NCBI GenBank assembly: GCA_947561395.2
Contig: OX387193.1
Coordinates: 28,824,276 to 28,888,275, forward strand
Origin: Buxus sempervirens
Lineage: Eukaryota; Streptophyta; Magnoliopsida; Buxales; Buxaceae
DNA length: 64,000 nt
Direction: 5' to 3'
Shown one piece after another: positions 1 through 64,000 of the stretch. The stretch's first letter is position 1; every line of letters begins with the position of its first letter. The translations under genes and the position numbers were made by a program. The notes under the pieces were generated by a model. That model was not told where the DNA came from and did no database searches. It worked only from the letters and a program-made list of their open reading frames with translations.

Positions 1-95
1 AAATTCTGAATGGTGGCGACTCTCCCAACTTTATTTTGAGCCCCGTGTGTTGACGGAGGGATGATCACTCCGATGATTTTTTCCCATGTCTCACA
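1..95 (+). repeat. 3' terminus of a Tat-type LTR (truncated by window edge)
   Basis: The bases match the last ~95 bp of the LTR at 16117-18429, ending in CATGTCTCACA. This is the tail (U5) of the left LTR of element A, whose body lies before the window. The primer binding site expected 2 bp downstream is absent. Instead the same terminus follows in inverted orientation, so this end of A is rearranged. Confidence 0.8.
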
Positions 96-97
96 AA

Positions 98-330
98 CAT
101 GGAAAAATCACCGGAATGATCATCCGTCCGTCAACACACGGGCTCAACGCAAAAATGGGAGAGTCGCCACCATTCATAATTGTGGCGACTCTGAGTTAAA
201 TCATTATCTCCTGGGAGACATGGAATTCCCCAGCAGAGTCGCCAGTTGTGAGACATGGAAAAATCACCGGAATGATCATCCCTCCGTCAACACATGGGCT
301 CAACGCAAAAATGGGAGAGTCGCCACCAAC
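98..330 (-). repeat. Inverted LTR termini with an antisense primer binding site
   Basis: Two inverted copies of the LTR 3' terminus lie at about 98-182 and 247-328. The second is preceded at 227-244 by the complement of the primer binding site TGGCGACTCTGCTGGGGA, with the normal 2-bp gap. A plus-strand partial copy of the site (TGGCGACTCTG, 183-193) faces it, so the block is palindromic around ~210. A similar head-to-head junction recurs at 18430-18533. Confidence 0.75.
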
Positions 331-370
331 GAATGGCATTCCAAGAAATTGAAGTTGAAGTCAACACACG

Positions 371-1049
371 GGTTTCTTGGTTATTTTTATCAATCAAATC
401 AAAACATTTGTGGGATACTTGGAAGCCCTAGAATATTCCAAGAAACCTTTGGTTGGTTATTTTTATCAATCAAATCAAAACATTTGTGGGATACTTGGAA
501 GCCCTAGAATATTCCAAGAAACCTTTGGTTGGTTATTTTTATCAATCAAATCAAAACATTTGTGGGATACTTGGAAGCCCTAGAATATTCCAAGAAACCT
601 TTGGTTGGTTATTTTTATCAATCAAATCAAAACATTTGTGGGATACATGGAAGCCCTAGAATATTCCAAGAAACCTTTGGTTGGTTATTTTTATCAATCA
701 AATCAAAACATTTGTGGGATACTTGGAAGCCCTAGAATATTCCAAGAAACCTTTGGTTGGTTATTTTTATCAATCAAATCAAAACATTTGTGGGATACTT
801 GGAAGCCCTAGAATATTCCAAGGAACCTTTGGTTGGTTATCTTTATCAATCAAATCAAAACATTTGTGGGACACTTGGAAGCCCTAGAATATTCCAAGAA
901 ACCTTTGGTTGGTTATTTTTATCAATCAAATCAAAACATGTGTGGGACGCTTGGAAGCCCTAGAATATTCCATGAAAACCTTGGTTGGTTATTTTTATCA
1001 ATCTAATCAAAAAAAATTTTGGGACCCTTGGAAGCCCTAGAATATTCCA
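371..1049 (+). repeat. 76-bp tandem repeat array in the leader of element A
   Basis: About nine head-to-tail copies of a 76-bp unit lie between the LTR end and gag. The first seven are nearly identical and the last two are diverged. Each unit contains a 7-bp hairpin: arm CTTGGAA, loop GCCCTAGAATA, arm TTCCAAG. Because 76 is not a multiple of 3, the chain of 68-codon open frames across it is a by-product of the repeat. The same unit occurs inverted in the leader of element B at 27582-28228. Confidence 0.9.
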
Positions 1050-1180
1050 ACACAAAATCAAAACAACAAAAAAACAAAAAAACAAAAAAATCTGGATTGG
1101 TGTTCACCTAACCTACTGGTTTACATGTATAGGGGCGTGACTCAAGTTAAATGGAAGCTAAAATGTTCTGTTCATTTTTT

Positions 1181-1186
1181 CTCAGG
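1181..1186 (+). promoter_or_regulatory. Candidate splice acceptor just upstream of gag
   Basis: A pyrimidine-rich stretch ends in CAG at 1185, followed by GTACA. The equivalent point in element B (26443-26444, - strand) is also a pyrimidine-rich stretch ending in CAG, followed by GTACAC. With the strong donor CAG|GTAAGC inside the LTR (16620 in A; 31856 in B), this would remove a leader intron containing the LTR tail, primer binding site and tandem repeats. This is inference; no transcript is seen. Confidence 0.4.
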
Positions 1187-1206
1187 TACATTTACTTTCA
1201 ACCCAC

Positions 1207-3318
1207 ATGCACTTATTTGTAGTCATTGCTCCCGTGACCAGATCCAAAGCAAGAGCCATGAATACTGAAGAGCACCAAGCCCAAGCTACTGTCCCTGCTC
1301 AGGACTTTACTCAACTGCAGGAACAAGTGGCCGGTCTGGCCAAGATGCTGGGAGACCTACTGGCGGCTCAGGCCCAACAGGCCCAGGCCCAAAATCAAGC
1401 ATCTACTTCCCATCCGGCACCACCAGCTCAGGCCTATATTCCGCCTCCGGCTCAGCCCATGCCTGAGCCCATTTCTGAACCAGTTCCTGAGCCCATTCTG
1501 ATCAGGGAAAATACAGCGAAGTCTGAGAAAGAGCTGGAAAAAGAAAAGGCGAGGGATGAGATGGAAAAGAAAATGCTGCTCAGGATAGAGAGGATCCAGG
1601 CAGAGCTGAAGGAAGTGAAGGGGGGAGGCAGCCATGCAGGCACCACCTTCGAAGACCTGTGCATGTACCCGGATGTATGTCTACCGGCCAAGTTCAGGTG
1701 CCCGGACTTCGACAAATTTGATTGCACGGGCTGCCCATTGAGCCATCTCAAATTATACTGTGGGGCCCTGTGCCAGTTTGGCCGGGATGATGGCATACTG
1801 ATCCAGCTCTTCCAGAGGAGTCTGACCGGGTCAGCCCTTCGGTGGTTCGCTACAGTAGACCATGGAAGGATCAGGAGGTGGAAGGACCTAGCCGACGCTT
1901 TCCTGGACCAATATAAGTTCAACTCGAAGATTGTGCCAGACCGGTACGACATGATGAGGATGACCATGGGCAAAGATGAGCCAGTACGGCAATACGCCAA
2001 GAGGTGGAGATAGGCCGCCTCCCAGGTCAGGCCACCTATGCAAGAGCCGGAGATGATCTCCACATTTATGGGCACACTGGGGCAGCCTTTTTACAACCAT
2101 CTGGTGGGTCAGATCACCACCAACTTTGCAGCCCTAGTGCAGGTGGCAGACCGGATCGAGGAAGGGGTCAGGTCAGGAAGGCTGATAGACTACTCTACTC
2201 TGACTGGGCAGTCTGATTCCTCGGCCTCCATGGCCTAGAAGAAAGGGGCCGGATTCAAGAAGAACGGGGCCCGAAAAGAAGGGGAGGTGAACCTAGTCCA
2301 GGCTCCTCCCGCCAAGAAGCCACTTCACGTCAACATCCCTGCACCCCAACAGTCCCAGCAGGCCCAGCAGTCGTACCAAACCCCGCTGAATGTCAACTTC
2401 TCTCCCTCTGTGCCAGCTAACACAAAGAGGACTTTTTCCAAGGAAGAGAGGGAGGCCTGGTTCGCAGCAAGAAAGAACCGAGTCTTTACTCCCCTTCCGG
2501 TATCTCTTTCCCAATTATTGCCAACCCTGCTGAAAGGGGAATATGTGACCTTGAAGGAACCAAGCCCGAATGCCACTAAGGGAAGGAATTTTGATCCGGC
2601 AGTCACTTGTGACTTCCACATGGGTGCACCGGGGCACTCTACAGATGCTTGTTGGGTATTGAAGCATGCGGTCCAGGACCTGTTGGACCAGAAGGCTTTG
2701 GTCTTTAACACTGCTGCACCCGCCCCGTCGGGAAATGATATTGGGCAGAACCCTCTGCCGTACCACAATGGGGCAGGCCCATCCAACTCCATCACTGCCA
2801 TATCCACCACTAGAAGGGCCTTTGACCCATCTCAGCTCATAGCTCCAGTAGGGACCACTGTCTAGGTCCGTTTCTTCCCAGTGGAGGACGAAGAGGAGAT
2901 CAACATGGTCTCCCAAAAAAACAATACAGCTGCTGAGGACATAAGTTTCTCTTTAAACCGGGTCTCATCTCTTATGACCCAGATGAATACTGCAAGGCCC
3001 ACATTGGTCTTCAATTGCAGTCCACCCACTTATTCCCCATCCAAGCCGTCCAAGGCTCCACTGGTCATCAACCATGACCCCACCACTGCTTCCATCACTT
3101 TTTCTGTACCCCCAAAATCTAAACTTCAGCCCTTGGTTGTAAATGTGCAGCCAGCCCAAACTATCCCTAAACCGGCCCATACATCCCGGTCCAAACTCCA
3201 GCCATTAGTGGTTAATATCCCCAAACTAGCCTATTCTGAGGCCGCTGTACCATGGAACTACAGCGAGGGAATCACGGCTACGGTTCCAATGGTCAGGAAC
3301 CAAACCAGGAGGAGGTGA
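1207..3318 (+). pseudogene. gag: gag of Tat-lineage Ty3/gypsy element A, broken
   Basis: This is the capsid/nucleocapsid precursor that would form the virus-like particle. The reading frame most likely starts at ATG 1258 (MNTEEHQ), by comparison with element B. A Pro/Gln/Glu-rich N-terminus is followed by the retrotransposon gag domain (about 1660-2100, with LPAKFRCPDFDKFD and LTGSALRWF) and a C-x2-H-x5-H-x4-C knuckle near 2610-2655. Three in-frame TAG codons interrupt it, at 2011, 2236 and 2863. The codons in B or in context point to single G-to-T or C-to-T changes. The frame ends at 3316 just after a frame change near 3250-3310. B carries an uninterrupted homologue. The copy cannot make full-length Gag. 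Confidence 0.9.
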
Positions 3319-4959
3319 ACCTCATGACGAGGACAGGGAGATGTGCAGGGGGTGAAGAGAAAGAGAAAGAGACAGAAGTAGAAAAAGAAAAAAAAGAAAA
3401 TGAAGAAAAAAGAAAACAGAAGGGAAAAAATAAAGTAGGAGAAGACACCCCCCAGGGTGCAGAAAATGAGGCAGCCGACCTCATAAAAATAATAAAGAAA
3501 ACTGAATTCAATCTTGTGGATCGGCTGAACAAGGTCCCGGCCCAGATTTCAATACTGGGCCTTTTGCTGAATTCCGAAAAGCATAGGGACGCATTGTTAA
3601 GGGTGCTACAGGTGCACATGTATCTCAGACCATTGATCCAGACCACCTTGGTAAAATGGTTGGTCAAATCTTGTCACATAATGTGATAAGTTTCTCAGAG
3701 GGTGAGATCAGCCCAGGCGAGTGTTACCATGTGGACCCTTTGCACATCACTGTGCTTTGTAAGGGCTGCATGATTGCACGGGTTTTAATTGACAACGGGT
3801 CGGCATTAAACGTTTGCCCGTTAATCACTTTTACCAAGCTGGGTCTGGACCAGTCAAGGATCAAACGAAATGGGCGGATAGTAAGGGCTTTTGATAGCTC
3901 CAAGACCCACTCCCTAGGGGAGATTGAACTGCTGGTCACAATTGGGCCGAATATCTTCAACATCACATTTGAAGTGATGGATATACCCGTAGCTTTCAAT
4001 CTGCTCCTAGGAAGGCCGTGGATACACTCGGCTAGGGCAATACCATCCACGCTCCACCATAGGGTGAAATATGTAAGAGGGCAAAGGGTGATAACAGTCC
4101 TAGCCGAAAACTTGGTGCCGCCCATTGTGTCACCCGATGTACCCTTGATCAATGTGGACCTAACTGTCGACAAGATTGCATTCCACTCATTCCAATTTGG
4201 GGCGGTCAATTACATACCTGGGAGGTGTGAGAAAAAGAAGGAAAAGGGGACCACTGCAGAAAAGATGGTCAAGAAAGTGATGGAGAAATACCACTTTCAC
4301 CCAGGAAAAGGCCTGGGGATCAATCTGCAAGGGATTGTGGAGCCAATCACGACTAAGAAACTGATCCCCAAGGTAGGGTTGGGCTTCAAGCCCAGAGGCT
4401 GGAGAAGAATGAAACATGAAGAAGGGGAGAGCAGAAGCAGAGGAAAACTCCCGCATCTGAGGGTGAACTTTCCAAAACCCTCCTATATAATCCAAATTTC
4501 TCCTCCCATGGACCAGTCCAAGCCTCCATACCGAAACATTAACCCATTTCAAAAACCTTTTGTTTCGGCCCTACAACCCTATAACCCATCTCCAATACTG
4601 GGAGCAGCAGATGGGCCCGGGCCACAGCCCGAGCAGCAGTTGGACTATTCTGAGGATGTTGGGGCCTTCTTCGCCATGACTGAAGGCGAAAAGACTGATG
4701 GTGACATGGACCTGCCGTTCATTGACTGGGCCACAGTGAAGATTCCAGAAGAGGTCATTTCTGGATTGGGCCCCGTAGCAGAAAAGGGCAGTACCCACCC
4801 GGTGATGATGGCATCAGATGCTGGACTTGAGGAGCAGACTTTCCGTATTTCCCCTACTCCCCAAAATTTTGTAATGAACAATTGGGAGGAAACTCCCCTT
4901 ACCTTTGAAGCGGCGTTAGTTCGGCAAACTGACGCGGCTTCCAAAAAAAAACTCCAATA
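3319..4959 (+). pseudogene. pro: Aspartic protease region of element A, with linker to pol
   Basis: This is a retropepsin-type protease that would cleave the Gag-Pol precursor. The active-site motif is VLIDNGSALNVCPL (about 3783-3824), the D-N-G-S form common in the Tat lineage. The downstream flap and LLGRPWIHSARAIPSTLHH complete the fold. The region starts in frame 3 (3319-3615) with an acid/Lys-rich linker and shifts to frame 2 near 3615, so at least one indel is present. From 3656 the frame is open for 434 codons. After the protease a glycine-rich stretch (about 4270-4400, HPGKGLGINLQGIVEP then GLGFKPRGW) resembles a G-patch, a nucleic-acid-binding motif. A proline-rich linker follows to the stop at 4958. 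Confidence 0.85.
4943..4951 (+). promoter_or_regulatory. A9 run at the pro/pol frame junction: possible -1 slippage site
   Basis: The protease frame reads three AAA codons and stops 9 bases later (TAG 4958-4960). Slipping back one base on the A9 run moves directly into the 1195-codon pol frame, with no stop between. A-rich heptamers of the form A_AAA_AAA are classic -1 slippery sites. The alternative is a single-base deletion in what was an A10 run. The sequence cannot separate the two. Confidence 0.4.
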
Positions 4960-7900
4960 GTGGATTGCCATTTCCCTGAAGGTTCTAATGGGCCTTCGTC
5001 TTCAGGGGAATTATGTTTAGAAGGCCCACAAAAAACCCAAAAAGATTTTTCTATTTTTTCTAGAAAATTTAATTTTTTCAAAAAGGTCCAAACCACTTAT
5101 GAACCATATAATCAGACCGAATTGGACCAGGTTGAATATGACTTCGACTTCGAGCTCGACTTTGACCTTATGGGGGTCGAAGAAGAGATCGAGGTCGAAG
5201 GAGAAGACGTTCCAAAAGAAATTGAATACCAATTGGAACGTCATGAAAAGGGGGTCCAACCTAATATTGAGGAGACCATATCCATAAACCTTGGGACAGA
5301 AGAGGACCAAAAAATTGTGAAAATCGGGTCATGCTTGTCTGATGTGCAGAAAAATGAAATGTCACAGTTCTTGGCAGATTATAAGGATGTGTTCGCTTGG
5401 TCGTATCGGGACATGCCAGGGTTGGACACTGACATGGTGGTGCACAAGTTGCCAATTTTGCCAGGGGTTAAGCCGATTAAGCAGAAGCTGAGAAGATTGA
5501 AGCCAGAATGGACCTTGAAGGTCAAGGACGAAGTGGTCAAACAATTTCAAGCCGGATTTTTGGCAGTCTTTACGTACCCTGAGTGGCTCGCAAACATAGT
5601 GCCGGTACCAAAGAAAGACGGGAAAGTCAGAATGTGCGTGGACTATAGAGACTTGAACAGGGCAAGCCCAAAGGACGATTTTCCACTTCCACACATCGAC
5701 ATTCTGGTCGATAATACTGCGGTACATAGCCTGTTCTCTTTTATGGATGGGTTCTCGGGATATAATCAGATCAAGATGGCTAAGGAGGATCAAGAAAAAA
5801 CGGCATTTATCACACCTTGGGGTACATTCCACTACACAGTCATGCCATTTGGGCTTAAAAACGCTGGGGCAACATACCAGCGGGCTATGACTGCACTATT
5901 TCATGACATGATCCATAAGGAGATGGAGGTCTACGTGGATGATATGATTGCCAAATCATGCAAAGAGGAGGACCACTTGATCAATCTAAAGAAAGTGTTT
6001 GATCGGCTCAGGAAGTACAGTCTACGGCTTAACCCGGCTAAGTGCGTCTTTGGGGCTACATCAGGGAAGTTACTAGGGTTTATAGTGAGCCGAAGAGGAA
6101 TTGAAATTGACCCGGCTAAAGCCAAGGCCATAATTGAAATGCCAGCGCCCAGAACCGAGAAGGAGGTTCGTGGTTTTCTCGGGAGGATTCAATACATAAG
6201 CCGGTTCATAGCACAGCTCACTGCTATTTGTGAACTAATTTTCAAACTTTTGAGGAAAGATAACCCGACGGTCTGGAATGAGGACTGCCAGCAGGCATTT
6301 GACACAATAAAGAGGTATTTGCTGAACCCACCTGTGCTAGTGCCACCAACTCCAGGAAGACCACTGATCCTGTACTTGTCAGTGTTGGAAACGTCGATGG
6401 GATGTGTCTTGGGGCAGCATGATGAGACGGGTAGAAAAGAAAGGGCAATTTACTATCTGAGTAAAAAATTCACGGAATATGAAGCTAAGTACTCATCATT
6501 GGAGAAGACTTGCTGTGCTCTAGTGTGGGCCACTCAGAGGCTAAGGCATTATTTCCTTAGTCACTCCACACTATTGATATCCCGGATGGACCCGCTGAAA
6601 TATTTATTTGAGAAACCGGCACTGACTGGCAGGACGGCAAAGTGGCAACTGCTACTGTCCGAATTTGATCTCACATACATCACCCAGAAGGCGATCAAGG
6701 GTCAAGCCATAGCCGATCACCTGGCTGCACATCCTCTGCCAGAATATCAACCCTTGAAGACCAACTTTCCCGACGAGGCAATTCTGTACACTGAAGAGGA
6801 GGACAGTGATAGTTCTTGGCAGATGTTCTTTGATGGGGCCGCCAATATGAATGGGAATGGAATAGGGGCAGTCTTGGTTAAACCAGATGGTTCACACATC
6901 CCGATTGCAGTAAAGCTGAGATTCCAGTGCACCAATAACATAGCAGAATATGAAGCATGCATAATTGGATTGCAAGCAGCCATGGATCATGGAGTAGAGG
7001 AACTTGACGTATACGGGGATTCGAGTCTTATCATCTTCCAAACAACTGGTGAGTGGAAAACCAAGGATCACAAATTGATTCCCTATCACCAGTACTTGGA
7101 AGAAATAAGCACAAATTTCACTCGAATTCCCTTCAACTATATGCCAAGGGCCAAGAATCAGTTTGCGGATGTTCTAGCAACCTTGGCTTCAATGGTCAGC
7201 ATACCAGAAGGAGTAGACATCAGACCGCTGGAAATTGAGGTTAGAGATGAACCGGCTTACTGTCTCGTTCTAGAGGGAACACCAGAAGAAGAAGCACCAT
7301 GGTTTCAAGATATCAAGAATTTTTTGAATAATTGGAGTCTGCCAGAAAATGCCACTGCTACTGAGAAGAGGACAATACAGAGATTGGCTGGTCAATTTCT
7401 ACTAAGTGGTGGACATGTGTACAAGAGGTCGCATAACGATATTCTGCTAAGATGTGTTGCCAAGGCTGAATCAGAAAGGCTGATCGAGACCGTACATGGA
7501 GGAGTCTGTGGGCCCCATATGAGTGGGCACATGCTGGCTAAGAAGATCTTGAGGCTGGGATATTACTGGACGACCATGGAACATAATTGCTGTATACATG
7601 TCAGGAGGTGCCACCAATGTCAGATATATGCAGATAACAAGCATGCACCCCCAGGTGAGCTGCACAACATGACATCACCCTGGCCCTTCTCTATGTGGGG
7701 CATAGATGTCATCGGCATGATCTCCCCTAAGGCATCGAACGGACATAGATTCATCCTGGTGGCGATTGACTATTTCACTAAGTGGGTGGAAGCAGCTTCA
7801 TATGCGAACATCACAAGCAACCATGTTATTAAATTTTTAAAGCACAATATCATTTGTCGCTATGGACTGCCAAGTGCCATAGTATCAGACAATGCTTCAA

Positions 7901-8547
7901 ATATTAAGAACAAGGACATGAAGAAAATGTGTGAGCAGTTTCAGATCACCCACCATAAGTCAGCTCCGTACATGCCAAAGATGAATGGGGCAGTGAAAGC
8001 AGCAAACAAGAACATAAAGAAAATCATTCAGAAGACGGTAGTGAGCTACAAGGATTGGCACGAAATGCTGCCACTTGCTCTACATGCCTACAGAACCTCG
8101 ATCCGGACCTCAACTGGGGCAACCCCGTACTCCCTATTCTATGGGATGGAAGCAGTCTTGCCCGTGGAAGTAGAGATCCCCTCACTCCGAGTGCTCATGG
8201 AAGCAGAACTAGAAGAAGCCGAATGGGTCCAGTCGAGACATGATCAACTTAACCTGATAGAAGAAAAGCGGTTGAAAGCGCTTTGCCATGGACAGTTGTA
8301 CCAGAAGAGAATGGTCCGGGCTTACAATAAGAAAGTGAGGCCCAGAACTTTCCAAGAAGGAAACTTAGTGCTAAAGAAAATCTTACCATTTTTGGAAGAT
8401 CCTCGTGGTAAGTTCAAGCCCAATTGGGAAGGCCCATATGTCGTCAAGAAAGTCCTATCAAGGGGAGCACTCATCTTAACAGAAATGGATGGGTCAGATT
8501 TTCCTGAGCCCATTAACTCTGATGTGGTAAAAAGGTATTTTCCTTGA
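4960..8547 (+). CDS. pol: pol polyprotein of element A: RT, RNase H, archaeal-type RNase H, integrase
   Basis: The 1195-codon open frame would copy element RNA to DNA and insert it. After an acidic linker (1-140), reverse transcriptase spans about 190-400, with YVDD at residues 325-328. A connection/RNase H-like region runs about 460-600. A second archaeal-type RNase H follows (FFDGAA with D625, AEYEAC, GDSS, NQFADVLA). Two RNase H modules in tandem mark the Tat lineage. Integrase has an HHCC finger (near VHGGVCGPH and RRCHQCQ), a core with D916 and D977, and a C-terminal domain to residue 1195. Residue 1013, 36 after the second Asp where D,D35E integrases have Glu, is Lys (codon 7996-7998). 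The strand-transfer core is therefore probably dead, although the frame has no stop. The annotated start is the first in-frame GTG; natural expression would come by frameshift from pro. Confidence 0.92.
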   Translation: MDCHFPEGSNGPSSSGELCLEGPQKTQKDFSIFSRKFNFFKKVQTTYEPYNQTELDQVEYDFDFELDFDLMGVEEEIEVEGEDVPKEIEYQLERHEKGVQPNIEETISINLGTEEDQKIVKIGSCLSDVQKNEMSQFLADYKDVFAWSYRDMPGLDTDMVVHKLPILPGVKPIKQKLRRLKPEWTLKVKDEVVKQFQAGFLAVFTYPEWLANIVPVPKKDGKVRMCVDYRDLNRASPKDDFPLPHIDILVDNTAVHSLFSFMDGFSGYNQIKMAKEDQEKTAFITPWGTFHYTVMPFGLKNAGATYQRAMTALFHDMIHKEMEVYVDDMIAKSCKEEDHLINLKKVFDRLRKYSLRLNPAKCVFGATSGKLLGFIVSRRGIEIDPAKAKAIIEMPAPRTEKEVRGFLGRIQYISRFIAQLTAICELIFKLLRKDNPTVWNEDCQQAFDTIKRYLLNPPVLVPPTPGRPLILYLSVLETSMGCVLGQHDETGRKERAIYYLSKKFTEYEAKYSSLEKTCCALVWATQRLRHYFLSHSTLLISRMDPLKYLFEKPALTGRTAKWQLLLSEFDLTYITQKAIKGQAIADHLAAHPLPEYQPLKTNFPDEAILYTEEEDSDSSWQMFFDGAANMNGNGIGAVLVKPDGSHIPIAVKLRFQCTNNIAEYEACIIGLQAAMDHGVEELDVYGDSSLIIFQTTGEWKTKDHKLIPYHQYLEEISTNFTRIPFNYMPRAKNQFADVLATLASMVSIPEGVDIRPLEIEVRDEPAYCLVLEGTPEEEAPWFQDIKNFLNNWSLPENATATEKRTIQRLAGQFLLSGGHVYKRSHNDILLRCVAKAESERLIETVHGGVCGPHMSGHMLAKKILRLGYYWTTMEHNCCIHVRRCHQCQIYADNKHAPPGELHNMTSPWPFSMWGIDVIGMISPKASNGHRFILVAIDYFTKWVEAASYANITSNHVIKFLKHNIICRYGLPSAIVSDNASNIKNKDMKKMCEQFQITHHKSAPYMPKMNGAVKAANKNIKKIIQKTVVSYKDWHEMLPLALHAYRTSIRTSTGATPYSLFYGMEAVLPVEVEIPSLRVLMEAELEEAEWVQSRHDQLNLIEEKRLKALCHGQLYQKRMVRAYNKKVRPRTFQEGNLVLKKILPFLEDPRGKFKPNWEGPYVVKKVLSRGALILTEMDGSDFPEPINSDVVKRYFP

Positions 8548-9478
8548 GTGAATATTTCTAGGAAATGATCCGAGGCCATTTTTCTTTATTTCCTTCAAAA
8601 ATTTTAATCCCTAGTCTAGCCAAGTTGAGCCGGTTCGTTTCTTTGATAAACCCAAACCGGATTTACAGTCAAAGTGGGGCAAAGTTAAGGAAAAAAGAAA
8701 AAGAGAGGAAAAGCAATGGAAATGGCAAATGAAAGCCAAGTGTGAAAAAGAGATGCAAAAAAAAATGCAATTTGGGGAAAAATGGATAAATTCATCATGA
8801 CTGTAAATCCGGTTGACCTATTTCCGCACTTGGAAAATTTTGGGCCTTTAATACCCTTTCTTTCTTAAACTGAGCCTAGCCTTTATTTCGTCCTATTTTT
8901 AAGCCCTCGGTGATCTTAGCTTGTTCATTCAAATATCAGAGTAAGATGGGTGATGACGGAATTCAAAAGCCGGCCCTAGTGAAAACCGTAACTGGCGCTA
9001 GGGGCAATATTGGCAAAAAGGCAAAAAGAAAAAAATAATAAGAAAAATGAAAGAAAAATCAGAGGTTGAGTTGATCATGGGGATCTGAGCCTTAAGCAAA
9101 GTTGGCATGAGCAGAATGGGGCAGTTTTGGCAGGTGGGGATGACTCTAAAGGTCCTAAGATGGACGGTTTTGATCCCTCAGTATTTTGTGGACTACCCTT
9201 TTCATTATTTAACCTGGTTTTAATTCCTTTAATTATAGGTGATTAAGTGTATGGACCAAATTTCAAAAAATACAAAAAAAAATATAAAAAGGAAAAATTA
9301 TACTTTGGCCAGTGATGAGAAATCAAATACTTTTCATAAAACCTTTGTTTTTACAAGCATCTGAGCATTCTGAGGCCAATAATATAAAAATTTTATTTTG
9401 AATTGAATACTTTGGCTTTTCACTATTGGGGTTCAATTTCGTACAAAGGTATGAAAGAAAAATGTGCAGCAAATAAAG
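8548..9478. other. Non-coding spacer between pol and the antisense gene
   Basis: No convincing gene is seen on either strand. The stretch is A-rich with purine-rich runs (for example 8660-8770) and separates the convergent ends of pol (+) and antisense gene 1 (-). It must carry the 3' ends of two converging transcripts, so overlapping transcription is possible. Confidence 0.6.
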
Positions 9479-11174
9479 CTAATCTCTGTCCCCTAGCCGC
9501 TCCTCAAGCTCCCGAATCCGAGCTGCCTGAGCTGCAATGACTCCTGAAGCCCCCTCTGCAGCGGGATCACTTAAGAAGGAAATGACCTCATCTGAAAGGG
9601 CCTGCCTGATCCGCATACTCCTAAGGCTGGCCAAAGTATCCTGGTACTTCTGCCGGATCATACGGACCTCGAAGCGACGGGCTTGCCTCTGCTCCTCCAG
9701 CTTCTCTTCCACGGCAATACGGCGTGAGATCTGCTCCTCAAGCTGCCTCTCCAGATAAGTGCCCTGTATCCTGAGCTCCTGGGCCTCCCGTACCCATATC
9801 TGCTGAAACCGCTTATGAGAAGCCCGCTCGGACTCTAGAATGTCCTCATAGGTGGGAGCCAAGACTACAGGAGGATTTTCGGGTACTGGTGCCTGACTCT
9901 GTATCTGCTCCTTAATCCAGAAAAGATAATCCTTCACATGGGCTTCTGAGAAGACCGGGCCACGCATAAAGCGAACATAGGACCACTCCCTCATCAACCA
10001 GGTATTCAGCTTCATGGTATCTGGAGAAAGGGGCCCAAGACGATCCTCATACCCACTTGGGATGATAATCCCCTGGGTCGCTTGGAATTGACGAAGGACC
10101 CGCAGAGGAAGATAAAGCACTGCATGTCTCAGGCCAGCCAGAATCAGAAAGTTGCGGTCTCGGAAGCTAATCACTGTCTCCGCATTAGGCTGATAAGTAC
10201 CAGGCCATCTCACCTGGTCATCCTGAAGCGAGCCCAAGAAAGTGAACCAGCACTGTTTGCCCCCTGGAATATCAGGGCACCCCCTGTTGCTCATCAAGAG
10301 GGGGACTTTTAGACTCGGGAAGAAGTGTCGATTGATCTCTTCAATCTGGCTCAAATGATCAAGTAGCCAAAGCTGCAAAGGAAGAGAGATATGTCAGCAC
10401 ATTGTAAAAAAAAAAAAAAAGCCAAAAAGCAAGGAAAAAATAATAAAAAAAAATTTTTTTTTTTACCTGCAGGATCTGGGCACATGCTAGGAAGCGTTTC
10501 GACTTCCTATTGTAGCAGTCGGTCAAGGCCTGATACATCCCAGCCAAAATCATAGGGGCCAAACTCTCCCGCTCCCTAACCTGGCATATCACTGAGATCA
10601 AGGCCAAGTTCACCTCGTCATCCTCCCGTGGGAAAAGTAACTGGTTGACCACAATCAAGGTCAAGGCGTTGAACCGGGCCTCCTTATCTTCCCCCTTCAA
10701 AAGCTTCTCAGTCAAAAAGGCCTTAGATAGGGTCAAAAGGGTGTCAGAATCCCCCAGGTCCTTCTTCCCTATGCCCAAGAATGTAGAAGCTTCCTTTTTG
10801 TAACTAGGCCTAAGAGGTGGATTCACCACCTTCTCATCAAACCTCAAGCCCAGGATGGTTTCCACCTCCTCAATGGTTGGGGTCATCTCATGGTTCCCGA
10901 AACGGAACAAGTTGAGGTCAGGAACCCAATGACCAATCATGGCCTCTATAATCTCCCACCTGAAGGGAACCTTGGGAATAAGCAGGATGTGGCCTAGATT
11001 AGTAGAACCCCATCTCCTCTCCTCATCTAGGGTCATCGAGTTAACCCACCTTGTGTAAAATGAATCCACAGGGTTGTACCTAGTGAGATTTGGGGGTTTT
11101 GATCTAAAAGGTTGTTTTGCAGGGGAGGCAGTGTGGACAGATAGTAATGGGGCAGAAAATGATCCGGATTCCAT
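9479..11174 (-). CDS. Antisense gene 1 of element A: plant-mobile-domain-like protein, two exons, intact
   Basis: Exon 1 is 11174-10467 and exon 2 is 10372-9479. The intron is 94 bp with GT/AG borders and phase 0, giving 533 codons with no internal stop. The start (MESGSF) is chosen because upstream in-frame sequence is only palindromic repeat DNA and a TATA box lies 107 bp before it. The N-terminal ~330 residues look like the plant mobile domain (PMD, aminotransferase-like) found in MAIN/MAIL1 and in some plant transposons. Examples are GHILLIPKVPFRWEIIEAM, EVETILGLRFD and FLACAQILQ at the exon border. The C-terminal ~110 residues form an Arg/Glu-rich coiled coil. The function is unknown. 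MAIN-type proteins act in silencing of transposons, so a role in regulating the element is a reasonable inference. Its second-exon start and domain order parallel antisense gene 2, so the two are probably paralogues. It is the only undamaged gene in A. Confidence 0.8.
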
Positions 11175-11280
11175 TGGATGTGATGGGAGCAAGCTAGAAC
11201 TCAAGAGGAGGAAGAAAAAGGCGAAAAAGGGGGTTTCTAAACTCAAAAACTCGGAAAAGGAAGAACCGAGGCTGGTTGCA

Positions 11281-11286
11281 TTTATA
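11281..11286 (-). promoter_or_regulatory. TATA box of antisense gene 1
   Basis: TATAAA on the minus strand lies about 107 bp upstream of the ATG at 11174 and 13 bp downstream of the palindrome array 11299-11440. The spacing suits a leader of roughly 75 nt. Confidence 0.6.
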
Positions 11287-11298
11287 GCATCTTTTAAC

Positions 11299-11440
11299 GT
11301 ATCCGGTAACTCAGACCGGATACAAAAGGCTTTAGTAATATCCGGATAAGTATACCGGATACAAAGGATGCCATGAGTATCCGGTATGACATACCGGATA
11401 CAAAGACCAATCAATGTATCCGGTATGTCAGACCGGATAC
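11299..11440. promoter_or_regulatory. Four 25-bp palindromes at 39-bp spacing upstream of antisense gene 1
   Basis: Palindromes of the form GTATCCGG-N9-CCGGATAC start at 11299, 11338, 11377 and 11416. The period is exactly 39 bp (25-bp unit plus 14-bp spacer). The third unit is perfect over 12+1+12 bases. The array ends 13 bp from the TATA box. The same array is found in the U3 of the A- and B-type LTRs, so it looks like a shared operator. Confidence 0.85.
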
Positions 11441-11636
11441 CAAGGAAAAATGCAAAAAAGAGCTAAGGATGAAAAAATCCGAATTTTTATCTGTTTTACC
11501 TGCTTACATGTCATATTTGCTAGAAATTGAAAACAAAAGATGTACAAGACAAGAGAAAATGAATAAAAACATTCTTTTATATATAAGTCTCATTTGTACA
11601 AGTGATAATGGAAAAAACAGGAATCCTAATCTACTG

Positions 11637-14338
11637 CTACTGTGCAGGATCATCCCCGCGACCTCTGCCTCGTCCTCCTCTACGACCTCTCCCCCGAGAT
11701 GATCGGCGCCTATAGTAGGACAGTAGACGCTCCGCCATGTAGCGTGGTCTCCGTCCTATGAAGGACGGAAGCTGGTACTCGATGCAGTAGTCCGATGTAT
11801 CAGGGGAAGGGACAGGGACAGAATCAGAAGAAGCCTCTGGCTCAACAGCAACCGGCCCAGCTGGGACCTCATCCATAGCAGGCTCTGCTCCCGCAGCTCC
11901 AGAAGGCCCGGCATCAGAAGAAGGGCCAGGATCAGAAATATCTGTACCAAATGGGAAAAAAATCAGGAATTGGGATACTAAAATGAATAAAAGAGAAGAA
12001 ACTAAGAAAAACATACCAGCAGGCACTATGGGGTCCGGATCCACTGGGTCAGCAGCAGGGACCTCCTCCGGCTCAGGAACCATCACTGGAGATGAAGGAT
12101 CAGCAGATGGGACATCCACAGGATCCGTAGCCCGAGCAGGAGACGGGTCAGGAATGAGGAAATCAGGCTCGAAGGCAGCATCTTGATCTGGGACCGGGCC
12201 CTGCACAAGGCAAACAAGCACATCAGAATAGCAGAAATAGAAAAATGAAAGAAATGAAAATACGAGAAGGCCAGATACCTGTGTAGCCTGGAGCTCAGCA
12301 ACTAAGGCCTCCAGCTCCCTGATCCGGGCATCCTGCTGGGCCACGACCGCATCGTGCTCCGTGATCATATCATCGATCGCAGCCCGCTGGCTCTCGAACC
12401 AATCCCGAATGGTATTCAACTCGTGTACCTGCCAGCAAGAACAGAAGAAGGGTCAGAAATGCATAAGGGAGAAAAAGGGAATAAAAATAGGAAGAGTACA
12501 AGGTTTACCGTGTCCTCATGAATCCGGATACGGATCCCACCGATCTCTGTCACCCCGGCACGAGTGGGTCGATCCATCAAGCATCCTATAGATACCCGCT
12601 GGAACCACTCGTCGTAATCTCCAGCTACTGTGAGCCCCTCTGCATCCAGGAAGTGATCAAACTGATCAACATCAAAACCCGGGAGGAGTGTGTCGGGACC
12701 CACAGGAGGAGGAGGGACGGGGATGCGAAGTGCGCTGGTGTGCTGGAAGTACAGGCGCTCTCCTAAGTACATCACCCTACCAAGCCTCCCGAGGAAGCAC
12801 TGGTAGGGCTGACGTCGTCGATCTCTATCGAAGGCGTCCTATACCGCCATCTCACGAGCCACTCCAACATCCACGTCATCAAATCGGGACAGGAGGAGCT
12901 GCAAAAAAGGAAACAGTCAGGTACAGTCAAGATAGAGGAAAGGAAATAAAAGAAAGATAGAGGACTTACATCATATCGGCGGGCACGGTCTAAGTGCACC
13001 CGGGCAGTGCGAGGCTGGCTCCTATCAGCATCTCGAACCTGGGCCGACCATCGCAGGGCCACAGGGAAATCCGCAACCTCAGGAACCGGGGAGGGGCGGA
13101 AGAAGGTCATATAGGTGTACATGAACACCTAGCAAAAGAAAAATCAGCCAAGAAAATTTGAAAGCCTAAGGAATTAAACCAGGCAGATGAATTCAATACC
13201 TGCAGAATCTGCCAGAAGGACTGGCTGCTGACTTCATCACCCCTCGGGGATGCCAGGCCTCGAACCGCTCGGCACAACCCGGCTAGGATGGTCCCATAGA
13301 TGAGCCGACCCCATGCTAGCTGGCGGGTCTGATGGAAATCTCTCAAGGCGTCCAAAAAGAGCGGACTGACGCCAGTCGTATCCTCCGGAAAAAAGCAGCT
13401 CCCAAGCATCAACAGGAAAACATGTCGGAAGATCGGTGCAAAGGCTGCATCCTCCACAGAGACGGTCGCATGTCTCCTCTCAAAATGACGAGCCAGACTC
13501 TCCCGTAGCCAACTAATGGAGAGCCGGCCACTCCGCCCATCCCAAGCAGCAGGTGGCAGGGCCTGATATCCCAGAAGGAGGCCGATGTCTTCCGCAGAAG
13601 GTCGCTCCAAGACAAGGGTCCGCCCCGTCAAGGGAATGCCGGTAATCATCGCAAAATCCGAGGGGCGGATCCCCAGCTCCACGTCCGGCAGATGGAACGA
13701 CTGAGTCTCTGGGAAATATCTCTCCATCATGGCAAAAATTAGTGGACGGTCGGCTCTGAATGATGGAATGCTGAGGAAGTGATCCAGGTGGCACCTCCCA
13801 AACTCCCGCCTGAGTGCCGGGGAAAGCGACTGAGCTAACTCACTAAATCTGCCTCAGCTGCCTCGCAGATGGGAAGAATGATATGGAAGCGGCACATCTG
13901 CCCTGATGCACATGGAGGGGTGGCTATCCAAGCCACGGAGGAGCTCTGTATCATGCACAGAGGCCCTCAACTCCTCAGAAACTCCTGCCAGGGCTACAGC
14001 AACCCCCTCCTGAGCCGTATCTCTGGCTCTGCCTCGGCCTCTCTCGCCCTCAGGGGCCTGATCCTGAACCCGGCCTCTACCTCTGCCTCGACCCCGAGCC
14101 GGTGCAACCACGGGCTAAAATTCAAGAGAAAGATGTGAAGGTTGTGTGGGAAAGGAGAATAGAAGATAGAAGAAAGAAAGAAAATTTTTTGAAAGCCTAC
14201 CTCAGCAGAGCTCTCTCTGGAGTCACCTAATGGCTCAGACAAGGTGGCACTGGAACTCGCCTCTGTCCGAGCCCGCGAACTGGAGGGCTGATCGGCAGGG
14301 TCAGCCTCCTCTCTAACTCAGGAACGACTCCTAGCCAT
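11637..14338 (-). pseudogene. Antisense gene 2 of element A: PMD-like protein with RG-rich tails, seven exons, three stops
   Basis: The exons are 14338-14201, 14114-13200, 13128-12970, 12898-12509, 12428-12279, 12200-12017 and 11941-11637. All have GT/AG borders and the frame is kept, 747 codons in all. The start ATG directly follows an acceptor AG at 14340-14339. Features in order: a Ser-rich N-terminus; an Arg-Gly-rich segment; a PMD-like domain (for example DFAMITGIPLTGRTLVLERP and AWGRLIYGTILAGL) ending in FWQILQ at the exon 2 border; a coiled coil (RIRELEALVAELQATQ); an acidic Pro/Asp-rich stretch; and a C-terminal RGRG-rich basic tail. Stops at codon 7 (TGA), 13854-13856 (TGA) and 12839-12841 (TAG) break it. 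All fit single C-to-T changes. The RG tails suggest nucleic-acid binding. The function is not established. Confidence 0.7.
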
Positions 14339-15440
14339 CTACACAGGGAAGTGTTTTACGAATTTCAAAGTTGGCTTTGCTTACAGTTCACATCCAATTT
14401 TACATGATTATTTTTCAAAATTATCGTGAATTATGGAATACTTCTGTTTCTAATCCTAAAGCATTTTCTAAAAGATTCCTACAGTACTTGACATTTCTTG
14501 TGTATTATGGTTCCAGGAAATGAGAAGAGGGAAGGCCAAGGTATCAAAGGCAGGCAGAATTACAGAAATCCAGATTGTACAGTCAATTAAGGAAAATCAC
14601 AGCAGAATGCAAAGTGAGCAGAAGCTCTCAATCCCGGAAATACTAAAGCTAGAAAACATGCAAGTAACAGATCACCACCAGCATGCAAATCAGGATTCAA
14701 GTCAAATTTTTGTAGCATGGTATAACTACTGGCAGGCAATCTGAAGTCAGATCATAGGAATTGGCAGAATCAAGTTGGAAGTCGAAGCCAATTGGAATAG
14801 CATGAAAATAAACCATTCGGTCAGAATTCCTCATCAGCAACAATTCCAATTCATGCAAGTGACAATCATCACAAAAATCGAAGCATAGCAATCATGATTG
14901 GGCAATTGCAACATCAAACTCAAATTTTGCAGAAATTCAAGAATAAGGCAAGCATTCCATTCAATGTCTATTTCGACACAAACAGTGGAGGAATTAGCAA
15001 GTGTTTGCAAAAAACCCAGTCCAACCAACAATCATGATAGAATATGGCCATTCGATAGGGAAGCTAAAAAAAATTTTTTTTTGCTGTTTGGGCCGAGTAA
15101 GGCACTCACCTGTTGAATGAAGAAGCAAGCACCTAATTGCAAGCGGGTAAATCGGATTGGTGGAAAATCAGTCGCGCAAGTTCGGAGGAAATCGCCGGAG
15201 ACCTTTGCTCCAATGCCAAGGTGAAGAATCACCGGAAATCAGGAAGGAAACCGAGCTAGCTAGGGCTTGTAATGGGCGATCACCGAAGTCGCCGGAGTTG
15301 CAGGTCGTCGTCGGCAGCAATAGGAGACACCGGAGTGGCTGGAGATCGCCGGAGAAGCAGGACGAGTCGTGACAGTCGGGGATGAAGGCCTGTGGCCGGT
15401 CTTTGTAATCGGGGAAGAAAGAAGAGAAGGGGGAAAGTCG
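14339..15440 (-). other. 5' leader of antisense gene 2 with a leader intron
   Basis: Reading the minus strand from the TATA-like box near 15450, a leader exon ends at 15110 with donor CAG|GTGAG. The acceptor GTGTAG at 14344-14339 joins straight to the ATG at 14338. The leader exon is rich in CCGGCGA motifs (15150-15370). No other gene is seen here on either strand. Confidence 0.5.
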
Positions 15441-15447
15441 CGCGCGA

Positions 15448-15526
15448 CTTATAAAACCCCGGGTATCCGGTCACTCAGACCGGATACAAGCGAGCCCTTG
15501 CTTATCCGGATACACCTACCAGATAC
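15448..15526 (-). promoter_or_regulatory. Promoter of antisense gene 2: TATA-like box plus two palindromes
   Basis: A TTTATAA box on the minus strand (about 15448-15455) lies directly downstream of two GTATCCGG-N9-CCGGATAC-type palindromes at 15463-15487 and 15502-15526, again 39 bp apart. This is the same layout as antisense gene 1, but with two units instead of four. Positions matching units 3 and 4 have been replaced by purine-rich low-complexity DNA. Confidence 0.65.
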
Positions 15527-15527
15527 C

Positions 15528-15712
15528 AAAGAAAAAAAATATAGAGAAAAACAGGAAAAAAACAGAAAAAATAGAGAAAAAACAGAGAAAAATAGAAAAA
15601 AAGAAGAAAAGAAAAAGAAGAAAAAGGAAAAAAAATAGAAAAAAAAAGAGAAAAAAAGAAAAAAGAAGAAGAAGAAGAAAAGAAAAAAAGGAAAAAAAGA
15701 AAAAAAGCAAAC
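15528..15712 (+). repeat. A/G-rich low-complexity tract
   Basis: This is an almost pure purine run made of GAAAAA-type repeats. It gives open frames of Lys/Glu on one strand and Phe/Leu on the other, which are not genes. It could form triplex or nucleosome-poor DNA. It directly abuts the truncated palindrome array. Confidence 0.85.
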
Positions 15713-16100
15713 TTGTGCTATAATTCTTACTATTTTCTCAAAATCCTATTTTTGTCTTGAAATCCACCTCACAGCCACCAGAGCCCTGTGGAATTTGGGA
15801 CAACCTTGGGAAATGTGCCTGGTCAAAAGGATGATATCCACTCAATTTTCAACTTGGTTTGATAAAAAATCAGTTTTTCAAAAAAATCCTATTTTTGGGC
15901 TTAAAATCCACTTCATAGCCACGGGAGCTCAGTGGAATTTAAGAATTATTGCAGAAATGCCCCCCTTAAAATTAGGGCTTTTTGGCAAATCTCCACTCAA
16001 AAATTGTTTTCTACAAAATTGAATTGAACCGAGCAAATCATGCTCAAGGGAATGCAATTTGGGCTTGTCTACTCTTTGCAGCTCACTACTTCACAGCTCC
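15713..16100. other. 3' untranslated region of element A
   Basis: No gene is seen. The sequence includes two related segments about 120 bp apart (15740-15800 and 15860-15930: TTTTTGTCTTGAAATCCAC and TTTTTGGGCTTAAAATCCAC). It leads to the polypurine tract. Confidence 0.5.
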
Positions 16101-16116
16101 CGCAAAGAGGGGCAGT
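16101..16116 (+). promoter_or_regulatory. Polypurine tract of element A
   Basis: CGCAAAGAGGGGCAGT directly precedes the LTR start TGTAGACACC. This is the plus-strand DNA primer during reverse transcription. The same purine motif (GCAAAGAGGGG, minus strand) adjoins the 3' LTR of element B at 21332-21346. Confidence 0.8.
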
Positions 16117-18429
16117 TGTAGACACCCCAAATTGCACAAACAATCATCAAAAATCATTATCTCCTGGGAAGCCAGCACAGAAATTGAAGAAAATAAACAT
16201 TTACCTGTATTCGGATACTCAGGCCGGATACAAGTACTCCTTCCTGTATCCGGATACTCATACCGGATACATGTGAGCCTTAGTGTATCCGGTACCATGT
16301 ACCGGATACCTTAAGGCCCTTTTTTATCCGGTCTGATATACCGGATACTTTAAGTTTGCTCAAAATTAGGGTTTTCCGAGAGAAATCACTTGTTACCATC
16401 ATGTCCCTCATTAAATGAGGGGAAATCTCGGAAATAACCTTAGGGTTAAGGTTGGGGGGGTTCTAGACGTTAAGTTGTGTCTACCAATGACCTTAGCCTT
16501 TGCCTATAAATAGGAGCCTCCTCCTTGAGCAAATAGGAACTGAACTCTTGTTTTGAATTCTCGCAAAGAAGAACTCCAAGAGAAGAAGAAAACCGCTGCG
16601 GAATCGCCTCCCGAACTCAGGTAAGCCTCAACTTTTCTTTTTATTTTCTGTCTTTACATTCCTAGATCTAGATCTCTTCTTCTACCTTTCTGTAGTGTAA
16701 AGCCTTGTTTGTATGTGTGGAAATCCTTCCCCGGCTCAAAGTATCTCGAGACTCCCCCTAGCCGTAAAACGTGGAGGCGGGATCTAGGAGAAACGAGACT
16801 GGGGATTGACCCTAGTGCTAGAACCCATGTAGCATAAGGACTTTTTGATTGATTGTAGACCGTTCCATATTCAAAGTACCCTTGATTATCTTGAAGAACC
16901 GTGTTTAACGGGGAGAGAGAACAGAGGGAAACGATAATGGAATGGAACCCTAGGCTGTCTTAGAACCCTATTTGGATGAATATGTATGCATGCTATTGAT
17001 CTTGTTTGGCTTTTTACACTTGCACATACATATCACTATTTTGGCGGGATAGGCTCATATTTGGGGTTTATTACATTCATTGTGATAAATCTCAAATAAA
17101 TGGCCTCAATCAATTCTGGAATGCCTTTTGGATGATTTTTAAAGTATTTGGGTTCATCTTGCACGAATCACACATGTTTATCAATTTTCGGATTTGGTTT
17201 TACTCAAAAATGGCTTAGCTTGACAGCACCTGTACCCTTACTTCGGACGCCCATAACTTCATCATCCGGATGAATTTTGGGGCGATTTTAGAACCATGGG
17301 AAAGGTGAGGCTGTCTAGTTTATGTCCACCAAATTTCACAAATTTCTATCTAGCGGATTTTTGACACCTCTCTGTCGAAGTTGAGTGGACAGTTCAGGTT
17401 CAAGTACAGAACTTGTCATTTCGACGGACCGCCATGTGTTCGTTTTAAGTCCGATTCGAGTGATTTTTATTTCTGAGTACTCCTTTATGAGTCTACTTTC
17501 AAATCCAGTTGGTTTCATAATTTTTGGATTCCATTTGAATTATTGGTAGCCGATTTACTCAGAACTGTTCATTTGTACTTTTCTGGGTAAATCTGTGATC
17601 TTCGGGGCCTGTTCGGGAGACCATCTAAGGCACATCCGAAGGGATTTTTGTATGAGGCTAGTCTCTGTTGAAATATGGCCATATAGACTTATATCACACC
17701 AAATTTCGTGGATGTTTATGTAGTGGATTTTTCTAGACAATTTTCCAAATTTGCCCACTTACCACTTTCAAAAATCCCCAGCAGCAACTTCAAAGGAGCA
17801 TAACTCCTAGATTTTTCATCGGAATGAAGTGAAATTTAGCATGAGACTCTTATTTACCCTAATCTTTCAAATGGATTTGGTTTCGTTCAATTTAGAATTG
17901 GATTTGAATGATTTCAAGGCAAATGGCATACTTTTCACCGAATTTTCCGGATTTGATTTAACTTGGTTTTAAGCAACTTGAGATTTGGATTTCTATCTTT
18001 TGAGATATTCCAGAAATGATATTGACATAAGAGAGGATCTAAAATCCATTTGGATCTTCATGTGAATATATCATACACTTGTTCCTTTTTCAAGGCTTTT
18101 TCATGATTTTTAGCAAGCTTCTTATTTTCTTTTTTAGCATGAACATACACTTGGCAACCACTTCGTGTGGATGAATGGGGGTGCCTAACACCTTCCCCCG
18201 TTCATAATCTAATCCCCTTACCCATCTCTGGATTTGATTTTCAAGTAGGGTTATTTTTACCCTAGAATTTGCCTTTTAGCACTTTTTGCTATTTTTGCTT
18301 ATTTTTAATTCTTTTGGTGTCCATTCTCACCTCAAAATTCTGAATGGTGACGACTCTCCCAACTTTATTTTGAGCCCCGTGTGTTGACGGAGGGATGATC
18401 ACTCCGGTGATTTTTTCCCATGTCTCACA
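16117..18429 (+). mobile_element. A-type LTR, 2313 bp
   Basis: It starts TGTAGACACCCC and ends CATGTCTCACA, with a polypurine tract before it. It is followed 2 bp later by a primer binding site (18432-18449), so it serves as the right LTR of A and also as the left LTR of a further lost copy. Inside are the four-palindrome array 16207-16348, a TATA box CTATAAATAG at 16504-16513, a transcribed segment with splice donor CAG|GTAAGC after 16620, and a long U5 with the conserved end GGTGCCTAACACCTTCCCCC. Confidence 0.9.
16207..16348. promoter_or_regulatory. Four-palindrome array in the U3 of the A-type LTR
   Basis: The units start at 16207, 16246, 16285 and 16324, exactly 39 bp apart. Each has the form GTATCCGG-N9-CCGGATAC with one or two changes. 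The third unit is a nearly perfect palindrome around CAT. The array lies about 155 bp upstream of the LTR TATA box. Confidence 0.88.
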
Positions 18430-18532
18430 ACTGGCGACTCTGCTGGGGATTTTTAAAAGTGGTAAGTGGGCAACTTTGGAAAATTGTCTAGAAAAATCCA
18501 CTACATAAAATCAAAACATTCCCCAGCAGAGT
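18430..18532. repeat. Head-to-head LTR junction with a primer binding site
   Basis: The primer binding site TGGCGACTCTGCTGGGGA (18432-18449) matches the 3' end of plant tRNA-Arg(ACG), with two mismatches by my recollection of that tRNA. After it the sequence jumps, at a shared TGCTGGGGA, into the middle of LTR sequence (18450-18510). It then runs into an inverted, truncated primer binding site (18520-18532) that meets the inverted B-type LTR. No target duplication is seen here. Confidence 0.7.
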
Positions 18533-21331
18533 CGTGAGACATGGGAAAAATCACCGGAGTGATCATCCCTCCGTCAACACACGGGGCTCGAAATAAAGTT
18601 GGGAGAGTCGCCACCATTCATAATTTTGAGGTGAGAATGGACACCAAAGATTCAAAAGTAGGCAAAAATAGCCAAAAGACAAACTCTAGGGTAAAAATAA
18701 CCCTACTTGAAAATCAAATCCAGAGATGGGTAAGGGGATTAGATTATGAACGGGGGAAGGTGTTAGGCACCCCCATTCATCCACACGAAGTGGTTGCCAA
18801 GTGTATGTTCATGCTAAAAAGAAAATAAGAAGCTTGCTAAAAATCATGGAAAAGCCTTAAAAAAGGAACAAGTGTATGATATATTCACATGAAGATCCAA
18901 ACGGATTTTAGATCTTCTCTTATGTCAATATCACTTCTGGAAAATCTCAAAAATTGGAAATCAAAGCACAAGTTGCTCAAAAAACAAAGTTGAATCAAAT
19001 CCGGAAAATTCAGTAAAAAGTATGCCACTTGCCTTGAAATCATTCAAATATCATTTTAAATTGAACCAAACCAAATCCATTTGAAAGATTAGGGTAAATG
19101 AGAGTCTCATGCAAAATTTCACTTCATTCTGATAAAAAACCTAGGAGTTATGCTCCTTTGAAGTTGCTGCTGGGGATTTTTAAAAGTGATAAGTGGGCAA
19201 ATTTGGAAAAATGTCTAGAAAAATCCACTTCATAAAAATCCACGAAATTTGGTGTGATTGAAGTCTGTATGGCCATCTTTCAACAGAAACTAGCCTCATA
19301 CAAAAATCCCTTCGGATGTGCCTTGGATGGTCTCTCGAACAGGCCCCAAAGATCACATATTTACCCAGAAAAGTACAAATGAACAGTTCTGAGTAAATTG
19401 GCTACCAATAATTCAAATGGAATCCAAAAATTATGAAACCAACTGGATTTGAAAGTAGACTCATAAAGTAGTACTCAGAAATAAAATTCACTCGAATCGG
19501 ACTTAAAACGAACACATGGCGGTCCGTCGAAATGACAAGTTCTGTACTTGAACCTGAACTGTCCACTCAACTTCGACAGAGAGGTGTCAAAAATCCGCTA
19601 GATAGAAATTTGTGAAATTTGGTGGACATAAACTAGACAGCCTCACATTTCCCATGGTTCTAAAATCGCCCCAAAATTCATCCGGATGATGAAGTTAGGG
19701 GCGTCCGAAGTAAGGGTACAGGTGCTGTCAAGCTAAGCCATTTTTGAGTAAAACCAAATCCGAAAATTGATAAACATGTGTGATTCGTGCAAGATGAACC
19801 CAAATACTTTAAAAATCATCCAAAAGGCATTCCAGAATTGATTGAGGCCATTTATTTGAGATTTATCACAATGAATGTAATAAACCCCAAATATGAGCCT
19901 ATCCCGCCAAAATAGTGATATGTATGTGCAAGTGTAAAAAGCCAAACAAGATCAATAGCATGCATACATATTCATCCAAATAGGGTTCTAAGACAGCCTA
20001 GGGTTCCATTCCATTATCGTTTCCCTCTGTTCTCTCTCCCCGTTAAACACGGTTCTTCAAGATAATCAAGGGTACTTTGAATATGGAACGGTCTACAATC
20101 AACCAAAAAGGCCTTATGCTACATGGGTTCTAGCACTAGGGTCAATCCCCAGTCTCGTTTCTCCTAGATCCCGCCTCCTCGTTTTACGGCTAGGGGGAGT
20201 CTCGAGATACTTTGAGCCGGGGAAGGGTTTTCACACACAAAGAAGGCTTTACACTACAGAAAGGTAGAAGAAGAGATCTAGATCTAGGAATGTAAAGACA
20301 GAAAATAAAAAGAAAAGTTGAGGCTTACCTGAGTTCGGGAGGCGATTCCGCAGCGGTTTTCTTCTTCTCTTGGAGTTCTTCTTTGCGAGAATTCAAAACA
20401 AGAGTTCAGTTCCCTTTTGCTTAAAGAGGAGTCTCCTATTTATAGGCAAAGGTTAGGGTTAGGGTTGGTGAGAATGGTAGACACAACATAATGTCTATAG
20501 CCCACCAACCTTAACCCTAAGGCTATTTCCGAGATTTCCCCTCATTTAATGAGGGATATGATGGTAAAAGTGAAAAGCTCTCGGAAAACCCTAATTTTGA
20601 GCAAAACTAGCGTATCCGGCATGTCAGGCCGGATACACAAGTACCTTAATGTATCCGGTCTATGATGCCGGATACACTGAGGTCTACTTGTATCCGGCAT
20701 TGTCCACCGGATACAAAGAAGGACACTTGTATCCGGCCTGAGTTGCCGGATAAAAGGAAAAAAGCCTTTTTTTCGAATTTTAACACAGGCAATACTTATT
20801 TGCATGTAATATCGTTTAAGTAAATGTCCTCGTATTTTTTAATCTCCATTTACTTAAGATATTACATGTAAATAAGCAAACACCCCCCCCCCCCCCATTT
20901 GAATCCATTAAAAATAGTTCCAGACCCAAATTCCAAGTGAATAAAAAGTCAACTTTCCAGTTCTAGGCAAAATTCCGATTTTTCAGGTCTGGAAAAAAGG
21001 TTCAATATGTTAAAACCAAGGTATTCGCCAAGATTTAAAATCTCAAAAAATTCTTTTATGCAATAACATGGCTAAAAACCTGATTACCGGGAAAAATTAT
21101 CTTGAAATCTGGCTTTAAAAAATATTTCATTTTCTGGGGTCAAAAGTCAACAAAATTCAACCAGAAAAAGTTTGACCTTGCACAAAAGATTGAATTCGGG
21201 CCTTTTCCTTTTCCATTTTGGATTCAAATGGGTTAAGTATCTCAAACCCAATGCAAAGAATTGGAAATTCCAATAAAATGTTTCTCTCCTTCAAGATTTA
21301 TCAAAAATCATGCAATTTTGGGGTGTCTACA
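18533..21331 (-). repeat. 3' LTR of element B, 2799 bp
   Basis: It is oriented minus, from TGTAGACACCCC at 21331 to TCTCACG at 18533 (last bases altered). It contains the palindrome array 20612-20753, a telomere-like TTAGGG run at 20451-20468, a TATA box at 20436-20445 and a donor CAG|GTAAGC after 20329. It matches the other LTR over its whole length, including the C14/C13 homopolymer near 20885. Confidence 0.92.
20612..20753. promoter_or_regulatory. Four-palindrome array in the U3 of the B 3' LTR
   Basis: The units start at 20612, 20651, 20690 and 20729, exactly 39 bp apart, with consensus GTATCCGG-N9-CCGGATAC. The middle nine bases differ from those of the A-type LTR while the arms are kept. 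The last unit ends TAA instead of TAC. Confidence 0.88.
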
Positions 21332-21346
21332 GCTACCCCTCTTTGC
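21332..21346 (-). promoter_or_regulatory. Polypurine tract of element B
   Basis: On the minus strand, GCAAAGAGGGGTAGC directly precedes the LTR start TGTAGACACCCC. It closely resembles the tract of element A at 16101. Confidence 0.8.
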
Positions 21347-24321
21347 TGGAGTTGTAGTACAATGAACAGCAAAGAATAGACACAACTCAAAATTGCACGT
21401 TTGAAAGACACCTCATTAATTGAACTTGCTTTGGTCAAACAAATGAGTGATAAAAAACATGGATTTGAAGATAGCCAATGAAACCCCTGCTGTGTATAGT
21501 CTGACGGGGTGGCGTCTCTTCCTTATCTCATATTTCTTTGAGCTCTCGTGGCTATGAAAAGAAATCTGAGACAAGCAAATTTTGAAAAGAATGTGGATTT
21601 AAACTTGACCTCTGCAAACTCAATTGCTTTTGATGTTTTTCAACAATAAGGAAGGAAATATTTTATTGAATTTTCATGATTGATTTTCTTATTTGATTTA
21701 CCTGGGTGCCATTTGATGCCCAAACCTGTGCTTGAATATTCTGCAACTTGCATTTGCTTCTTCCTCTTCTTGCTCTCTCAATAAGGATGTATGTGCCATT
21801 GCTGCCCATAGCCTGCCTTTATGCTTCTCAACTACCCAAGTGACTGCCTCTTCTTGATTGATGGATTTGAAAATCATGATCTGTTGATCTAACCTCATGC
21901 CCTTACCACCCATGACCTCTCATTCATGCCTTCTTACTGCTCCAGTAAAATCCTTCTTCAGAATTAGAAACCTTTGTTTAAAGGAGAAAACATGCAACTA
22001 CTTCGAAGTTTCTTTTTTTTTTTTTTTTTTCAAATCCAAAGACTAAGGCCTGACTACTTCTTCCAGATGCTGTAATTTATTCCAATGAAAACCCAGAGGG
22101 AAAGGCGTTGAGCATGCCCCAGTTTTGATTGCTTGAAGTAGTATTTGCCCCTTAGCAGAGATAATCCTCTTTTTTCCCTTTTTTTTTCTTTTCTTTTTCT
22201 TTTCTTTTTTTTTTCTTCTTTTTCTCTTTCTTCTTTTTTTCTTTTTTTTTAACATTTGCAAAAAGAAACCCTTATAAAGGAATGCAAATACAAAAATAGG
22301 TTTTATACTAGTGGCCTCAGAATTCTCTAATGCTTGCAAAACCAATGTTTTTATGAAAAGACATAGATGCTCATCATAGGCCAAAAATATATTTTTTTTT
22401 GCTTTTTTTTTGTGCTTTTTTTGTTTTTTTTTTTGAAAAATGATCCAATCACTTATTAGCATATAGTCCAAAAGAATTAAAATCAAGTTGAATAATGAGA
22501 AGATTATTTCAGAAAATGAAGAAAGACCAAAATAAGCCTTCAGAACCTTTAGAATCATTCCCATGACCATCGGCTTGTCAATTGATGCTCCAGATATGCC
22601 GACTCTTTCAATCTAACTATTTTGCCCCAGTCTAGAAAGACATTTTCCTTCATCCAATTGAAGAGCAATTGTTTCTCCATTGTATCCATGATATGAGAAT
22701 TTATGACTTCAACTTCAGCAATAATTTCCTAATGGCTATTTTGATGGCCATCAACTTGTTCACAAATGCTTTATACCATAGCTCTGATTATGTTTGCTTC
22801 AATCTTGAAAAGAAGACTTTCCTCAATCACTTGAGGAGTGAAAAATAACCACCAACCCGAGGATTTCACCTGGATCTATGGCAATTCTGGATTTTTCTCT
22901 CTGACAATTTCCTTCTTGTAGATAGCTGATTGTTTGCCATGTAGCGCCCTTTTGGGTTTTACTACATTTTCTCCATTTTTTCTTCCTTTCTCTTCTTTTT
23001 TTTTTTAATCCTTCATCACCAGCAACTATGTAGTCGAAACCGCCTTAATTCAAAATTTCTTAATCAAAGAGGACTTATGGATGGGACGAAACAAAGGCTT
23101 GGTGTTTGTTTAGAAAGAAAAGGAATAAAAGGCTCAAATACCATATGATAAAAGGGGTTAACTAAAATTGCAATTTTAAAGGCATTTCTTCCCTTGGAAT
23201 GAATACAAAATTGCCCCCAGTAATGAAGTTCTTAACCCACTTTGATTTCTTCATTTAAAACTTATTTCCTATTATTGAACTTTTTTTCTCATTCTTCCCT
23301 TTACAATTTTGAAGATATAGCATTTGTTGATCTGTTTTTCTTCTTTCTTCCCTCTTTTTTTTCATTTCTTTGCCCCCTTTTCTGAAAACATCTTCAAAAT
23401 CCTTTTGAACTTCAATAATGCCCCCCCTTCTCTTGTCCTTTCATTCTTTTTTTTTTTTTATGCCTTATAAATTTGCCCCAGTGTGTGGTTGCAATTCTCA
23501 GTTTAGGTTACTTGGAAAAATTTATCAAGCTCAAAGAGTCTAACTAGGGATTTCAAAAAATTTTGGGGATATAAGAAAGAAAGGCCTCTTATCATTTTAA
23601 GAAAAGTTTGAATTTTCAGACTTGACAAAGTTGTACTACATGACTGGCTCAGGATTTTTCTTTTTTTTTTTTTCTTTTTTTTTTTTTATCACCGCCACCT
23701 GGGAAGATAAAATTTCAACCATAAAACATCCTTCTCATCAGATCAGCCTCTTAAATCGCAATCCAAATCTTTCCATATTTTCCGATGGAGAGTGCAAACT
23801 AGGAGTCATCTTCAAATGCAAAAATTTCATCTTTCAGTTTCTTCTTCATCTGCTTTTCCTTGATGAGCAAGTGATGCGATCCTCTCTGTATTTTTATGAA
23901 ATAAATCTTTGTACTTACTGCTTTCAAGTGAAAACTTCGGGTCATCTTTGGTTCTAAAGTCCATAAGATTGGTCACTTCAAAATTTTGCAGAAATATTCT
24001 TCTCATGACACTTAAAAAGATTTGAATTTTCATATAAAATGTCTTTTTCTTCGATTTCGGTCTCAAAATTGAGCCCAATGTCGAAGTCATATTCAACTTA
24101 ATGAAATTCAATGAGAGATATGACTCATAAGTAAAACAGGACCTTGTTGAAAACCTTTTTTTTTTTTTTTATAGAAAAATGTTAAAGGGGAAAATCTTTT
24201 TTTTTTTTATAACAAAAATCTTAAAGGAAAACTCTCTTTTTTTTTTTTTTGAAAGAGCCTTTATTGAAATCACTTCCTGAGAACAAGGCTCCTTAGGATC
24301 CTCAGGAAATGTGCATTCTTC
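21347..24321. other. Non-coding 3' region of element B
   Basis: No intact gene is seen. Several long T-rich tracts occur (22010-22030, 22170-22250, 23655-23690, 24160-24250), and the open frames across them are Lys/Phe-rich noise. Around 24040-24110 the minus strand retains a short relic of the acidic linker that precedes RT in element A (VEYDFD followed by Glu/Asp-rich residues). This shows that the deletion removed pro and pol but left the junction. Confidence 0.6.
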
Positions 24322-26460
24322 TTAAGGGGGTTTCTTTTTAGAGAATAAGGGAATTTGAAAATTGCCCCTGTTCTCAAAGGCAAAAGCTAACTTTTCTTTC
24401 TTTTTCAGAAAATTTCTTTCTTCTGCTGAGTGAGGCAAGTTTCTCTTTTCATGATTTGGGATGATCCCCTTCTCTGGGGTATTGTGCTCAGTTTCTGAAA
24501 GAAGTGACATTCCTTGATACGGAATCTGGATAGCAGCCCAGTCAATATATGGCAGCTTAAACCTGACCTCAATCTTTTCTTTTAAATCTTCTTCTTTCTT
24601 TTCTTGGGATTCTTCCTCTTCAATTACCTTTGCTTCATTTCCTTCTTGTATGAAGAGTGATTCCATACCCTTCAGATAATCATTATCATCCATACTGAAT
24701 TCTTGTTCAACATCCCGTGCTATGCCATTTGTTTGCTCAAACTGCTCAAATGGAATTGTTTGCACTTCCTTTGCCCTTTCACCTGTCATTTCATTTTCTT
24801 TCACCTTCGGCTTAAAATCTGCCCCTGTGTGAGTCTCTTTCTCCACATGGCCCCCTTCATCTTCTTTTTCAAAATAAACCTGGACTGTGGTACCAACCGG
24901 AGCAATAAGTTGAGAAGGGTCAAATCTTCTTTTTCCTGAAAAAATTGACCCTATTGCATTTGAGCTGCTTGCCCCATTGTTGCTGGTGGGAGGAGGAGTG
25001 GGTGTGACTGAATTGAATGATAAAGAGTTATTATCCAGCAAATCCTGAATTGCATGTTTTAGGGCCAAGCAACGATCTGTGGTATGCCCTGGAGTGCTCA
25101 TATGATACTCACAGATTGCAGATAGATCATAACCCTTCCCCTTGCTTGCATGAGGATTTGGCAACCTCAAAGTCACATAACCCTTTTGAAGTAGGGTAGG
25201 CAAAAGTTCAGATGGTCGCATAGGCAGTTTTGAAAACTCCCTTCTCTTCCTTACTTCTGTTTCCTCCTTCACAGGCTGTGCAGAAGGGACATTAATTTGG
25301 ATAGGCAGCAAAGGAACTGGATGGGCATTGGCTTGAAAGGGTCCCTTGGGAAGCTGCACCATATTCACTTCTGCTTCTCTCCTTTCCTCAGATTTTTTCT
25401 TTCCATTTCCATTTCCCTTGTTATGAATGGAGTCTTGTTGACTGACCAGGGCGGAATAATCAATTATCTTGCCAGATTTGATCCCATCCTCAATCCGGTC
25501 TGCCACCTGTACCAGGGCAGCAAAATTGGTGGTGATCTGACCCACCAGATGATTGTAGAAGGGCTGCCCCAGCGTACCCATGAATGTTGAGATCATTTCA
25601 GGTTCCAGCATAGGCGGCCTGACCTGAGAGGCAGCCTCTCTCCACCTCTTGGCATATTGCCGCACAGATTCATCTTTGCCCTTGCTCATCCTCATAATGT
25701 CGTACCGGTCTGGCACGATCTCCGAGTTAAATTTGTATTGGTCTAAGAAGGTGTCTGCCAGATCCTTCCATCCTCTAATCTTCCCATGATCAACTGTGGC
25801 GAACCACCTAAGAGCCGATCCTGTCAAACTCCTCTGAAAGAGTTGGATCAATATGCCGTCATCCCGGCCAAACTGGCACAAAGCCCCGCAGTATAGTTTC
25901 AAATGGCTCATAGGGCAGCCTGTGCCGTCGAACTTGTCGAAGTCCGGGCACTTGAACTTGGCCGGTAGACATACGTCAGGATACATGCACAGATCCTTGA
26001 AATTGGTGCCTCCATAGCTATTTCCCCCTTTCACTTCTTTCAGTTCTTCCTGGATCCTTTCTATCCTGAGCAGCATTTTCCTTTCAGTTTCTTCCCTGGC
26101 TTTTTCCTTCTCCAGTTCTTTCTCGGATTCTGCTATATTTTCCCTGATCAGAATGGGTTCAGGGACTGGTTCAGAAATGGGCTCAGGCATGGGTTGAGCC
26201 GGAGGCGGAATGTAGGCCTGAGGTGGTGGTGCTTGATGGGAAGTCGATGCTTGGTTTTGGGCCTGGGCCTGTTGGGCCAGAGCCGCCAGTAGGTCTCCCA
26301 GCATCTTGGCCAGACCAGCCACTTGCTCCTGCAGCTGAGCAAAGTCTTGAGCGGGTACGGCGGCTTGGGCTTGATTCTCTTCAGTGTTCATAGCTCTGGC
26401 TTTGGATCTGGTCACGGGAGCAATGATTGCAAATAAGTGTACCTGGATAAGGAAAAGCAA
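24322..26460 (-). CDS. gag: gag of element B, intact ~700-residue frame
   Basis: The frame is open for 712 codons. By comparison with A, translation probably starts at the internal ATG for MNTEENQ (26391). Features in order: a Gln/Pro-rich N-terminus; the gag domain (LPAKFKCPDFDKFDGTGCP, then LTGSALRWF); a basic segment; a knuckle of form C-x2-H-x5-H-x4-C near codons 430-450; then an acidic tail. The last ~80 residues (from LPYIDWAAIQIP) resemble the protease-pol linker of A (LPFIDWATVKIP). Gag is therefore fused in frame to a downstream linker after deletion of the protease. It could supply particle protein while relying on another element for enzymes. The stop-free state, against three stops in A, suggests recent origin or selection. 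Confidence 0.88.
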   Translation of the reverse strand: MLFLIQVHLFAIIAPVTRSKARAMNTEENQAQAAVPAQDFAQLQEQVAGLAKMLGDLLAALAQQAQAQNQASTSHQAPPPQAYIPPPAQPMPEPISEPVPEPILIRENIAESEKELEKEKAREETERKMLLRIERIQEELKEVKGGNSYGGTNFKDLCMYPDVCLPAKFKCPDFDKFDGTGCPMSHLKLYCGALCQFGRDDGILIQLFQRSLTGSALRWFATVDHGKIRGWKDLADTFLDQYKFNSEIVPDRYDIMRMSKGKDESVRQYAKRWREAASQVRPPMLEPEMISTFMGTLGQPFYNHLVGQITTNFAALVQVADRIEDGIKSGKIIDYSALVSQQDSIHNKGNGNGKKKSEERREAEVNMVQLPKGPFQANAHPVPLLPIQINVPSAQPVKEETEVRKRREFSKLPMRPSELLPTLLQKGYVTLRLPNPHASKGKGYDLSAICEYHMSTPGHTTDRCLALKHAIQDLLDNNSLSFNSVTPTPPPTSNNGASSSNAIGSIFSGKRRFDPSQLIAPVGTTVQVYFEKEDEGGHVEKETHTGADFKPKVKENEMTGERAKEVQTIPFEQFEQTNGIARDVEQEFSMDDNDYLKGMESLFIQEGNEAKVIEEEESQEKKEEDLKEKIEVRFKLPYIDWAAIQIPYQGMSLLSETEHNTPEKGIIPNHEKRNLPHSAEERNFLKKKEKLAFAFENRGNFQIPLFSKKKPP

Positions 26461-26635
26461 AGAAACATGTCAGCTCCCATTTAATCTGAGTCACACACCT
26501 ATAAATGTAGATAAGTGGGTTAGGTGAACACAAGTCCGGATTTATTTGTTTGTTTTTTTTTTATATTTTTCCATTTTTTGTTTTTTTTTGTTGGAATATT
26601 TTAGGGCTTCCAAAGGTCCCAAAGAATGAGAAATG

Positions 26636-27581
26636 TCTAAAATTCAGAGGCTTTTAGACGGCCAAAAGGATACGTGTCTATAATTCAGAGGCTTATAGAC
26701 GGCCCAAAAAGGTTGTGTCTAAAATTCAGAGGCTTTTAGATGGCCCAAAGGATATATGTCTATAATTCAGAGGCTTATAGACGGCCCAAAAAGGTTGTGT
26801 CTAAAATTCAGAGGCTTTTAGATGGCCCAAAAAGGTTGTTTCTAAAATTCAGAGGCTTTTAGATGGCCCAAAGGATATGTGTCTATAATTCAGAGGCTTA
26901 TAGACGGCCCAAAGGTTGTTTCTAAAATTCAGAGGCTTTTAGATGGCCCAAAGGATATGTGTCTATAATTCAGAGGCTTATAGACGGCCCAAAAAGGTTG
27001 TTTCTAAAATTCAGAGGCTTTTAGACGGCCCAAAATAGGTTGATGTTTGAAATTCAGAGGCTTTCAAATGGCCCAAAAAAGTTGTGTCTAAAATTCAGAG
27101 GCTTTTAGACGGCCCAAAAAAGGTTGATGTTTGAAATTCAGAGGCTTTCAAATGACCCAAAAAAGATGTGTCTAAAATTCAGAGGCTTTTATACGGCCCA
27201 AAGAGGTTGTGTCTAAAATTCAGAGGCTTTTAGACGGCCCAAAGGATATATGTCTATAATTCAGAGGCTTATAGACAGCCCAGAATAGGTGAATGTTTGA
27301 AATTCAGAGGCTTTTAGACGGCCCAAAGGATATATGTCTATAATTCAGAGGCTTATAGACAGCCCAGAATAGGTGAATGTTTGAAATTCAGAGGCTTTCA
27401 AATGGCCCAAAAATATTGTGTCTAAAATTCAGAGGCTTTTAGACGGCCCAAAATAGGTTGATGTTTGAAATTCAGAGGCTTTCAAATGGCCCTAAAAAGT
27501 TGTGTCTAAAATTCAGAGGCTTTTAGACGGCCCAAAATAGGTTGATGTTTGAAATTCAGAGGCTTTCAAATGGCCCAAAAA
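26636..27581 (-). repeat. ~41-bp tandem hairpin repeats (23 units) in the leader of element B
   Basis: There are 23 units of 38-44 bp, each centred on TTCAGAGGC flanked by complementary 7-base arms. Three arm pairs alternate: TCTAAAA/TTTTAGA, TCTATAA/TTATAGA and TTTGAAA/TTTCAAA. All but two units (near 27185 and 27300) keep perfect pairing, although the stem sequences differ. The loop resembles that of the adjoining 76-bp repeat. Confidence 0.9.
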
Positions 27582-28228
27582 AGTTTGACTTTGAGTGGTA
27601 CTCGTGACCAAACAAAGGTTTTTGGAATATTCTGAGGCTTCCAAGTGTCCCACAAATGTTTTGATTTGATTGATAAAAATAACCAACCAAAGGTTTCTTG
27701 GAATATTCTAGGGCTTCCAAATGTCCCACAAATGCTTTGATTTGATTGATAAAAATAACCAACCAAAGGTTTCTTGGAATATTCTAGGGCTTCCAAGTAT
27801 CCCACAAATGTTTTGATTTGATTGATAAAAATAACCAACCAAAGGTTTCTTGGAATATTCTAGGGCTTCCAAGTGTCCCACAAATGTTTTGATTTGATTG
27901 ATAAAAATAACCAACCAAAGGCTTTCATGGAATATTCTAGGGCTTCCAAGTGTCCCACAAATGTTTTGATTTGATTGATAAAAATAATCAACCAAAGGCT
28001 TCTTGGAATATTCTAGGGCTTCCAAGTGTCCCACAAATGTTTTGATTTGATTGATAAAAATAACCAACCAAAGGTTTCTTGGAATATTCTAGGGCTTCCA
28101 AGTGTCCCACAAATGTTTTGATTTGATTGATAAAAATAACCAACCAAAGGTTTTTGGAATATTCTGAGGCTTCCAAAGGTCCTAAAATTTTTGACTTTGA
28201 TTGATAAAAATAACCAACCAAAGGTTTC
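27582..28228 (-). repeat. 76-bp tandem repeats in the leader of element B
   Basis: About eight copies of the same 76-bp unit as in element A, inverted. Each carries the hairpin CTTGGAA / TTCCAAG. One unit near 28150 has TTTGGAA / TTCCAAA, again preserving the pair. The loop TATTCTAGGGC grades into TATTCTGAGGC at both ends of the array, linking it to the 41-bp family. Confidence 0.9.
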
Positions 28229-28535
28229 TCTCTTCTGAATTTTCTCAGTTTTCAAATGCAAAAGCTTGATTGAAATATGTTTGAGTTGAATTGGTATCAA
28301 AAAATATGACACCTTGGTTCCTTCTTTGGGTTTCAAAATTAGGTCAAATCTTGAAAGAATATTTTATTTTATTTTATTTTATTTTTATTTTTTGTCTTTT
28401 TCTTTTGTTTTTGATTTTGTATTTCTGGAACATTTCTTATGTTCTTTTCGGGGTGCCTAAGGATTATCCACAGTGTTTTAGGCATTTTATTCTGAAAATT
28501 TGGGCTGAAAAGCCAATTTGTGCATTTTTTTGAAC

Positions 28536-28677
28536 GTATCCGGTATAATATACCGGATAAGAATATGCCTTATTGTATCCAGTCACCCTAACCAGATACA
28601 CGCATATGTCTTTGTATCCGGAAATACATACCGGATATGAATAGAGTTGTTATTAACCGGCCTGAGTTGCCGGTTAT
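28536..28677. promoter_or_regulatory. Four-palindrome array in the leader of element B
   Basis: The units start at 28536, 28575, 28614 and 28653, exactly 39 bp apart. They are more degraded than the LTR arrays; the last has TTAACCGG / CCGGTTAT. No TATA box or gene is obvious next to it, so it may be the relic of a lost antisense-gene promoter or a copied LTR fragment. Confidence 0.75.
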
Positions 28678-30038
28678 TGCCGAAATGGCCCTTTTTGACT
28701 CATTTTTTCACCCGATTAGTTTTTTTTCATTCCCAATTGATGTTCACCTCAATTTGACCTTCAAAACTTGCCCCAAATTGGGCTTGGACATCATACTTGC
28801 AAAATTCCCTAAATTTAGGAAAAGAACATGGCTTTACCTTGCCACCTTGTATTACCTTCATTCAATATGGTATTCACATTATACCTTGGCCTGCAAAACA
28901 TGCAAACGGCCTTCCCACATTTACACCCAATTCCCCAAATGCAATTGTGTGCTTTTAGCCGAAAACGTGTTTCTCCACCTTCAAGCGTATGGTTTTTGGG
29001 TTTTGGCTTAATTGGCAACTTAGAACTCAAGTCTAGTAATGCCCGGAATCGAATCACAGATCCCATTGTCATCACATCATTGACTCAAATTCTAAGGTAA
29101 ATGTTTTCACTTTCGCTTTCCGAAGTCCCGACCTCGGTGCGCCAAGCTACACACATTCATGGTTCAACTTCCTAATAGGTAAAGGGTAGGCTGTGCAAAT
29201 TGTTTCAAGTGCTCAAGTGCAATTTTAAATTGTGGTAACATTCACAACGTCCCAGCCCCTTGCCACTCTTTTTCGTAGCCATGCATTCAATTTCAAGCCA
29301 AGGTACATATGACAAAAATAATGAAGCTAAATACAAGCAAGCAAGCACCAAAACAACTAAATATGCACAAAAAATATTACATGCCCAAAAAGTGGTATAC
29401 AAAATATGTTATTTGTACAAACAACAATTAAATCATGTAAGCATGCTTGAAACCCAAAAGCATTCCTAAAATTCCAGATTTCATGCTCTTTTTCATGCTC
29501 AAAGTGTACCATTTTTACCCAAATTGGAGCCTAAAATTTTAGCACTACTTGACATGATACAAGAAAGGTTTTGATCATATAAACATGCTTGAAAACCCCC
29601 AAGTATACACCGAAATTTCCAGATTTTTTGTTCTTCATTTTTTTGTGCTCAAATGACATTGTTTTATGCCCAAATTCAAGCCTAAAAATTTAATACTTAA
29701 CATATGGCACAAAAAGGTTTGAATTGGGGGGAGAACATGTTTGGGAATCCCAAAAATATACATTGTTACTGGATTTTTGCATTTTATTTTCATGCTCAAA
29801 ACATGGCACTAAAAACAAACTCCTAAAACAAGGCACCCAAAAACAAGTAGGCATGCACAACAAGGTAAGACCGTAAACATGATCCTAAGCATAATCCAAT
29901 CATATACACATGTCTTTATCAATGTAAAATTTAAAAGCATTCCAATCAGATTTAGAATACAACAATATAAGCAAAATAGCAAGCATTCTAAAGTGAAGAA
30001 AAAGCATGAAAATACACAAAATGGCTTAAATCCACAAG
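28678..30038. other. Leader of element B between primer binding site and palindrome array
   Basis: No gene is seen on either strand; short open frames lack any recognisable motif. Three segments near 29430, 29575 and 29740 repeat a pattern (AACATGCTTGAAA..., AATTTCCAGATTTTTT...) about 150 bp apart, suggesting decayed tandem repeats. Confidence 0.5.
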
Positions 30039-30056
30039 TCCCCAGCAGAGTCGCCA
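30039..30056 (-). promoter_or_regulatory. Primer binding site of element B (tRNA-Arg type)
   Basis: TGGCGACTCTGCTGGGGA on the minus strand lies 2 bp inside the 5' LTR end at 30059. It is complementary to the 3' end of plant tRNA-Arg(ACG), with two mismatches from memory. tRNA-Arg priming is typical of Tat/Ogre elements. Confidence 0.8.
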
Positions 30057-30058
30057 GT

Positions 30059-32857
30059 TGTGAGACATGGGAAAAAATCACCGGAGTGATCATCCCTCCG
30101 TCAACACACGGGGCTCAAAATAAAAATGGGAGAGTCGCCACCATTCATAATTTTGAGGTGAGAATGGACACCAAAGATTCAAAAGTAGGCAAAAATAGCC
30201 AAAAGACAAACTCTAGGGTAAAAATAACCCTACTTGAAAATCAAATCCAGAGATGGGTAAGGGGATTAGATTATGAACGGGGGAAGGTGTTAGGCACCCC
30301 CATTCATCCACACGAAGTGGTTGCCAAGTGTATGTTCATGCTAAAAAGAAAATAAGAAGCTTGCTAAAAATCATGGAAAAGCCTTAAAAAAGGAACAAGT
30401 GTATGATATATTCACATGAAGATCCAAATGGATTTTAAATCTTCTCTTATGTCAATATCACTTCTGGAATATCTCAAAAATTGGAAATCAAAGCACAAGT
30501 TGCTCAAAAAACAAAGTTGAATCAAATCCGGAAAATTCAGTAAAAAGTATGCCACTTGCCTTGAAATCATTCAAATATAATTTTAAATTGAACCAAACCA
30601 AATCCATTTGAAAGATTAGGGTAAATGAGAGTCTCATACAAAATTTCACTTCATTCTGATAAAAAACCTAGGAGTTATGCTCCTTTGAAGTTGCTGCTGG
30701 GGATTTTTAAAAGTGATAAGTGGGCAAATTTGGAAAATTGTCTAGAAACATCCACTACATAAAAATCCACGAAATTTGGTGTGATTGAAGTCTGTATGGC
30801 CATCTTTCAACAGAAACTAGCCTCATACAAAAATCCCTTCGGATGTGCCTTGGATGGTCTCTCGAACAGGCCCCGAAGATCACAGATTTACCCAGAAAAG
30901 TACAAATGAACAGTTCTGAGTAAATTGGCTACCAATAATTCAAATGGAATCCAAAAATTATGAAACCAACTGGATTTGAAAGTAGACTCATAAATTAGTA
31001 CTCAGAAATAAAAATCACTCGAATCGGACTTAAAACGAACACATGGCGGTCCGTCGAAATGACAAGTTCTGTACTTGAACCTGAACTGTCCACTCAACTT
31101 CGACAGAGAGGTGTCAAAAATCCGCTAGATAGAAATTTGTGAAATTTGGTGGACATAAACTAGACAGCCTCACCTTTCCCATGCTTCTGAAATCGCTCCA
31201 AAATTCATCCGGATGATGAAGTTAGGGGCGTCCGAAGTAAGGGTACAGGTGCTGTCAAGCTAAGCCATTTTTGAGTAAAACCAAATCCGAAAATTGATAA
31301 ACATGTGTGATTCGTGCAAGATGAACCCAAATACTTTAAAAATCATCCAAAAGGCATTCCAGAATTGATTGAGGCCATTTATTTGAGATTTATCACAATG
31401 AATGTAATAAACCCCAAATATGAGCCTATCCCGCCAAAATAGTGATATGTATGTGCAAGTGTAAAAAGCCAAACAAGATCAATAGCATGCATACATATTC
31501 ATCCAAATAGGGTTCTAAGACAGCCTAGGGTTCCATTCCATTATCGTTTCCCTCTGTTCTCTCTCCCTGTTAAACACGGTTCTTCAAGATAATCAAGGGT
31601 ACTTTGAATATGGAACGATCTACAATCAATCAAAAAGGCCTTATGCTACATGGGTTCTAGCACTAGGGTCAATCCCCAGTCTCGTTTCTCCTAGATCCCG
31701 CCTCCACGTTTTACGGCTAGGGGGAGTCTCGAGATACTTTGAGCCGGGGAAGGGTTTTCACACACAAAGAAGGCTTTACACTACAGAAAGGTAGAAGAAG
31801 AGATCTAGATCTAGGAATGTAAAGACAGAAAATAAAAAGAAAAGTTGAGGCTTACCTGAGTTCGGGAGGCGATTCCGCAGCGGTTTTCTTCTTCTCTTGG
31901 AGTTCTTCTTTGCGAGAATTCAAAACAAGAGTTCAGTTCCCTTTTGCTTAAAGAGGAGTCTCCTATTTATAGGCAAAGGTTAGGGTTAGGGTTGGTGAGA
32001 ATGGTAGACACAACATAATGTCTATAGCCCACCAACCTTAACCCTAAGGCTATTTCCGAGATTTCCCCTCATTTAATGAGGGATATGATGGTAAAAGTGA
32101 AAAGCTCTCGGAAAACCCTAATTTTGAGCAAAACTAGCGTATCCGGCATGTCAGGCCGGATACACAAGTACCTTAATGTATCCGATCTATGATGCCGGAT
32201 ACACTGAGGTCTACTTGTATCCGGCATTGTCCACCGGATACAAAGAAGGACACTTGTATCCGGCCTGAGTTGCCGGATACAAGGAAAAAAGCCTTTTTTT
32301 CGAATTTTAACACAGGCAATACTTATTTGCATGTAATATCGTTTAAGTAAATGTCCTCGTATTTTTTAATCTCCATTTACTTAAGATATTACATGTAAAT
32401 AAGCAAACACCCCCCCCCCCCCATTTGAATCCATTAAAAATAGTTCCAGACCCAAATTCCAAGTGAATAAAAAGTCAACTTTCCAGTTCTAGGCAAAATT
32501 CCGATTTTTCAGGTCTGGAAAAAAGGTTCAATATGTTAAAACCAAGGTATTCGCCAAGATTTAAAATCTCAAAAAATTCTTTTATGCAATAACATGGCTA
32601 AAAACCTGATTACCGGGAAAAATTATCTTGAAATCTGGCTTTAAAAAATACTTCATTTTCTGGGGTCAAAAGTCAACAAAATTCAACCGGAAAAAGTTTG
32701 ACTTTACACAAAAGATTGAATTCGGGCCTTTTCCTTTTCTGTTTTGGATTCAAATGGGTTAAGTATCTCAAACCCAATGCAAAGAATTGGAAATTCCAAT
32801 AAAATATTTCTCTCCTTCAAGATTTATCAAAAATCATGCAATTTTGGGATGTCTACA
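30059..32857 (-). repeat. 5' LTR of element B, 2799 bp
   Basis: It runs from TGTAGACATCCC at 32857 to CTCACA at 30059. It contains the palindrome array 32139-32280, a telomere-like run at 31978-31995, a TATA box CTATAAATAG (minus) at 31963-31972, and splice donor CAG|GTAAGC after 31856. It matches the 3' LTR with scattered point changes. Confidence 0.92.
32139..32280. promoter_or_regulatory. Four-palindrome array in the U3 of the B 5' LTR
   Basis: The units start at 32139, 32178, 32217 and 32256 (39-bp period). The array is identical to the 3' LTR array apart from TCCGAT for TCCGGT in unit 2 and an intact last base triplet in unit 4. Confidence 0.88.
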
Positions 32858-32935
32858 GCTGAAAATTATGCACAAATTGGCTCATCTTATTTGCAGGAGC
32901 AAGTGGCCGAGTTAAAATCCGGAATTATCCAAGTT
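32850..32935 (+). pseudogene. Scrap of a gag-like N-terminus at the edge of element B
   Basis: On the plus strand the frame MSTAENYAQIG...SSYLQEQVAELKSGI resembles the gag N-terminus of A (MNTEEHQAQA...TQLQEQVAGLAKM). Its first codons overlap the last 8 bases of the LTR (ATGTCTACAGCT). Recombination at that short identity probably joined the two. After ~85 bp it passes into A-type LTR sequence. Confidence 0.5.
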
Positions 32936-34494
32936 TGTATGGCCATCTTTCAAAAGAAACTAGCCTCATACAAAAATCCCTTCGGATGTGCCTTGGGTGG
33001 TCTCCCGAACAGGCCCCGAAGAAAAAAAATTTACCCAGAAAAGTACAAATGAATAGTTCTGAGTAAATCGGCTACCAATAATTCAAATGGAATCCAAAAA
33101 TTATGAAACGAACTGGATTTGAAAATAGACTCATAAAGGAGTACCCAGAAATAAAAATCACTCGAATCGGACTTAAAACGAACACATGGCGGTCCGTCGA
33201 AGTGACAAGTTCTGTACTTGACCCTGAACTGTCCACTCAACTTCGACAGAAAGGTGTCAAAAATCCGCTAGATAGAAATTTGTGAAATTTGGTGGACATA
33301 AACTAGACAGGCTCACCTTTCGCATGGTTCTGAAATCGCCCCAAAATTCATCCGGATGATGAAGTTATGGGCGTCCGAAGTAAGGGTACAGGTGCTGTCA
33401 ATCTAAGCCATTTTTGAGTAAAACCAAATCCGAAAATTGATAAAAATGTGTGATTCGTGCAAGATGAACCCAAATACTTTAAAAATCATCCAAAAGGCAT
33501 TCCAGAATTGATTGAGGCCATTTATTTGAGATTTATCACAATGAATGTAATAAACCCCAAATATGAGCCTATCCCGCCAAAATAGTGATATGTATGTGCA
33601 AGTGTAAAAAACCAAACAAGATCATGCATATAGATTCAACAAGATAGGTTCTAGCATAGCCTAGGGTTCCGTTCCATTATCGTTTCCCTCTGTTCTCTCT
33701 CCCCGTTAAACACGGTTCTTCAAGATAATCAAGGGTACTTTGAATATGGAACGGTTTACAATCAATCAAAAAGGCCTTATGCTACATGGATTCTAGCACT
33801 AGGGTCAATCCCCAGTCTCGTTTCTCCTAGATCCCGCCTCCACGTTTTACGGCTAGGGGGAGTCTCGAGATACTTTGAGCCGGGGAAGGGTTTTCACACA
33901 CAAAGAAGGCTTTACACTACAGAAAGGTAGAAGAAGAGATCTAGATCTAGGAATGTAAAGACAGAAAATAAAAAGAAAAGTTGAGGCTTACCTGAGTTCG
34001 GGAGGCGATTCCGCAGCGGTTTTCTTCTTCTCTTGGAGTTCTTCTTTGCGAGAATTCAAAACAAGAGTTCAGTTCTATTTGCTCAAGGAGGAGGCTCCTA
34101 TTTATAGGCAAAGGCTAAGGTCATTGGTAGACACAACTTAATGTCTAGAACCCCCCCAACCTTAACCCTAAGGTTATTTCCGAGATTTCCCCTCATTTAA
34201 TGAGGGACATGATGGTAACAAGTGATTTCTCTCGGAAAACCCTAATTTTGAGCAAACTTAAAGTATCCGGTATATCAGACCGGATAAAAAAGGGCCTTAA
34301 GGTATCCGGTACATGGTACCGGATACACTAAGGCTCACATGTATCCGGTATGAGTATCCGGATACTGGAAGGAGTACTTGTATCCGGCCTGAGTATCCGG
34401 ATACAGGTAAAAGTTTATTTTCTTCAATTTCTGTGCTGGCTTCCCAGGAGATAATGATTTTTGATGATTGTTTGTGCAATTTGGGGTGTCTACA
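32936..34494 (-). repeat. Truncated A-type LTR (first ~1560 bp)
   Basis: On the minus strand it starts TGTAGACACCCCAAATTGC at 34494 and follows the A-type LTR (16117 onward) until about TATGGCC at 32936, where it is cut. It keeps the palindrome array (units at 34263, 34302, 34341 and 34380; 39-bp period), the TATA box near 34100 and the splice donor near 33990. Confidence 0.85.
34263..34404. promoter_or_regulatory. Four-palindrome array in the truncated A-type LTR
   Basis: The four 25-bp units are spaced 39 bp apart. They are nearly identical to the array 16207-16348 read on the other strand. Confidence 0.85.
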
Positions 34495-34879
34495 CACCCC
34501 TGCTTTTAAATGTTTTGTTTTTAGGACATCTTGGAGAAGACACCTCGAGTTAGACTGATAGTGGGTTTGCAAGCTAGAAAATCCAGAAGACAAGAGTAGG
34601 ACATTTATATAGACGTATTTATTTTCTTGGACTAATAGTAGATGATCTAGTAGGATTTATGAGTTAGTTAAATTGTAGTTACCCTTTTATTTAATGAACC
34701 TGATGTAATTAAATCTTGTGGATTTTATTGAAATAGATAGATGTTTCATAGTGCACTCTGAGATATTTTAACTCCTTTATGCTTGTGAAATTAATTGCTC
34801 GATTATCATACAAGTAATGCCCCGGTCTGAGTCAAAAAATAAAAATATATATATAATGACCCGGATTTGGGGCGTTACA
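34495..34879 (+). repeat. 3' end of an LTR of the 'TGTAACGCCCC' type
   Basis: The fragment ends GGATTTGGGGCGTTACA, the complement of the starts TGTAGCGCCCCAGATCC (40346) and TGTAACGTCCCG (39907). It shares an acceptor-like TTTTAG followed by an exon-like stretch with the element ending at 45944. It was apparently the target into which the A-type LTR inserted. Confidence 0.55.
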
Positions 34880-35306
34880 GGGGGTGGCTTATGTTTATTT
34901 GAGTAGTGTAAGCCAATATCCGGTAGTAATATACCTAAAGATGTGATTTGATATGTATGATGAAATTAACTTAAGTATATAATATTATAGGGAGAAGAGA
35001 TTAATATCTCAGATGAGTGAGAAGTTGATTACATGGCCAAATGAATTGTTGAAATTCTCTTTGATTTTAAGAACATGGTGTTGGACAGCACTGAAGGATG
35101 TTTAATTAATGAAAATGTTTGTTGTCTAATTAGTGTATGACCTGAAGTTTCATGAGATATTCAGAGCTTTATGTATGAATAAAGTTTAAATAGTATAGAA
35201 TTATGAATTATAGTAGGTAAGGAATTACCATGATGAAAAGTTATTTGCTTCATTTATGTTTGGATTAATGATGAACCTTGAGTTTCTTGTGCTTGAGAGT
35301 GTTAGG
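34880..35306. other. Unassigned AT-rich DNA
   Basis: No gene or repeat is recognised. Together with 36639-37260 it formed the pre-insertion site of the hAT element at 35315. Confidence 0.4.
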
Positions 35307-35314
35307 CCTGTGAG

Positions 35315-36630
35315 CAGGGGTGGCTCAAAGGGGTAGGCAAGTGAGGCTACCGCCTAAGGCCCCCAAAGTAAGAAGGCCCCATTTTTTAAATATGTTTTTC
35401 TTAAGTTTTTGTTTTGTGTTCTTAAATAGTAAGCCGTTAAGGCCCACAAGCTATTTCGTTTTCCATTTTTAACGTTTTTTTTTTGTTTTTAGAAAGTTTT
35501 TCAAACGTTAAGGCCCCCAACTATGAGGGCCTCACATGTGGTTTACCCCTTTTATTAATGTTAAGAGTTAAGAGAGGTTGAGTCCCTTTTGAGCAACTCG
35601 TGGAAACCTTCTCTCTCTTTCGTTTTTTGAAAGGGAAAAAGGGGCTTAGGGTTTCTATGTTCTATGAAAAACAAAACACTCATCTTCTCACACCCATGTT
35701 CTCTTCTTTTTATTGGGAATGAATATTTGGTATGATATATTATTTGTTGTAAATTCAGTTAGTAAGAGTTTACAACTTGAAAATATGCTTATTGATCTTG
35801 CTATGGATAAATTAAAGGGACTTATTTCTTATTTCAAAACTTTTAGAGAAAATGGTTTCAATTCTGCTTTAGATTTTTCTAAACAAGTTGCACTGGAAAT
35901 GGAAATAGAACCAACATTTTGTAAAAAATGTATCATTCATCGGAAAAAGCAATTTGATGAAAAAGATGAAAATGTTGATGAGATTATGAAATCTACAGAG
36001 GAATCTTTCAAAGTTGATTATTTCTATTACATAGTAGATCATGCAATATCTTCAATGCAGGATAGATTTGAACTATTTTCAAAGTATGATGATATATTTG
36101 GTTTTTTATTTGGTCTTAACAGATTAAGTTCTTTTGTTGATTGTGATTTAGAAAAAAAATGTCTTGATCTTGAAAATTTTCTTAAGCATGACATGCATTC
36201 TGATATTGATGGTTTGGATTTGTTTTCGGAATTAAAGGTTTTAAAAGAAGTTGCAAAAACAAAAATTAATACTCCAATTGAAATACTTAGTCTAATAAAA
36301 GAACTTGATTGTTTTCCCAATTGTTTTATTGTATATAGAATATTACTTACTATACCTGTTACAGTTGCATCAGCAGAAAGAAGTTTTTCAAAACTAAAGA
36401 TTATAAAAAATTATTTACGAACAACTATGTGTCAAGATAGATTAAACGGTTTAGCAATTTTATCTATTGAAAATGATTTATTTACTAAACTTGAATACAA
36501 AAGTGTAATTAGTAGGTTTGCATTTAAAAAGGCAAGAAATAAATTTATGGTTTAATACTAATTTTTTTAAATAAAAGGCCTCATTTTTATGACCTTGCCT
36601 AAGGCCCCCAAAAAGTTTGAGCCGCCCTTG
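35315..36630 (+). mobile_element. Deleted hAT transposon, 1316 bp, with perfect 8-bp target duplication
   Basis: The terminal inverted repeats are CAGGGGTGGCTCAAA and, reversed, CAAGGGCGGCTCAAA. The flanking duplication CCTGTGAG is present at 35307-35314 and 36631-36638. Inside, AAGGCCCCC-type subterminal motifs repeat at both ends. It holds a shortened transposase frame. Confidence 0.9.
35713..36555 (+). CDS. C-terminal part of a hAT transposase (DUF4371/dimerisation type)
   Basis: The 280-codon frame covers only the C-terminal third of a ~700-800-residue transposase. The C-terminus has the hAT dimerisation signature (FIVYRILLTIPVTVASAERSFSKLKIIKNYLR, split around LTIPVTVASAERSFSKL). The N-terminal BED finger and the first part of the catalytic core are missing. 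It resembles the zinc-finger MYM-type-1-like plant hAT group. It cannot move the element on its own but might still dimerise. Codon use is AT-rich like its surroundings. Confidence 0.8.
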   Translation: MGMNIWYDILFVVNSVSKSLQLENMLIDLAMDKLKGLISYFKTFRENGFNSALDFSKQVALEMEIEPTFCKKCIIHRKKQFDEKDENVDEIMKSTEESFKVDYFYYIVDHAISSMQDRFELFSKYDDIFGFLFGLNRLSSFVDCDLEKKCLDLENFLKHDMHSDIDGLDLFSELKVLKEVAKTKINTPIEILSLIKELDCFPNCFIVYRILLTIPVTVASAERSFSKLKIIKNYLRTTMCQDRLNGLAILSIENDLFTKLEYKSVISRFAFKKARNKFMV

Positions 36631-36638
36631 CCTGTGAG

Positions 36639-37899
36639 AGTACTTTTTAGAAGTAGTTTAAGAATAAGACAATGCGGAAGTGTTTATTTTAATTTTAAAG
36701 ATGATATAGAATTTGTGATTATAACTAATTAAAAATAATAAGTTTAAAAAAGAATTTTTAAAGTAGGAAGTGGTAATATCTGAGACGAAAGATTTGTAAA
36801 TAGAAAATCATACCTTTATACTTATTTGCACTGATTTGCACTAATTGAAAGGCCGATCGTAATAGGATTCTTTTCTAAGATTTCTTCCGATTGCCTGCCT
36901 TCGTTTGAAACGAAGTTGTTCCATAGAGTTAATGTGAGGGGACAGAGGCTACGAGGAACAAATTAAAAAGGAATAATTTCGTAATTGGTCTATTAGAAGA
37001 TAAATTTTGTTTGTATGGGAGAAAGTTTTTAGAGTGGAAAAAAATATATAAGTAGCCATTTTTGTACCTTGTGTCTAGGAGGATGATGTCCCCTTTTAGT
37101 GTATTTGAATTACCTTGTGATTGAGTTGGTTGAATTGTGGAAACATGAGCTACGATTCCAATGACATTTGCGAAATATATGTTCTTAGTTTAGATTAATG
37201 ACATAAATGTAGTATAAAAATTATAAAAAATAAGAATGAAAACCTATGAAATTGTATTTGAATTTATCTTTGATATGTGTCTGGCTAATTCGAGGTAGTC
37301 ATTCTGAAATTCTTCAATATGTGTCTGTGTTGTCAATTGGAGTTGTTGAGTATTTTCCACAATTTGAAACCTACTGTCACATGGTACAACTCTAACCATA
37401 GATAGACCATATACATTTCATTCCAAAGTATTGCTTGCATTTATTCAACCAACAAAAATAAGTGGAAAGGTTTTTAAGAAATGTTAATTGATAGAAATCG
37501 ATGTACAACATAGGGTATAAATTGAAGGAAATGTAAACTTACATCTTTATCCATGAAAACAATTCTCCACACTTTGAATGTTGTTTTGCCTCTATTAAAT
37601 GTATGGATTTGGAATGTGTGTATAACTCTTGCCTTAATTTTCCACTGTGGCTGATACTGATGTAGATAGTGAAACGGTGTATAATTTTAAGAAGCCATCA
37701 TGTATATTTGGAAAATTAGAAAAAATGTACATTACAAATCTAATGGATTGAAGATATCATAAGACATTAAGGAAAAGATGTATTCCATATAGTACAATAT
37801 TCTTGATGCATATAATGTATTGATATCAGTGTGAAAGCTTCAAACCTGTGATGTTATAGATTGCATTCATTGGAAGATTCTAATTGATGCTCTATTTCA
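36639..37899. other. AT-rich DNA, partly Helitron-derived
   Basis: No complete gene is seen. From about 37300 on, the minus strand has degraded coding-like sequence that continues downstream of the helicase end and may be Helitron 3' sequence. I could not identify a domain. Confidence 0.4.
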
Positions 37900-38219
37900 T
37901 ATTTTTTGAAGAACTTCTTTGAAGACAACATTCTTTGTGTATCTATCTGGTTTGTCTTTATTTATTATTAACATCTTTAATCCTTCTCATGTTTTAGTTT
38001 GTGAGACTGCAACATAGAGTTGGCCATGATTAAATTCTGAATTTGGTAGGAATACACCAATTTCTTTGAAACTTTGTCCTTGGCTTTTGTTAATTGTCAT
38101 TGCAAAAGCCAGTTGAAGAGGAAATTGTCTTCTCTTGAAATTGAATGGCATATAAAAATTAGAAGGAGGCATGATAATCCTTAGGATTAAGATTTTTTGG
38201 CCTTTGTTGGTGCCTGTGA
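37900..38219 (-). pseudogene. Helitron PIF1-like helicase, C-terminal piece
   Basis: The minus-strand frame reads ITGTNKGQKILILRI, then FKRRQFPLQLAFAMTINKSQ and FNHGQLYVAVSQT, and after a TGA EGLKMLIINKDK. These are conserved C-terminal motifs of the Helitron RepHel helicase, a rolling-circle transposon protein. It is cut at 38219 by a later insertion and continues at 45950. Confidence 0.88.
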
Positions 38220-41200
38220 TGTAAAATCCTAAATTTTTGAATATAATAATATAATAAAGTAAATAAGAATATTAGAGGAATAAATTAATAAATCTGGAAA
38301 TATTAAGGGATAAATATTTAATCGAGTAATTGGAGGATTAATATTATAATCCAAAAATATAATGGTAATTAAATAAATAAATAATTGTGATTTTGAATAA
38401 TTGGAAATAAAAATAGTAACTTTAATCAATTGAAAGATTAATAAATGGATTTGACTTTAAGAAGAGTTAAATAATAAATAATGGTAAGTAGGAAGGGAGA
38501 GAGAGTTGAGTGAGATTTACTAGGAGATAAATTAAAATATGGAGGTTTGGGAAAGATGGGTATTAATCCAAGTCCATGTTATGGCCAGAATAATATGAGG
38601 AATAAATCTGAGAATTTTGGAAGAAATTCAATGGTTAAATATGGTTATAATAAAGAAAAGATATTTTAGTAATTTTCCAATTAGCCAAATTAATAAATTG
38701 AGTAATTAAATAATTATTAGACTTGAAAAATTGATTAGACATAACCTGGGTTTAATTTGAATTTAAATAGCATGATTTATAGCCTAATAGAAGGGGAGAG
38801 GGCCTATTGGTAATTATATTTAATTAGGGGCCTTAATTTGGGAAATAAGTGAGATATGAGGTGTTTAGGTAATATTTTAAAAATAGAAATTAAAAATACC
38901 ACGAAAATTGATTAAATTAGAAGTTTCTTTTGTATGGGATTTAAGAAATAAGATTTAAAATGAGAGTTAAGATAAACTATGAAAGTGGGTTAGTTGGGAG
39001 GTTTCTAGATACAAATAGGGCTCCTAATTGGATGAGTGCATAAAAGGAAGGAGTTAAGAAGATTTGAGGGTTTCTTATTAATTCAAACGAATGGAGAAAA
39101 GAAGAAAAAGTAGAACTCATGGCTAGAGAAAAATATAGAGGGAGAGAGAGAGAAAGAACTATATACTTTAAGATAGAAGAAAATGTTGCAGAAATCTTCT
39201 GACTAGTAGTCATCAAAATGCGATCTGGAGACGATCCACCATCGGATCAGCCTCAAATTTGGAAGATATTTTTTTGTAATTGATAGAGCTTTAATCTGGA
39301 GGTGGAGATAGTATTTAGAGATCCCTATAGTGGTGCAAAAATAATTGAAACTTGGTTGTACCTTGTGGGATATTGAAAAGATGGATTTTCCATTCTAAAG
39401 GTAAGTAGCACACCTTTACAACTAAAAACATGGATGGTTTCTGGATTAGCCGCTTGATCAAACTTTCGTATATTTTAGAATGATATTCTTGATATTTTCG
39501 TATGGATTTGATGGATTTATTTGAGGAATGAAGAGTAGAAAAATAAAAGGTTGATCATCTTGTTCATATTTCTATTTTGATGTGATTTTCGAATGAAAAG
39601 TTATATTTTTATGAGAAAATTTGGTTAGTAAATGTTTAGATTGACTCGGTACATTCTAACATTGATTTTAGAAGTATTGGAATTGGTTTGTATCAATGGA
39701 ATCATGTTTTGTAAGTTTGAAATAGAAAAATAAGAAATTGCGATATTTCTAGTTTTTCGTAAATTATAACAAGCGCCTGATGTTTGGCTTGAGCGCCAAC
39801 TAAGGCGCCTTGTTATAATGTAAGGCTGCCCAACCTAGTTCGAGTGCCCATTTATGCGCCTTGCTTGTGTTTAGTTTTTATTCTAAAACCTGAAAGTGAC
39901 AAGTTTTGTAACGTCCCGAACTCGGGTCAATGCAAAATAGGCAACCAACCCAAATCCGAAGTGCTACTGGACCCAAAACATGTAATTACCAGACAATTAA
40001 ATATAATTCATTCAACAATTAATATTAGAGTATGGAAGTTTATCATCAATAAAAAAAACCCAACAAGCATGGATAAAAGTGTCCTCCAAACCATCACATC
40101 AAAATAAATCAAAGTCTGGTAAATAGGTTCTATCACTCTTGCTCTCATAATCATTCAATCCATAAAATAACAAATAAGAAATCAAAAGTATCTATCATCT
40201 GTATCAACCTCAAAACTATAACTACTCAGGATAGTAATAATCCTCTGGGAGAAAATCTACAATCTCGCACTGAGTATCAAACCCCAAGTCTCTCTCTCGC
40301 GTATCAGCTGAAAAACAAAACAAAGCACGAATGAGATACGAATATTGTAGCGCCCCAGATCCGGGTCTGCCCTATCACAGCACCAACCCGTACCTGAGAC
40401 CTACATATGGGCCCAATAGAACCTGATAAACACAATTTCCTGGGCAATTACAATGTAATTATCAGAGTGCATGACTAAAGAAGTATGGAATAAAAATTTT
40501 CCATCAAACAAAAGATTTCCTGTATTACAATCTCCAAAACATGATATTTGTGTATACAAAATACAAATAAGGCAACTAACCATTCACCATGATCTCCCCA
40601 AAATATACAGACATGTACAAAAGATATCTCCCAAGAGTATAAGTCCAAAAATATTATTTACATCCCATTTACAACTTCCAAGATAAAATACAACATCATA
40701 AAAATAATCGTACTGTGGGTAGTAGTCCTCTGTCCTGAACTGAAGCTTACCCTCTATATCTGCCCTAGCATGTGGCTCACCAAATGGATCTGAAAACAAA
40801 TCCGGTAAAACAAAACACACGTGAGACTTAAAGTCCCAGTAAGCAGCAAACATGCATGTAAAGAAACAGTTTATGCAGTTTTTATAACATCATGATGATA
40901 TTCACAATTATATAGTACTAAATGCAAACCAAAACAGTTCAATCGGATATAAAAGATATTCCAATTCAAATATCTCAATCAAGTAACTCGGGTAATCAAA
41001 TCAACAAATGCGATCAAATACTGTAAACATGTCTTGTTAGGACTCGTGGTTAGCATGTCTGTAAATTAGATTAATGACCAGTATCCATTGCCACCTACAC
41101 GACTTACAGAGAGAAGCCTAGCTAGGGACATCTCAGCAAGCGGAGTACCCACGTATGGGCTGGCAAGTAGTCAACCTAACCAAGGATCCAGATTAAGTGG

Positions 41201-41469
41201 GATTCCCCACCCACTGTTCGATGAATCGCAAGGACTCCCGCCGGTTACCCGCGACGGGGGGTTGCAGCAGCCCTCTGTTCCCCAAGAAGGCCTCACTGAT
41301 TCCCCACAGTGGAATGCTATATGGATAAGGCAATTAAAGCTAACAAGCCAATACCAACACACTAATTAGACTCACTGTGGATCCACACTAAGAACAATGT
41401 CCAATTAGACGACTCATAAATCAAACAAACCATTCAATTCCAAAAGTAAAACCAGTGCTTAAACCAAAG

Positions 41470-41590
41470 CCAAGTGGAATTCCCCATCCACTACCAGTTC
41501 ATGCCAAGGGCAAGTGGAATTCCCCATCCACTGCCAATTCATGCCAAGGGTAAGTGGAATTCTCCATCCACTGCCAATAAAACCATAAGT
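41470..41590. repeat. Three 40-bp tandem copies
   Basis: Copies start near 41471, 41511 and 41551, with the core AAGTGGAATTCCCCATCCAC followed by TGCCAATTCATGCCAAGGG. The third copy diverges after 28 bp. Confidence 0.85.
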
Positions 41591-42149
41591 CAAAGCCAAT
41601 CAAACCAAATAAGAGTTTTTCAACACCGCTTTCATAAATCCAAGCCAATCAAAACGAATGTCATAAAATCCTCAAAACAAATTTTCGATGAGTGGGTTGA
41701 CCTTAAAAATCCCAAATAAGTCACTATACCAAAAATCAATGGATTCCGAGACAAAAAGTTTTGGACCTCAAAAATATTCTAAGTCTGGTTAAAAACGTTG
41801 ACTTTTCGGTGTAGAATTTTTCTAGACAAATTTACAAGGAGTTTGGGGCTCAAATTCTGGTTGTAGTCTATTGGAGGGTATAAAAATCATCTAGAATTTT
41901 CTGGGCTTCTGAATCACCCATTTGGATATCAAACTCAAAAAGTGGCCATTTTTGAAAATTGGGAAAATTGGAAATTTAGGCACGAACTAAAAAGTTGACT
42001 TTTTATTGGTTAGGAATTGGGCCCTGGGAGCATTTTTATTGGTTCCAAATGGGGGTAAAACCTTATTTACATATAAAGACTTAAGTAAATGGTGCTCTGC
42101 CGAAGGCTTGGGTTGTTTGAAAGAGGGTTGAGGAGAAAAAGGGTGAAGA

Positions 42150-42370
42150 GTTCTCAAAAACAAGCTTCAACGCACGGACGTTGAGGTTTGGACGTTCGGG
42201 CATTGAGGTAATACACAAAGTCAGCGCGCGCGCGTTAAGGAAATAAACAAGGCAACGTGCGCACGCTGAAGGTTAACGTTCGCACGTTCGCGCGCTAAGG
42301 CAATGGATGTGCGTGCATTAAGGCAATACGCAAGGCAACGTTCGCGCGTTCCCTTTGAACGTGCGCGTGC
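42150..42370. repeat. CG-rich alternating purine-pyrimidine repeats
   Basis: Motifs such as CAGCGCGCGCGCGTTAAGG, CGTTCGCACGTTCGCGCGC and GAACGTGCGCGTGCTAAGG recur every ~30-50 bp in otherwise AT-rich DNA. Such runs favour Z-DNA and hold many CG methylation sites. Confidence 0.75.
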
Positions 42371-43069
42371 TAAGGCTCTAGATTAATCGCCTAGGTTAAT
42401 CCTGATTCGCGATTTAAGATAACAGAGGCTAGTTTTATGGGTTTGGCTCAGGATCAATCGCCAACTTTCAAGATTAATAGCAGGGTCGGGATTTTGAAAT
42501 ATTTTGACTATTTTCAACACAAAACTCATGTAAATCCTTTACAACCTTTCCAACATCAAAACGGGTGATCATAAAACATCCCAACATACTTTAAAACACT
42601 TTCCAAAACAAAGATTCATCCCAAATCCACATGAACACAAATCTTAAACCCTAATCTGAAATATAATCAATAACGCTGGAAATCCATGGCAAATCAATAG
42701 AAAACTAAACAAGATTATCATACAACCAAAACCCTACGAATTTTAGCAATAAAAACCAACATGCAAGATTATTTCTTTAAATAAATCAAACCCTTGAGAG
42801 AGAATACGAATTTTGGCAATTCATTTTGTTTGGAAGGGTTTGCTACTTACTTGTTTGCTAGAGAAACACAACTTCTTTCCTAGCTCTCCTCTTCTTCTTC
42901 TTCCTCCTCTTGCTCAAGCTTTCAAGTGAGCTCACAATCTTCCTTTCTTGTTTTATACGTCCAAGACAAGAGAAATGGGTTTTCAAAACACTTAATTAGA
43001 AATTATGGCATCCTTTTATACGCCCAAGTTTTGGGTCTTTCAAATCTGCCCCTAAACAAGGCTTTTATT

Positions 43070-44395
43070 CAACTAAACCCTAGGGTGTACCTAAGGCATA
43101 CCAGGGGTACCTTAGTGTTATTCGAGTGAGGTACCTTCGTATTAAGTGGGGTACCTTAGTGTTAAGTGGGGTGTTTGCCTTAGCCACTTCAAAAGGCATG
43201 CTTTAGGAATGCTTGGGAGGTGTACCTCAGTTAACACAGAAGGGTACCTCAGTTATATGAGGGGTACCTTAGTTACTTGAGGAGGTACCTTGATGTTTCA
43301 AGGGATTTACCTTAGTAATTCTAAAGAATAAACTTTAGATAAGTTTAGGGGGGTACACCTTAGTTATATTGAGGAGGGGTACTTAGCTATAGAAGGGATG
43401 TACCTTAGTTATATGAGGAGGTACATTTAAGTAATACAAGGAGGGTGTACCCTAGGTGATATAAGGGATGTACCTTAGGTATATTGGAGGTACTTAGTTA
43501 TATAAAGGGGGTACCTTAGCTGTATAAGGGAATGTACCTTAGCTATATAAGGGGGATGTACCTTAGGTAAACAAGGGGTACTTTAAGTAAGACGGTGGGG
43601 TACTTTAGTCAAAATAAAGGGATACCTTAGGCAATACAAGTGAGGTACCTTAGGTATAATTAGGGGGTACTTTAGGTATTCGAATGGGATACCTTGGGCA
43701 AAACAGTGGGGGTACCTTACTTATACAAGGGTTACTTTAGTTAAACAAAGGGGATACCTTGGCCATATGAGGGGGTGTACCTTAGGTAATACTAGGGGGT
43801 ACTTTAGGTACACGAGTAGGGTACCTTAGGCAGACATAATGAGGTACCATGGGTAATTCAGGGGGGTACCTTAGGCAAACATAGAGGGTACCTTAGGTAA
43901 ATCAAAAGGATACCCGAGGCAAACATAGTGGGTACCTTAGGCAAACATAGAGGGTACCTTAGGTAATTCAAGTGGGGTACTTTAGGCAATATGAGTGAGG
44001 TACCTTAGGCAATGTAAGAAGGTACCTTAGGCAAAACAGTGGGGTACTTTAGATATTAATGTGGGGTACCTTAGGTAAAACAATGGGGTACCATTAGGTA
44101 TTACAAGGGGTACCTTGGGCAAACACATGGGGTACCTTAGGTAATTCAGAGGGGTACCTTAAGTATAATTGGGGGGTACTTTAAGTAACACTTGGGTGGT
44201 ACCTTGGGCAATACATGGATGGACTTTGGGTACACTTTGGTGATACCTTGGGTAATACTTGGGTGTACTTTGGGTAATGCATGTGGGTACTTTGGGTAAT
44301 GCATGGCGGTACCCTTGGCATACTTGGGTGATACCTAGGGTAACACATGTTGTACTCTAGGTATACTTGGGAATTACTCTAGGTACACATAAGTC
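43070..44395. repeat. Degenerate GGTACCTTAG minisatellite (~1.3 kb)
   Basis: Around 50 copies of GGGGTACCTTAGGTAA-like units occur at irregular 18-35 bp spacing, so one short word dominates the region. GGTACC is itself a palindrome. The units drift gradually to GGTACTTTGGGTAA at the right end, as expected for an old array growing from one side. Confidence 0.85.
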
Positions 44396-45949
44396 TAATT
44401 TTTCAGAATTTGATTTCCAATTCATTTAAGCTAATTGGAGAGTATCTTAGACAATTGGAATTTATAAATAACATTAATTAAACTTACCTCAATAACCTTC
44501 ATAAAGTTCAATTGATTTCTCTAAATCCTCAAGAATAATCCACATTTACCTCATCTTCATAACACAAATACTTAATTAGTCTAATAATCACACTTTAGAT
44601 AATTAATCTTAATAATTAAATTATAATCCGGGTCGGGGTTTTACAAATATCCCAGTAGGTAACACTATGCATGAATAAACAGTTTATACATAAAAATAGT
44701 TATGCTTTCATGCTTGATAAAATAAACGAATAAACAGGATACAATCTCAATAAATAAAACAGTAATTAAATCAAGACATTTCAACAGATATAATCTTTTC
44801 CCTCAACAAGAATTTCAACACAAAAAGTGTAATAGGTAAAACCAAAACCAAACCATCATATGTCTTTGTAGGACTCATGAAGACAAGAAGATCTTTAATA
44901 AGAAACTCTCTATTCACTATGCCACCATGCGACTTATGAGCGAAGCTAGTAAATATCCTCAAACCCGAATCTAAATCTAACGATAAGAGGCCTAGACATC
45001 GACTTATTGTGCACGAAACTCATAGAGTTCGGCACGTATCACCCAAGCATGCAGCCTCTGAATCAATACATGGGGATGGCCGCTGATCTGCACATACAGG
45101 GTACTTACCAGCAATTCAAAAACTGAAATGAGACCCTACAGACATTAAGACCCCTCAATGCAAACAAACTTGCAAAAGAAGCGCAAGCGCAAACTAGGAG
45201 TATCCAACCAAAGAAAAACCTCTTAACTCTTTAGCTTAACCCTATGGATCCATATGCAACTATGCCCACTAGACACCATCAATAACAACTCACTCAAACT
45301 ATTATAGTTTAGTAATAGTGCCTAGTGGCATATAAGGTTTTATGAAGCTCAAACTCTTTCCAAAGATAACTCTACAAAATATTTCTGGTGTGAAGTTCTT
45401 CTAAAGTTCAGAAATCAAGATACTTTAAAATATATTTCTCGTTCCTTTTATCGATCATGAAATGAGTTACTTTCATATATAAGAAACTGTTTATACATAC
45501 ATCTGCTGCTTACTAGGATATTCGTAACTCATTCCACGTTTTGTTTTGTTTTGTTTTCAGATACGCTTGTAAAGGACAAAAAGTTGGGAAAAGTATTCAC
45601 GAAGGTACAATTGAAGAATAAGAATAACACAATGTAGTCTAGTAGGATCATTCCTTTATTATTAATGGATATTTTATTTAGGTGTTCTTTAGTTTAAATT
45701 GGAGGATTGTAATTATGATAGTGAGTTGAAAGTTGTTAGTTACCTTTTTATATTCAGATCTAATGGATATACAATTTGGAGTTTATTTTGAAGTCTTCCG
45801 CTATAAATTGAAATAATAAAAAGTTGTTTAAATTTGGCGTATTCCGATATGAAATCATGGTTTAGTTATGGATTTTATTATTGTTACGGGCCACAACATT
45901 AACACTTTGGATTTGGATAATTGTTTCGGATCTGGGGCATTACATGTGA

Positions 45950-46761
45950 TTTGTTTTACTTCAATGACACATCTTTGTAGTTTATGGATAATAAGTCTTA
46001 TACCATTATAAAGACCAATTGAAGGATCGAGATTCTATAATAACATAACAGATGCTCTAACTTTTAATTGCAAGTGGTGATTTGGCAGCCAGTAAGATTC
46101 ATAGAATTTAGATATTCGACTGGATGTATATTATCTTGCTCATCTGTATGGCCTTCCATGGGGCTGCTAGTATCAGCACTTAAGAAAGATTCAATATTTT
46201 TAGCAAGCATTGAAAGTATCTTGTTGTTTATAGCATCGACATATTCATTTTTTGCTGCTTAAATAGCTCATTCTTCAAAGAAAGAAGGTTCTTGGTATTT
46301 TTTTCCTAGCTGGGAATAAAATTTTCATTTAGTGTTTCAATACCTGATATATTATCTCTGATAAGTAAGTAGTCTGGAATCTTAATCCAATCAAATTTAC
46401 TGTTTTGTGACAAATCAAGACCCGGTAAAGAACCATTTCCTATGTCAAGAACCCATTTTCTAAACGTTTCAACCTTTAAATTACTTGTATTAGTAGCATC
46501 ATTGGAGCGAATATGCATATTTGTTTTTAAATGGAAAAATCAACACATATTCCATAGGTTTGACCTTTGAATTGAAGATGATACAGTCTCTTCTCTTCCT
46601 CCATGTTGAATAACTGGTAGTATTTGTCTAAAATCTCATCCGAGAAGCACTATGTTACCATCGTAAGGTTTATTGTTTGAATTTAGAGTTGTTAGTTTCA
46701 TAAGATCTCTAAATGTTCAATCAACTACTTCAATAGCATGATGGTGCATCATTGGAGCTTC
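45950..46761 (-). pseudogene. Helitron PIF1-like helicase, middle piece
   Basis: Minus-strand segments include EAPMMHHAIEVVD, FRQILPVIQHGGREETV (after a stop) and FRKWVLDIGNGSLPG. IPDYLLI and DPSIGLYNGIRLIIHKLQ follow. These are helicase motifs between Walker B and the C-terminal region. Stops and frame changes break it. It joins 48568 upstream and 38219 downstream once the two insertions are removed. Confidence 0.85.
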
Positions 46762-46766
46762 GTACC

Positions 46767-48562
46767 TGTAGACACCCCAAATTGCACTACAAAATGAGAA
46801 AATAATGAAAACATGTAAATGGGATTTAAAACAGGCCAAAAATGCAAGAAAATCAATAATTTAAGCCTTGCCCGTATTGTATCTACGGGCTTAGCTCGCC
46901 CGAATTTTATATACGGGCACGCAGCGCCCGTAATACATATACGGACACCACTGGACCGTAAATCATTTACGGGCACATTAGATTTGTGCGAGTTTTATTC
47001 TTTCTCGATTTCTGAGCCTTATCTTTAGTCCAATATCCCTTTAAATGAGCGAATTATATCTTTTATTCGTTCGGATTATCTTTGTTAGCCATGGATGGGC
47101 ATTATCCTTGTGTTTAACTCAATCTGAAACTCTATCTTGCCAAACCTTGGACCAACCATGCCCCTGTGTTTGCCTATAAATAGAGGGCCTCTTCTCAAGC
47201 AAAAGGCCACAAAAATTTGAAGTCTAAGGAGCTCCAAGAGAAGAGAGGAATCCCTGCTGCTCTGCTTACTCAATCCAGGTAAGTCCCTTTTCCCTTTTAT
47301 TTTCTGTCTTCAATTCTAGAAGTAATAGGATCTTCTCCATTGTTGTAGAATAAAGCCATCTTTTATTCTGTATTCCTAAACTTGTCTCTAAGTACCTCAA
47401 GAGTCTCTCTAGCCGTAAAACGTGTAGAGAGAGCTAGGGGAAAGGGGAACAGGTGGATCCCTAGAATAGAACCGCATAATCTGTTTTTCTCCTTTTTTCT
47501 AGAATAAGGCCTTTGATTGTGTTTGTATCACCAAACCTATCTCCAAGTACCTTAAGAATCCTCTCTAGCCGTAAAACGTGAAGAGAGAGCTAGGGGAAAA
47601 GAGAACAGGTGGATCCATAGGGTAGACCCCAATGTGCTCTAATCTGTGAGATGTGGCTGTTTTAAATATCTTGATCATGTTTTAATTGTTTTTATGATGA
47701 ATCTGAATGAATCTATGATGTCTATGATGTTTATAGCATGAGATCCCCACTTTTTTTAAAAATTTGGATTTTCATCTATAGCACTGTTTTTGTGATTTTT
47801 GTAATATTAGGCTAAGATCCTGGATCTATCATGATCAATATGATAGATCTGGATTCAGAAGCCTGAAAATAACTTCTAGGGTTTCATGATATGGTTTTTG
47901 AGTCCTTTTTCATTATTGAGAGAAGGCCCTACGGTCTGAGTTCTTCCCTTTTGATGTTCTTCATCAACGTGGGTATTTTTGGTTTTGATTTCTTGATTTA
48001 ATGTGAAATTTGGGCTATATCTATGTCCTGGACTGTTCAAGTTCAATTCTGCAATATTTTATAAAAATTATATTTTTCTAGATTTCTAGAATTTAACTTG
48101 AAGCCAGATTTTTTAAGTTTTCACTTTAGATTGGTTTTATTTGATTTTATCTCAATTTTATTTTGATCATGAAACCCTAAGAATGGTATGATCATATTTG
48201 AAAGTTCTGGATCAATCAGGCTATTCGTATGAAAAAACCATATATTTTTGTCTTTTGTGATTTTTTATGATTTTTATAGCAAGCCTTTTTTTCCTTTAAA
48301 AAACATGAACAATGCCTGGCAACCACCTTGTGTGGATGAATAAGGGTGCCTAACACCTTCCCCTGTTCATAACCTAATCCCCTTACCCATCTCTGGTTGT
48401 TTTTTTTAGAGGGTTATCTTTACCCTAAATTTGCCTTTTTGTGCTTATTTGATATTTTGGTGTCCATTCACACCTAAACAAAATGGTGGCGACTCTGTGT
48501 TTTTAACCAATCCCGCGTGATGATTAGGAAGTCATTGAATTGATTTTTTCCCATGTCTCACA
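46767..48562 (+). mobile_element. Solo LTR, 1796 bp, of a second Tat-type family
   Basis: The ends TGTAGACACCCC...CATGTCTCACA match those of the A/B LTRs. A perfect target duplication GTACC lies at 46762-46766 and 48563-48567. It has the same order of parts: palindrome array (46870-46974), TATA CTATAAATAG (47174-47183), transcribed leader with donor CAG|GTAAGT after 47279, and the conserved U5 end GGTGCCTAACACCTTCCCC. The rest is clearly diverged from A and B. It sits inside the Helitron helicase, between the codons for LIIW and EAPMM. Confidence 0.93.
46870..46974. promoter_or_regulatory. Four 21-bp palindromes at 28-bp spacing in the solo LTR U3
   Basis: The units start at 46870, 46898, 46926 and 46954, exactly 28 bp apart. 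The form is GCCCGTA-N7-TACGGGC, with single-base changes in three units. The number of units and the place in U3 match the 39-bp arrays of A/B, but the sequence is different. Confidence 0.88.
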
Positions 48563-48567
48563 GTACC

Positions 48568-49085
48568 AAATTATGAGATGTGCCCTTCTTATGAGTTATG
48601 CTAAATGACTTTGTTGGATAATTCCACAAGATGATGTTTCATATAATTGAAGTAGAATTTTGAAACGGGAATGTGCTGTTCTTCTACAAGATAATAATAA
48701 GGATGCGATCCCTAAAGATGCTACAGCAAGCACAGTTTTTCTTTCACTTCGCAATTTAGCAATGTTTATTTTATATAGAAATGTTTTTCTTGTTCCACCA
48801 CTCCCACAAAGGAAATTTAATCCGCTAGACATAAATGTACATGCACTTGTAATGATGTCAAAAACTATTTTTTGCTCACCATTTAACTATCTATGCATTT
48901 GTTCAAATTCATTCTTCAACAAGGTTGGATTGTTGTTTAATTCTTCAAGGATAAGCCTATTGTGAAGGATGAAGTTTTGTTCAAATGTTGGTAAAGGTAT
49001 ACCATGAAATTCTTTCAATGATCTTCCATTTTGATTTAGATTTTTTTCAATCTCATCAAGAGCAATACTTTTTCAATCTCATCAA
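48568..49085 (-). pseudogene. Helitron PIF1-like helicase, N-terminal piece with Walker A
   Basis: The minus strand reads GIPLPTFEQNFILHNRLILEE, split around PTFEQNF and NRLILEEL. Then come FLCGSGGTRKTFLY (Walker A with Arg where GTGKT is usual), TVLAVASLGIASLLL and RTAHSRFKI. The frame from 48832 to 48596 is open, then a stop follows. The Rep nuclease domain that should lie upstream is not found. A 19-bp direct repeat (TTTTTCAATCTCATCAAG) at 49045-49086 marks its left edge. Confidence 0.88.
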
Positions 49086-49235
49086 GTGCCGGCTCGGCCC
49101 GATAAGCACCCAGCCACACCCATTTGCAAAATATGGAAGAGCAAAAACTTAACATTTTTTATTTAAAAACTTAAATGGAGCAAAAAATTTTGCAAAGTAT
49201 GCAAGCAAAACTTAAATTTTTTCGAGACCATATCA

Positions 49236-49353
49236 GCTAGTCACTCACGCTGGAACATCTACTGGTCCAACGGTGGAGGATGTGTACACGTAGGCTTCAT
49301 GCACCTATGTGGACACGTATTTCACCATTGGACCAGTAGATCTTCCAGCCAAG
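49236..49353. repeat. Long fold-back hairpin
   Basis: Left arm GCTGGAACATCTACTGGTCC and right arm (reversed) GCTGGAAGATCTACTGGTCC pair over ~50 bases each, with an inner GTGTACACGTAGG / CCTATGTGGACAC stem. It could be a short fold-back MITE or a small-RNA precursor. Confidence 0.7.
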
Positions 49354-49742
49354 TGCTCCAACAGATTTCAAGTCAATTTTTTCTACATTCTAGGCCATGT
49401 ACCCTAGGGGTGCTAAACGGGTCAGCTCGGCACGGCCCGTTTATCCAATACTCCCAGCCTGGCATGGCACGCCCCAGCCGGCGGGTTGGTGGCGGGACAG
49501 GGGTATTAAAGATATTTAAAAAAAATCAAGAAAAAATAAAAAAAAATCACAAAAAAATCTGAAAAATATTTTATTATTCACAAAATTGTCTTAAACATAT
49601 TAGGATAAATTATGCTCAAAAAAATATAAATTAATTAATTATCACAAGTACAAGTACAACTATACAAATAATACATAACCACTTGCACAAATAATACTGC
49701 ATCACTATAGTATGAGCACACCCCAACTAAGTTGGCACCCAC

Positions 49743-51800
49743 TCATCTATCTTTCATTTGCAGTTTAAAAGAAAAAAAAAGATTAGAGTGAAGTTTATAC
49801 ACTTTGATTACAAAAAATATAACAAAACTTAGACTAATCTGGATGACTAATTCATCAAGATTCAAATCATCGAAGTTTCCAGCAAGTTGATCATCTTCAT
49901 ATTCCTGAACTCTCAGTTCCGCCCTTAACCAATCTGTAAGACAGACACATACTTGCACCATCTCCGGTGTTAATCTGCTCCTGTAGTCATTCATGGTTCG
50001 TCCACCTGCGCTAAAAGCTAATTCCGATGCAACTGTGGATAGTACTAGAACCATTAGTAGATCACGTGCGATGGCGGCAAGCACAGGATAACTAATCTGA
50101 TTTTGCTTCCACTATGTCAAAATGTTAAAAAATTATACTCTTCCATAGTATTGAAAAGTATTGGGGGGCTTTCTAAATAAATCCTTAACTCAGATGATCC
50201 CCCACTACTAGATGCTGGTTGTTTTCCCTTTCTTCTCCCACTTAAAAATTCCAAGGGGAATTATCTGGTAGTGCTTCTTGGGTCTGAGTTTGACCTTGTC
50301 TACTACAGCTAGTATCATATTCATAAAAAAGTCTTTCTAATATGGTTCTTATTTTACGTATATCTATTTGAAAAGAAGAATTCATATTCTCATTTATTCC
50401 ATCTATTAAGTCTTCCACTCCTAATTTAATCCTAAGGTCCACTGTAGTAGCTAAACAATATAAATATTAGGCATATCTTGCCAATATTTTAAAATTTTAG
50501 CTTCCATTGCAGGGCAAATATCCTTAGCAATGGGCGTGTTTCTATATTGTTTAAAGCAAATACTTATTTGATATAAACAATTTAAAATACTCGCGGATGT
50601 TGGGTAATAAACCGCTGATAAATATCTTGTTGCATCATAAAAAACTTTTAAAAAATCTCTTAAAATTTCTATTATTTGCCAATCAAGTTCTATTAGTTCA
50701 CTTTGAAGGCACTTTAGTTTTATAAAATAGTGTAAGTTCTTGTTTTAATGCTAGTGCAGCTTCTAGCATTAAATATGTTGAGTTCCACCTATGTTCAATA
50801 TCTAGGGTAATTTTTTTAGGTTGCTTTCCTAAACTTTCACAATAAATTTTAAATTCTTTAGTAGTTGTGCTAGATTGTTTTAAATATCTTATTGCATCTC
50901 TAATATTTGTTAAATGATATTGGACAATTTTTAAGCCATCCTGCATAACTAAATTTAGGATGTGACAAGCACATCTAACATGAAATAAACATCCATCTAT
51001 ATTTAAGTTTAAGTGTTGTTTTAATATATCTATTGCAACATTATTAGCACTTGCATTATCAAGTGCTAGAGCTATTATTTTATTTTGTATTTTATATTTT
51101 CTTATATTTTTGCTATAGTATTTGCTATATTTAATTCAGAATGGCTAGAATCTAGTGCTTCAAAAGTTAGTATTCTTTTTTTCATACTCCTATTTTCATC
51201 TATATAATGTGCAGTTATAGCTAAATAACTTATTTGTTGTCTACTTGTCCAAATATTTGAGGTTAAAGCTACCTTAAAGTTATTGTTTGAAAAAGTTTCT
51301 ATTAATCCGGTTTTCATATAATTTTATAGCATCATTTCTTAAAGTGTGGTGTGATAAGGATTTAAATTGTGGTGCTAGATATTTGATTATTAGACGGTTA
51401 AATATTTTAGACTCTATTAATCTAAAGGGTAATTTTCTTGTATTATCCACTTTACTATTTTAAGTCTAGTTTCTTCTTGATTAAAAACAAAATTACCTAA
51501 ATTAACACTATTGCTGGAAATTTGGGCTTGCCTAGGGTCTATTTGGCCATGTTTTGGAAGGCGTTTGCAAATGCCATAGCAAGTGGCCTATACCACTTTT
51601 TCCTTTACAACTAAAATTTTTTTTTGTAGTGGTTACAAACTACCCTTTCTTCACTCCCTATATTTTCAATTGTAAAATTAAGCCAAACACCGGAGGTTCT
51701 ACTCCTCTTGGTGCTCCTAATTTGTAGGGAAGATGATCCCCATATCTTGGGATGGCAACTGAGTTTCATGATCTTGGATGGGAGGGTCACCATAAGGGGA
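49743..51800 (-). pseudogene. Ac-like hAT transposase remnants
   Basis: Reading minus: a BED zinc finger piece (GVWLNFTIENIGSEERVVC then NHYKKKF), a core piece (KVALTSNIWTSRQQISYLA), a middle piece (HRWNSTYLMLEAALALKQEL) and the C-terminal dimerisation domain (LSTVASELAFSAGGRTMND). Each lies in a different or interrupted frame with several stops, so no active enzyme is made. The order and motifs match RICESLEEPER/Ac-type transposases. Confidence 0.85.
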
Positions 51801-51955
51801 TTAGATCACATCATCAGAAAAAGTTGGGTCAAAATAGGGTTTAAGAAATTCCCTTTCCTTAGTGTTAAAGAACATAGGATGCCTAGGGTCCATTATCAAA
51901 TTTTGGAAAAACATTTCTTAATAAATAATATAATAATAAATTTTTGGTGATAGAT

Positions 51956-54703
51956 TGTCACGACCCGGAACCAAGTCTGCCCCTCAAAGGCACCAACTCG
52001 TCCCAAACCGTGGCAAGTGTGCCATTATACTTAACAAAACACGAAGGATTTAAAACTTTTTCTATACAAGTGCAAGTGCAACCAATTTATACATGTGCAT
52101 ATCAAAAGTGTGCTCATATATATATATATTTGAAAGGAAATAAGACGTGAAAGTTGGTTACAAAATATTGGGTGACTAATCACTCCTCTCAAAGGTAAAT
52201 GTTACAATCCAAAACTATACGGATATGACGGAATAAAAAAAATCCTAAGGCCTATAATAGTCTTTCTTTCTGTACCCGATGGCCTTTTCCTTGTCTTTAT
52301 CCTCAGCCCTGTCCTTCACACCGAACGTCGATGGATCTGAAAAATGAGATAAGAAGCAACTGTGAGACGAATGTCTCAGTAAGCAACACATGCATGATTC
52401 GATGAAAACACAGTTTATGCAAATATCTCTCGATAAAACCATGGCATGCGGGTAGTTCTAATACTACAAAATCTATGGCATCTTAGTGTCATACAATAGT
52501 GCATGCATGTGCTTCATTGTACAGATAATCCATTTAATAGCAATCATGTATTCAATATTATCACTTGTTATCTAGGATGTTTATATATACTACACATGGC
52601 CTCGTCTAACTTCACTGATTCTACGCGGTGGCTAGGCATCTACACCGATTCCCCTTGACATAGGCATCTATATGCCGATTCCCCTTGACGTACAAGCATC
52701 CATTGCCAATTCCCCATAGCAAATGGGCATCGGCCACCGATGTTGCTAGTGCCGGGATGATACCACAATAGAGCAGTAACAGTAACAAGAACAACTGGCC
52801 ATGGTATATATATACAAACAATCCCTTTTAAGTTTATGGATCCATACCTTAAGGGTTCATTATGCTAATGTGTTCATTTAACAATTTCATAATATGTACA
52901 ACAACAAAGAACGGAATAATAACACATCAAATATCCCAAGCTTGAGTGGAGGATGCTAGTTCTCTATCTCCAAGGTGGGAGGAACAACGGTCCACTAACC
53001 CAATTGAGATGAACCGCTCACAACCCACCAAGTCTTACTGGTCAGCTATCCATATCAATACCTCATGCACACTTCCATGGAAAATGCTCAGGGGTAGCCC
53101 ATGGCCTTACCCGAGTCAATCGTGGGCCAAGCCCTCTTTTCAATAACAGTAATCATGGGTTCTGGGCCACTGCCCTCCATTCAATATCAATAACCATGGC
53201 CCACTGCCCTTTTTATTTCGTGGTACAAGTAGTGGGCCAACGCCCTTATTATCATGCAACTTATGTCAAATGTGGGGCCGAAGCCCATGATAGTCATTCA
53301 GATGCAATACGGGCCAATGCCCTTCACATTATGTGTAAAATACCAGACAGAAGCTCATCTAGTCATGGGTGGTGTACTCACATTGATGGTCAACGGTAAA
53401 TGTTTGGTTTTCCAGGAACTTCAACCTTTCAAGACTCAATTTGGGCAACCTATGCCCCAACTCCTTTGATACTTGAACAACTTGGTTTTGGTTCTCGATT
53501 TCTACTTCTAAGGGTTATTTGGAAAGTGTTTGAAGTGGTGGAATCAAGTTATCCTAATTCTATAGTAATTTGGGACAGAAACTCTTTCTAAGACCTTCTT
53601 TGGCAAAACGTACCCAAAATCCTTGTTATTTGGAATTTTGAGATACTTCCAGTTGGAACACCTCCTAGACACCTAACTCTTAACTTATATATAAGTTGGA
53701 TTTGAATAAAAACAAAGGGTAGTTCAATCTGGGCTAAAAACTCAAATTTGGGAAAATCTGGTAAGGGCGCTCGATGGGTCGCTCGAGCCTGCTTCGAGCG
53801 GCTAAAAATTAGCTCTCGGGTTCCTCTGTTAAGACAAGTCACTAGAACAGTCGCTCAAGCAGCCATGCCTTAAAACTAGTTCAAAAGGGGTGCCCAATAC
53901 TGCGCTCGAGCGGCATCGCAGGTGACTAGGTTTTTGATAGTTCACGAAATCCGAACTTTTTAGGGATTTTGGTTTTTCTCAAATCTCACTCATTCCTGAT
54001 GTTTTGGGCTTTAATTTACTCCTAGCATGTGTAGTTATCTACTACCAATAAAACCCCTCAAAGAAATCCTTCAACACATCTTAACCCTACCATCCATGTT
54101 CAACACATGATTTTGGGCGAACTTGAGAAATAAAAGGAATGGTGGTGTTGCTTACCTCTTGCAAACACTTGAGTAAGCTTCCTTTGCAACTCACAAATAG
54201 CACTTGAGCTCCTTGGTTTGACTTCCTCCACAAATCTCCACCAAGAACACTCACACGAAAATCACTTTCCTTGGGTTCTCTTCTTGCAAGCAAACTTGTC
54301 CAATGAGTTTGAAATGGATGGGGGACGAAAATGGGGGAAGATGGAGAAGAAATGGGAGAGGAAATGAGAGAGTGGGAGAAGAGGAGAGGAAGAAAGAGTT
54401 AGGGAAAGGGGTTGGTTGTGAATGGCTTCCCTTTGTTTCTCCACTTCAGTGACTTCCCACAAGACATTGATTTTTACAGTTTTGCCACTTTCCTCCTACA
54501 TTGCATACAATACCAACACTTAGCAAATTTGTCTCACCATAGGAAATCTCATTTAACCAAATAGAGGTTGCTCACCTTCATGGGTTACTGACAAGCCGGG
54601 GCTTAGCTACTTTAACTGGCTTTAGGCGTGGCTTCTCCAGCTTCACCTATACATCAAGCTTACTGATCAAGGTGTGTTAAGAGTATTGGAACGGGGTTTC
54701 ACA
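51956..54703 (-). mobile_element. LTR-type element W (TGTCACGACCCGG ... GGGGTTTCACA)
   Basis: The ends are inverted-similar, like those of X and Y. The internal order on the minus strand is also the same: promoter-like region near 54300, donor GAG|GTAAGC near 54155, CG-rich GCGCTCGAGCGGC patch (53920-53760), GGGCC-containing short repeats (53100-53300), acceptor TTTTTCAG|ATCC near 52335 and tail. No coding frame is recognised. The flanks TAGAT and TACAC are not a convincing duplication. It is probably a solo LTR. Confidence 0.55.
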
Positions 54704-54730
54704 TACACTAATTTATAAGAAAGGTAGAAG

Positions 54731-54738
54731 GAGAGACT

Positions 54739-54767
<29 letters not shown>
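54731..54767. repeat. TA dinucleotide microsatellite
   Basis: About 17 uninterrupted TA units, located in the hAT 5' leader. Confidence 0.9.
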
Positions 54768-54771
<4 letters not shown>

Positions 54772-55130
54772 TATATTAATTTTAAAATCGGAAAATTAAA
54801 TAGAATAATACCTTTTTAGAACGAAGCTTGAACTTTTCAGTTGAAGCCTTCAACCTCTAGAGTCCAATTTCTCACTTCTGATGCTTGAACAATTTAAGCA
54901 AAACAACTATTTCTTGATAGGCTAGAGAGATTGTAGAAGAAGAGAGAAAAAGATTGTAAAAGAGGTGTGGTTTTGGAGGGAATAGAGCTCGGCGGGCCAG
55001 GTGGGCCGGGCCGCTTGCCCTGGCTGGCCGTGCCTAATCAGGCCAAGGCCCAGGCACCCCTCACCCAGGGGCGGGCCGTGCTGGGCCAGCCCGTTTTAGA
55101 AATATAATAAATTAGTAATATATTATTTCT

Positions 55131-55136
55131 TATAAA
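55131..55136 (+). promoter_or_regulatory. TATA box of RPB8
   Basis: TATAAA lies about 130 bp upstream of the leader splice donor at 55262 and only ~32 bp downstream of the recognisable hAT end. The sequence immediately upstream is hAT terminus with TGGGCC-type motifs (about 54985-55090). Confidence 0.55.
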
Positions 55137-55159
55137 CCCTCGTTTTATACACAACGCCA

Positions 55160-55938
55160 CAACGGGCATGTGCCTGCCCTTCGTTCTAACTTCTAAACAG
55201 AAGACATTCAACAGGGAGCTCGGACAGTCGACGTTCAACGGAGAAGACACAGAACCGCTCAGGTAAGCACACATCCCTCTTCTCACTTACTCTCTCCTGT
55301 TCTCTCTTTCTCTCTCTCTTCTTTGTTTCTTCCTTTTTGTGTTTTTTTTCAGAACAGAGGAGGGCAATGGTGTGCCCCCCTCCTCACCATCGCCCGTCTC
55401 CACTCTTCTCTCTCTTCTTGCTTTCTTCTTCTTCATTTTTTTTTCAGAGGAACAGAGGAGGGTGACGGTGCGCCCCCTCCTCATAGTCGCCCTCTTCCAC
55501 TCTCCTCTCTATTCTTTCTTTCTTCATCCTCTTTTTTTTTTTCCCAGAGGAACAGACGAGGCGACGGTGCGCCCCCTCCTCACCGTTGCCCTCCTCTCCC
55601 TTTCTCCTTTTCTCTTTCTTTCTTTTCCTCTCTTTCTCTCTCCCTTCATTGCTGCATGTGCTCTCCAAGCCTGTTAATTTTTTCATGCCTGTTAAATATC
55701 CTTTTTTTTTTTTTTTTTGCAGCACCGTGTCCGAAAACAAGGGGAAGGTCCGGAAGGATAGTACTTTGGTGTTGGGCAAAGGGTCCGTGTAACATTGTTG
55801 CTAAGTACCCTGTTGAATTTCTACAAAAAGTTAAAAAAAACCTACAAATTGTAGTAGGTAAACTGCTGGAAATGTTTGCACGTCATTGAGTATTATTGCA
55901 ATGTCAACAATTTTTGTCCTGATTTTATGTTTCTGTAG
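55160..55938 (+). other. 5' untranslated region of RPB8 with leader intron(s)
   Basis: A leader exon ends at 55262 (CAG|GTAAGC). The last untranslated exon starts at 55939 after TTCTGTAG. An alternative middle exon 55723-55857 has a T-rich acceptor GCAG and donor TAG|GTAAAC. The intron holds a triplicated ~98-bp unit (55346-55620). Exon choice needs transcripts. Confidence 0.5.
55346..55620 (+). repeat. Three ~98-bp tandem units with acceptor-like ends in the RPB8 leader intron
   Basis: Each unit is a T-rich tract ending in CAGA, then GGAACAGAGGAGGGTGACGG or a variant, then GTGCGCCCCCTCCTCACCG, then a C/T-rich run. Starts are near 55350, 55448 and 55549. Each carries its own potential 3' splice site, so the unit may create alternative leader exons. 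Confidence 0.75.
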
Positions 55939-55973
55939 TAGAAGATTGGTTCTTGGGGTAACACGATTGAAGG

Positions 55974-58900
55974 ATGGTTGAGCTACTTTTTGAGGATATC
56001 TTTGAGGTAATTCAATTGGATCCAGATGGTAAAAAGTTTGACAAAGGTAATTATCTATGCTTTTGATCTTATACCTGATTTTTATGTTTGATTTTGGTTT
56101 TTTTTTGTTGACTGAATGAAAGAATAGGTGATTCTAGGCAATCCTTTGTGCAACCATATGAAGGTTTTAAATAGCTTATTGTGACCATTCATCTAAATTT
56201 GCATTTGAATAATATTTCCCAGGTTCAATATATCAAACACGTAGACATTTCTATCTTCACTTTCTGAATAAGTTTGATAACGTATATTAAAAATCTTTTG
56301 TGGTTGGTGTGGATTGGATAGAATGAAATATGGCATAGATATTAATGAGCATGTCAACAGATTACAAGATATGATGGTTACTTAAAGGGGTTGCATTGAA
56401 TTTTCTCTTGTCTAAAGAAAAGATCTCTTCTCTGCTTATGAGTTTTTTACTTAAAATTCAAAGCATGCTTTTGTAGGGGTGCTTATTGGGCCGTGCCGGC
56501 ACGGCCCAGCACGCGTTTGGTGTGCCCAAGCCGGCACGGCATGGCCCACTCAAGGAGCCGTGCCCATATGTTGGGGCCCATGGCTCGTTAGGCACGCTGC
56601 CCGGCGGGCTGGGGCCAGTTTGGCACGCGGGCAACACAGCCCATGCTTGACGCGGGCCGATGGGCCACCTGCATGTTGGCCGGCACAACCGCAGGCACGC
56701 GTGCTTGCCATTGGGCCTGACTGGGTCGGCTAGGCGTGCCGGCCCGCCTCCCTCTAAAAGTGGTTTTTACCACTTTATTTGACTGTTTTACACCCCCCCC
56801 CCCCCTCCCAACAGCCATATAATAGCTATATTAGGAGGGTATGCTTGTAATTGATTGTAAATAACCATTTCCACCCTTCCAACTGCCAAATAACAATCAT
56901 ATTGGAGGGTAGAGGTGGTAAAAAGCCACTTTTAGTTTTCTATAAATAGGCCTAACCCTTCCCACTCCAAACCACACCTCTTATATAATCTCTTACTCTT
57001 CTCTTCTTACTTTATTAGAGTCATATTCAAAGTTTTGGCCAATGACCAGTAGACTCGGCAGAGTGCTCATATGGGGGGGGGGGGGGGGGGGGGGTCCCTA
57101 GGCCGACAATTGGCCAAACTTTTAACAAGACTCTAAGAAAGTTATAAATCAGGTTACTATTGTTGAATTTGCAAAGTTGTACTTGTAATAATTAATTTAC
57201 TTACATTTTTCTGAGCAAAATCTATCCCAATATGTGTAAGACAATTTTGTGAATAATAAACATATTTTTCAGAATTTTTTTATGATTTTTACTTTTTTTT
57301 TACTATTTTTCCCATTTTTCCTTTGTTTTTTTAAAAAAATTACCCTGCCCCAACCCGGTCCCAGGCGTGCCTCGGGCTGGGCTGTGCCGGGGTATTTGGT
57401 AAATGGGCTGGGCGGGCCACAGCACGCCAAGCACGCGTCTCGCCCGGTACGCCCTAAACATGCTGGGCCGGCCCGATAGGCATCCCTATGCTTCTGGAAG
57501 GACAGAATACTATAAGGATTTTGTTCCATCTTGTAAGTATTTGGTATTGAGGCTAGGTCATGCCTTTTGAGCCAAATCAAGTTTGGGGGAGCAACTTCAT
57601 ACCGCAATGTTTACCTCAGTATGGGAGTAACTTTGTTCATGTTGTAGTACATCAGATATTTCTTTGATTTTGCCAAGCGTGGCAGTTGGAATACTGATGT
57701 ATCCATTTCTTTTGAATTTTAAAGATGTGTTTTATAAATAAATAAATAAATAAATAATAATTACAAAAGCCAAGGAAGATCATGCTTCATGCTAAAAAAG
57801 TTTCTCTTGCACGAGTCTTTACTAGAAAGTCTTGCACCTTGTTTAGTCCTCTTAGAATATGACAGAAAGACATTCTATAGCATCTTAACGTTCCCTCTGA
57901 TATGTCTATTATATTTAAAGTTCTCTAGGAGCTTATCCCATGTTTATACTCCAATTGAAAGCATCAGAGTAGTTGCCTCCCTGCGGTAAAAATTTCATGG
58001 AAGCAGAGATACTGCATAGTTATTTGGTTTAAAAGGCTTTGATGCTGTAGTGCAGCTTTGATGCCAAGAGGACAAACAGGTTGGTGCATGGTTTAATCAG
58101 CTAATATATACCTATATAGGTTAACAAATGCTGGTTCACAGATGGCTTGTGTTCAAAAAGGTTAAGGCTGTAGTAAGAGCTGCTGATAGAGGTGATTAAG
58201 ATAGCAAGTAGGCTGATAGGTTCCATGTTTTGGGTAAGATATGGGTAGGATTTTAGGAATATGGTTGCTTGCTTATGGTAGGTTTAAGTATGTCGATGAA
58301 CATTGATGTGGGCCATCAAGAAGGAAATAGTTGAGTAGAGGTGGTGTGGAGAGACAGAGAGAATGTTCGAGATGTAGACAATAGCACATTGTCTAGAATT
58401 TTGTCTAGGATTTAAGGCTTTTGAAGTCTCATCACAATGAACTCTGTCGTAGTGGAGATTGCTTTTCACTTCTTTGAAGTGGATAATAGAGGGAAGTTTT
58501 AAATTTTACTGGTTGGCAATAGCATATTTAATGAGTGTTCTTCCTTCTGGTGATAAAAACTTCTTTCTCCATGTATGAAGGAACTACTTATTCCTACTAG
58601 TGATTGGCATCTAGAATTGTTAACTCTTAGGGTTACTGCCTAGGGACCATACTTGGTGTGACAGTAAAAGCCTTGTCTATCAGCATGGGAACTCAGGTTT
58701 GAGGTTGATCACAAGATTCGCAACTACTTTTCATTAAAAAAATTGTCAAAATGTAAGGTTTTTTTGCGAAGCTACCCTCTTGGGACTTTGTTTTAGTAGG
58801 ATCTACATCTGGTTATGGTTCTTTTATTCTTGATACTACTTTCGTCTCAGTTCATCTTGATCCTTGGCACCATTTCAAAGCACACCGGGATGGTTTTGGT

Positions 58901-61708
58901 GCCATCACACCTGGTCCTTTCAGTCCTTAAGAACATGAAGATGCCATAAGCAAATTGTAGATTAGATACTGGCACCTTGAACCACTCGACTGAGTCCCAT
59001 CACCAGATCAATGATTTCTATTGCGCAGAAGAAAACACTCAAAGACATTACCAATCTAAAAGGGTAGGGAAATATTTGTCCCCTTGCCTATAGAGGAATA
59101 AAAATGACCCTTGACATTCTCATTCAAGATGAAGGAAAAAAAATATAGTACTCAAAAACACCAATTATCCGCCCATGCTGTCTTCCTCCTATTCACTGTA
59201 TAAACAACTATTCAGCTTTACCATGGGCATGTTTAAGATCTAATTTACATGCTTGGCCTGCCTTTAACACATTTGAGAATTTTCCTCAATGTCTGTTTGC
59301 AATCAAGGTGCTGTCTAAAATTTGTTTTTTCTTCACAAAACCAGTTTGATGATTTAATGCCATTGATAGAAGCACTTTTCTCAACTCTAATAGAAGGCCA
59401 TTTGCTATGATCTTAAAGAAGCTTGTTGGCAGACTAATTTGCCTATAATCCATAATCTCTACCGGTCCCATGTTTTTTGGAATTAACTCTAACTGGAGTT
59501 CATTTGTCAATTCTCACTTTGTTAGTTACTCCACTCTTTTAGATAGTTTGATGTCGTATTCCAATCCGTTGTAATAGCAAGCCATGTAATATTTGGATTC
59601 TTATATATAGGTGTTAAATTTATATGTTGTGTGTGTAAATGTGTAATTTTGTAAAGGTTTTCTATGGAAGCCACTATTATATCTGAATACAATTTGAATT
59701 TCTTGATCTTATTTCAAATAAGATATATTATTGACTAAAATTGACTTAGACCTTTCTTAATTGCTAAACATTCTGTACAAGCCATCTAGCTAAAACAAAG
59801 AACATCAATTATAATTTCCATGGCAAATTATCTGAGAAATATTATGGTACATTTACATGGCCAACTAACCTGAAAAATATATAATGACAAGCTCAAGTAC
59901 CAGAATCGCTGTAAATTAATATGATTTATTATGTTATAGGTCATTTCAATAATTTAACCCCTTTAACTAATTAATCTAAATAAGGTGAGGCAGACCAGAA
60001 TGAGCAGTCTCTTTTTTCTTCCCTTCTATCATTCTCTTAACTTTTTTACCTCCTTTTCTCTTCCTTTTCTCCTTTTGCTACCTTTTTTTTTTTTTGGTTT
60101 TTTTTTCTCAAGCTAGGGTTAGCAATCTATGAACAATGACATGAACTGTGCTTGTGAATACTTTTGTTATCAACGTTTGTTCCCAAGAATTCGTCGAATC
60201 TGAAGAGCAGTTGGGTGATTCAATGTCTTTTGTAAAAGTTAGCTTTCAAGGTGGCATTTGAAGCTGGACATGGGTAATATCTATGCTCTAGCTTGAGGGG
60301 AAGTGTTATTATGTTATAGAGGAGCATTTATGTAATTTACATGATATATATATATATGAAGAGGTGAGGCAGATCAGATCTGCATGATCTGTTTTTTCTC
60401 CCCTTCTATTATTCTCTTCACTCTTCTAATTCTCTAATGTCTTCTAATCCTTATAACTCTGACAATCATTATTATCATCTTCTTCCAATAATCATGACTA
60501 CACAAAATGTTTTGAGGCTGACTTATGAATCCTGTTTTGCATTCTTCCTTTGTTGAGAGTGGCATCTTCTTTTAGCTTTTATGATTTCTGATCACCTCTT
60601 GCTATCTTCATTTTCTTTCTGTTTATGCATTTTTATATAGCTTCTAGTTTCGTCATGCCATTTTGAAAATGATCAAACCATTTCAATCAGATTCATCCTT
60701 TTCTCGTTGGTCTTTTAACTTTTTTTCTTAATATTATGCCAAGTTGTTCTTTGTTCCTTCATTTCAAATTTGTTGTCCTATCTTCCTTCTTATGCATCTT
60801 AACCATATTATTTTTCACTTTCACTCATTGCTTAATGTTCTGCTCCATAAAGAGTGGCCCACGTATTGTTTTAAAATTGTTCTTTTAAATTAGCCATTTC
60901 CTGTAGATTCTCCTCAGTTTCTCGCATTTGTAAACAAAAGAAAACCTTTTATCTGATGTATCTTCTGGGCTAAATATTGAAGAACACTGCCTTAGTCTAT
61001 ATTTCTTTACTGCATATGCTCTCCTGGTACAGTTTATTTTAATAACTTCCATTTCCAGTTTGCTCTGATATCTCTCATGGACTGCAATTTCCAAGAACAC
61101 TGCCTCATATGTATATATTTAATGAACACTCTCTCTCTTGGTCTATTTTAATTACTTCCACTACCAACATCCAGAAAAGTCTCTCTCAAAGTCCCCCATA
61201 CTTACATGTGAGGAGTGCCTAAAAGGTACATGTCCTGGGGCCTTGGATTCTAGGTTGGAATGATCTCTTACTGTCATATTTGTTGAATACTGGCAAATTT
61301 GAAAATTCTTTTAAGTTCCTCTATGGTCTGTTCTATACAGAATATTGTACCTGATTAGTTGCACAGTGACATAAACATGTGTCAATTTTTTAACTTGTGA
61401 TTCTATCTGAAAAACAGTATAAGATCTCTAACAGTTCTTTATGATAATGCTTGGATGCTGTTTTACATGATATTTTAACTTTTTATGACAAGACATTTGG
61501 TTAAGAACTATATTTTGAGTTAATAGTTCTGTAAATTTTTTTCCTTCTAGTTTCTCGCATCGAAGCTTGGAGTGAGCAGTTTGATATGTACATGCAGCTG
61601 GATGTGAACACAGAGATATATCCTCTCAAGAGCGGGGATAAAATTACAATGGTGTTAGCTCCTACATTGAGTTTGGATGGAACTCCTGACACCGGCTATT
61701 TTACTCAG
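55974..61708 (+). CDS. RPB8: RPB8 / RPABC3, subunit shared by RNA polymerases I, II and III (first two coding exons)
   Basis: This nuclear core subunit has an OB-like fold and is shared by all three polymerases. Coding exon 1 is 55974-56046: 24 codons plus one base, starting [12 protein letters not shown] and including [10 protein letters not shown]. The donor is AAG|GTAATT. Coding exon 2 is 61551-61708 (acceptor TTCTAG): SRIEAW..., [33 protein letters not shown]. It ends in phase 0 before GTGATC. Together they encode 77 of the usual ~146 residues, with no stop. The motifs match plant RPB8 closely. The remaining exons (family motif GGRKSLADK onward) were not found up to 64000, so the gene continues outside. 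Intron 1 is 5.5 kb, expanded by transposons. The ATG is chosen because it matches the family N-terminus. Confidence 0.93.
56474..57488 (+). mobile_element. Non-autonomous Ac-like hAT (1015 bp) in RPB8 intron 1
   Basis: The termini TAGGGGTGCTTATTGGGCCG and, reversed, TAGGGATGCCTATCGGGCCG are flanked by an 8-bp duplication with one mismatch (TGCTTTTG 56466-56473; TGCTTCTG 57489-57496). The interior shares the CCAAACCACACCTCTT leader motif with the larger hAT ending at 55099. It contains no transposase. Poly-C (56791) and poly-G (57067-57094) runs are present. Confidence 0.88.
57489..58849. other. RPB8 intron 1 sequence
   Basis: No gene is seen. A short (AAAT)n-type microsatellite lies at 57737-57758. 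The segment next to the LINE relic (58650-58850) may be its degraded 3' part. Confidence 0.5.
58850..59520 (-). pseudogene. LINE (L1-type) reverse transcriptase relic
   Basis: Minus-strand frames carry [20 protein letters not shown], then [29 protein letters not shown] and [18 protein letters not shown]. These correspond to the plant L1 RT motifs P-K-x-D-FRPISL, F-V-x-GRQI-D and QFADD, the last degraded to QFAYG. Frameshifts and stops make it dead. Confidence 0.8.
59922..60464 (+). mobile_element. Small copia/TRIM-like element with two short LTRs
   Basis: Two related segments (about 59922-60115 and 60308-60464) share TTATTATGTTATAG and AGGTGAGGCAGA, then the run TTTTTTCTCCCCTTCTATTATTCTC. 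The second is preceded by GCTTGAGGGGAAG, a typical copia polypurine tract, and starts TGTTATTATG. Only ~200 bp lie between them, with no coding capacity. A target duplication is not visible. Confidence 0.5.
60465..61550. other. RPB8 intron 1, distal part
   Basis: T-rich intron sequence with no recognised gene. It ends in the polypyrimidine tract and TTCTAG acceptor at 61550. Confidence 0.6.
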
Positions 61709-61931
61709 GTGATCAGCTTCCTACTGTAACTTTATGCCTTCCTTTTTTTGAGCACCTAAGGAATATGTGAACCTGGCAATTTTCCCTCACTGCAGAATTA
61801 CTTCCTAGCTGTATCTTAAAATATGCTATGCAATTCATGTTGTCTTTTGAATAGAGAGGTCTCAGCTTTTAATATGGGTAGGCCTGATTGTATTAAAGTT
61901 CGTTCCATACTGCATGTAGTATGATGGTATA

Positions 61932-62150
61932 TAGGGCTGTAAATGAGCCGAGCTTTGTACAGCTCAGCTCAAGCTCATAAACTTTGGGCAAGGCTCGGGC
62001 TCAGCTTAGGCTCTTTCAAAAATTTTGGGCTCAGGCTCGGCTCAAGCTTGTTAAAATTCTTGAGCTCAGGCTTGGCTCGCAAAAGCTCAGCTCATTAAAG
62101 GCTACGCTCACAAAAGGCTTGACTCACTAAAATTGACTTCAACTTTTTTT
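61932..62150 (+). repeat. Terminus of an unidentified DNA transposon (GAGCC/GGCTC subterminal repeats)
   Basis: TAGGGCTGTAAATGAGCCGAGC is followed by more than ten AGCTCA/GGCTCGG motifs. This pattern is seen at hAT termini in many plants. The opposite end is not found. Confidence 0.5.
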
Positions 62151-62199
62151 TCTTTTGTTGTTTTTTATCCCCCTGTTCTTCTCGTGGACAACTTAAAAT

Positions 62200-62600
62200 T
62201 TATTAAAAATATTAGTAACAATACCAACAACAGCAATGAATTGCCTTACCATATTTTTACTTGAGGATGGCAGCATGAATCCCGTTCATCCATTCCCGTC
62301 TATACTAAAAATAAAAAAAATAAATTCTTAAGTTATTAGTGTCCAAATCCTTTCTAACTGATTCAATTTGGTCTTCCTCTCACCTCCTTAGATCCTTCAA
62401 TTAGTTTTCTGTAACATCTCATAGCCCCTTCCTAGGTTTTCAGTCTTTATGCTCAAACCATCTTAACCTATTTTCTTATATCTTATCTCTTTTCCCCCTT
62501 TCTTTTAGGCAACACATAGACGCTCTCAAATGCCTTCATTCTTGTCCTAGTTTTCCCACTCATCCATGTACACATCCTCATCTCAGAAATGCTCCTCTTA
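62200..62600 (-). pseudogene. RTE-type LINE relic (C-terminal RT region)
   Basis: The minus strand reads EMRMCTWMSGKTRTRMKAFE, which fits the RTE-clade signature AEMRMLRWMCGxTRxDxIRN. Further downstream fragments SVRKDLD and REWMNGIHAA appear. Stops throughout show an old copy. Confidence 0.65.
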
Positions 62601-62768
62601 CACGTTTATTTCTTTATTGGTCAACATTTTGATCTATAGATCATATCAAGCCTAATAGCTATTATCTAAAGAATTTTCTTCTTCATTTAGTTGGACATGT
62701 AAATCACAGAACAATTTAGAAGCACTTTATCCTTACTAGTTTTTCATTTGCTCGCTTTTATGTTAAGC

Positions 62769-63035
62769 GGGAAGGTTCCTTCTAGTTTGAGTCAATGCAA
62801 AAATCTCGGACTTCTCAATCTCTCTCATAATCTCATTGAAGGGGAACTGGACTTGACTGGATTAAATAACTTGGAGTTTCTTGACCTTAGTGTTGTATCT
62901 CTCTCATAATCTCATCGAAGGGGAACTGAACTTGACTGGATTAAATAGCCTGAGGTTGCTTGGCCTGGGTGTTAATAGACACAATGGTGGAATTCAGTCT
63001 TTTGAGTTGCTTGATCTGAGTGAAAGTGAGAGAGA
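62769..63035 (+). pseudogene. Fragment of an LRR receptor kinase gene (At1g74360-like), internally duplicated
   Basis: The plus strand reads GKVPSSLSQCKNLGLLNLSH, then NLIEGELDLTGLNNLEFLDLS. About 83 bp later the same LRR repeats in diverged form (NLIEGELNLTGLNSLRLLGL, NRHNGGIQS). The pattern matches the ectodomain of BRI1-like kinases of the At1g74360 type. Only two repeats are present, with stops and no kinase. It is a captured or retro-inserted piece lying in RPB8 intron 2. Confidence 0.7.
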
Positions 63036-63690
63036 GAGAGAGAGAGGGGGTTGTTTTTGTTTTTTTATTTGGGGGGGGGGGGGCGGGGCGCGGGTAGGCC
63101 GCAGGGCACGGGGTGCTGGGGCTATGAAGATAGGTTCTGCAGCTTTTATAAAGCTTCAGAACAATTTCTTGGGCTGTACAAGTATGTTACCACCCAAAAA
63201 TGTTATAATAATATTTTACTAGGGCATTTTCGGACCTGTCTTCTCGGATACCAGTATATACTGGCTAATACGAACCAGTGTCGGCTGATTTTTAATACCA
63301 TGTTTCCCTTATTGAACTCCTATTTGGACTAATAATAGAGGGATGCTGTTTGTTCCTTATCTTATCCTGGTGATATATATATGTTTCTCATAATTAATCA
63401 TGATATTTCTTGATCATACTTGGAGTAAATATGCAGCTAGAATTTTTGGGTGATTGATTAGAACCTAGCTGTTTTAAGACATTATACTATAACAGAATTT
63501 ATGGAAAAGAAAAGTCGGAGAGAGCATGGATAGAGATTTAGTAATATGTGCTTAATAAATGTCATGAATCAAAAGTTTCACTTTATTTGTTTGATTATGT
63601 AATTGGGATGGTGGATTCCAGAATGTTTATGTTTGCCATGTTCCAATCAATACAGAAAATTTTCGTCAACCATGCTTTGTGGAATAGTGT
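63036..63690. other. RPB8 intron 2 sequence
   Basis: A GA microsatellite (63029-63047) and a 13-base G run (63071-63083) border a GC-rich spot. No gene is recognised. Confidence 0.5.
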
Positions 63691-63700
63691 TATATACAAC

Positions 63701-63869
63701 CAAGGTTTAAAAACTCGGTATCGGGTTTGGTATTGGTCTAGCCCGATACCGAGTTGTATCAGCCGATACCAAACTCGATACTAACCGATACTGGACCGAT
63801 ACTGACCGATACCGAATTGTATTGCCTTATGGCGATACCGATACGTATCGGCCGATACTTAAAACCTTG
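63701..63869. mobile_element. 169-bp MITE rich in CCGATAC motifs
   Basis: The ends CAAGGTTTAAAAACTCGG and, reversed, CAAGGTTTTAAGTATCGG are flanked by a perfect 8-bp duplication TATACAAC (63693-63700 and 63870-63877). The interior has about ten CCGATAC / GTATCGG words in both directions. The 8-bp duplication fits hAT-mobilised MITEs. Confidence 0.85.
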
Positions 63870-64000
63870 TATACAACTCATAATCTTCTTTATAAGATGT
63901 ATTTAATCTGTAATCAAGATGAGCTTGATGAATAGATAGAAAAAGGTAAGACTAGACAATTTGTACATTTGAGAGTATAATGGAATAGCTCTTAAGAGAA
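63870..64000. other. RPB8 intron 2 continues
   Basis: No exon is recognised before the window ends. Confidence 0.5.

Follow-up and report, generated by a model that had tools for sequence, protein, structure and literature searches.

VANC, the anti-silencing protein of the Arabidopsis VANDAL transposons (Mutator-like elements), is associated with motifs that differ between families and co-evolve with the protein (cited portions of PMC5735166 and PMC10398659). The arrays described here resemble that system in that short motifs are clustered and repeated in noncoding regions and differ between related families, and an element-encoded protein is proposed to read them. However, the VANDAL motifs, as the same portions describe them, lie in one orientation in variable repeats, whereas the present sites are inverted pairs at rigid spacing. 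VANDAL is a DNA transposon with an unrelated protein, while the present genes encode PMD/DUF7745 proteins (Pfam) in a gag-pol LTR element; and binding and demethylation are demonstrated for VANC, whereas the present sites are recognized from sequence. The Spm protein TnpA activates a methylated element (cited portion of PMC10398659). Spm differs in being a CACTA DNA transposon with no LTR and an unrelated protein. TnpA has a repeated binding motif.

Foamy viruses encode a DNA-binding protein of their own, Tas/Bel1, which binds both the LTR and an internal promoter (cited portions of PMC517496 and PMC4929722). Here too an LTR element has shared sites at its LTR and internal promoters, which one protein may bind and activate. 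Tas/Bel1 differs in belonging to an animal retrovirus, in being the product of a sense-strand accessory gene and in having no PMD. To our knowledge, foamy viruses carry no arrays of inverted pairs.

In plants, Retand elements have antisense ORFs with a TRP28 domain between pol and the 3′ LTR, the same position as the genes considered below; DNA binding is predicted for them, element regulation has been suggested and their function is described as unknown (cited portion of PMC11963269). That portion names TRP28, not PMD, and contains no operator arrays and no proposed target site. The PMD domain is shared by the genes considered below, by the PMD-A clades, said to be encoded solely by Gypsy elements, and by MAIN and MAIL1, which differ in being host proteins of a silencing pathway (cited portions of PMC5418596 and PMC7156037). 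The function of the domain is said to remain to be determined (same portion of PMC5418596).

The window, that is, the whole stretch of 64,000 nt of Buxus sempervirens analysed here (GCA_947561395.2, OX387193.1, positions 28,824,276-28,888,275, forward strand), contains the following features, alpha and beta being two types of palindrome array:

4960..8547, plus strand, element A pol, encoding RT, integrase and two domains of RNase H type
9479..11174, minus strand, antisense gene 1 (exons 11174-10467 and 10372-9482, 236 and 297 aa, DUF7745/PMD)
11281-11286, TATAAA near the gene 1 array, 12 bp past the array end
11299..11440, minus strand, alpha array of antisense gene 1 (4 units, 39-bp pitch)
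11637..14338, minus strand, antisense gene 2 (span from the first-pass annotation; pieces tested 14090-13857, 13730-13200 (PMD) and 12838-12509; RG-rich tail in ORF 11637-12419)
15463..15526, minus strand, alpha array of antisense gene 2 (2 units; TTTATAA at 15449-15455)
16117..18429, plus strand, 3′ LTR of element A (about 16505-16513, TATAAATAG)
16207..16348, plus strand, alpha array of 4 units, some 90 bp into the 3′ LTR of element A
18530..32857, minus strand, non-autonomous element B (98.7% identity between its LTRs; gag ORF 24322-26460)
20612..20753, minus strand, alpha array in the 3′ LTR of element B
28536..28677, minus strand, degenerate alpha array of the element B leader (arms symmetrically TAACCGG in one unit; no obvious TATA box)
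32139..32280, minus strand, alpha array in the 5′ LTR of element B
34263..34404, minus strand, alpha array in a further LTR (LTR similarity 32931-34494)
46767..48562, plus strand, beta-family solo LTR (5-bp direct repeat GTACC on both flanks; TATAAA at 47175)
46871..46973, plus strand, beta array (4 units, at 46871/46899/46927/46955, 28-bp pitch, 104 bp inside the LTR)

A second RNase H domain is a feature of Tat-type elements. Element A has gag upstream of one ORF with RVT_1, RT_RNaseH (465-569), RVT_3 (624-742) and rve (Pfam); this order, in which gag precedes a pol comprising RT, RNase H and integrase, and the antisense ORFs between pol and the 3′ LTR are those of Tat-type Ty3/gypsy elements (Tat/Retand/Ogre). 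Its LTR of about 2.3 kb, and the 20.1-20.7 kb from LTR array to LTR array in five elements, fall outside the sizes in the cited portion of the Retand survey (LTR 315-1,194 bp, internal region 7.4-12.9 kb; PMC11963269). In element B, no similarity to the pol or the antisense coding sequences of element A was found. Both antisense genes score above the curated Pfam cut-offs for PMD membership (PF10536 or PF24924): gene 1 at 92.4 bits for DUF7745 (cut-off 26) and 69.9 for PMD (34.9), gene 2 at 43.7 for PMD (34.9). Both are under purifying selection, with dN/dS of 0.06-0.28 in 29 of 30 pair-exon comparisons of gene 1 (0.96 in the other) and 0.02-0.18 in the three pieces of gene 2. Protein searches returned three proteins for the whole of gene 1, none for its residues 20-390, and ten with P0002 as query, itself counted; no PDB relative was found by sequence at E up to 1. 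Rfam (gathering scores) and tRNA scans of the window gave no matches.

The seven alpha arrays of the window, 26 units in all, are real and lie exactly where the first-pass annotation had placed them. Their 16 arm bases are free of mismatches in 15 units, with one mismatch in eight, two in two and four in one. Genome-wide, the exact palindrome occurs 20,444 times and its reversed-pattern control never; among alpha arm pairs 0-30 bp apart, the spacing is exactly N9 in 20,444 of 20,703 (98.7%). A 39-bp period without exception had been claimed, and start-to-start intervals within the window's arrays are always 39 bp, but other copies depart from it. Of 30 gene-1 loci (window copy among them), 12 keep 39 bp throughout, 17 have a single 38-bp interval, the same one each time, and one has a 79-bp interval; a 38-bp interval is also found in two LTR arrays on contig C1 (L018, L019). 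The gene-1 loci (L020-L049, L020 being the window's own place) were the 30 top-scoring among 131 scored matches (6,925 candidates), and are therefore near relatives. The companion claim of four units in every complete array is true of gene 1, in all 30 loci fetched (window copy counted), but not of gene 2, where the array has two units in the window and in five of five further elements inspected. A stray alpha-like unit lies at 9638, inside gene 1, and unit 32178 also fits the palindrome of a further family, alpha-prime, at one mismatch.

In the sampled elements, both LTRs have an array, as do the upstream regions of two antisense PMD-type genes, and in several the leader has one as well. The array at 28536 departs from the earlier placement in LTRs and antisense promoters: it lies in the leader before gag, as do arrays in L006, L016 and L019 (L006-L019 cover the window's left neighbour and, of 21 array clusters listed on C1, 19). 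Of 35 arrays inspected, most at loci chosen for having arrays, 34 flank gene 1 or gene 2 or lie in an LTR or leader, and the remaining one is as far from an LTR edge as is usual for gene 2. The arrays near LTR edges and in leaders would suit another element protein, gag or integrase, binding them for packaging or integration rather than transcription; there is a slim chance of this, as arrays also adjoin the TATA boxes of the antisense promoters, which are distant from both the leader and the LTR edges.

What is conserved within an array? Diversity across 32 distinct alpha gene-1 promoters (35 rows aligned) is 0.029 in the arms and 0.154 in the linkers, confirming the contrast noticed at first reading, and the values are 0.063 and 0.279 for beta (eight promoters), 0.075 and 0.168 for gamma, another related family (five promoters). 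In unit 4 of the alpha gene-1 array, the centre is conserved like the arms (0.007). Promoters that are not homologous share the site: between them, with the leader unit at 28653 (4 mismatches) excluded, arms are 92% identical and linkers unrelated (0.38 against 0.34 shuffled), while centres are more alike than chance (0.53 against 0.38). Tandem repeats are frequent in Retand-type elements (cited portion of PMC11963269), but neutral repeats spread by slippage and gene conversion are hardly credible given unrelated linkers between matching arms and a nearly fixed pitch and unit number.

An RNA or DNA hairpin with an 8-bp stem and a 9-nt loop could account for the perfect inverted repeats, for symmetric changes of both arms in one leader unit and in the alpha-prime family, and for an inverted centre in LTR unit 1 of one element. 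However, 108 distinct units (L001-L005 and L020 excluded) show 87 one-arm changes against two matched changes on both arms, and single-arm outer-base variants are common to many copies, so that the missing compensation mostly refutes the hairpin, which is very improbable as the functional unit. Both neutral repeats and hairpins were rejected on the arm/linker contrast and the uncompensated arm changes. Since 51 of the 87 one-arm changes fall on the outermost arm base, that base is loose and the half-site is closer to TATCCGG.

A new observation is that the corresponding promoter positions are occupied by different palindromes in related families of this genome; a literature search gave no account of these arrays among the matches listed. 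The palindromes are CCCGTA-N7-TACGGG in beta (N7 in 11,266 of 11,324 arm pairs) and AACCGY-N9-RCGGTT in gamma, and each family has its own at gene 1, gene 2 and LTR (gamma LTR and gene 2 from one element, beta gene 2 from one element). All 14 regions compared contain only their own palindrome and no foreign one at up to one mismatch. At gene 1, core promoters and N termini are homologous across the families (63-80% identical), with the operators exchanged. Alpha, beta and gamma retain CCG-N11-CGG (36 occurrences in 11 regions); other CCG/CGG spacings occur at most once each there, except N24 (eight, between alpha units). Units are irregularly spaced in the gamma LTR, no alpha-prime LTR was found and the stretch fetched for it (L073) shows no array, and six of 20 DUF7745 genes inspected (L050-L069, hand-chosen for variety from 118 matches) have no array within about 1.1 kb (L050-L054, L065). 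Because a strict de-novo scan recovered only the arrays of L062, L064, L068 and the window, the remaining beta and gamma arrays were mapped from the explicit coordinates of their half-sites.

The window itself holds a second array type, overlooked in the first-pass annotation, with four CCCGTA-N7-TACGGG-like units at 46871-46955; its solo LTR is 92.7% identical to a beta LTR (L075) over 770 bp.

The tobacco elements Tnt1 and Tto1 have tandem boxes in their LTRs, and the arrays could likewise be sites of a host transcription factor, used as tandem enhancers by LTR and antisense promoters. A single host dimer could read the CCG-N11-CGG core kept by all families, and the PMD proteins are candidate binders. 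Nevertheless, a host factor is unlikely: between families the bases beside the core differ in concert at gene 1, gene 2 and LTR, and within a family they are conserved, which a host factor would leave unexplained unless each family had switched to another factor of the same geometry.

The proposal of a dimer-type site common to LTR and antisense genes, and read by an element-encoded factor, survived comparison with the sister families, which could have overturned it. The VANC-like circuit first proposed is supported in part; its fixed spacing and its four-unit number apply locally. The shared site suggests that the elements make their own sequence-specific regulator, and we put at about 0.62 the probability that the arrays are operators for an element-encoded dimeric DNA-binding protein, most likely an antisense PMD-type protein. 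Selection on both antisense genes and the independent arm changes fit this reading. Against it count the six DUF7745 genes that lack a nearby array, the irregular units of the gamma LTR, the conserved centre of unit 4 and the likeness of centres between promoters, the leader array with no obvious TATA box, and the single elements behind gamma LTR, gamma gene 2 and beta gene 2. The gene 1 protein (DUF7745/PMD) would be the first candidate binder, the gene 2 protein or a mixed complex the second. A dimer would read each inverted pair CCG-N11-CGG, taking family specificity from the bases beside CCG, and several dimers may line up along one array. Targets of the factor would be its own promoter, the second antisense gene and the LTR promoter; it could act in trans on relatives that lost the antisense genes, and would co-diverge with its sites. 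Arrays upstream of TATA boxes, and near-perfect LTR arrays kept by the gene-less element B, point to a positive regulator, which may also counter silencing. The odds are even that PMD/DUF7745 proteins form a hitherto unrecognised class of regulators that bind DNA as dimers in a sequence-specific way, reading CCG-N11-CGG between flanks that change easily; that they serve retrotransposons as a private transcription switch, families of one genome having mutually exclusive operator codes; and that the host silencing factors MAIN and MAIL1 are related to them by descent.

The arrays provide a concrete, family-specific candidate target for PMD proteins, testable with one protein and one short duplex. 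If the proposed circuit is true, plant LTR retrotransposons run private circuits of co-evolving protein-operator pairs, as VANDALs do, which would help to explain the side-by-side expansion of several families in one genome and the possible origin of a host silencing domain.

The Buxus retrotransposons considered here are grouped into families by their operator palindromes, each unit being one arm-spacer-arm palindrome. The features referred to below are as follows (window coordinates except in the first line).

G000:C19:28824276-28888275: the window
9479-11174, minus strand: gene 1, an antisense PMD-type gene of the main family, alpha
11637-14338, minus strand: gene 2, the second such gene of alpha
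18530-32857, minus strand: element B, non-autonomous
35713-36555: hAT transposase C-terminal dimerisation region (E 5.8e-17)
43376-44313: tandem repeats, degenerate, of a 22-bp unit of GGGGTACCTTAGGTA type
46767-48562: beta solo LTR with four beta units in a 28-bp array, flanked by GTACC repeats (target-site duplication)

The window carries seven alpha arrays with 26 units, 15 of which have perfect arms, and all seven lie where the first-pass annotation had placed them. Exact GTATCCGG-N9-CCGGATAC occurs 20,444 times in the 676.5-Mb genome, against 0 for the reversed-pattern control, and 20,444 of 20,703 alpha arm pairs lying 0-30 bp apart genome-wide have the N9 spacing; chance origin of the palindromes is therefore excluded. 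The 39-bp period had been described as being without exception. It holds for every within-array interval of the window, but 18 of 30 gene-1 loci, the window's own included, deviate once, with a single 38-bp interval in 17 and a 79-bp interval in one, while all intervals are 39 bp in the remaining 12.

Where do the arrays lie within the elements? The analysis covered the ends and 3' parts of five elements of contig C1. Their paired LTR arrays are 20.1-20.7 kb apart, and the LTR pairs are 99.4-100% identical (758-1,746 bp compared), which points to recent insertion. All five have an LTR array that begins 90-92 bp into the LTR, with a conserved CTATAAATAG about 156 bp farther on and then a splice-donor-like CAGGTAAGC. 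The gene-1 array ends 12 bp before TATAAA, the gene-2 array is separated by a few bp from a following TTTATAA or TTTACTTAA, and a leader array precedes gag in L006, L016, L019 and the window (28536). The earlier claim of four units per complete array stands for the LTR (5/5 elements) and for gene 1 (30/30 loci) but not for gene 2, which has two. Across the window and 14 loci, most of them chosen for having arrays, flank similarity places 34 of 35 arrays at an LTR, a leader, gene 1 or gene 2; the remaining two-unit array, L018:4609, sits beyond an LTR edge at a distance of 572 bp, the expected place of the gene-2 promoter.

Several further features were observed in these elements. Each of the six aligned LTRs has another perfect palindrome, CCCTCATTAAATGAGGG, in the array-to-TATA-box interval (window ~16405-16421). 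The centre of LTR unit 1, between its arms, is ATTGAGTAT in L014:3112 and the exact reverse complement, ATACTCAAT, in L008:3839 and L010:3585, and thus seems to have been inverted in one element relative to the others. Three elements share a leader unit with both arms altered to TAACCGG/CCGGTTA (window 28653-28677, L016:7213, L019:806). Upstream of gag, element B and the plus-strand element A carry 76-bp tandem repeats (27607-28229 and 377-1050, respectively). At 18430-18535, LTR A is followed by a PBS-like stretch and then by an inverted copy of that stretch, which continues into LTR B; the arrangement resembles a head-to-head junction of two LTR-PBS ends.

If the sites serve an element-encoded factor, sister families may differ in site, yet each should use one site at all its promoters. 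This prediction was tested with a DUF7745 search of the genome (118 matches), examining 1.15 kb upstream of 20 genes. In eight (beta), TATATAAAC is immediately preceded by up to five CCGTA..TACGG units with a 27-28 bp pitch, one arm being degenerate in some. Gamma comprises five genes, with a maximum of four AACCG..CGGTT units at 28/41/28, and L068 (alpha-prime, represented by gene 1 only) has four units resembling GTATCCGA-N9-TCGGATAC with a 39-bp pitch. In the other six (L050-L054, L065) no array was found within ~1.1 kb upstream; these genes read open, with no intron, across most of the domain. From the TATA box into the N terminus, gene-1 identity among the four types is 63-80%, so a homologous promoter carries different operators. 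One beta element has four units (up to two mismatches) at gene 2 and a further four in its LTR (positions 105/133/160/188). In a second beta LTR, L075, the four units have a 28-bp pitch; these two LTRs and the window copy make up the beta LTR sample. One gamma element has five irregularly spaced LTR units (1-2 mismatches) and, at gene 2, three at 39-bp pitch followed by GCATATAAAC. The family's own palindrome is the sole type in 14/14 regions compared (up to one mismatch), and the proposal of a shared dimer-type site at LTR and antisense promoters thus passes this test in beta and gamma, each having its own at gene 1, gene 2 and LTR. Genome-wide there are 11,266 beta palindromes (control 0), with N7 in 99.5% of 11,324 arm pairs (control 89 pairs); strict gamma palindromes number 1,914 (control 147). 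On C1, distances of 9,933 and 12,061 bp separate beta clusters that share the same internal spacing, as expected of LTR pairs. The window's beta solo LTR and its 28-bp array are additions to the first-pass annotation.

Mean per-site diversity among 32 distinct alpha gene-1 promoters rises from 0.029 for arms through 0.092 for centres (between the arms) to 0.154 for linkers (between units), and 0/10,000 permutations matched the arm-versus-rest difference. Outside the array, values are 0.07-0.17 on the upstream side and 0.027-0.040 on the downstream side, which takes in the TATA box, the leader and coding sequence. Arms are likewise the less diverse part of the array in beta (0.063 vs 0.279, n=8; 0/10,000 permutations) and gamma (0.075 vs 0.168, n=5; p 0.013). 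Between different window promoters (62 unit pairs), identity is 92% in arms, 38% in linkers (shuffled 34%) and 53% in centres (shuffled 38%). The arms are thus conserved as had been proposed, but the centre is not freely variable: it is more alike than shuffled, and that of gene-1 unit 4 is conserved like the arms (0.007), which speaks against a simple arms-only picture. A palindrome might also act as a hairpin, in which case changes in one arm should be matched in the other; among 108 distinct alpha units, 87 changes are confined to a single arm and 2 have a counterpart in the other, which speaks strongly against the hairpin as functional unit and for two half-sites of a dimer.

The separation of CCG and CGG is exactly 11 bp in all families (36 cases in 11 promoter regions), other spacings up to 30 occurring at most once each, except N24 (8 cases, between alpha units). 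Of 30 CCG-N11-CGG occurrences in the whole window, 23 fall within alpha and 4 within beta arrays. Homologous dimers of drifting specificity would leave just such a pattern, with the frame fixed and the neighbouring bases variable. Methylation could govern binding, since each CCG provides methylatable cytosines of both CG and CHG type.

The two exons of gene 1 encode 236 + 297 aa (DUF7745 E 3.9e-26, PMD E 2.8e-19), with a C-terminal part that is coiled-coil-like, judged by eye; in gene 2, a PMD exon (E 2.7e-11) is accompanied by an RG-rich tail. Over six copies (the window and five others), dN/dS is 0.06-0.23 in gene-1 exon 1, 0.16-0.28 in 14/15 pairs for exon 2 (0.96 in one pair with 4 synonymous changes) and 0.02-0.18 for three pieces of gene 2. 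Selection has maintained both proteins, even if stop codons now interrupt certain copies.

Conserved family-specific sites are thus common to three promoters, and in alpha also to the leader, with conserved proteins behind two of these promoters. The accessible part of a Retand survey suggests DNA binding and regulation of the element by antisense TRP28 proteins, giving no target there (PMC11963269), and that of Ikeda et al. (PMC5418596) states that PMD function remains to be determined; a literature search, with most subscription papers outside its reach, found no published report of such operator arrays. The logic is similar to that of VANC of VANDAL transposons (PMC5735166) and foamy virus Tas (PMC517496), as far as the accessible parts of these papers describe them, but the Buxus system is a member of neither. 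The binder of the arrays would probably be the element's own PMD protein, which may counter silencing and is predicted to be a positive regulator, for two reasons. The arrays sit upstream of TATA boxes, and element B, in which no similarity to the pol and antisense coding of element A was detected, keeps its LTR arrays (at most one mismatch per unit), where the sites of a repressor should decay. An activator is accordingly predicted over a repressor at odds of about two to one.
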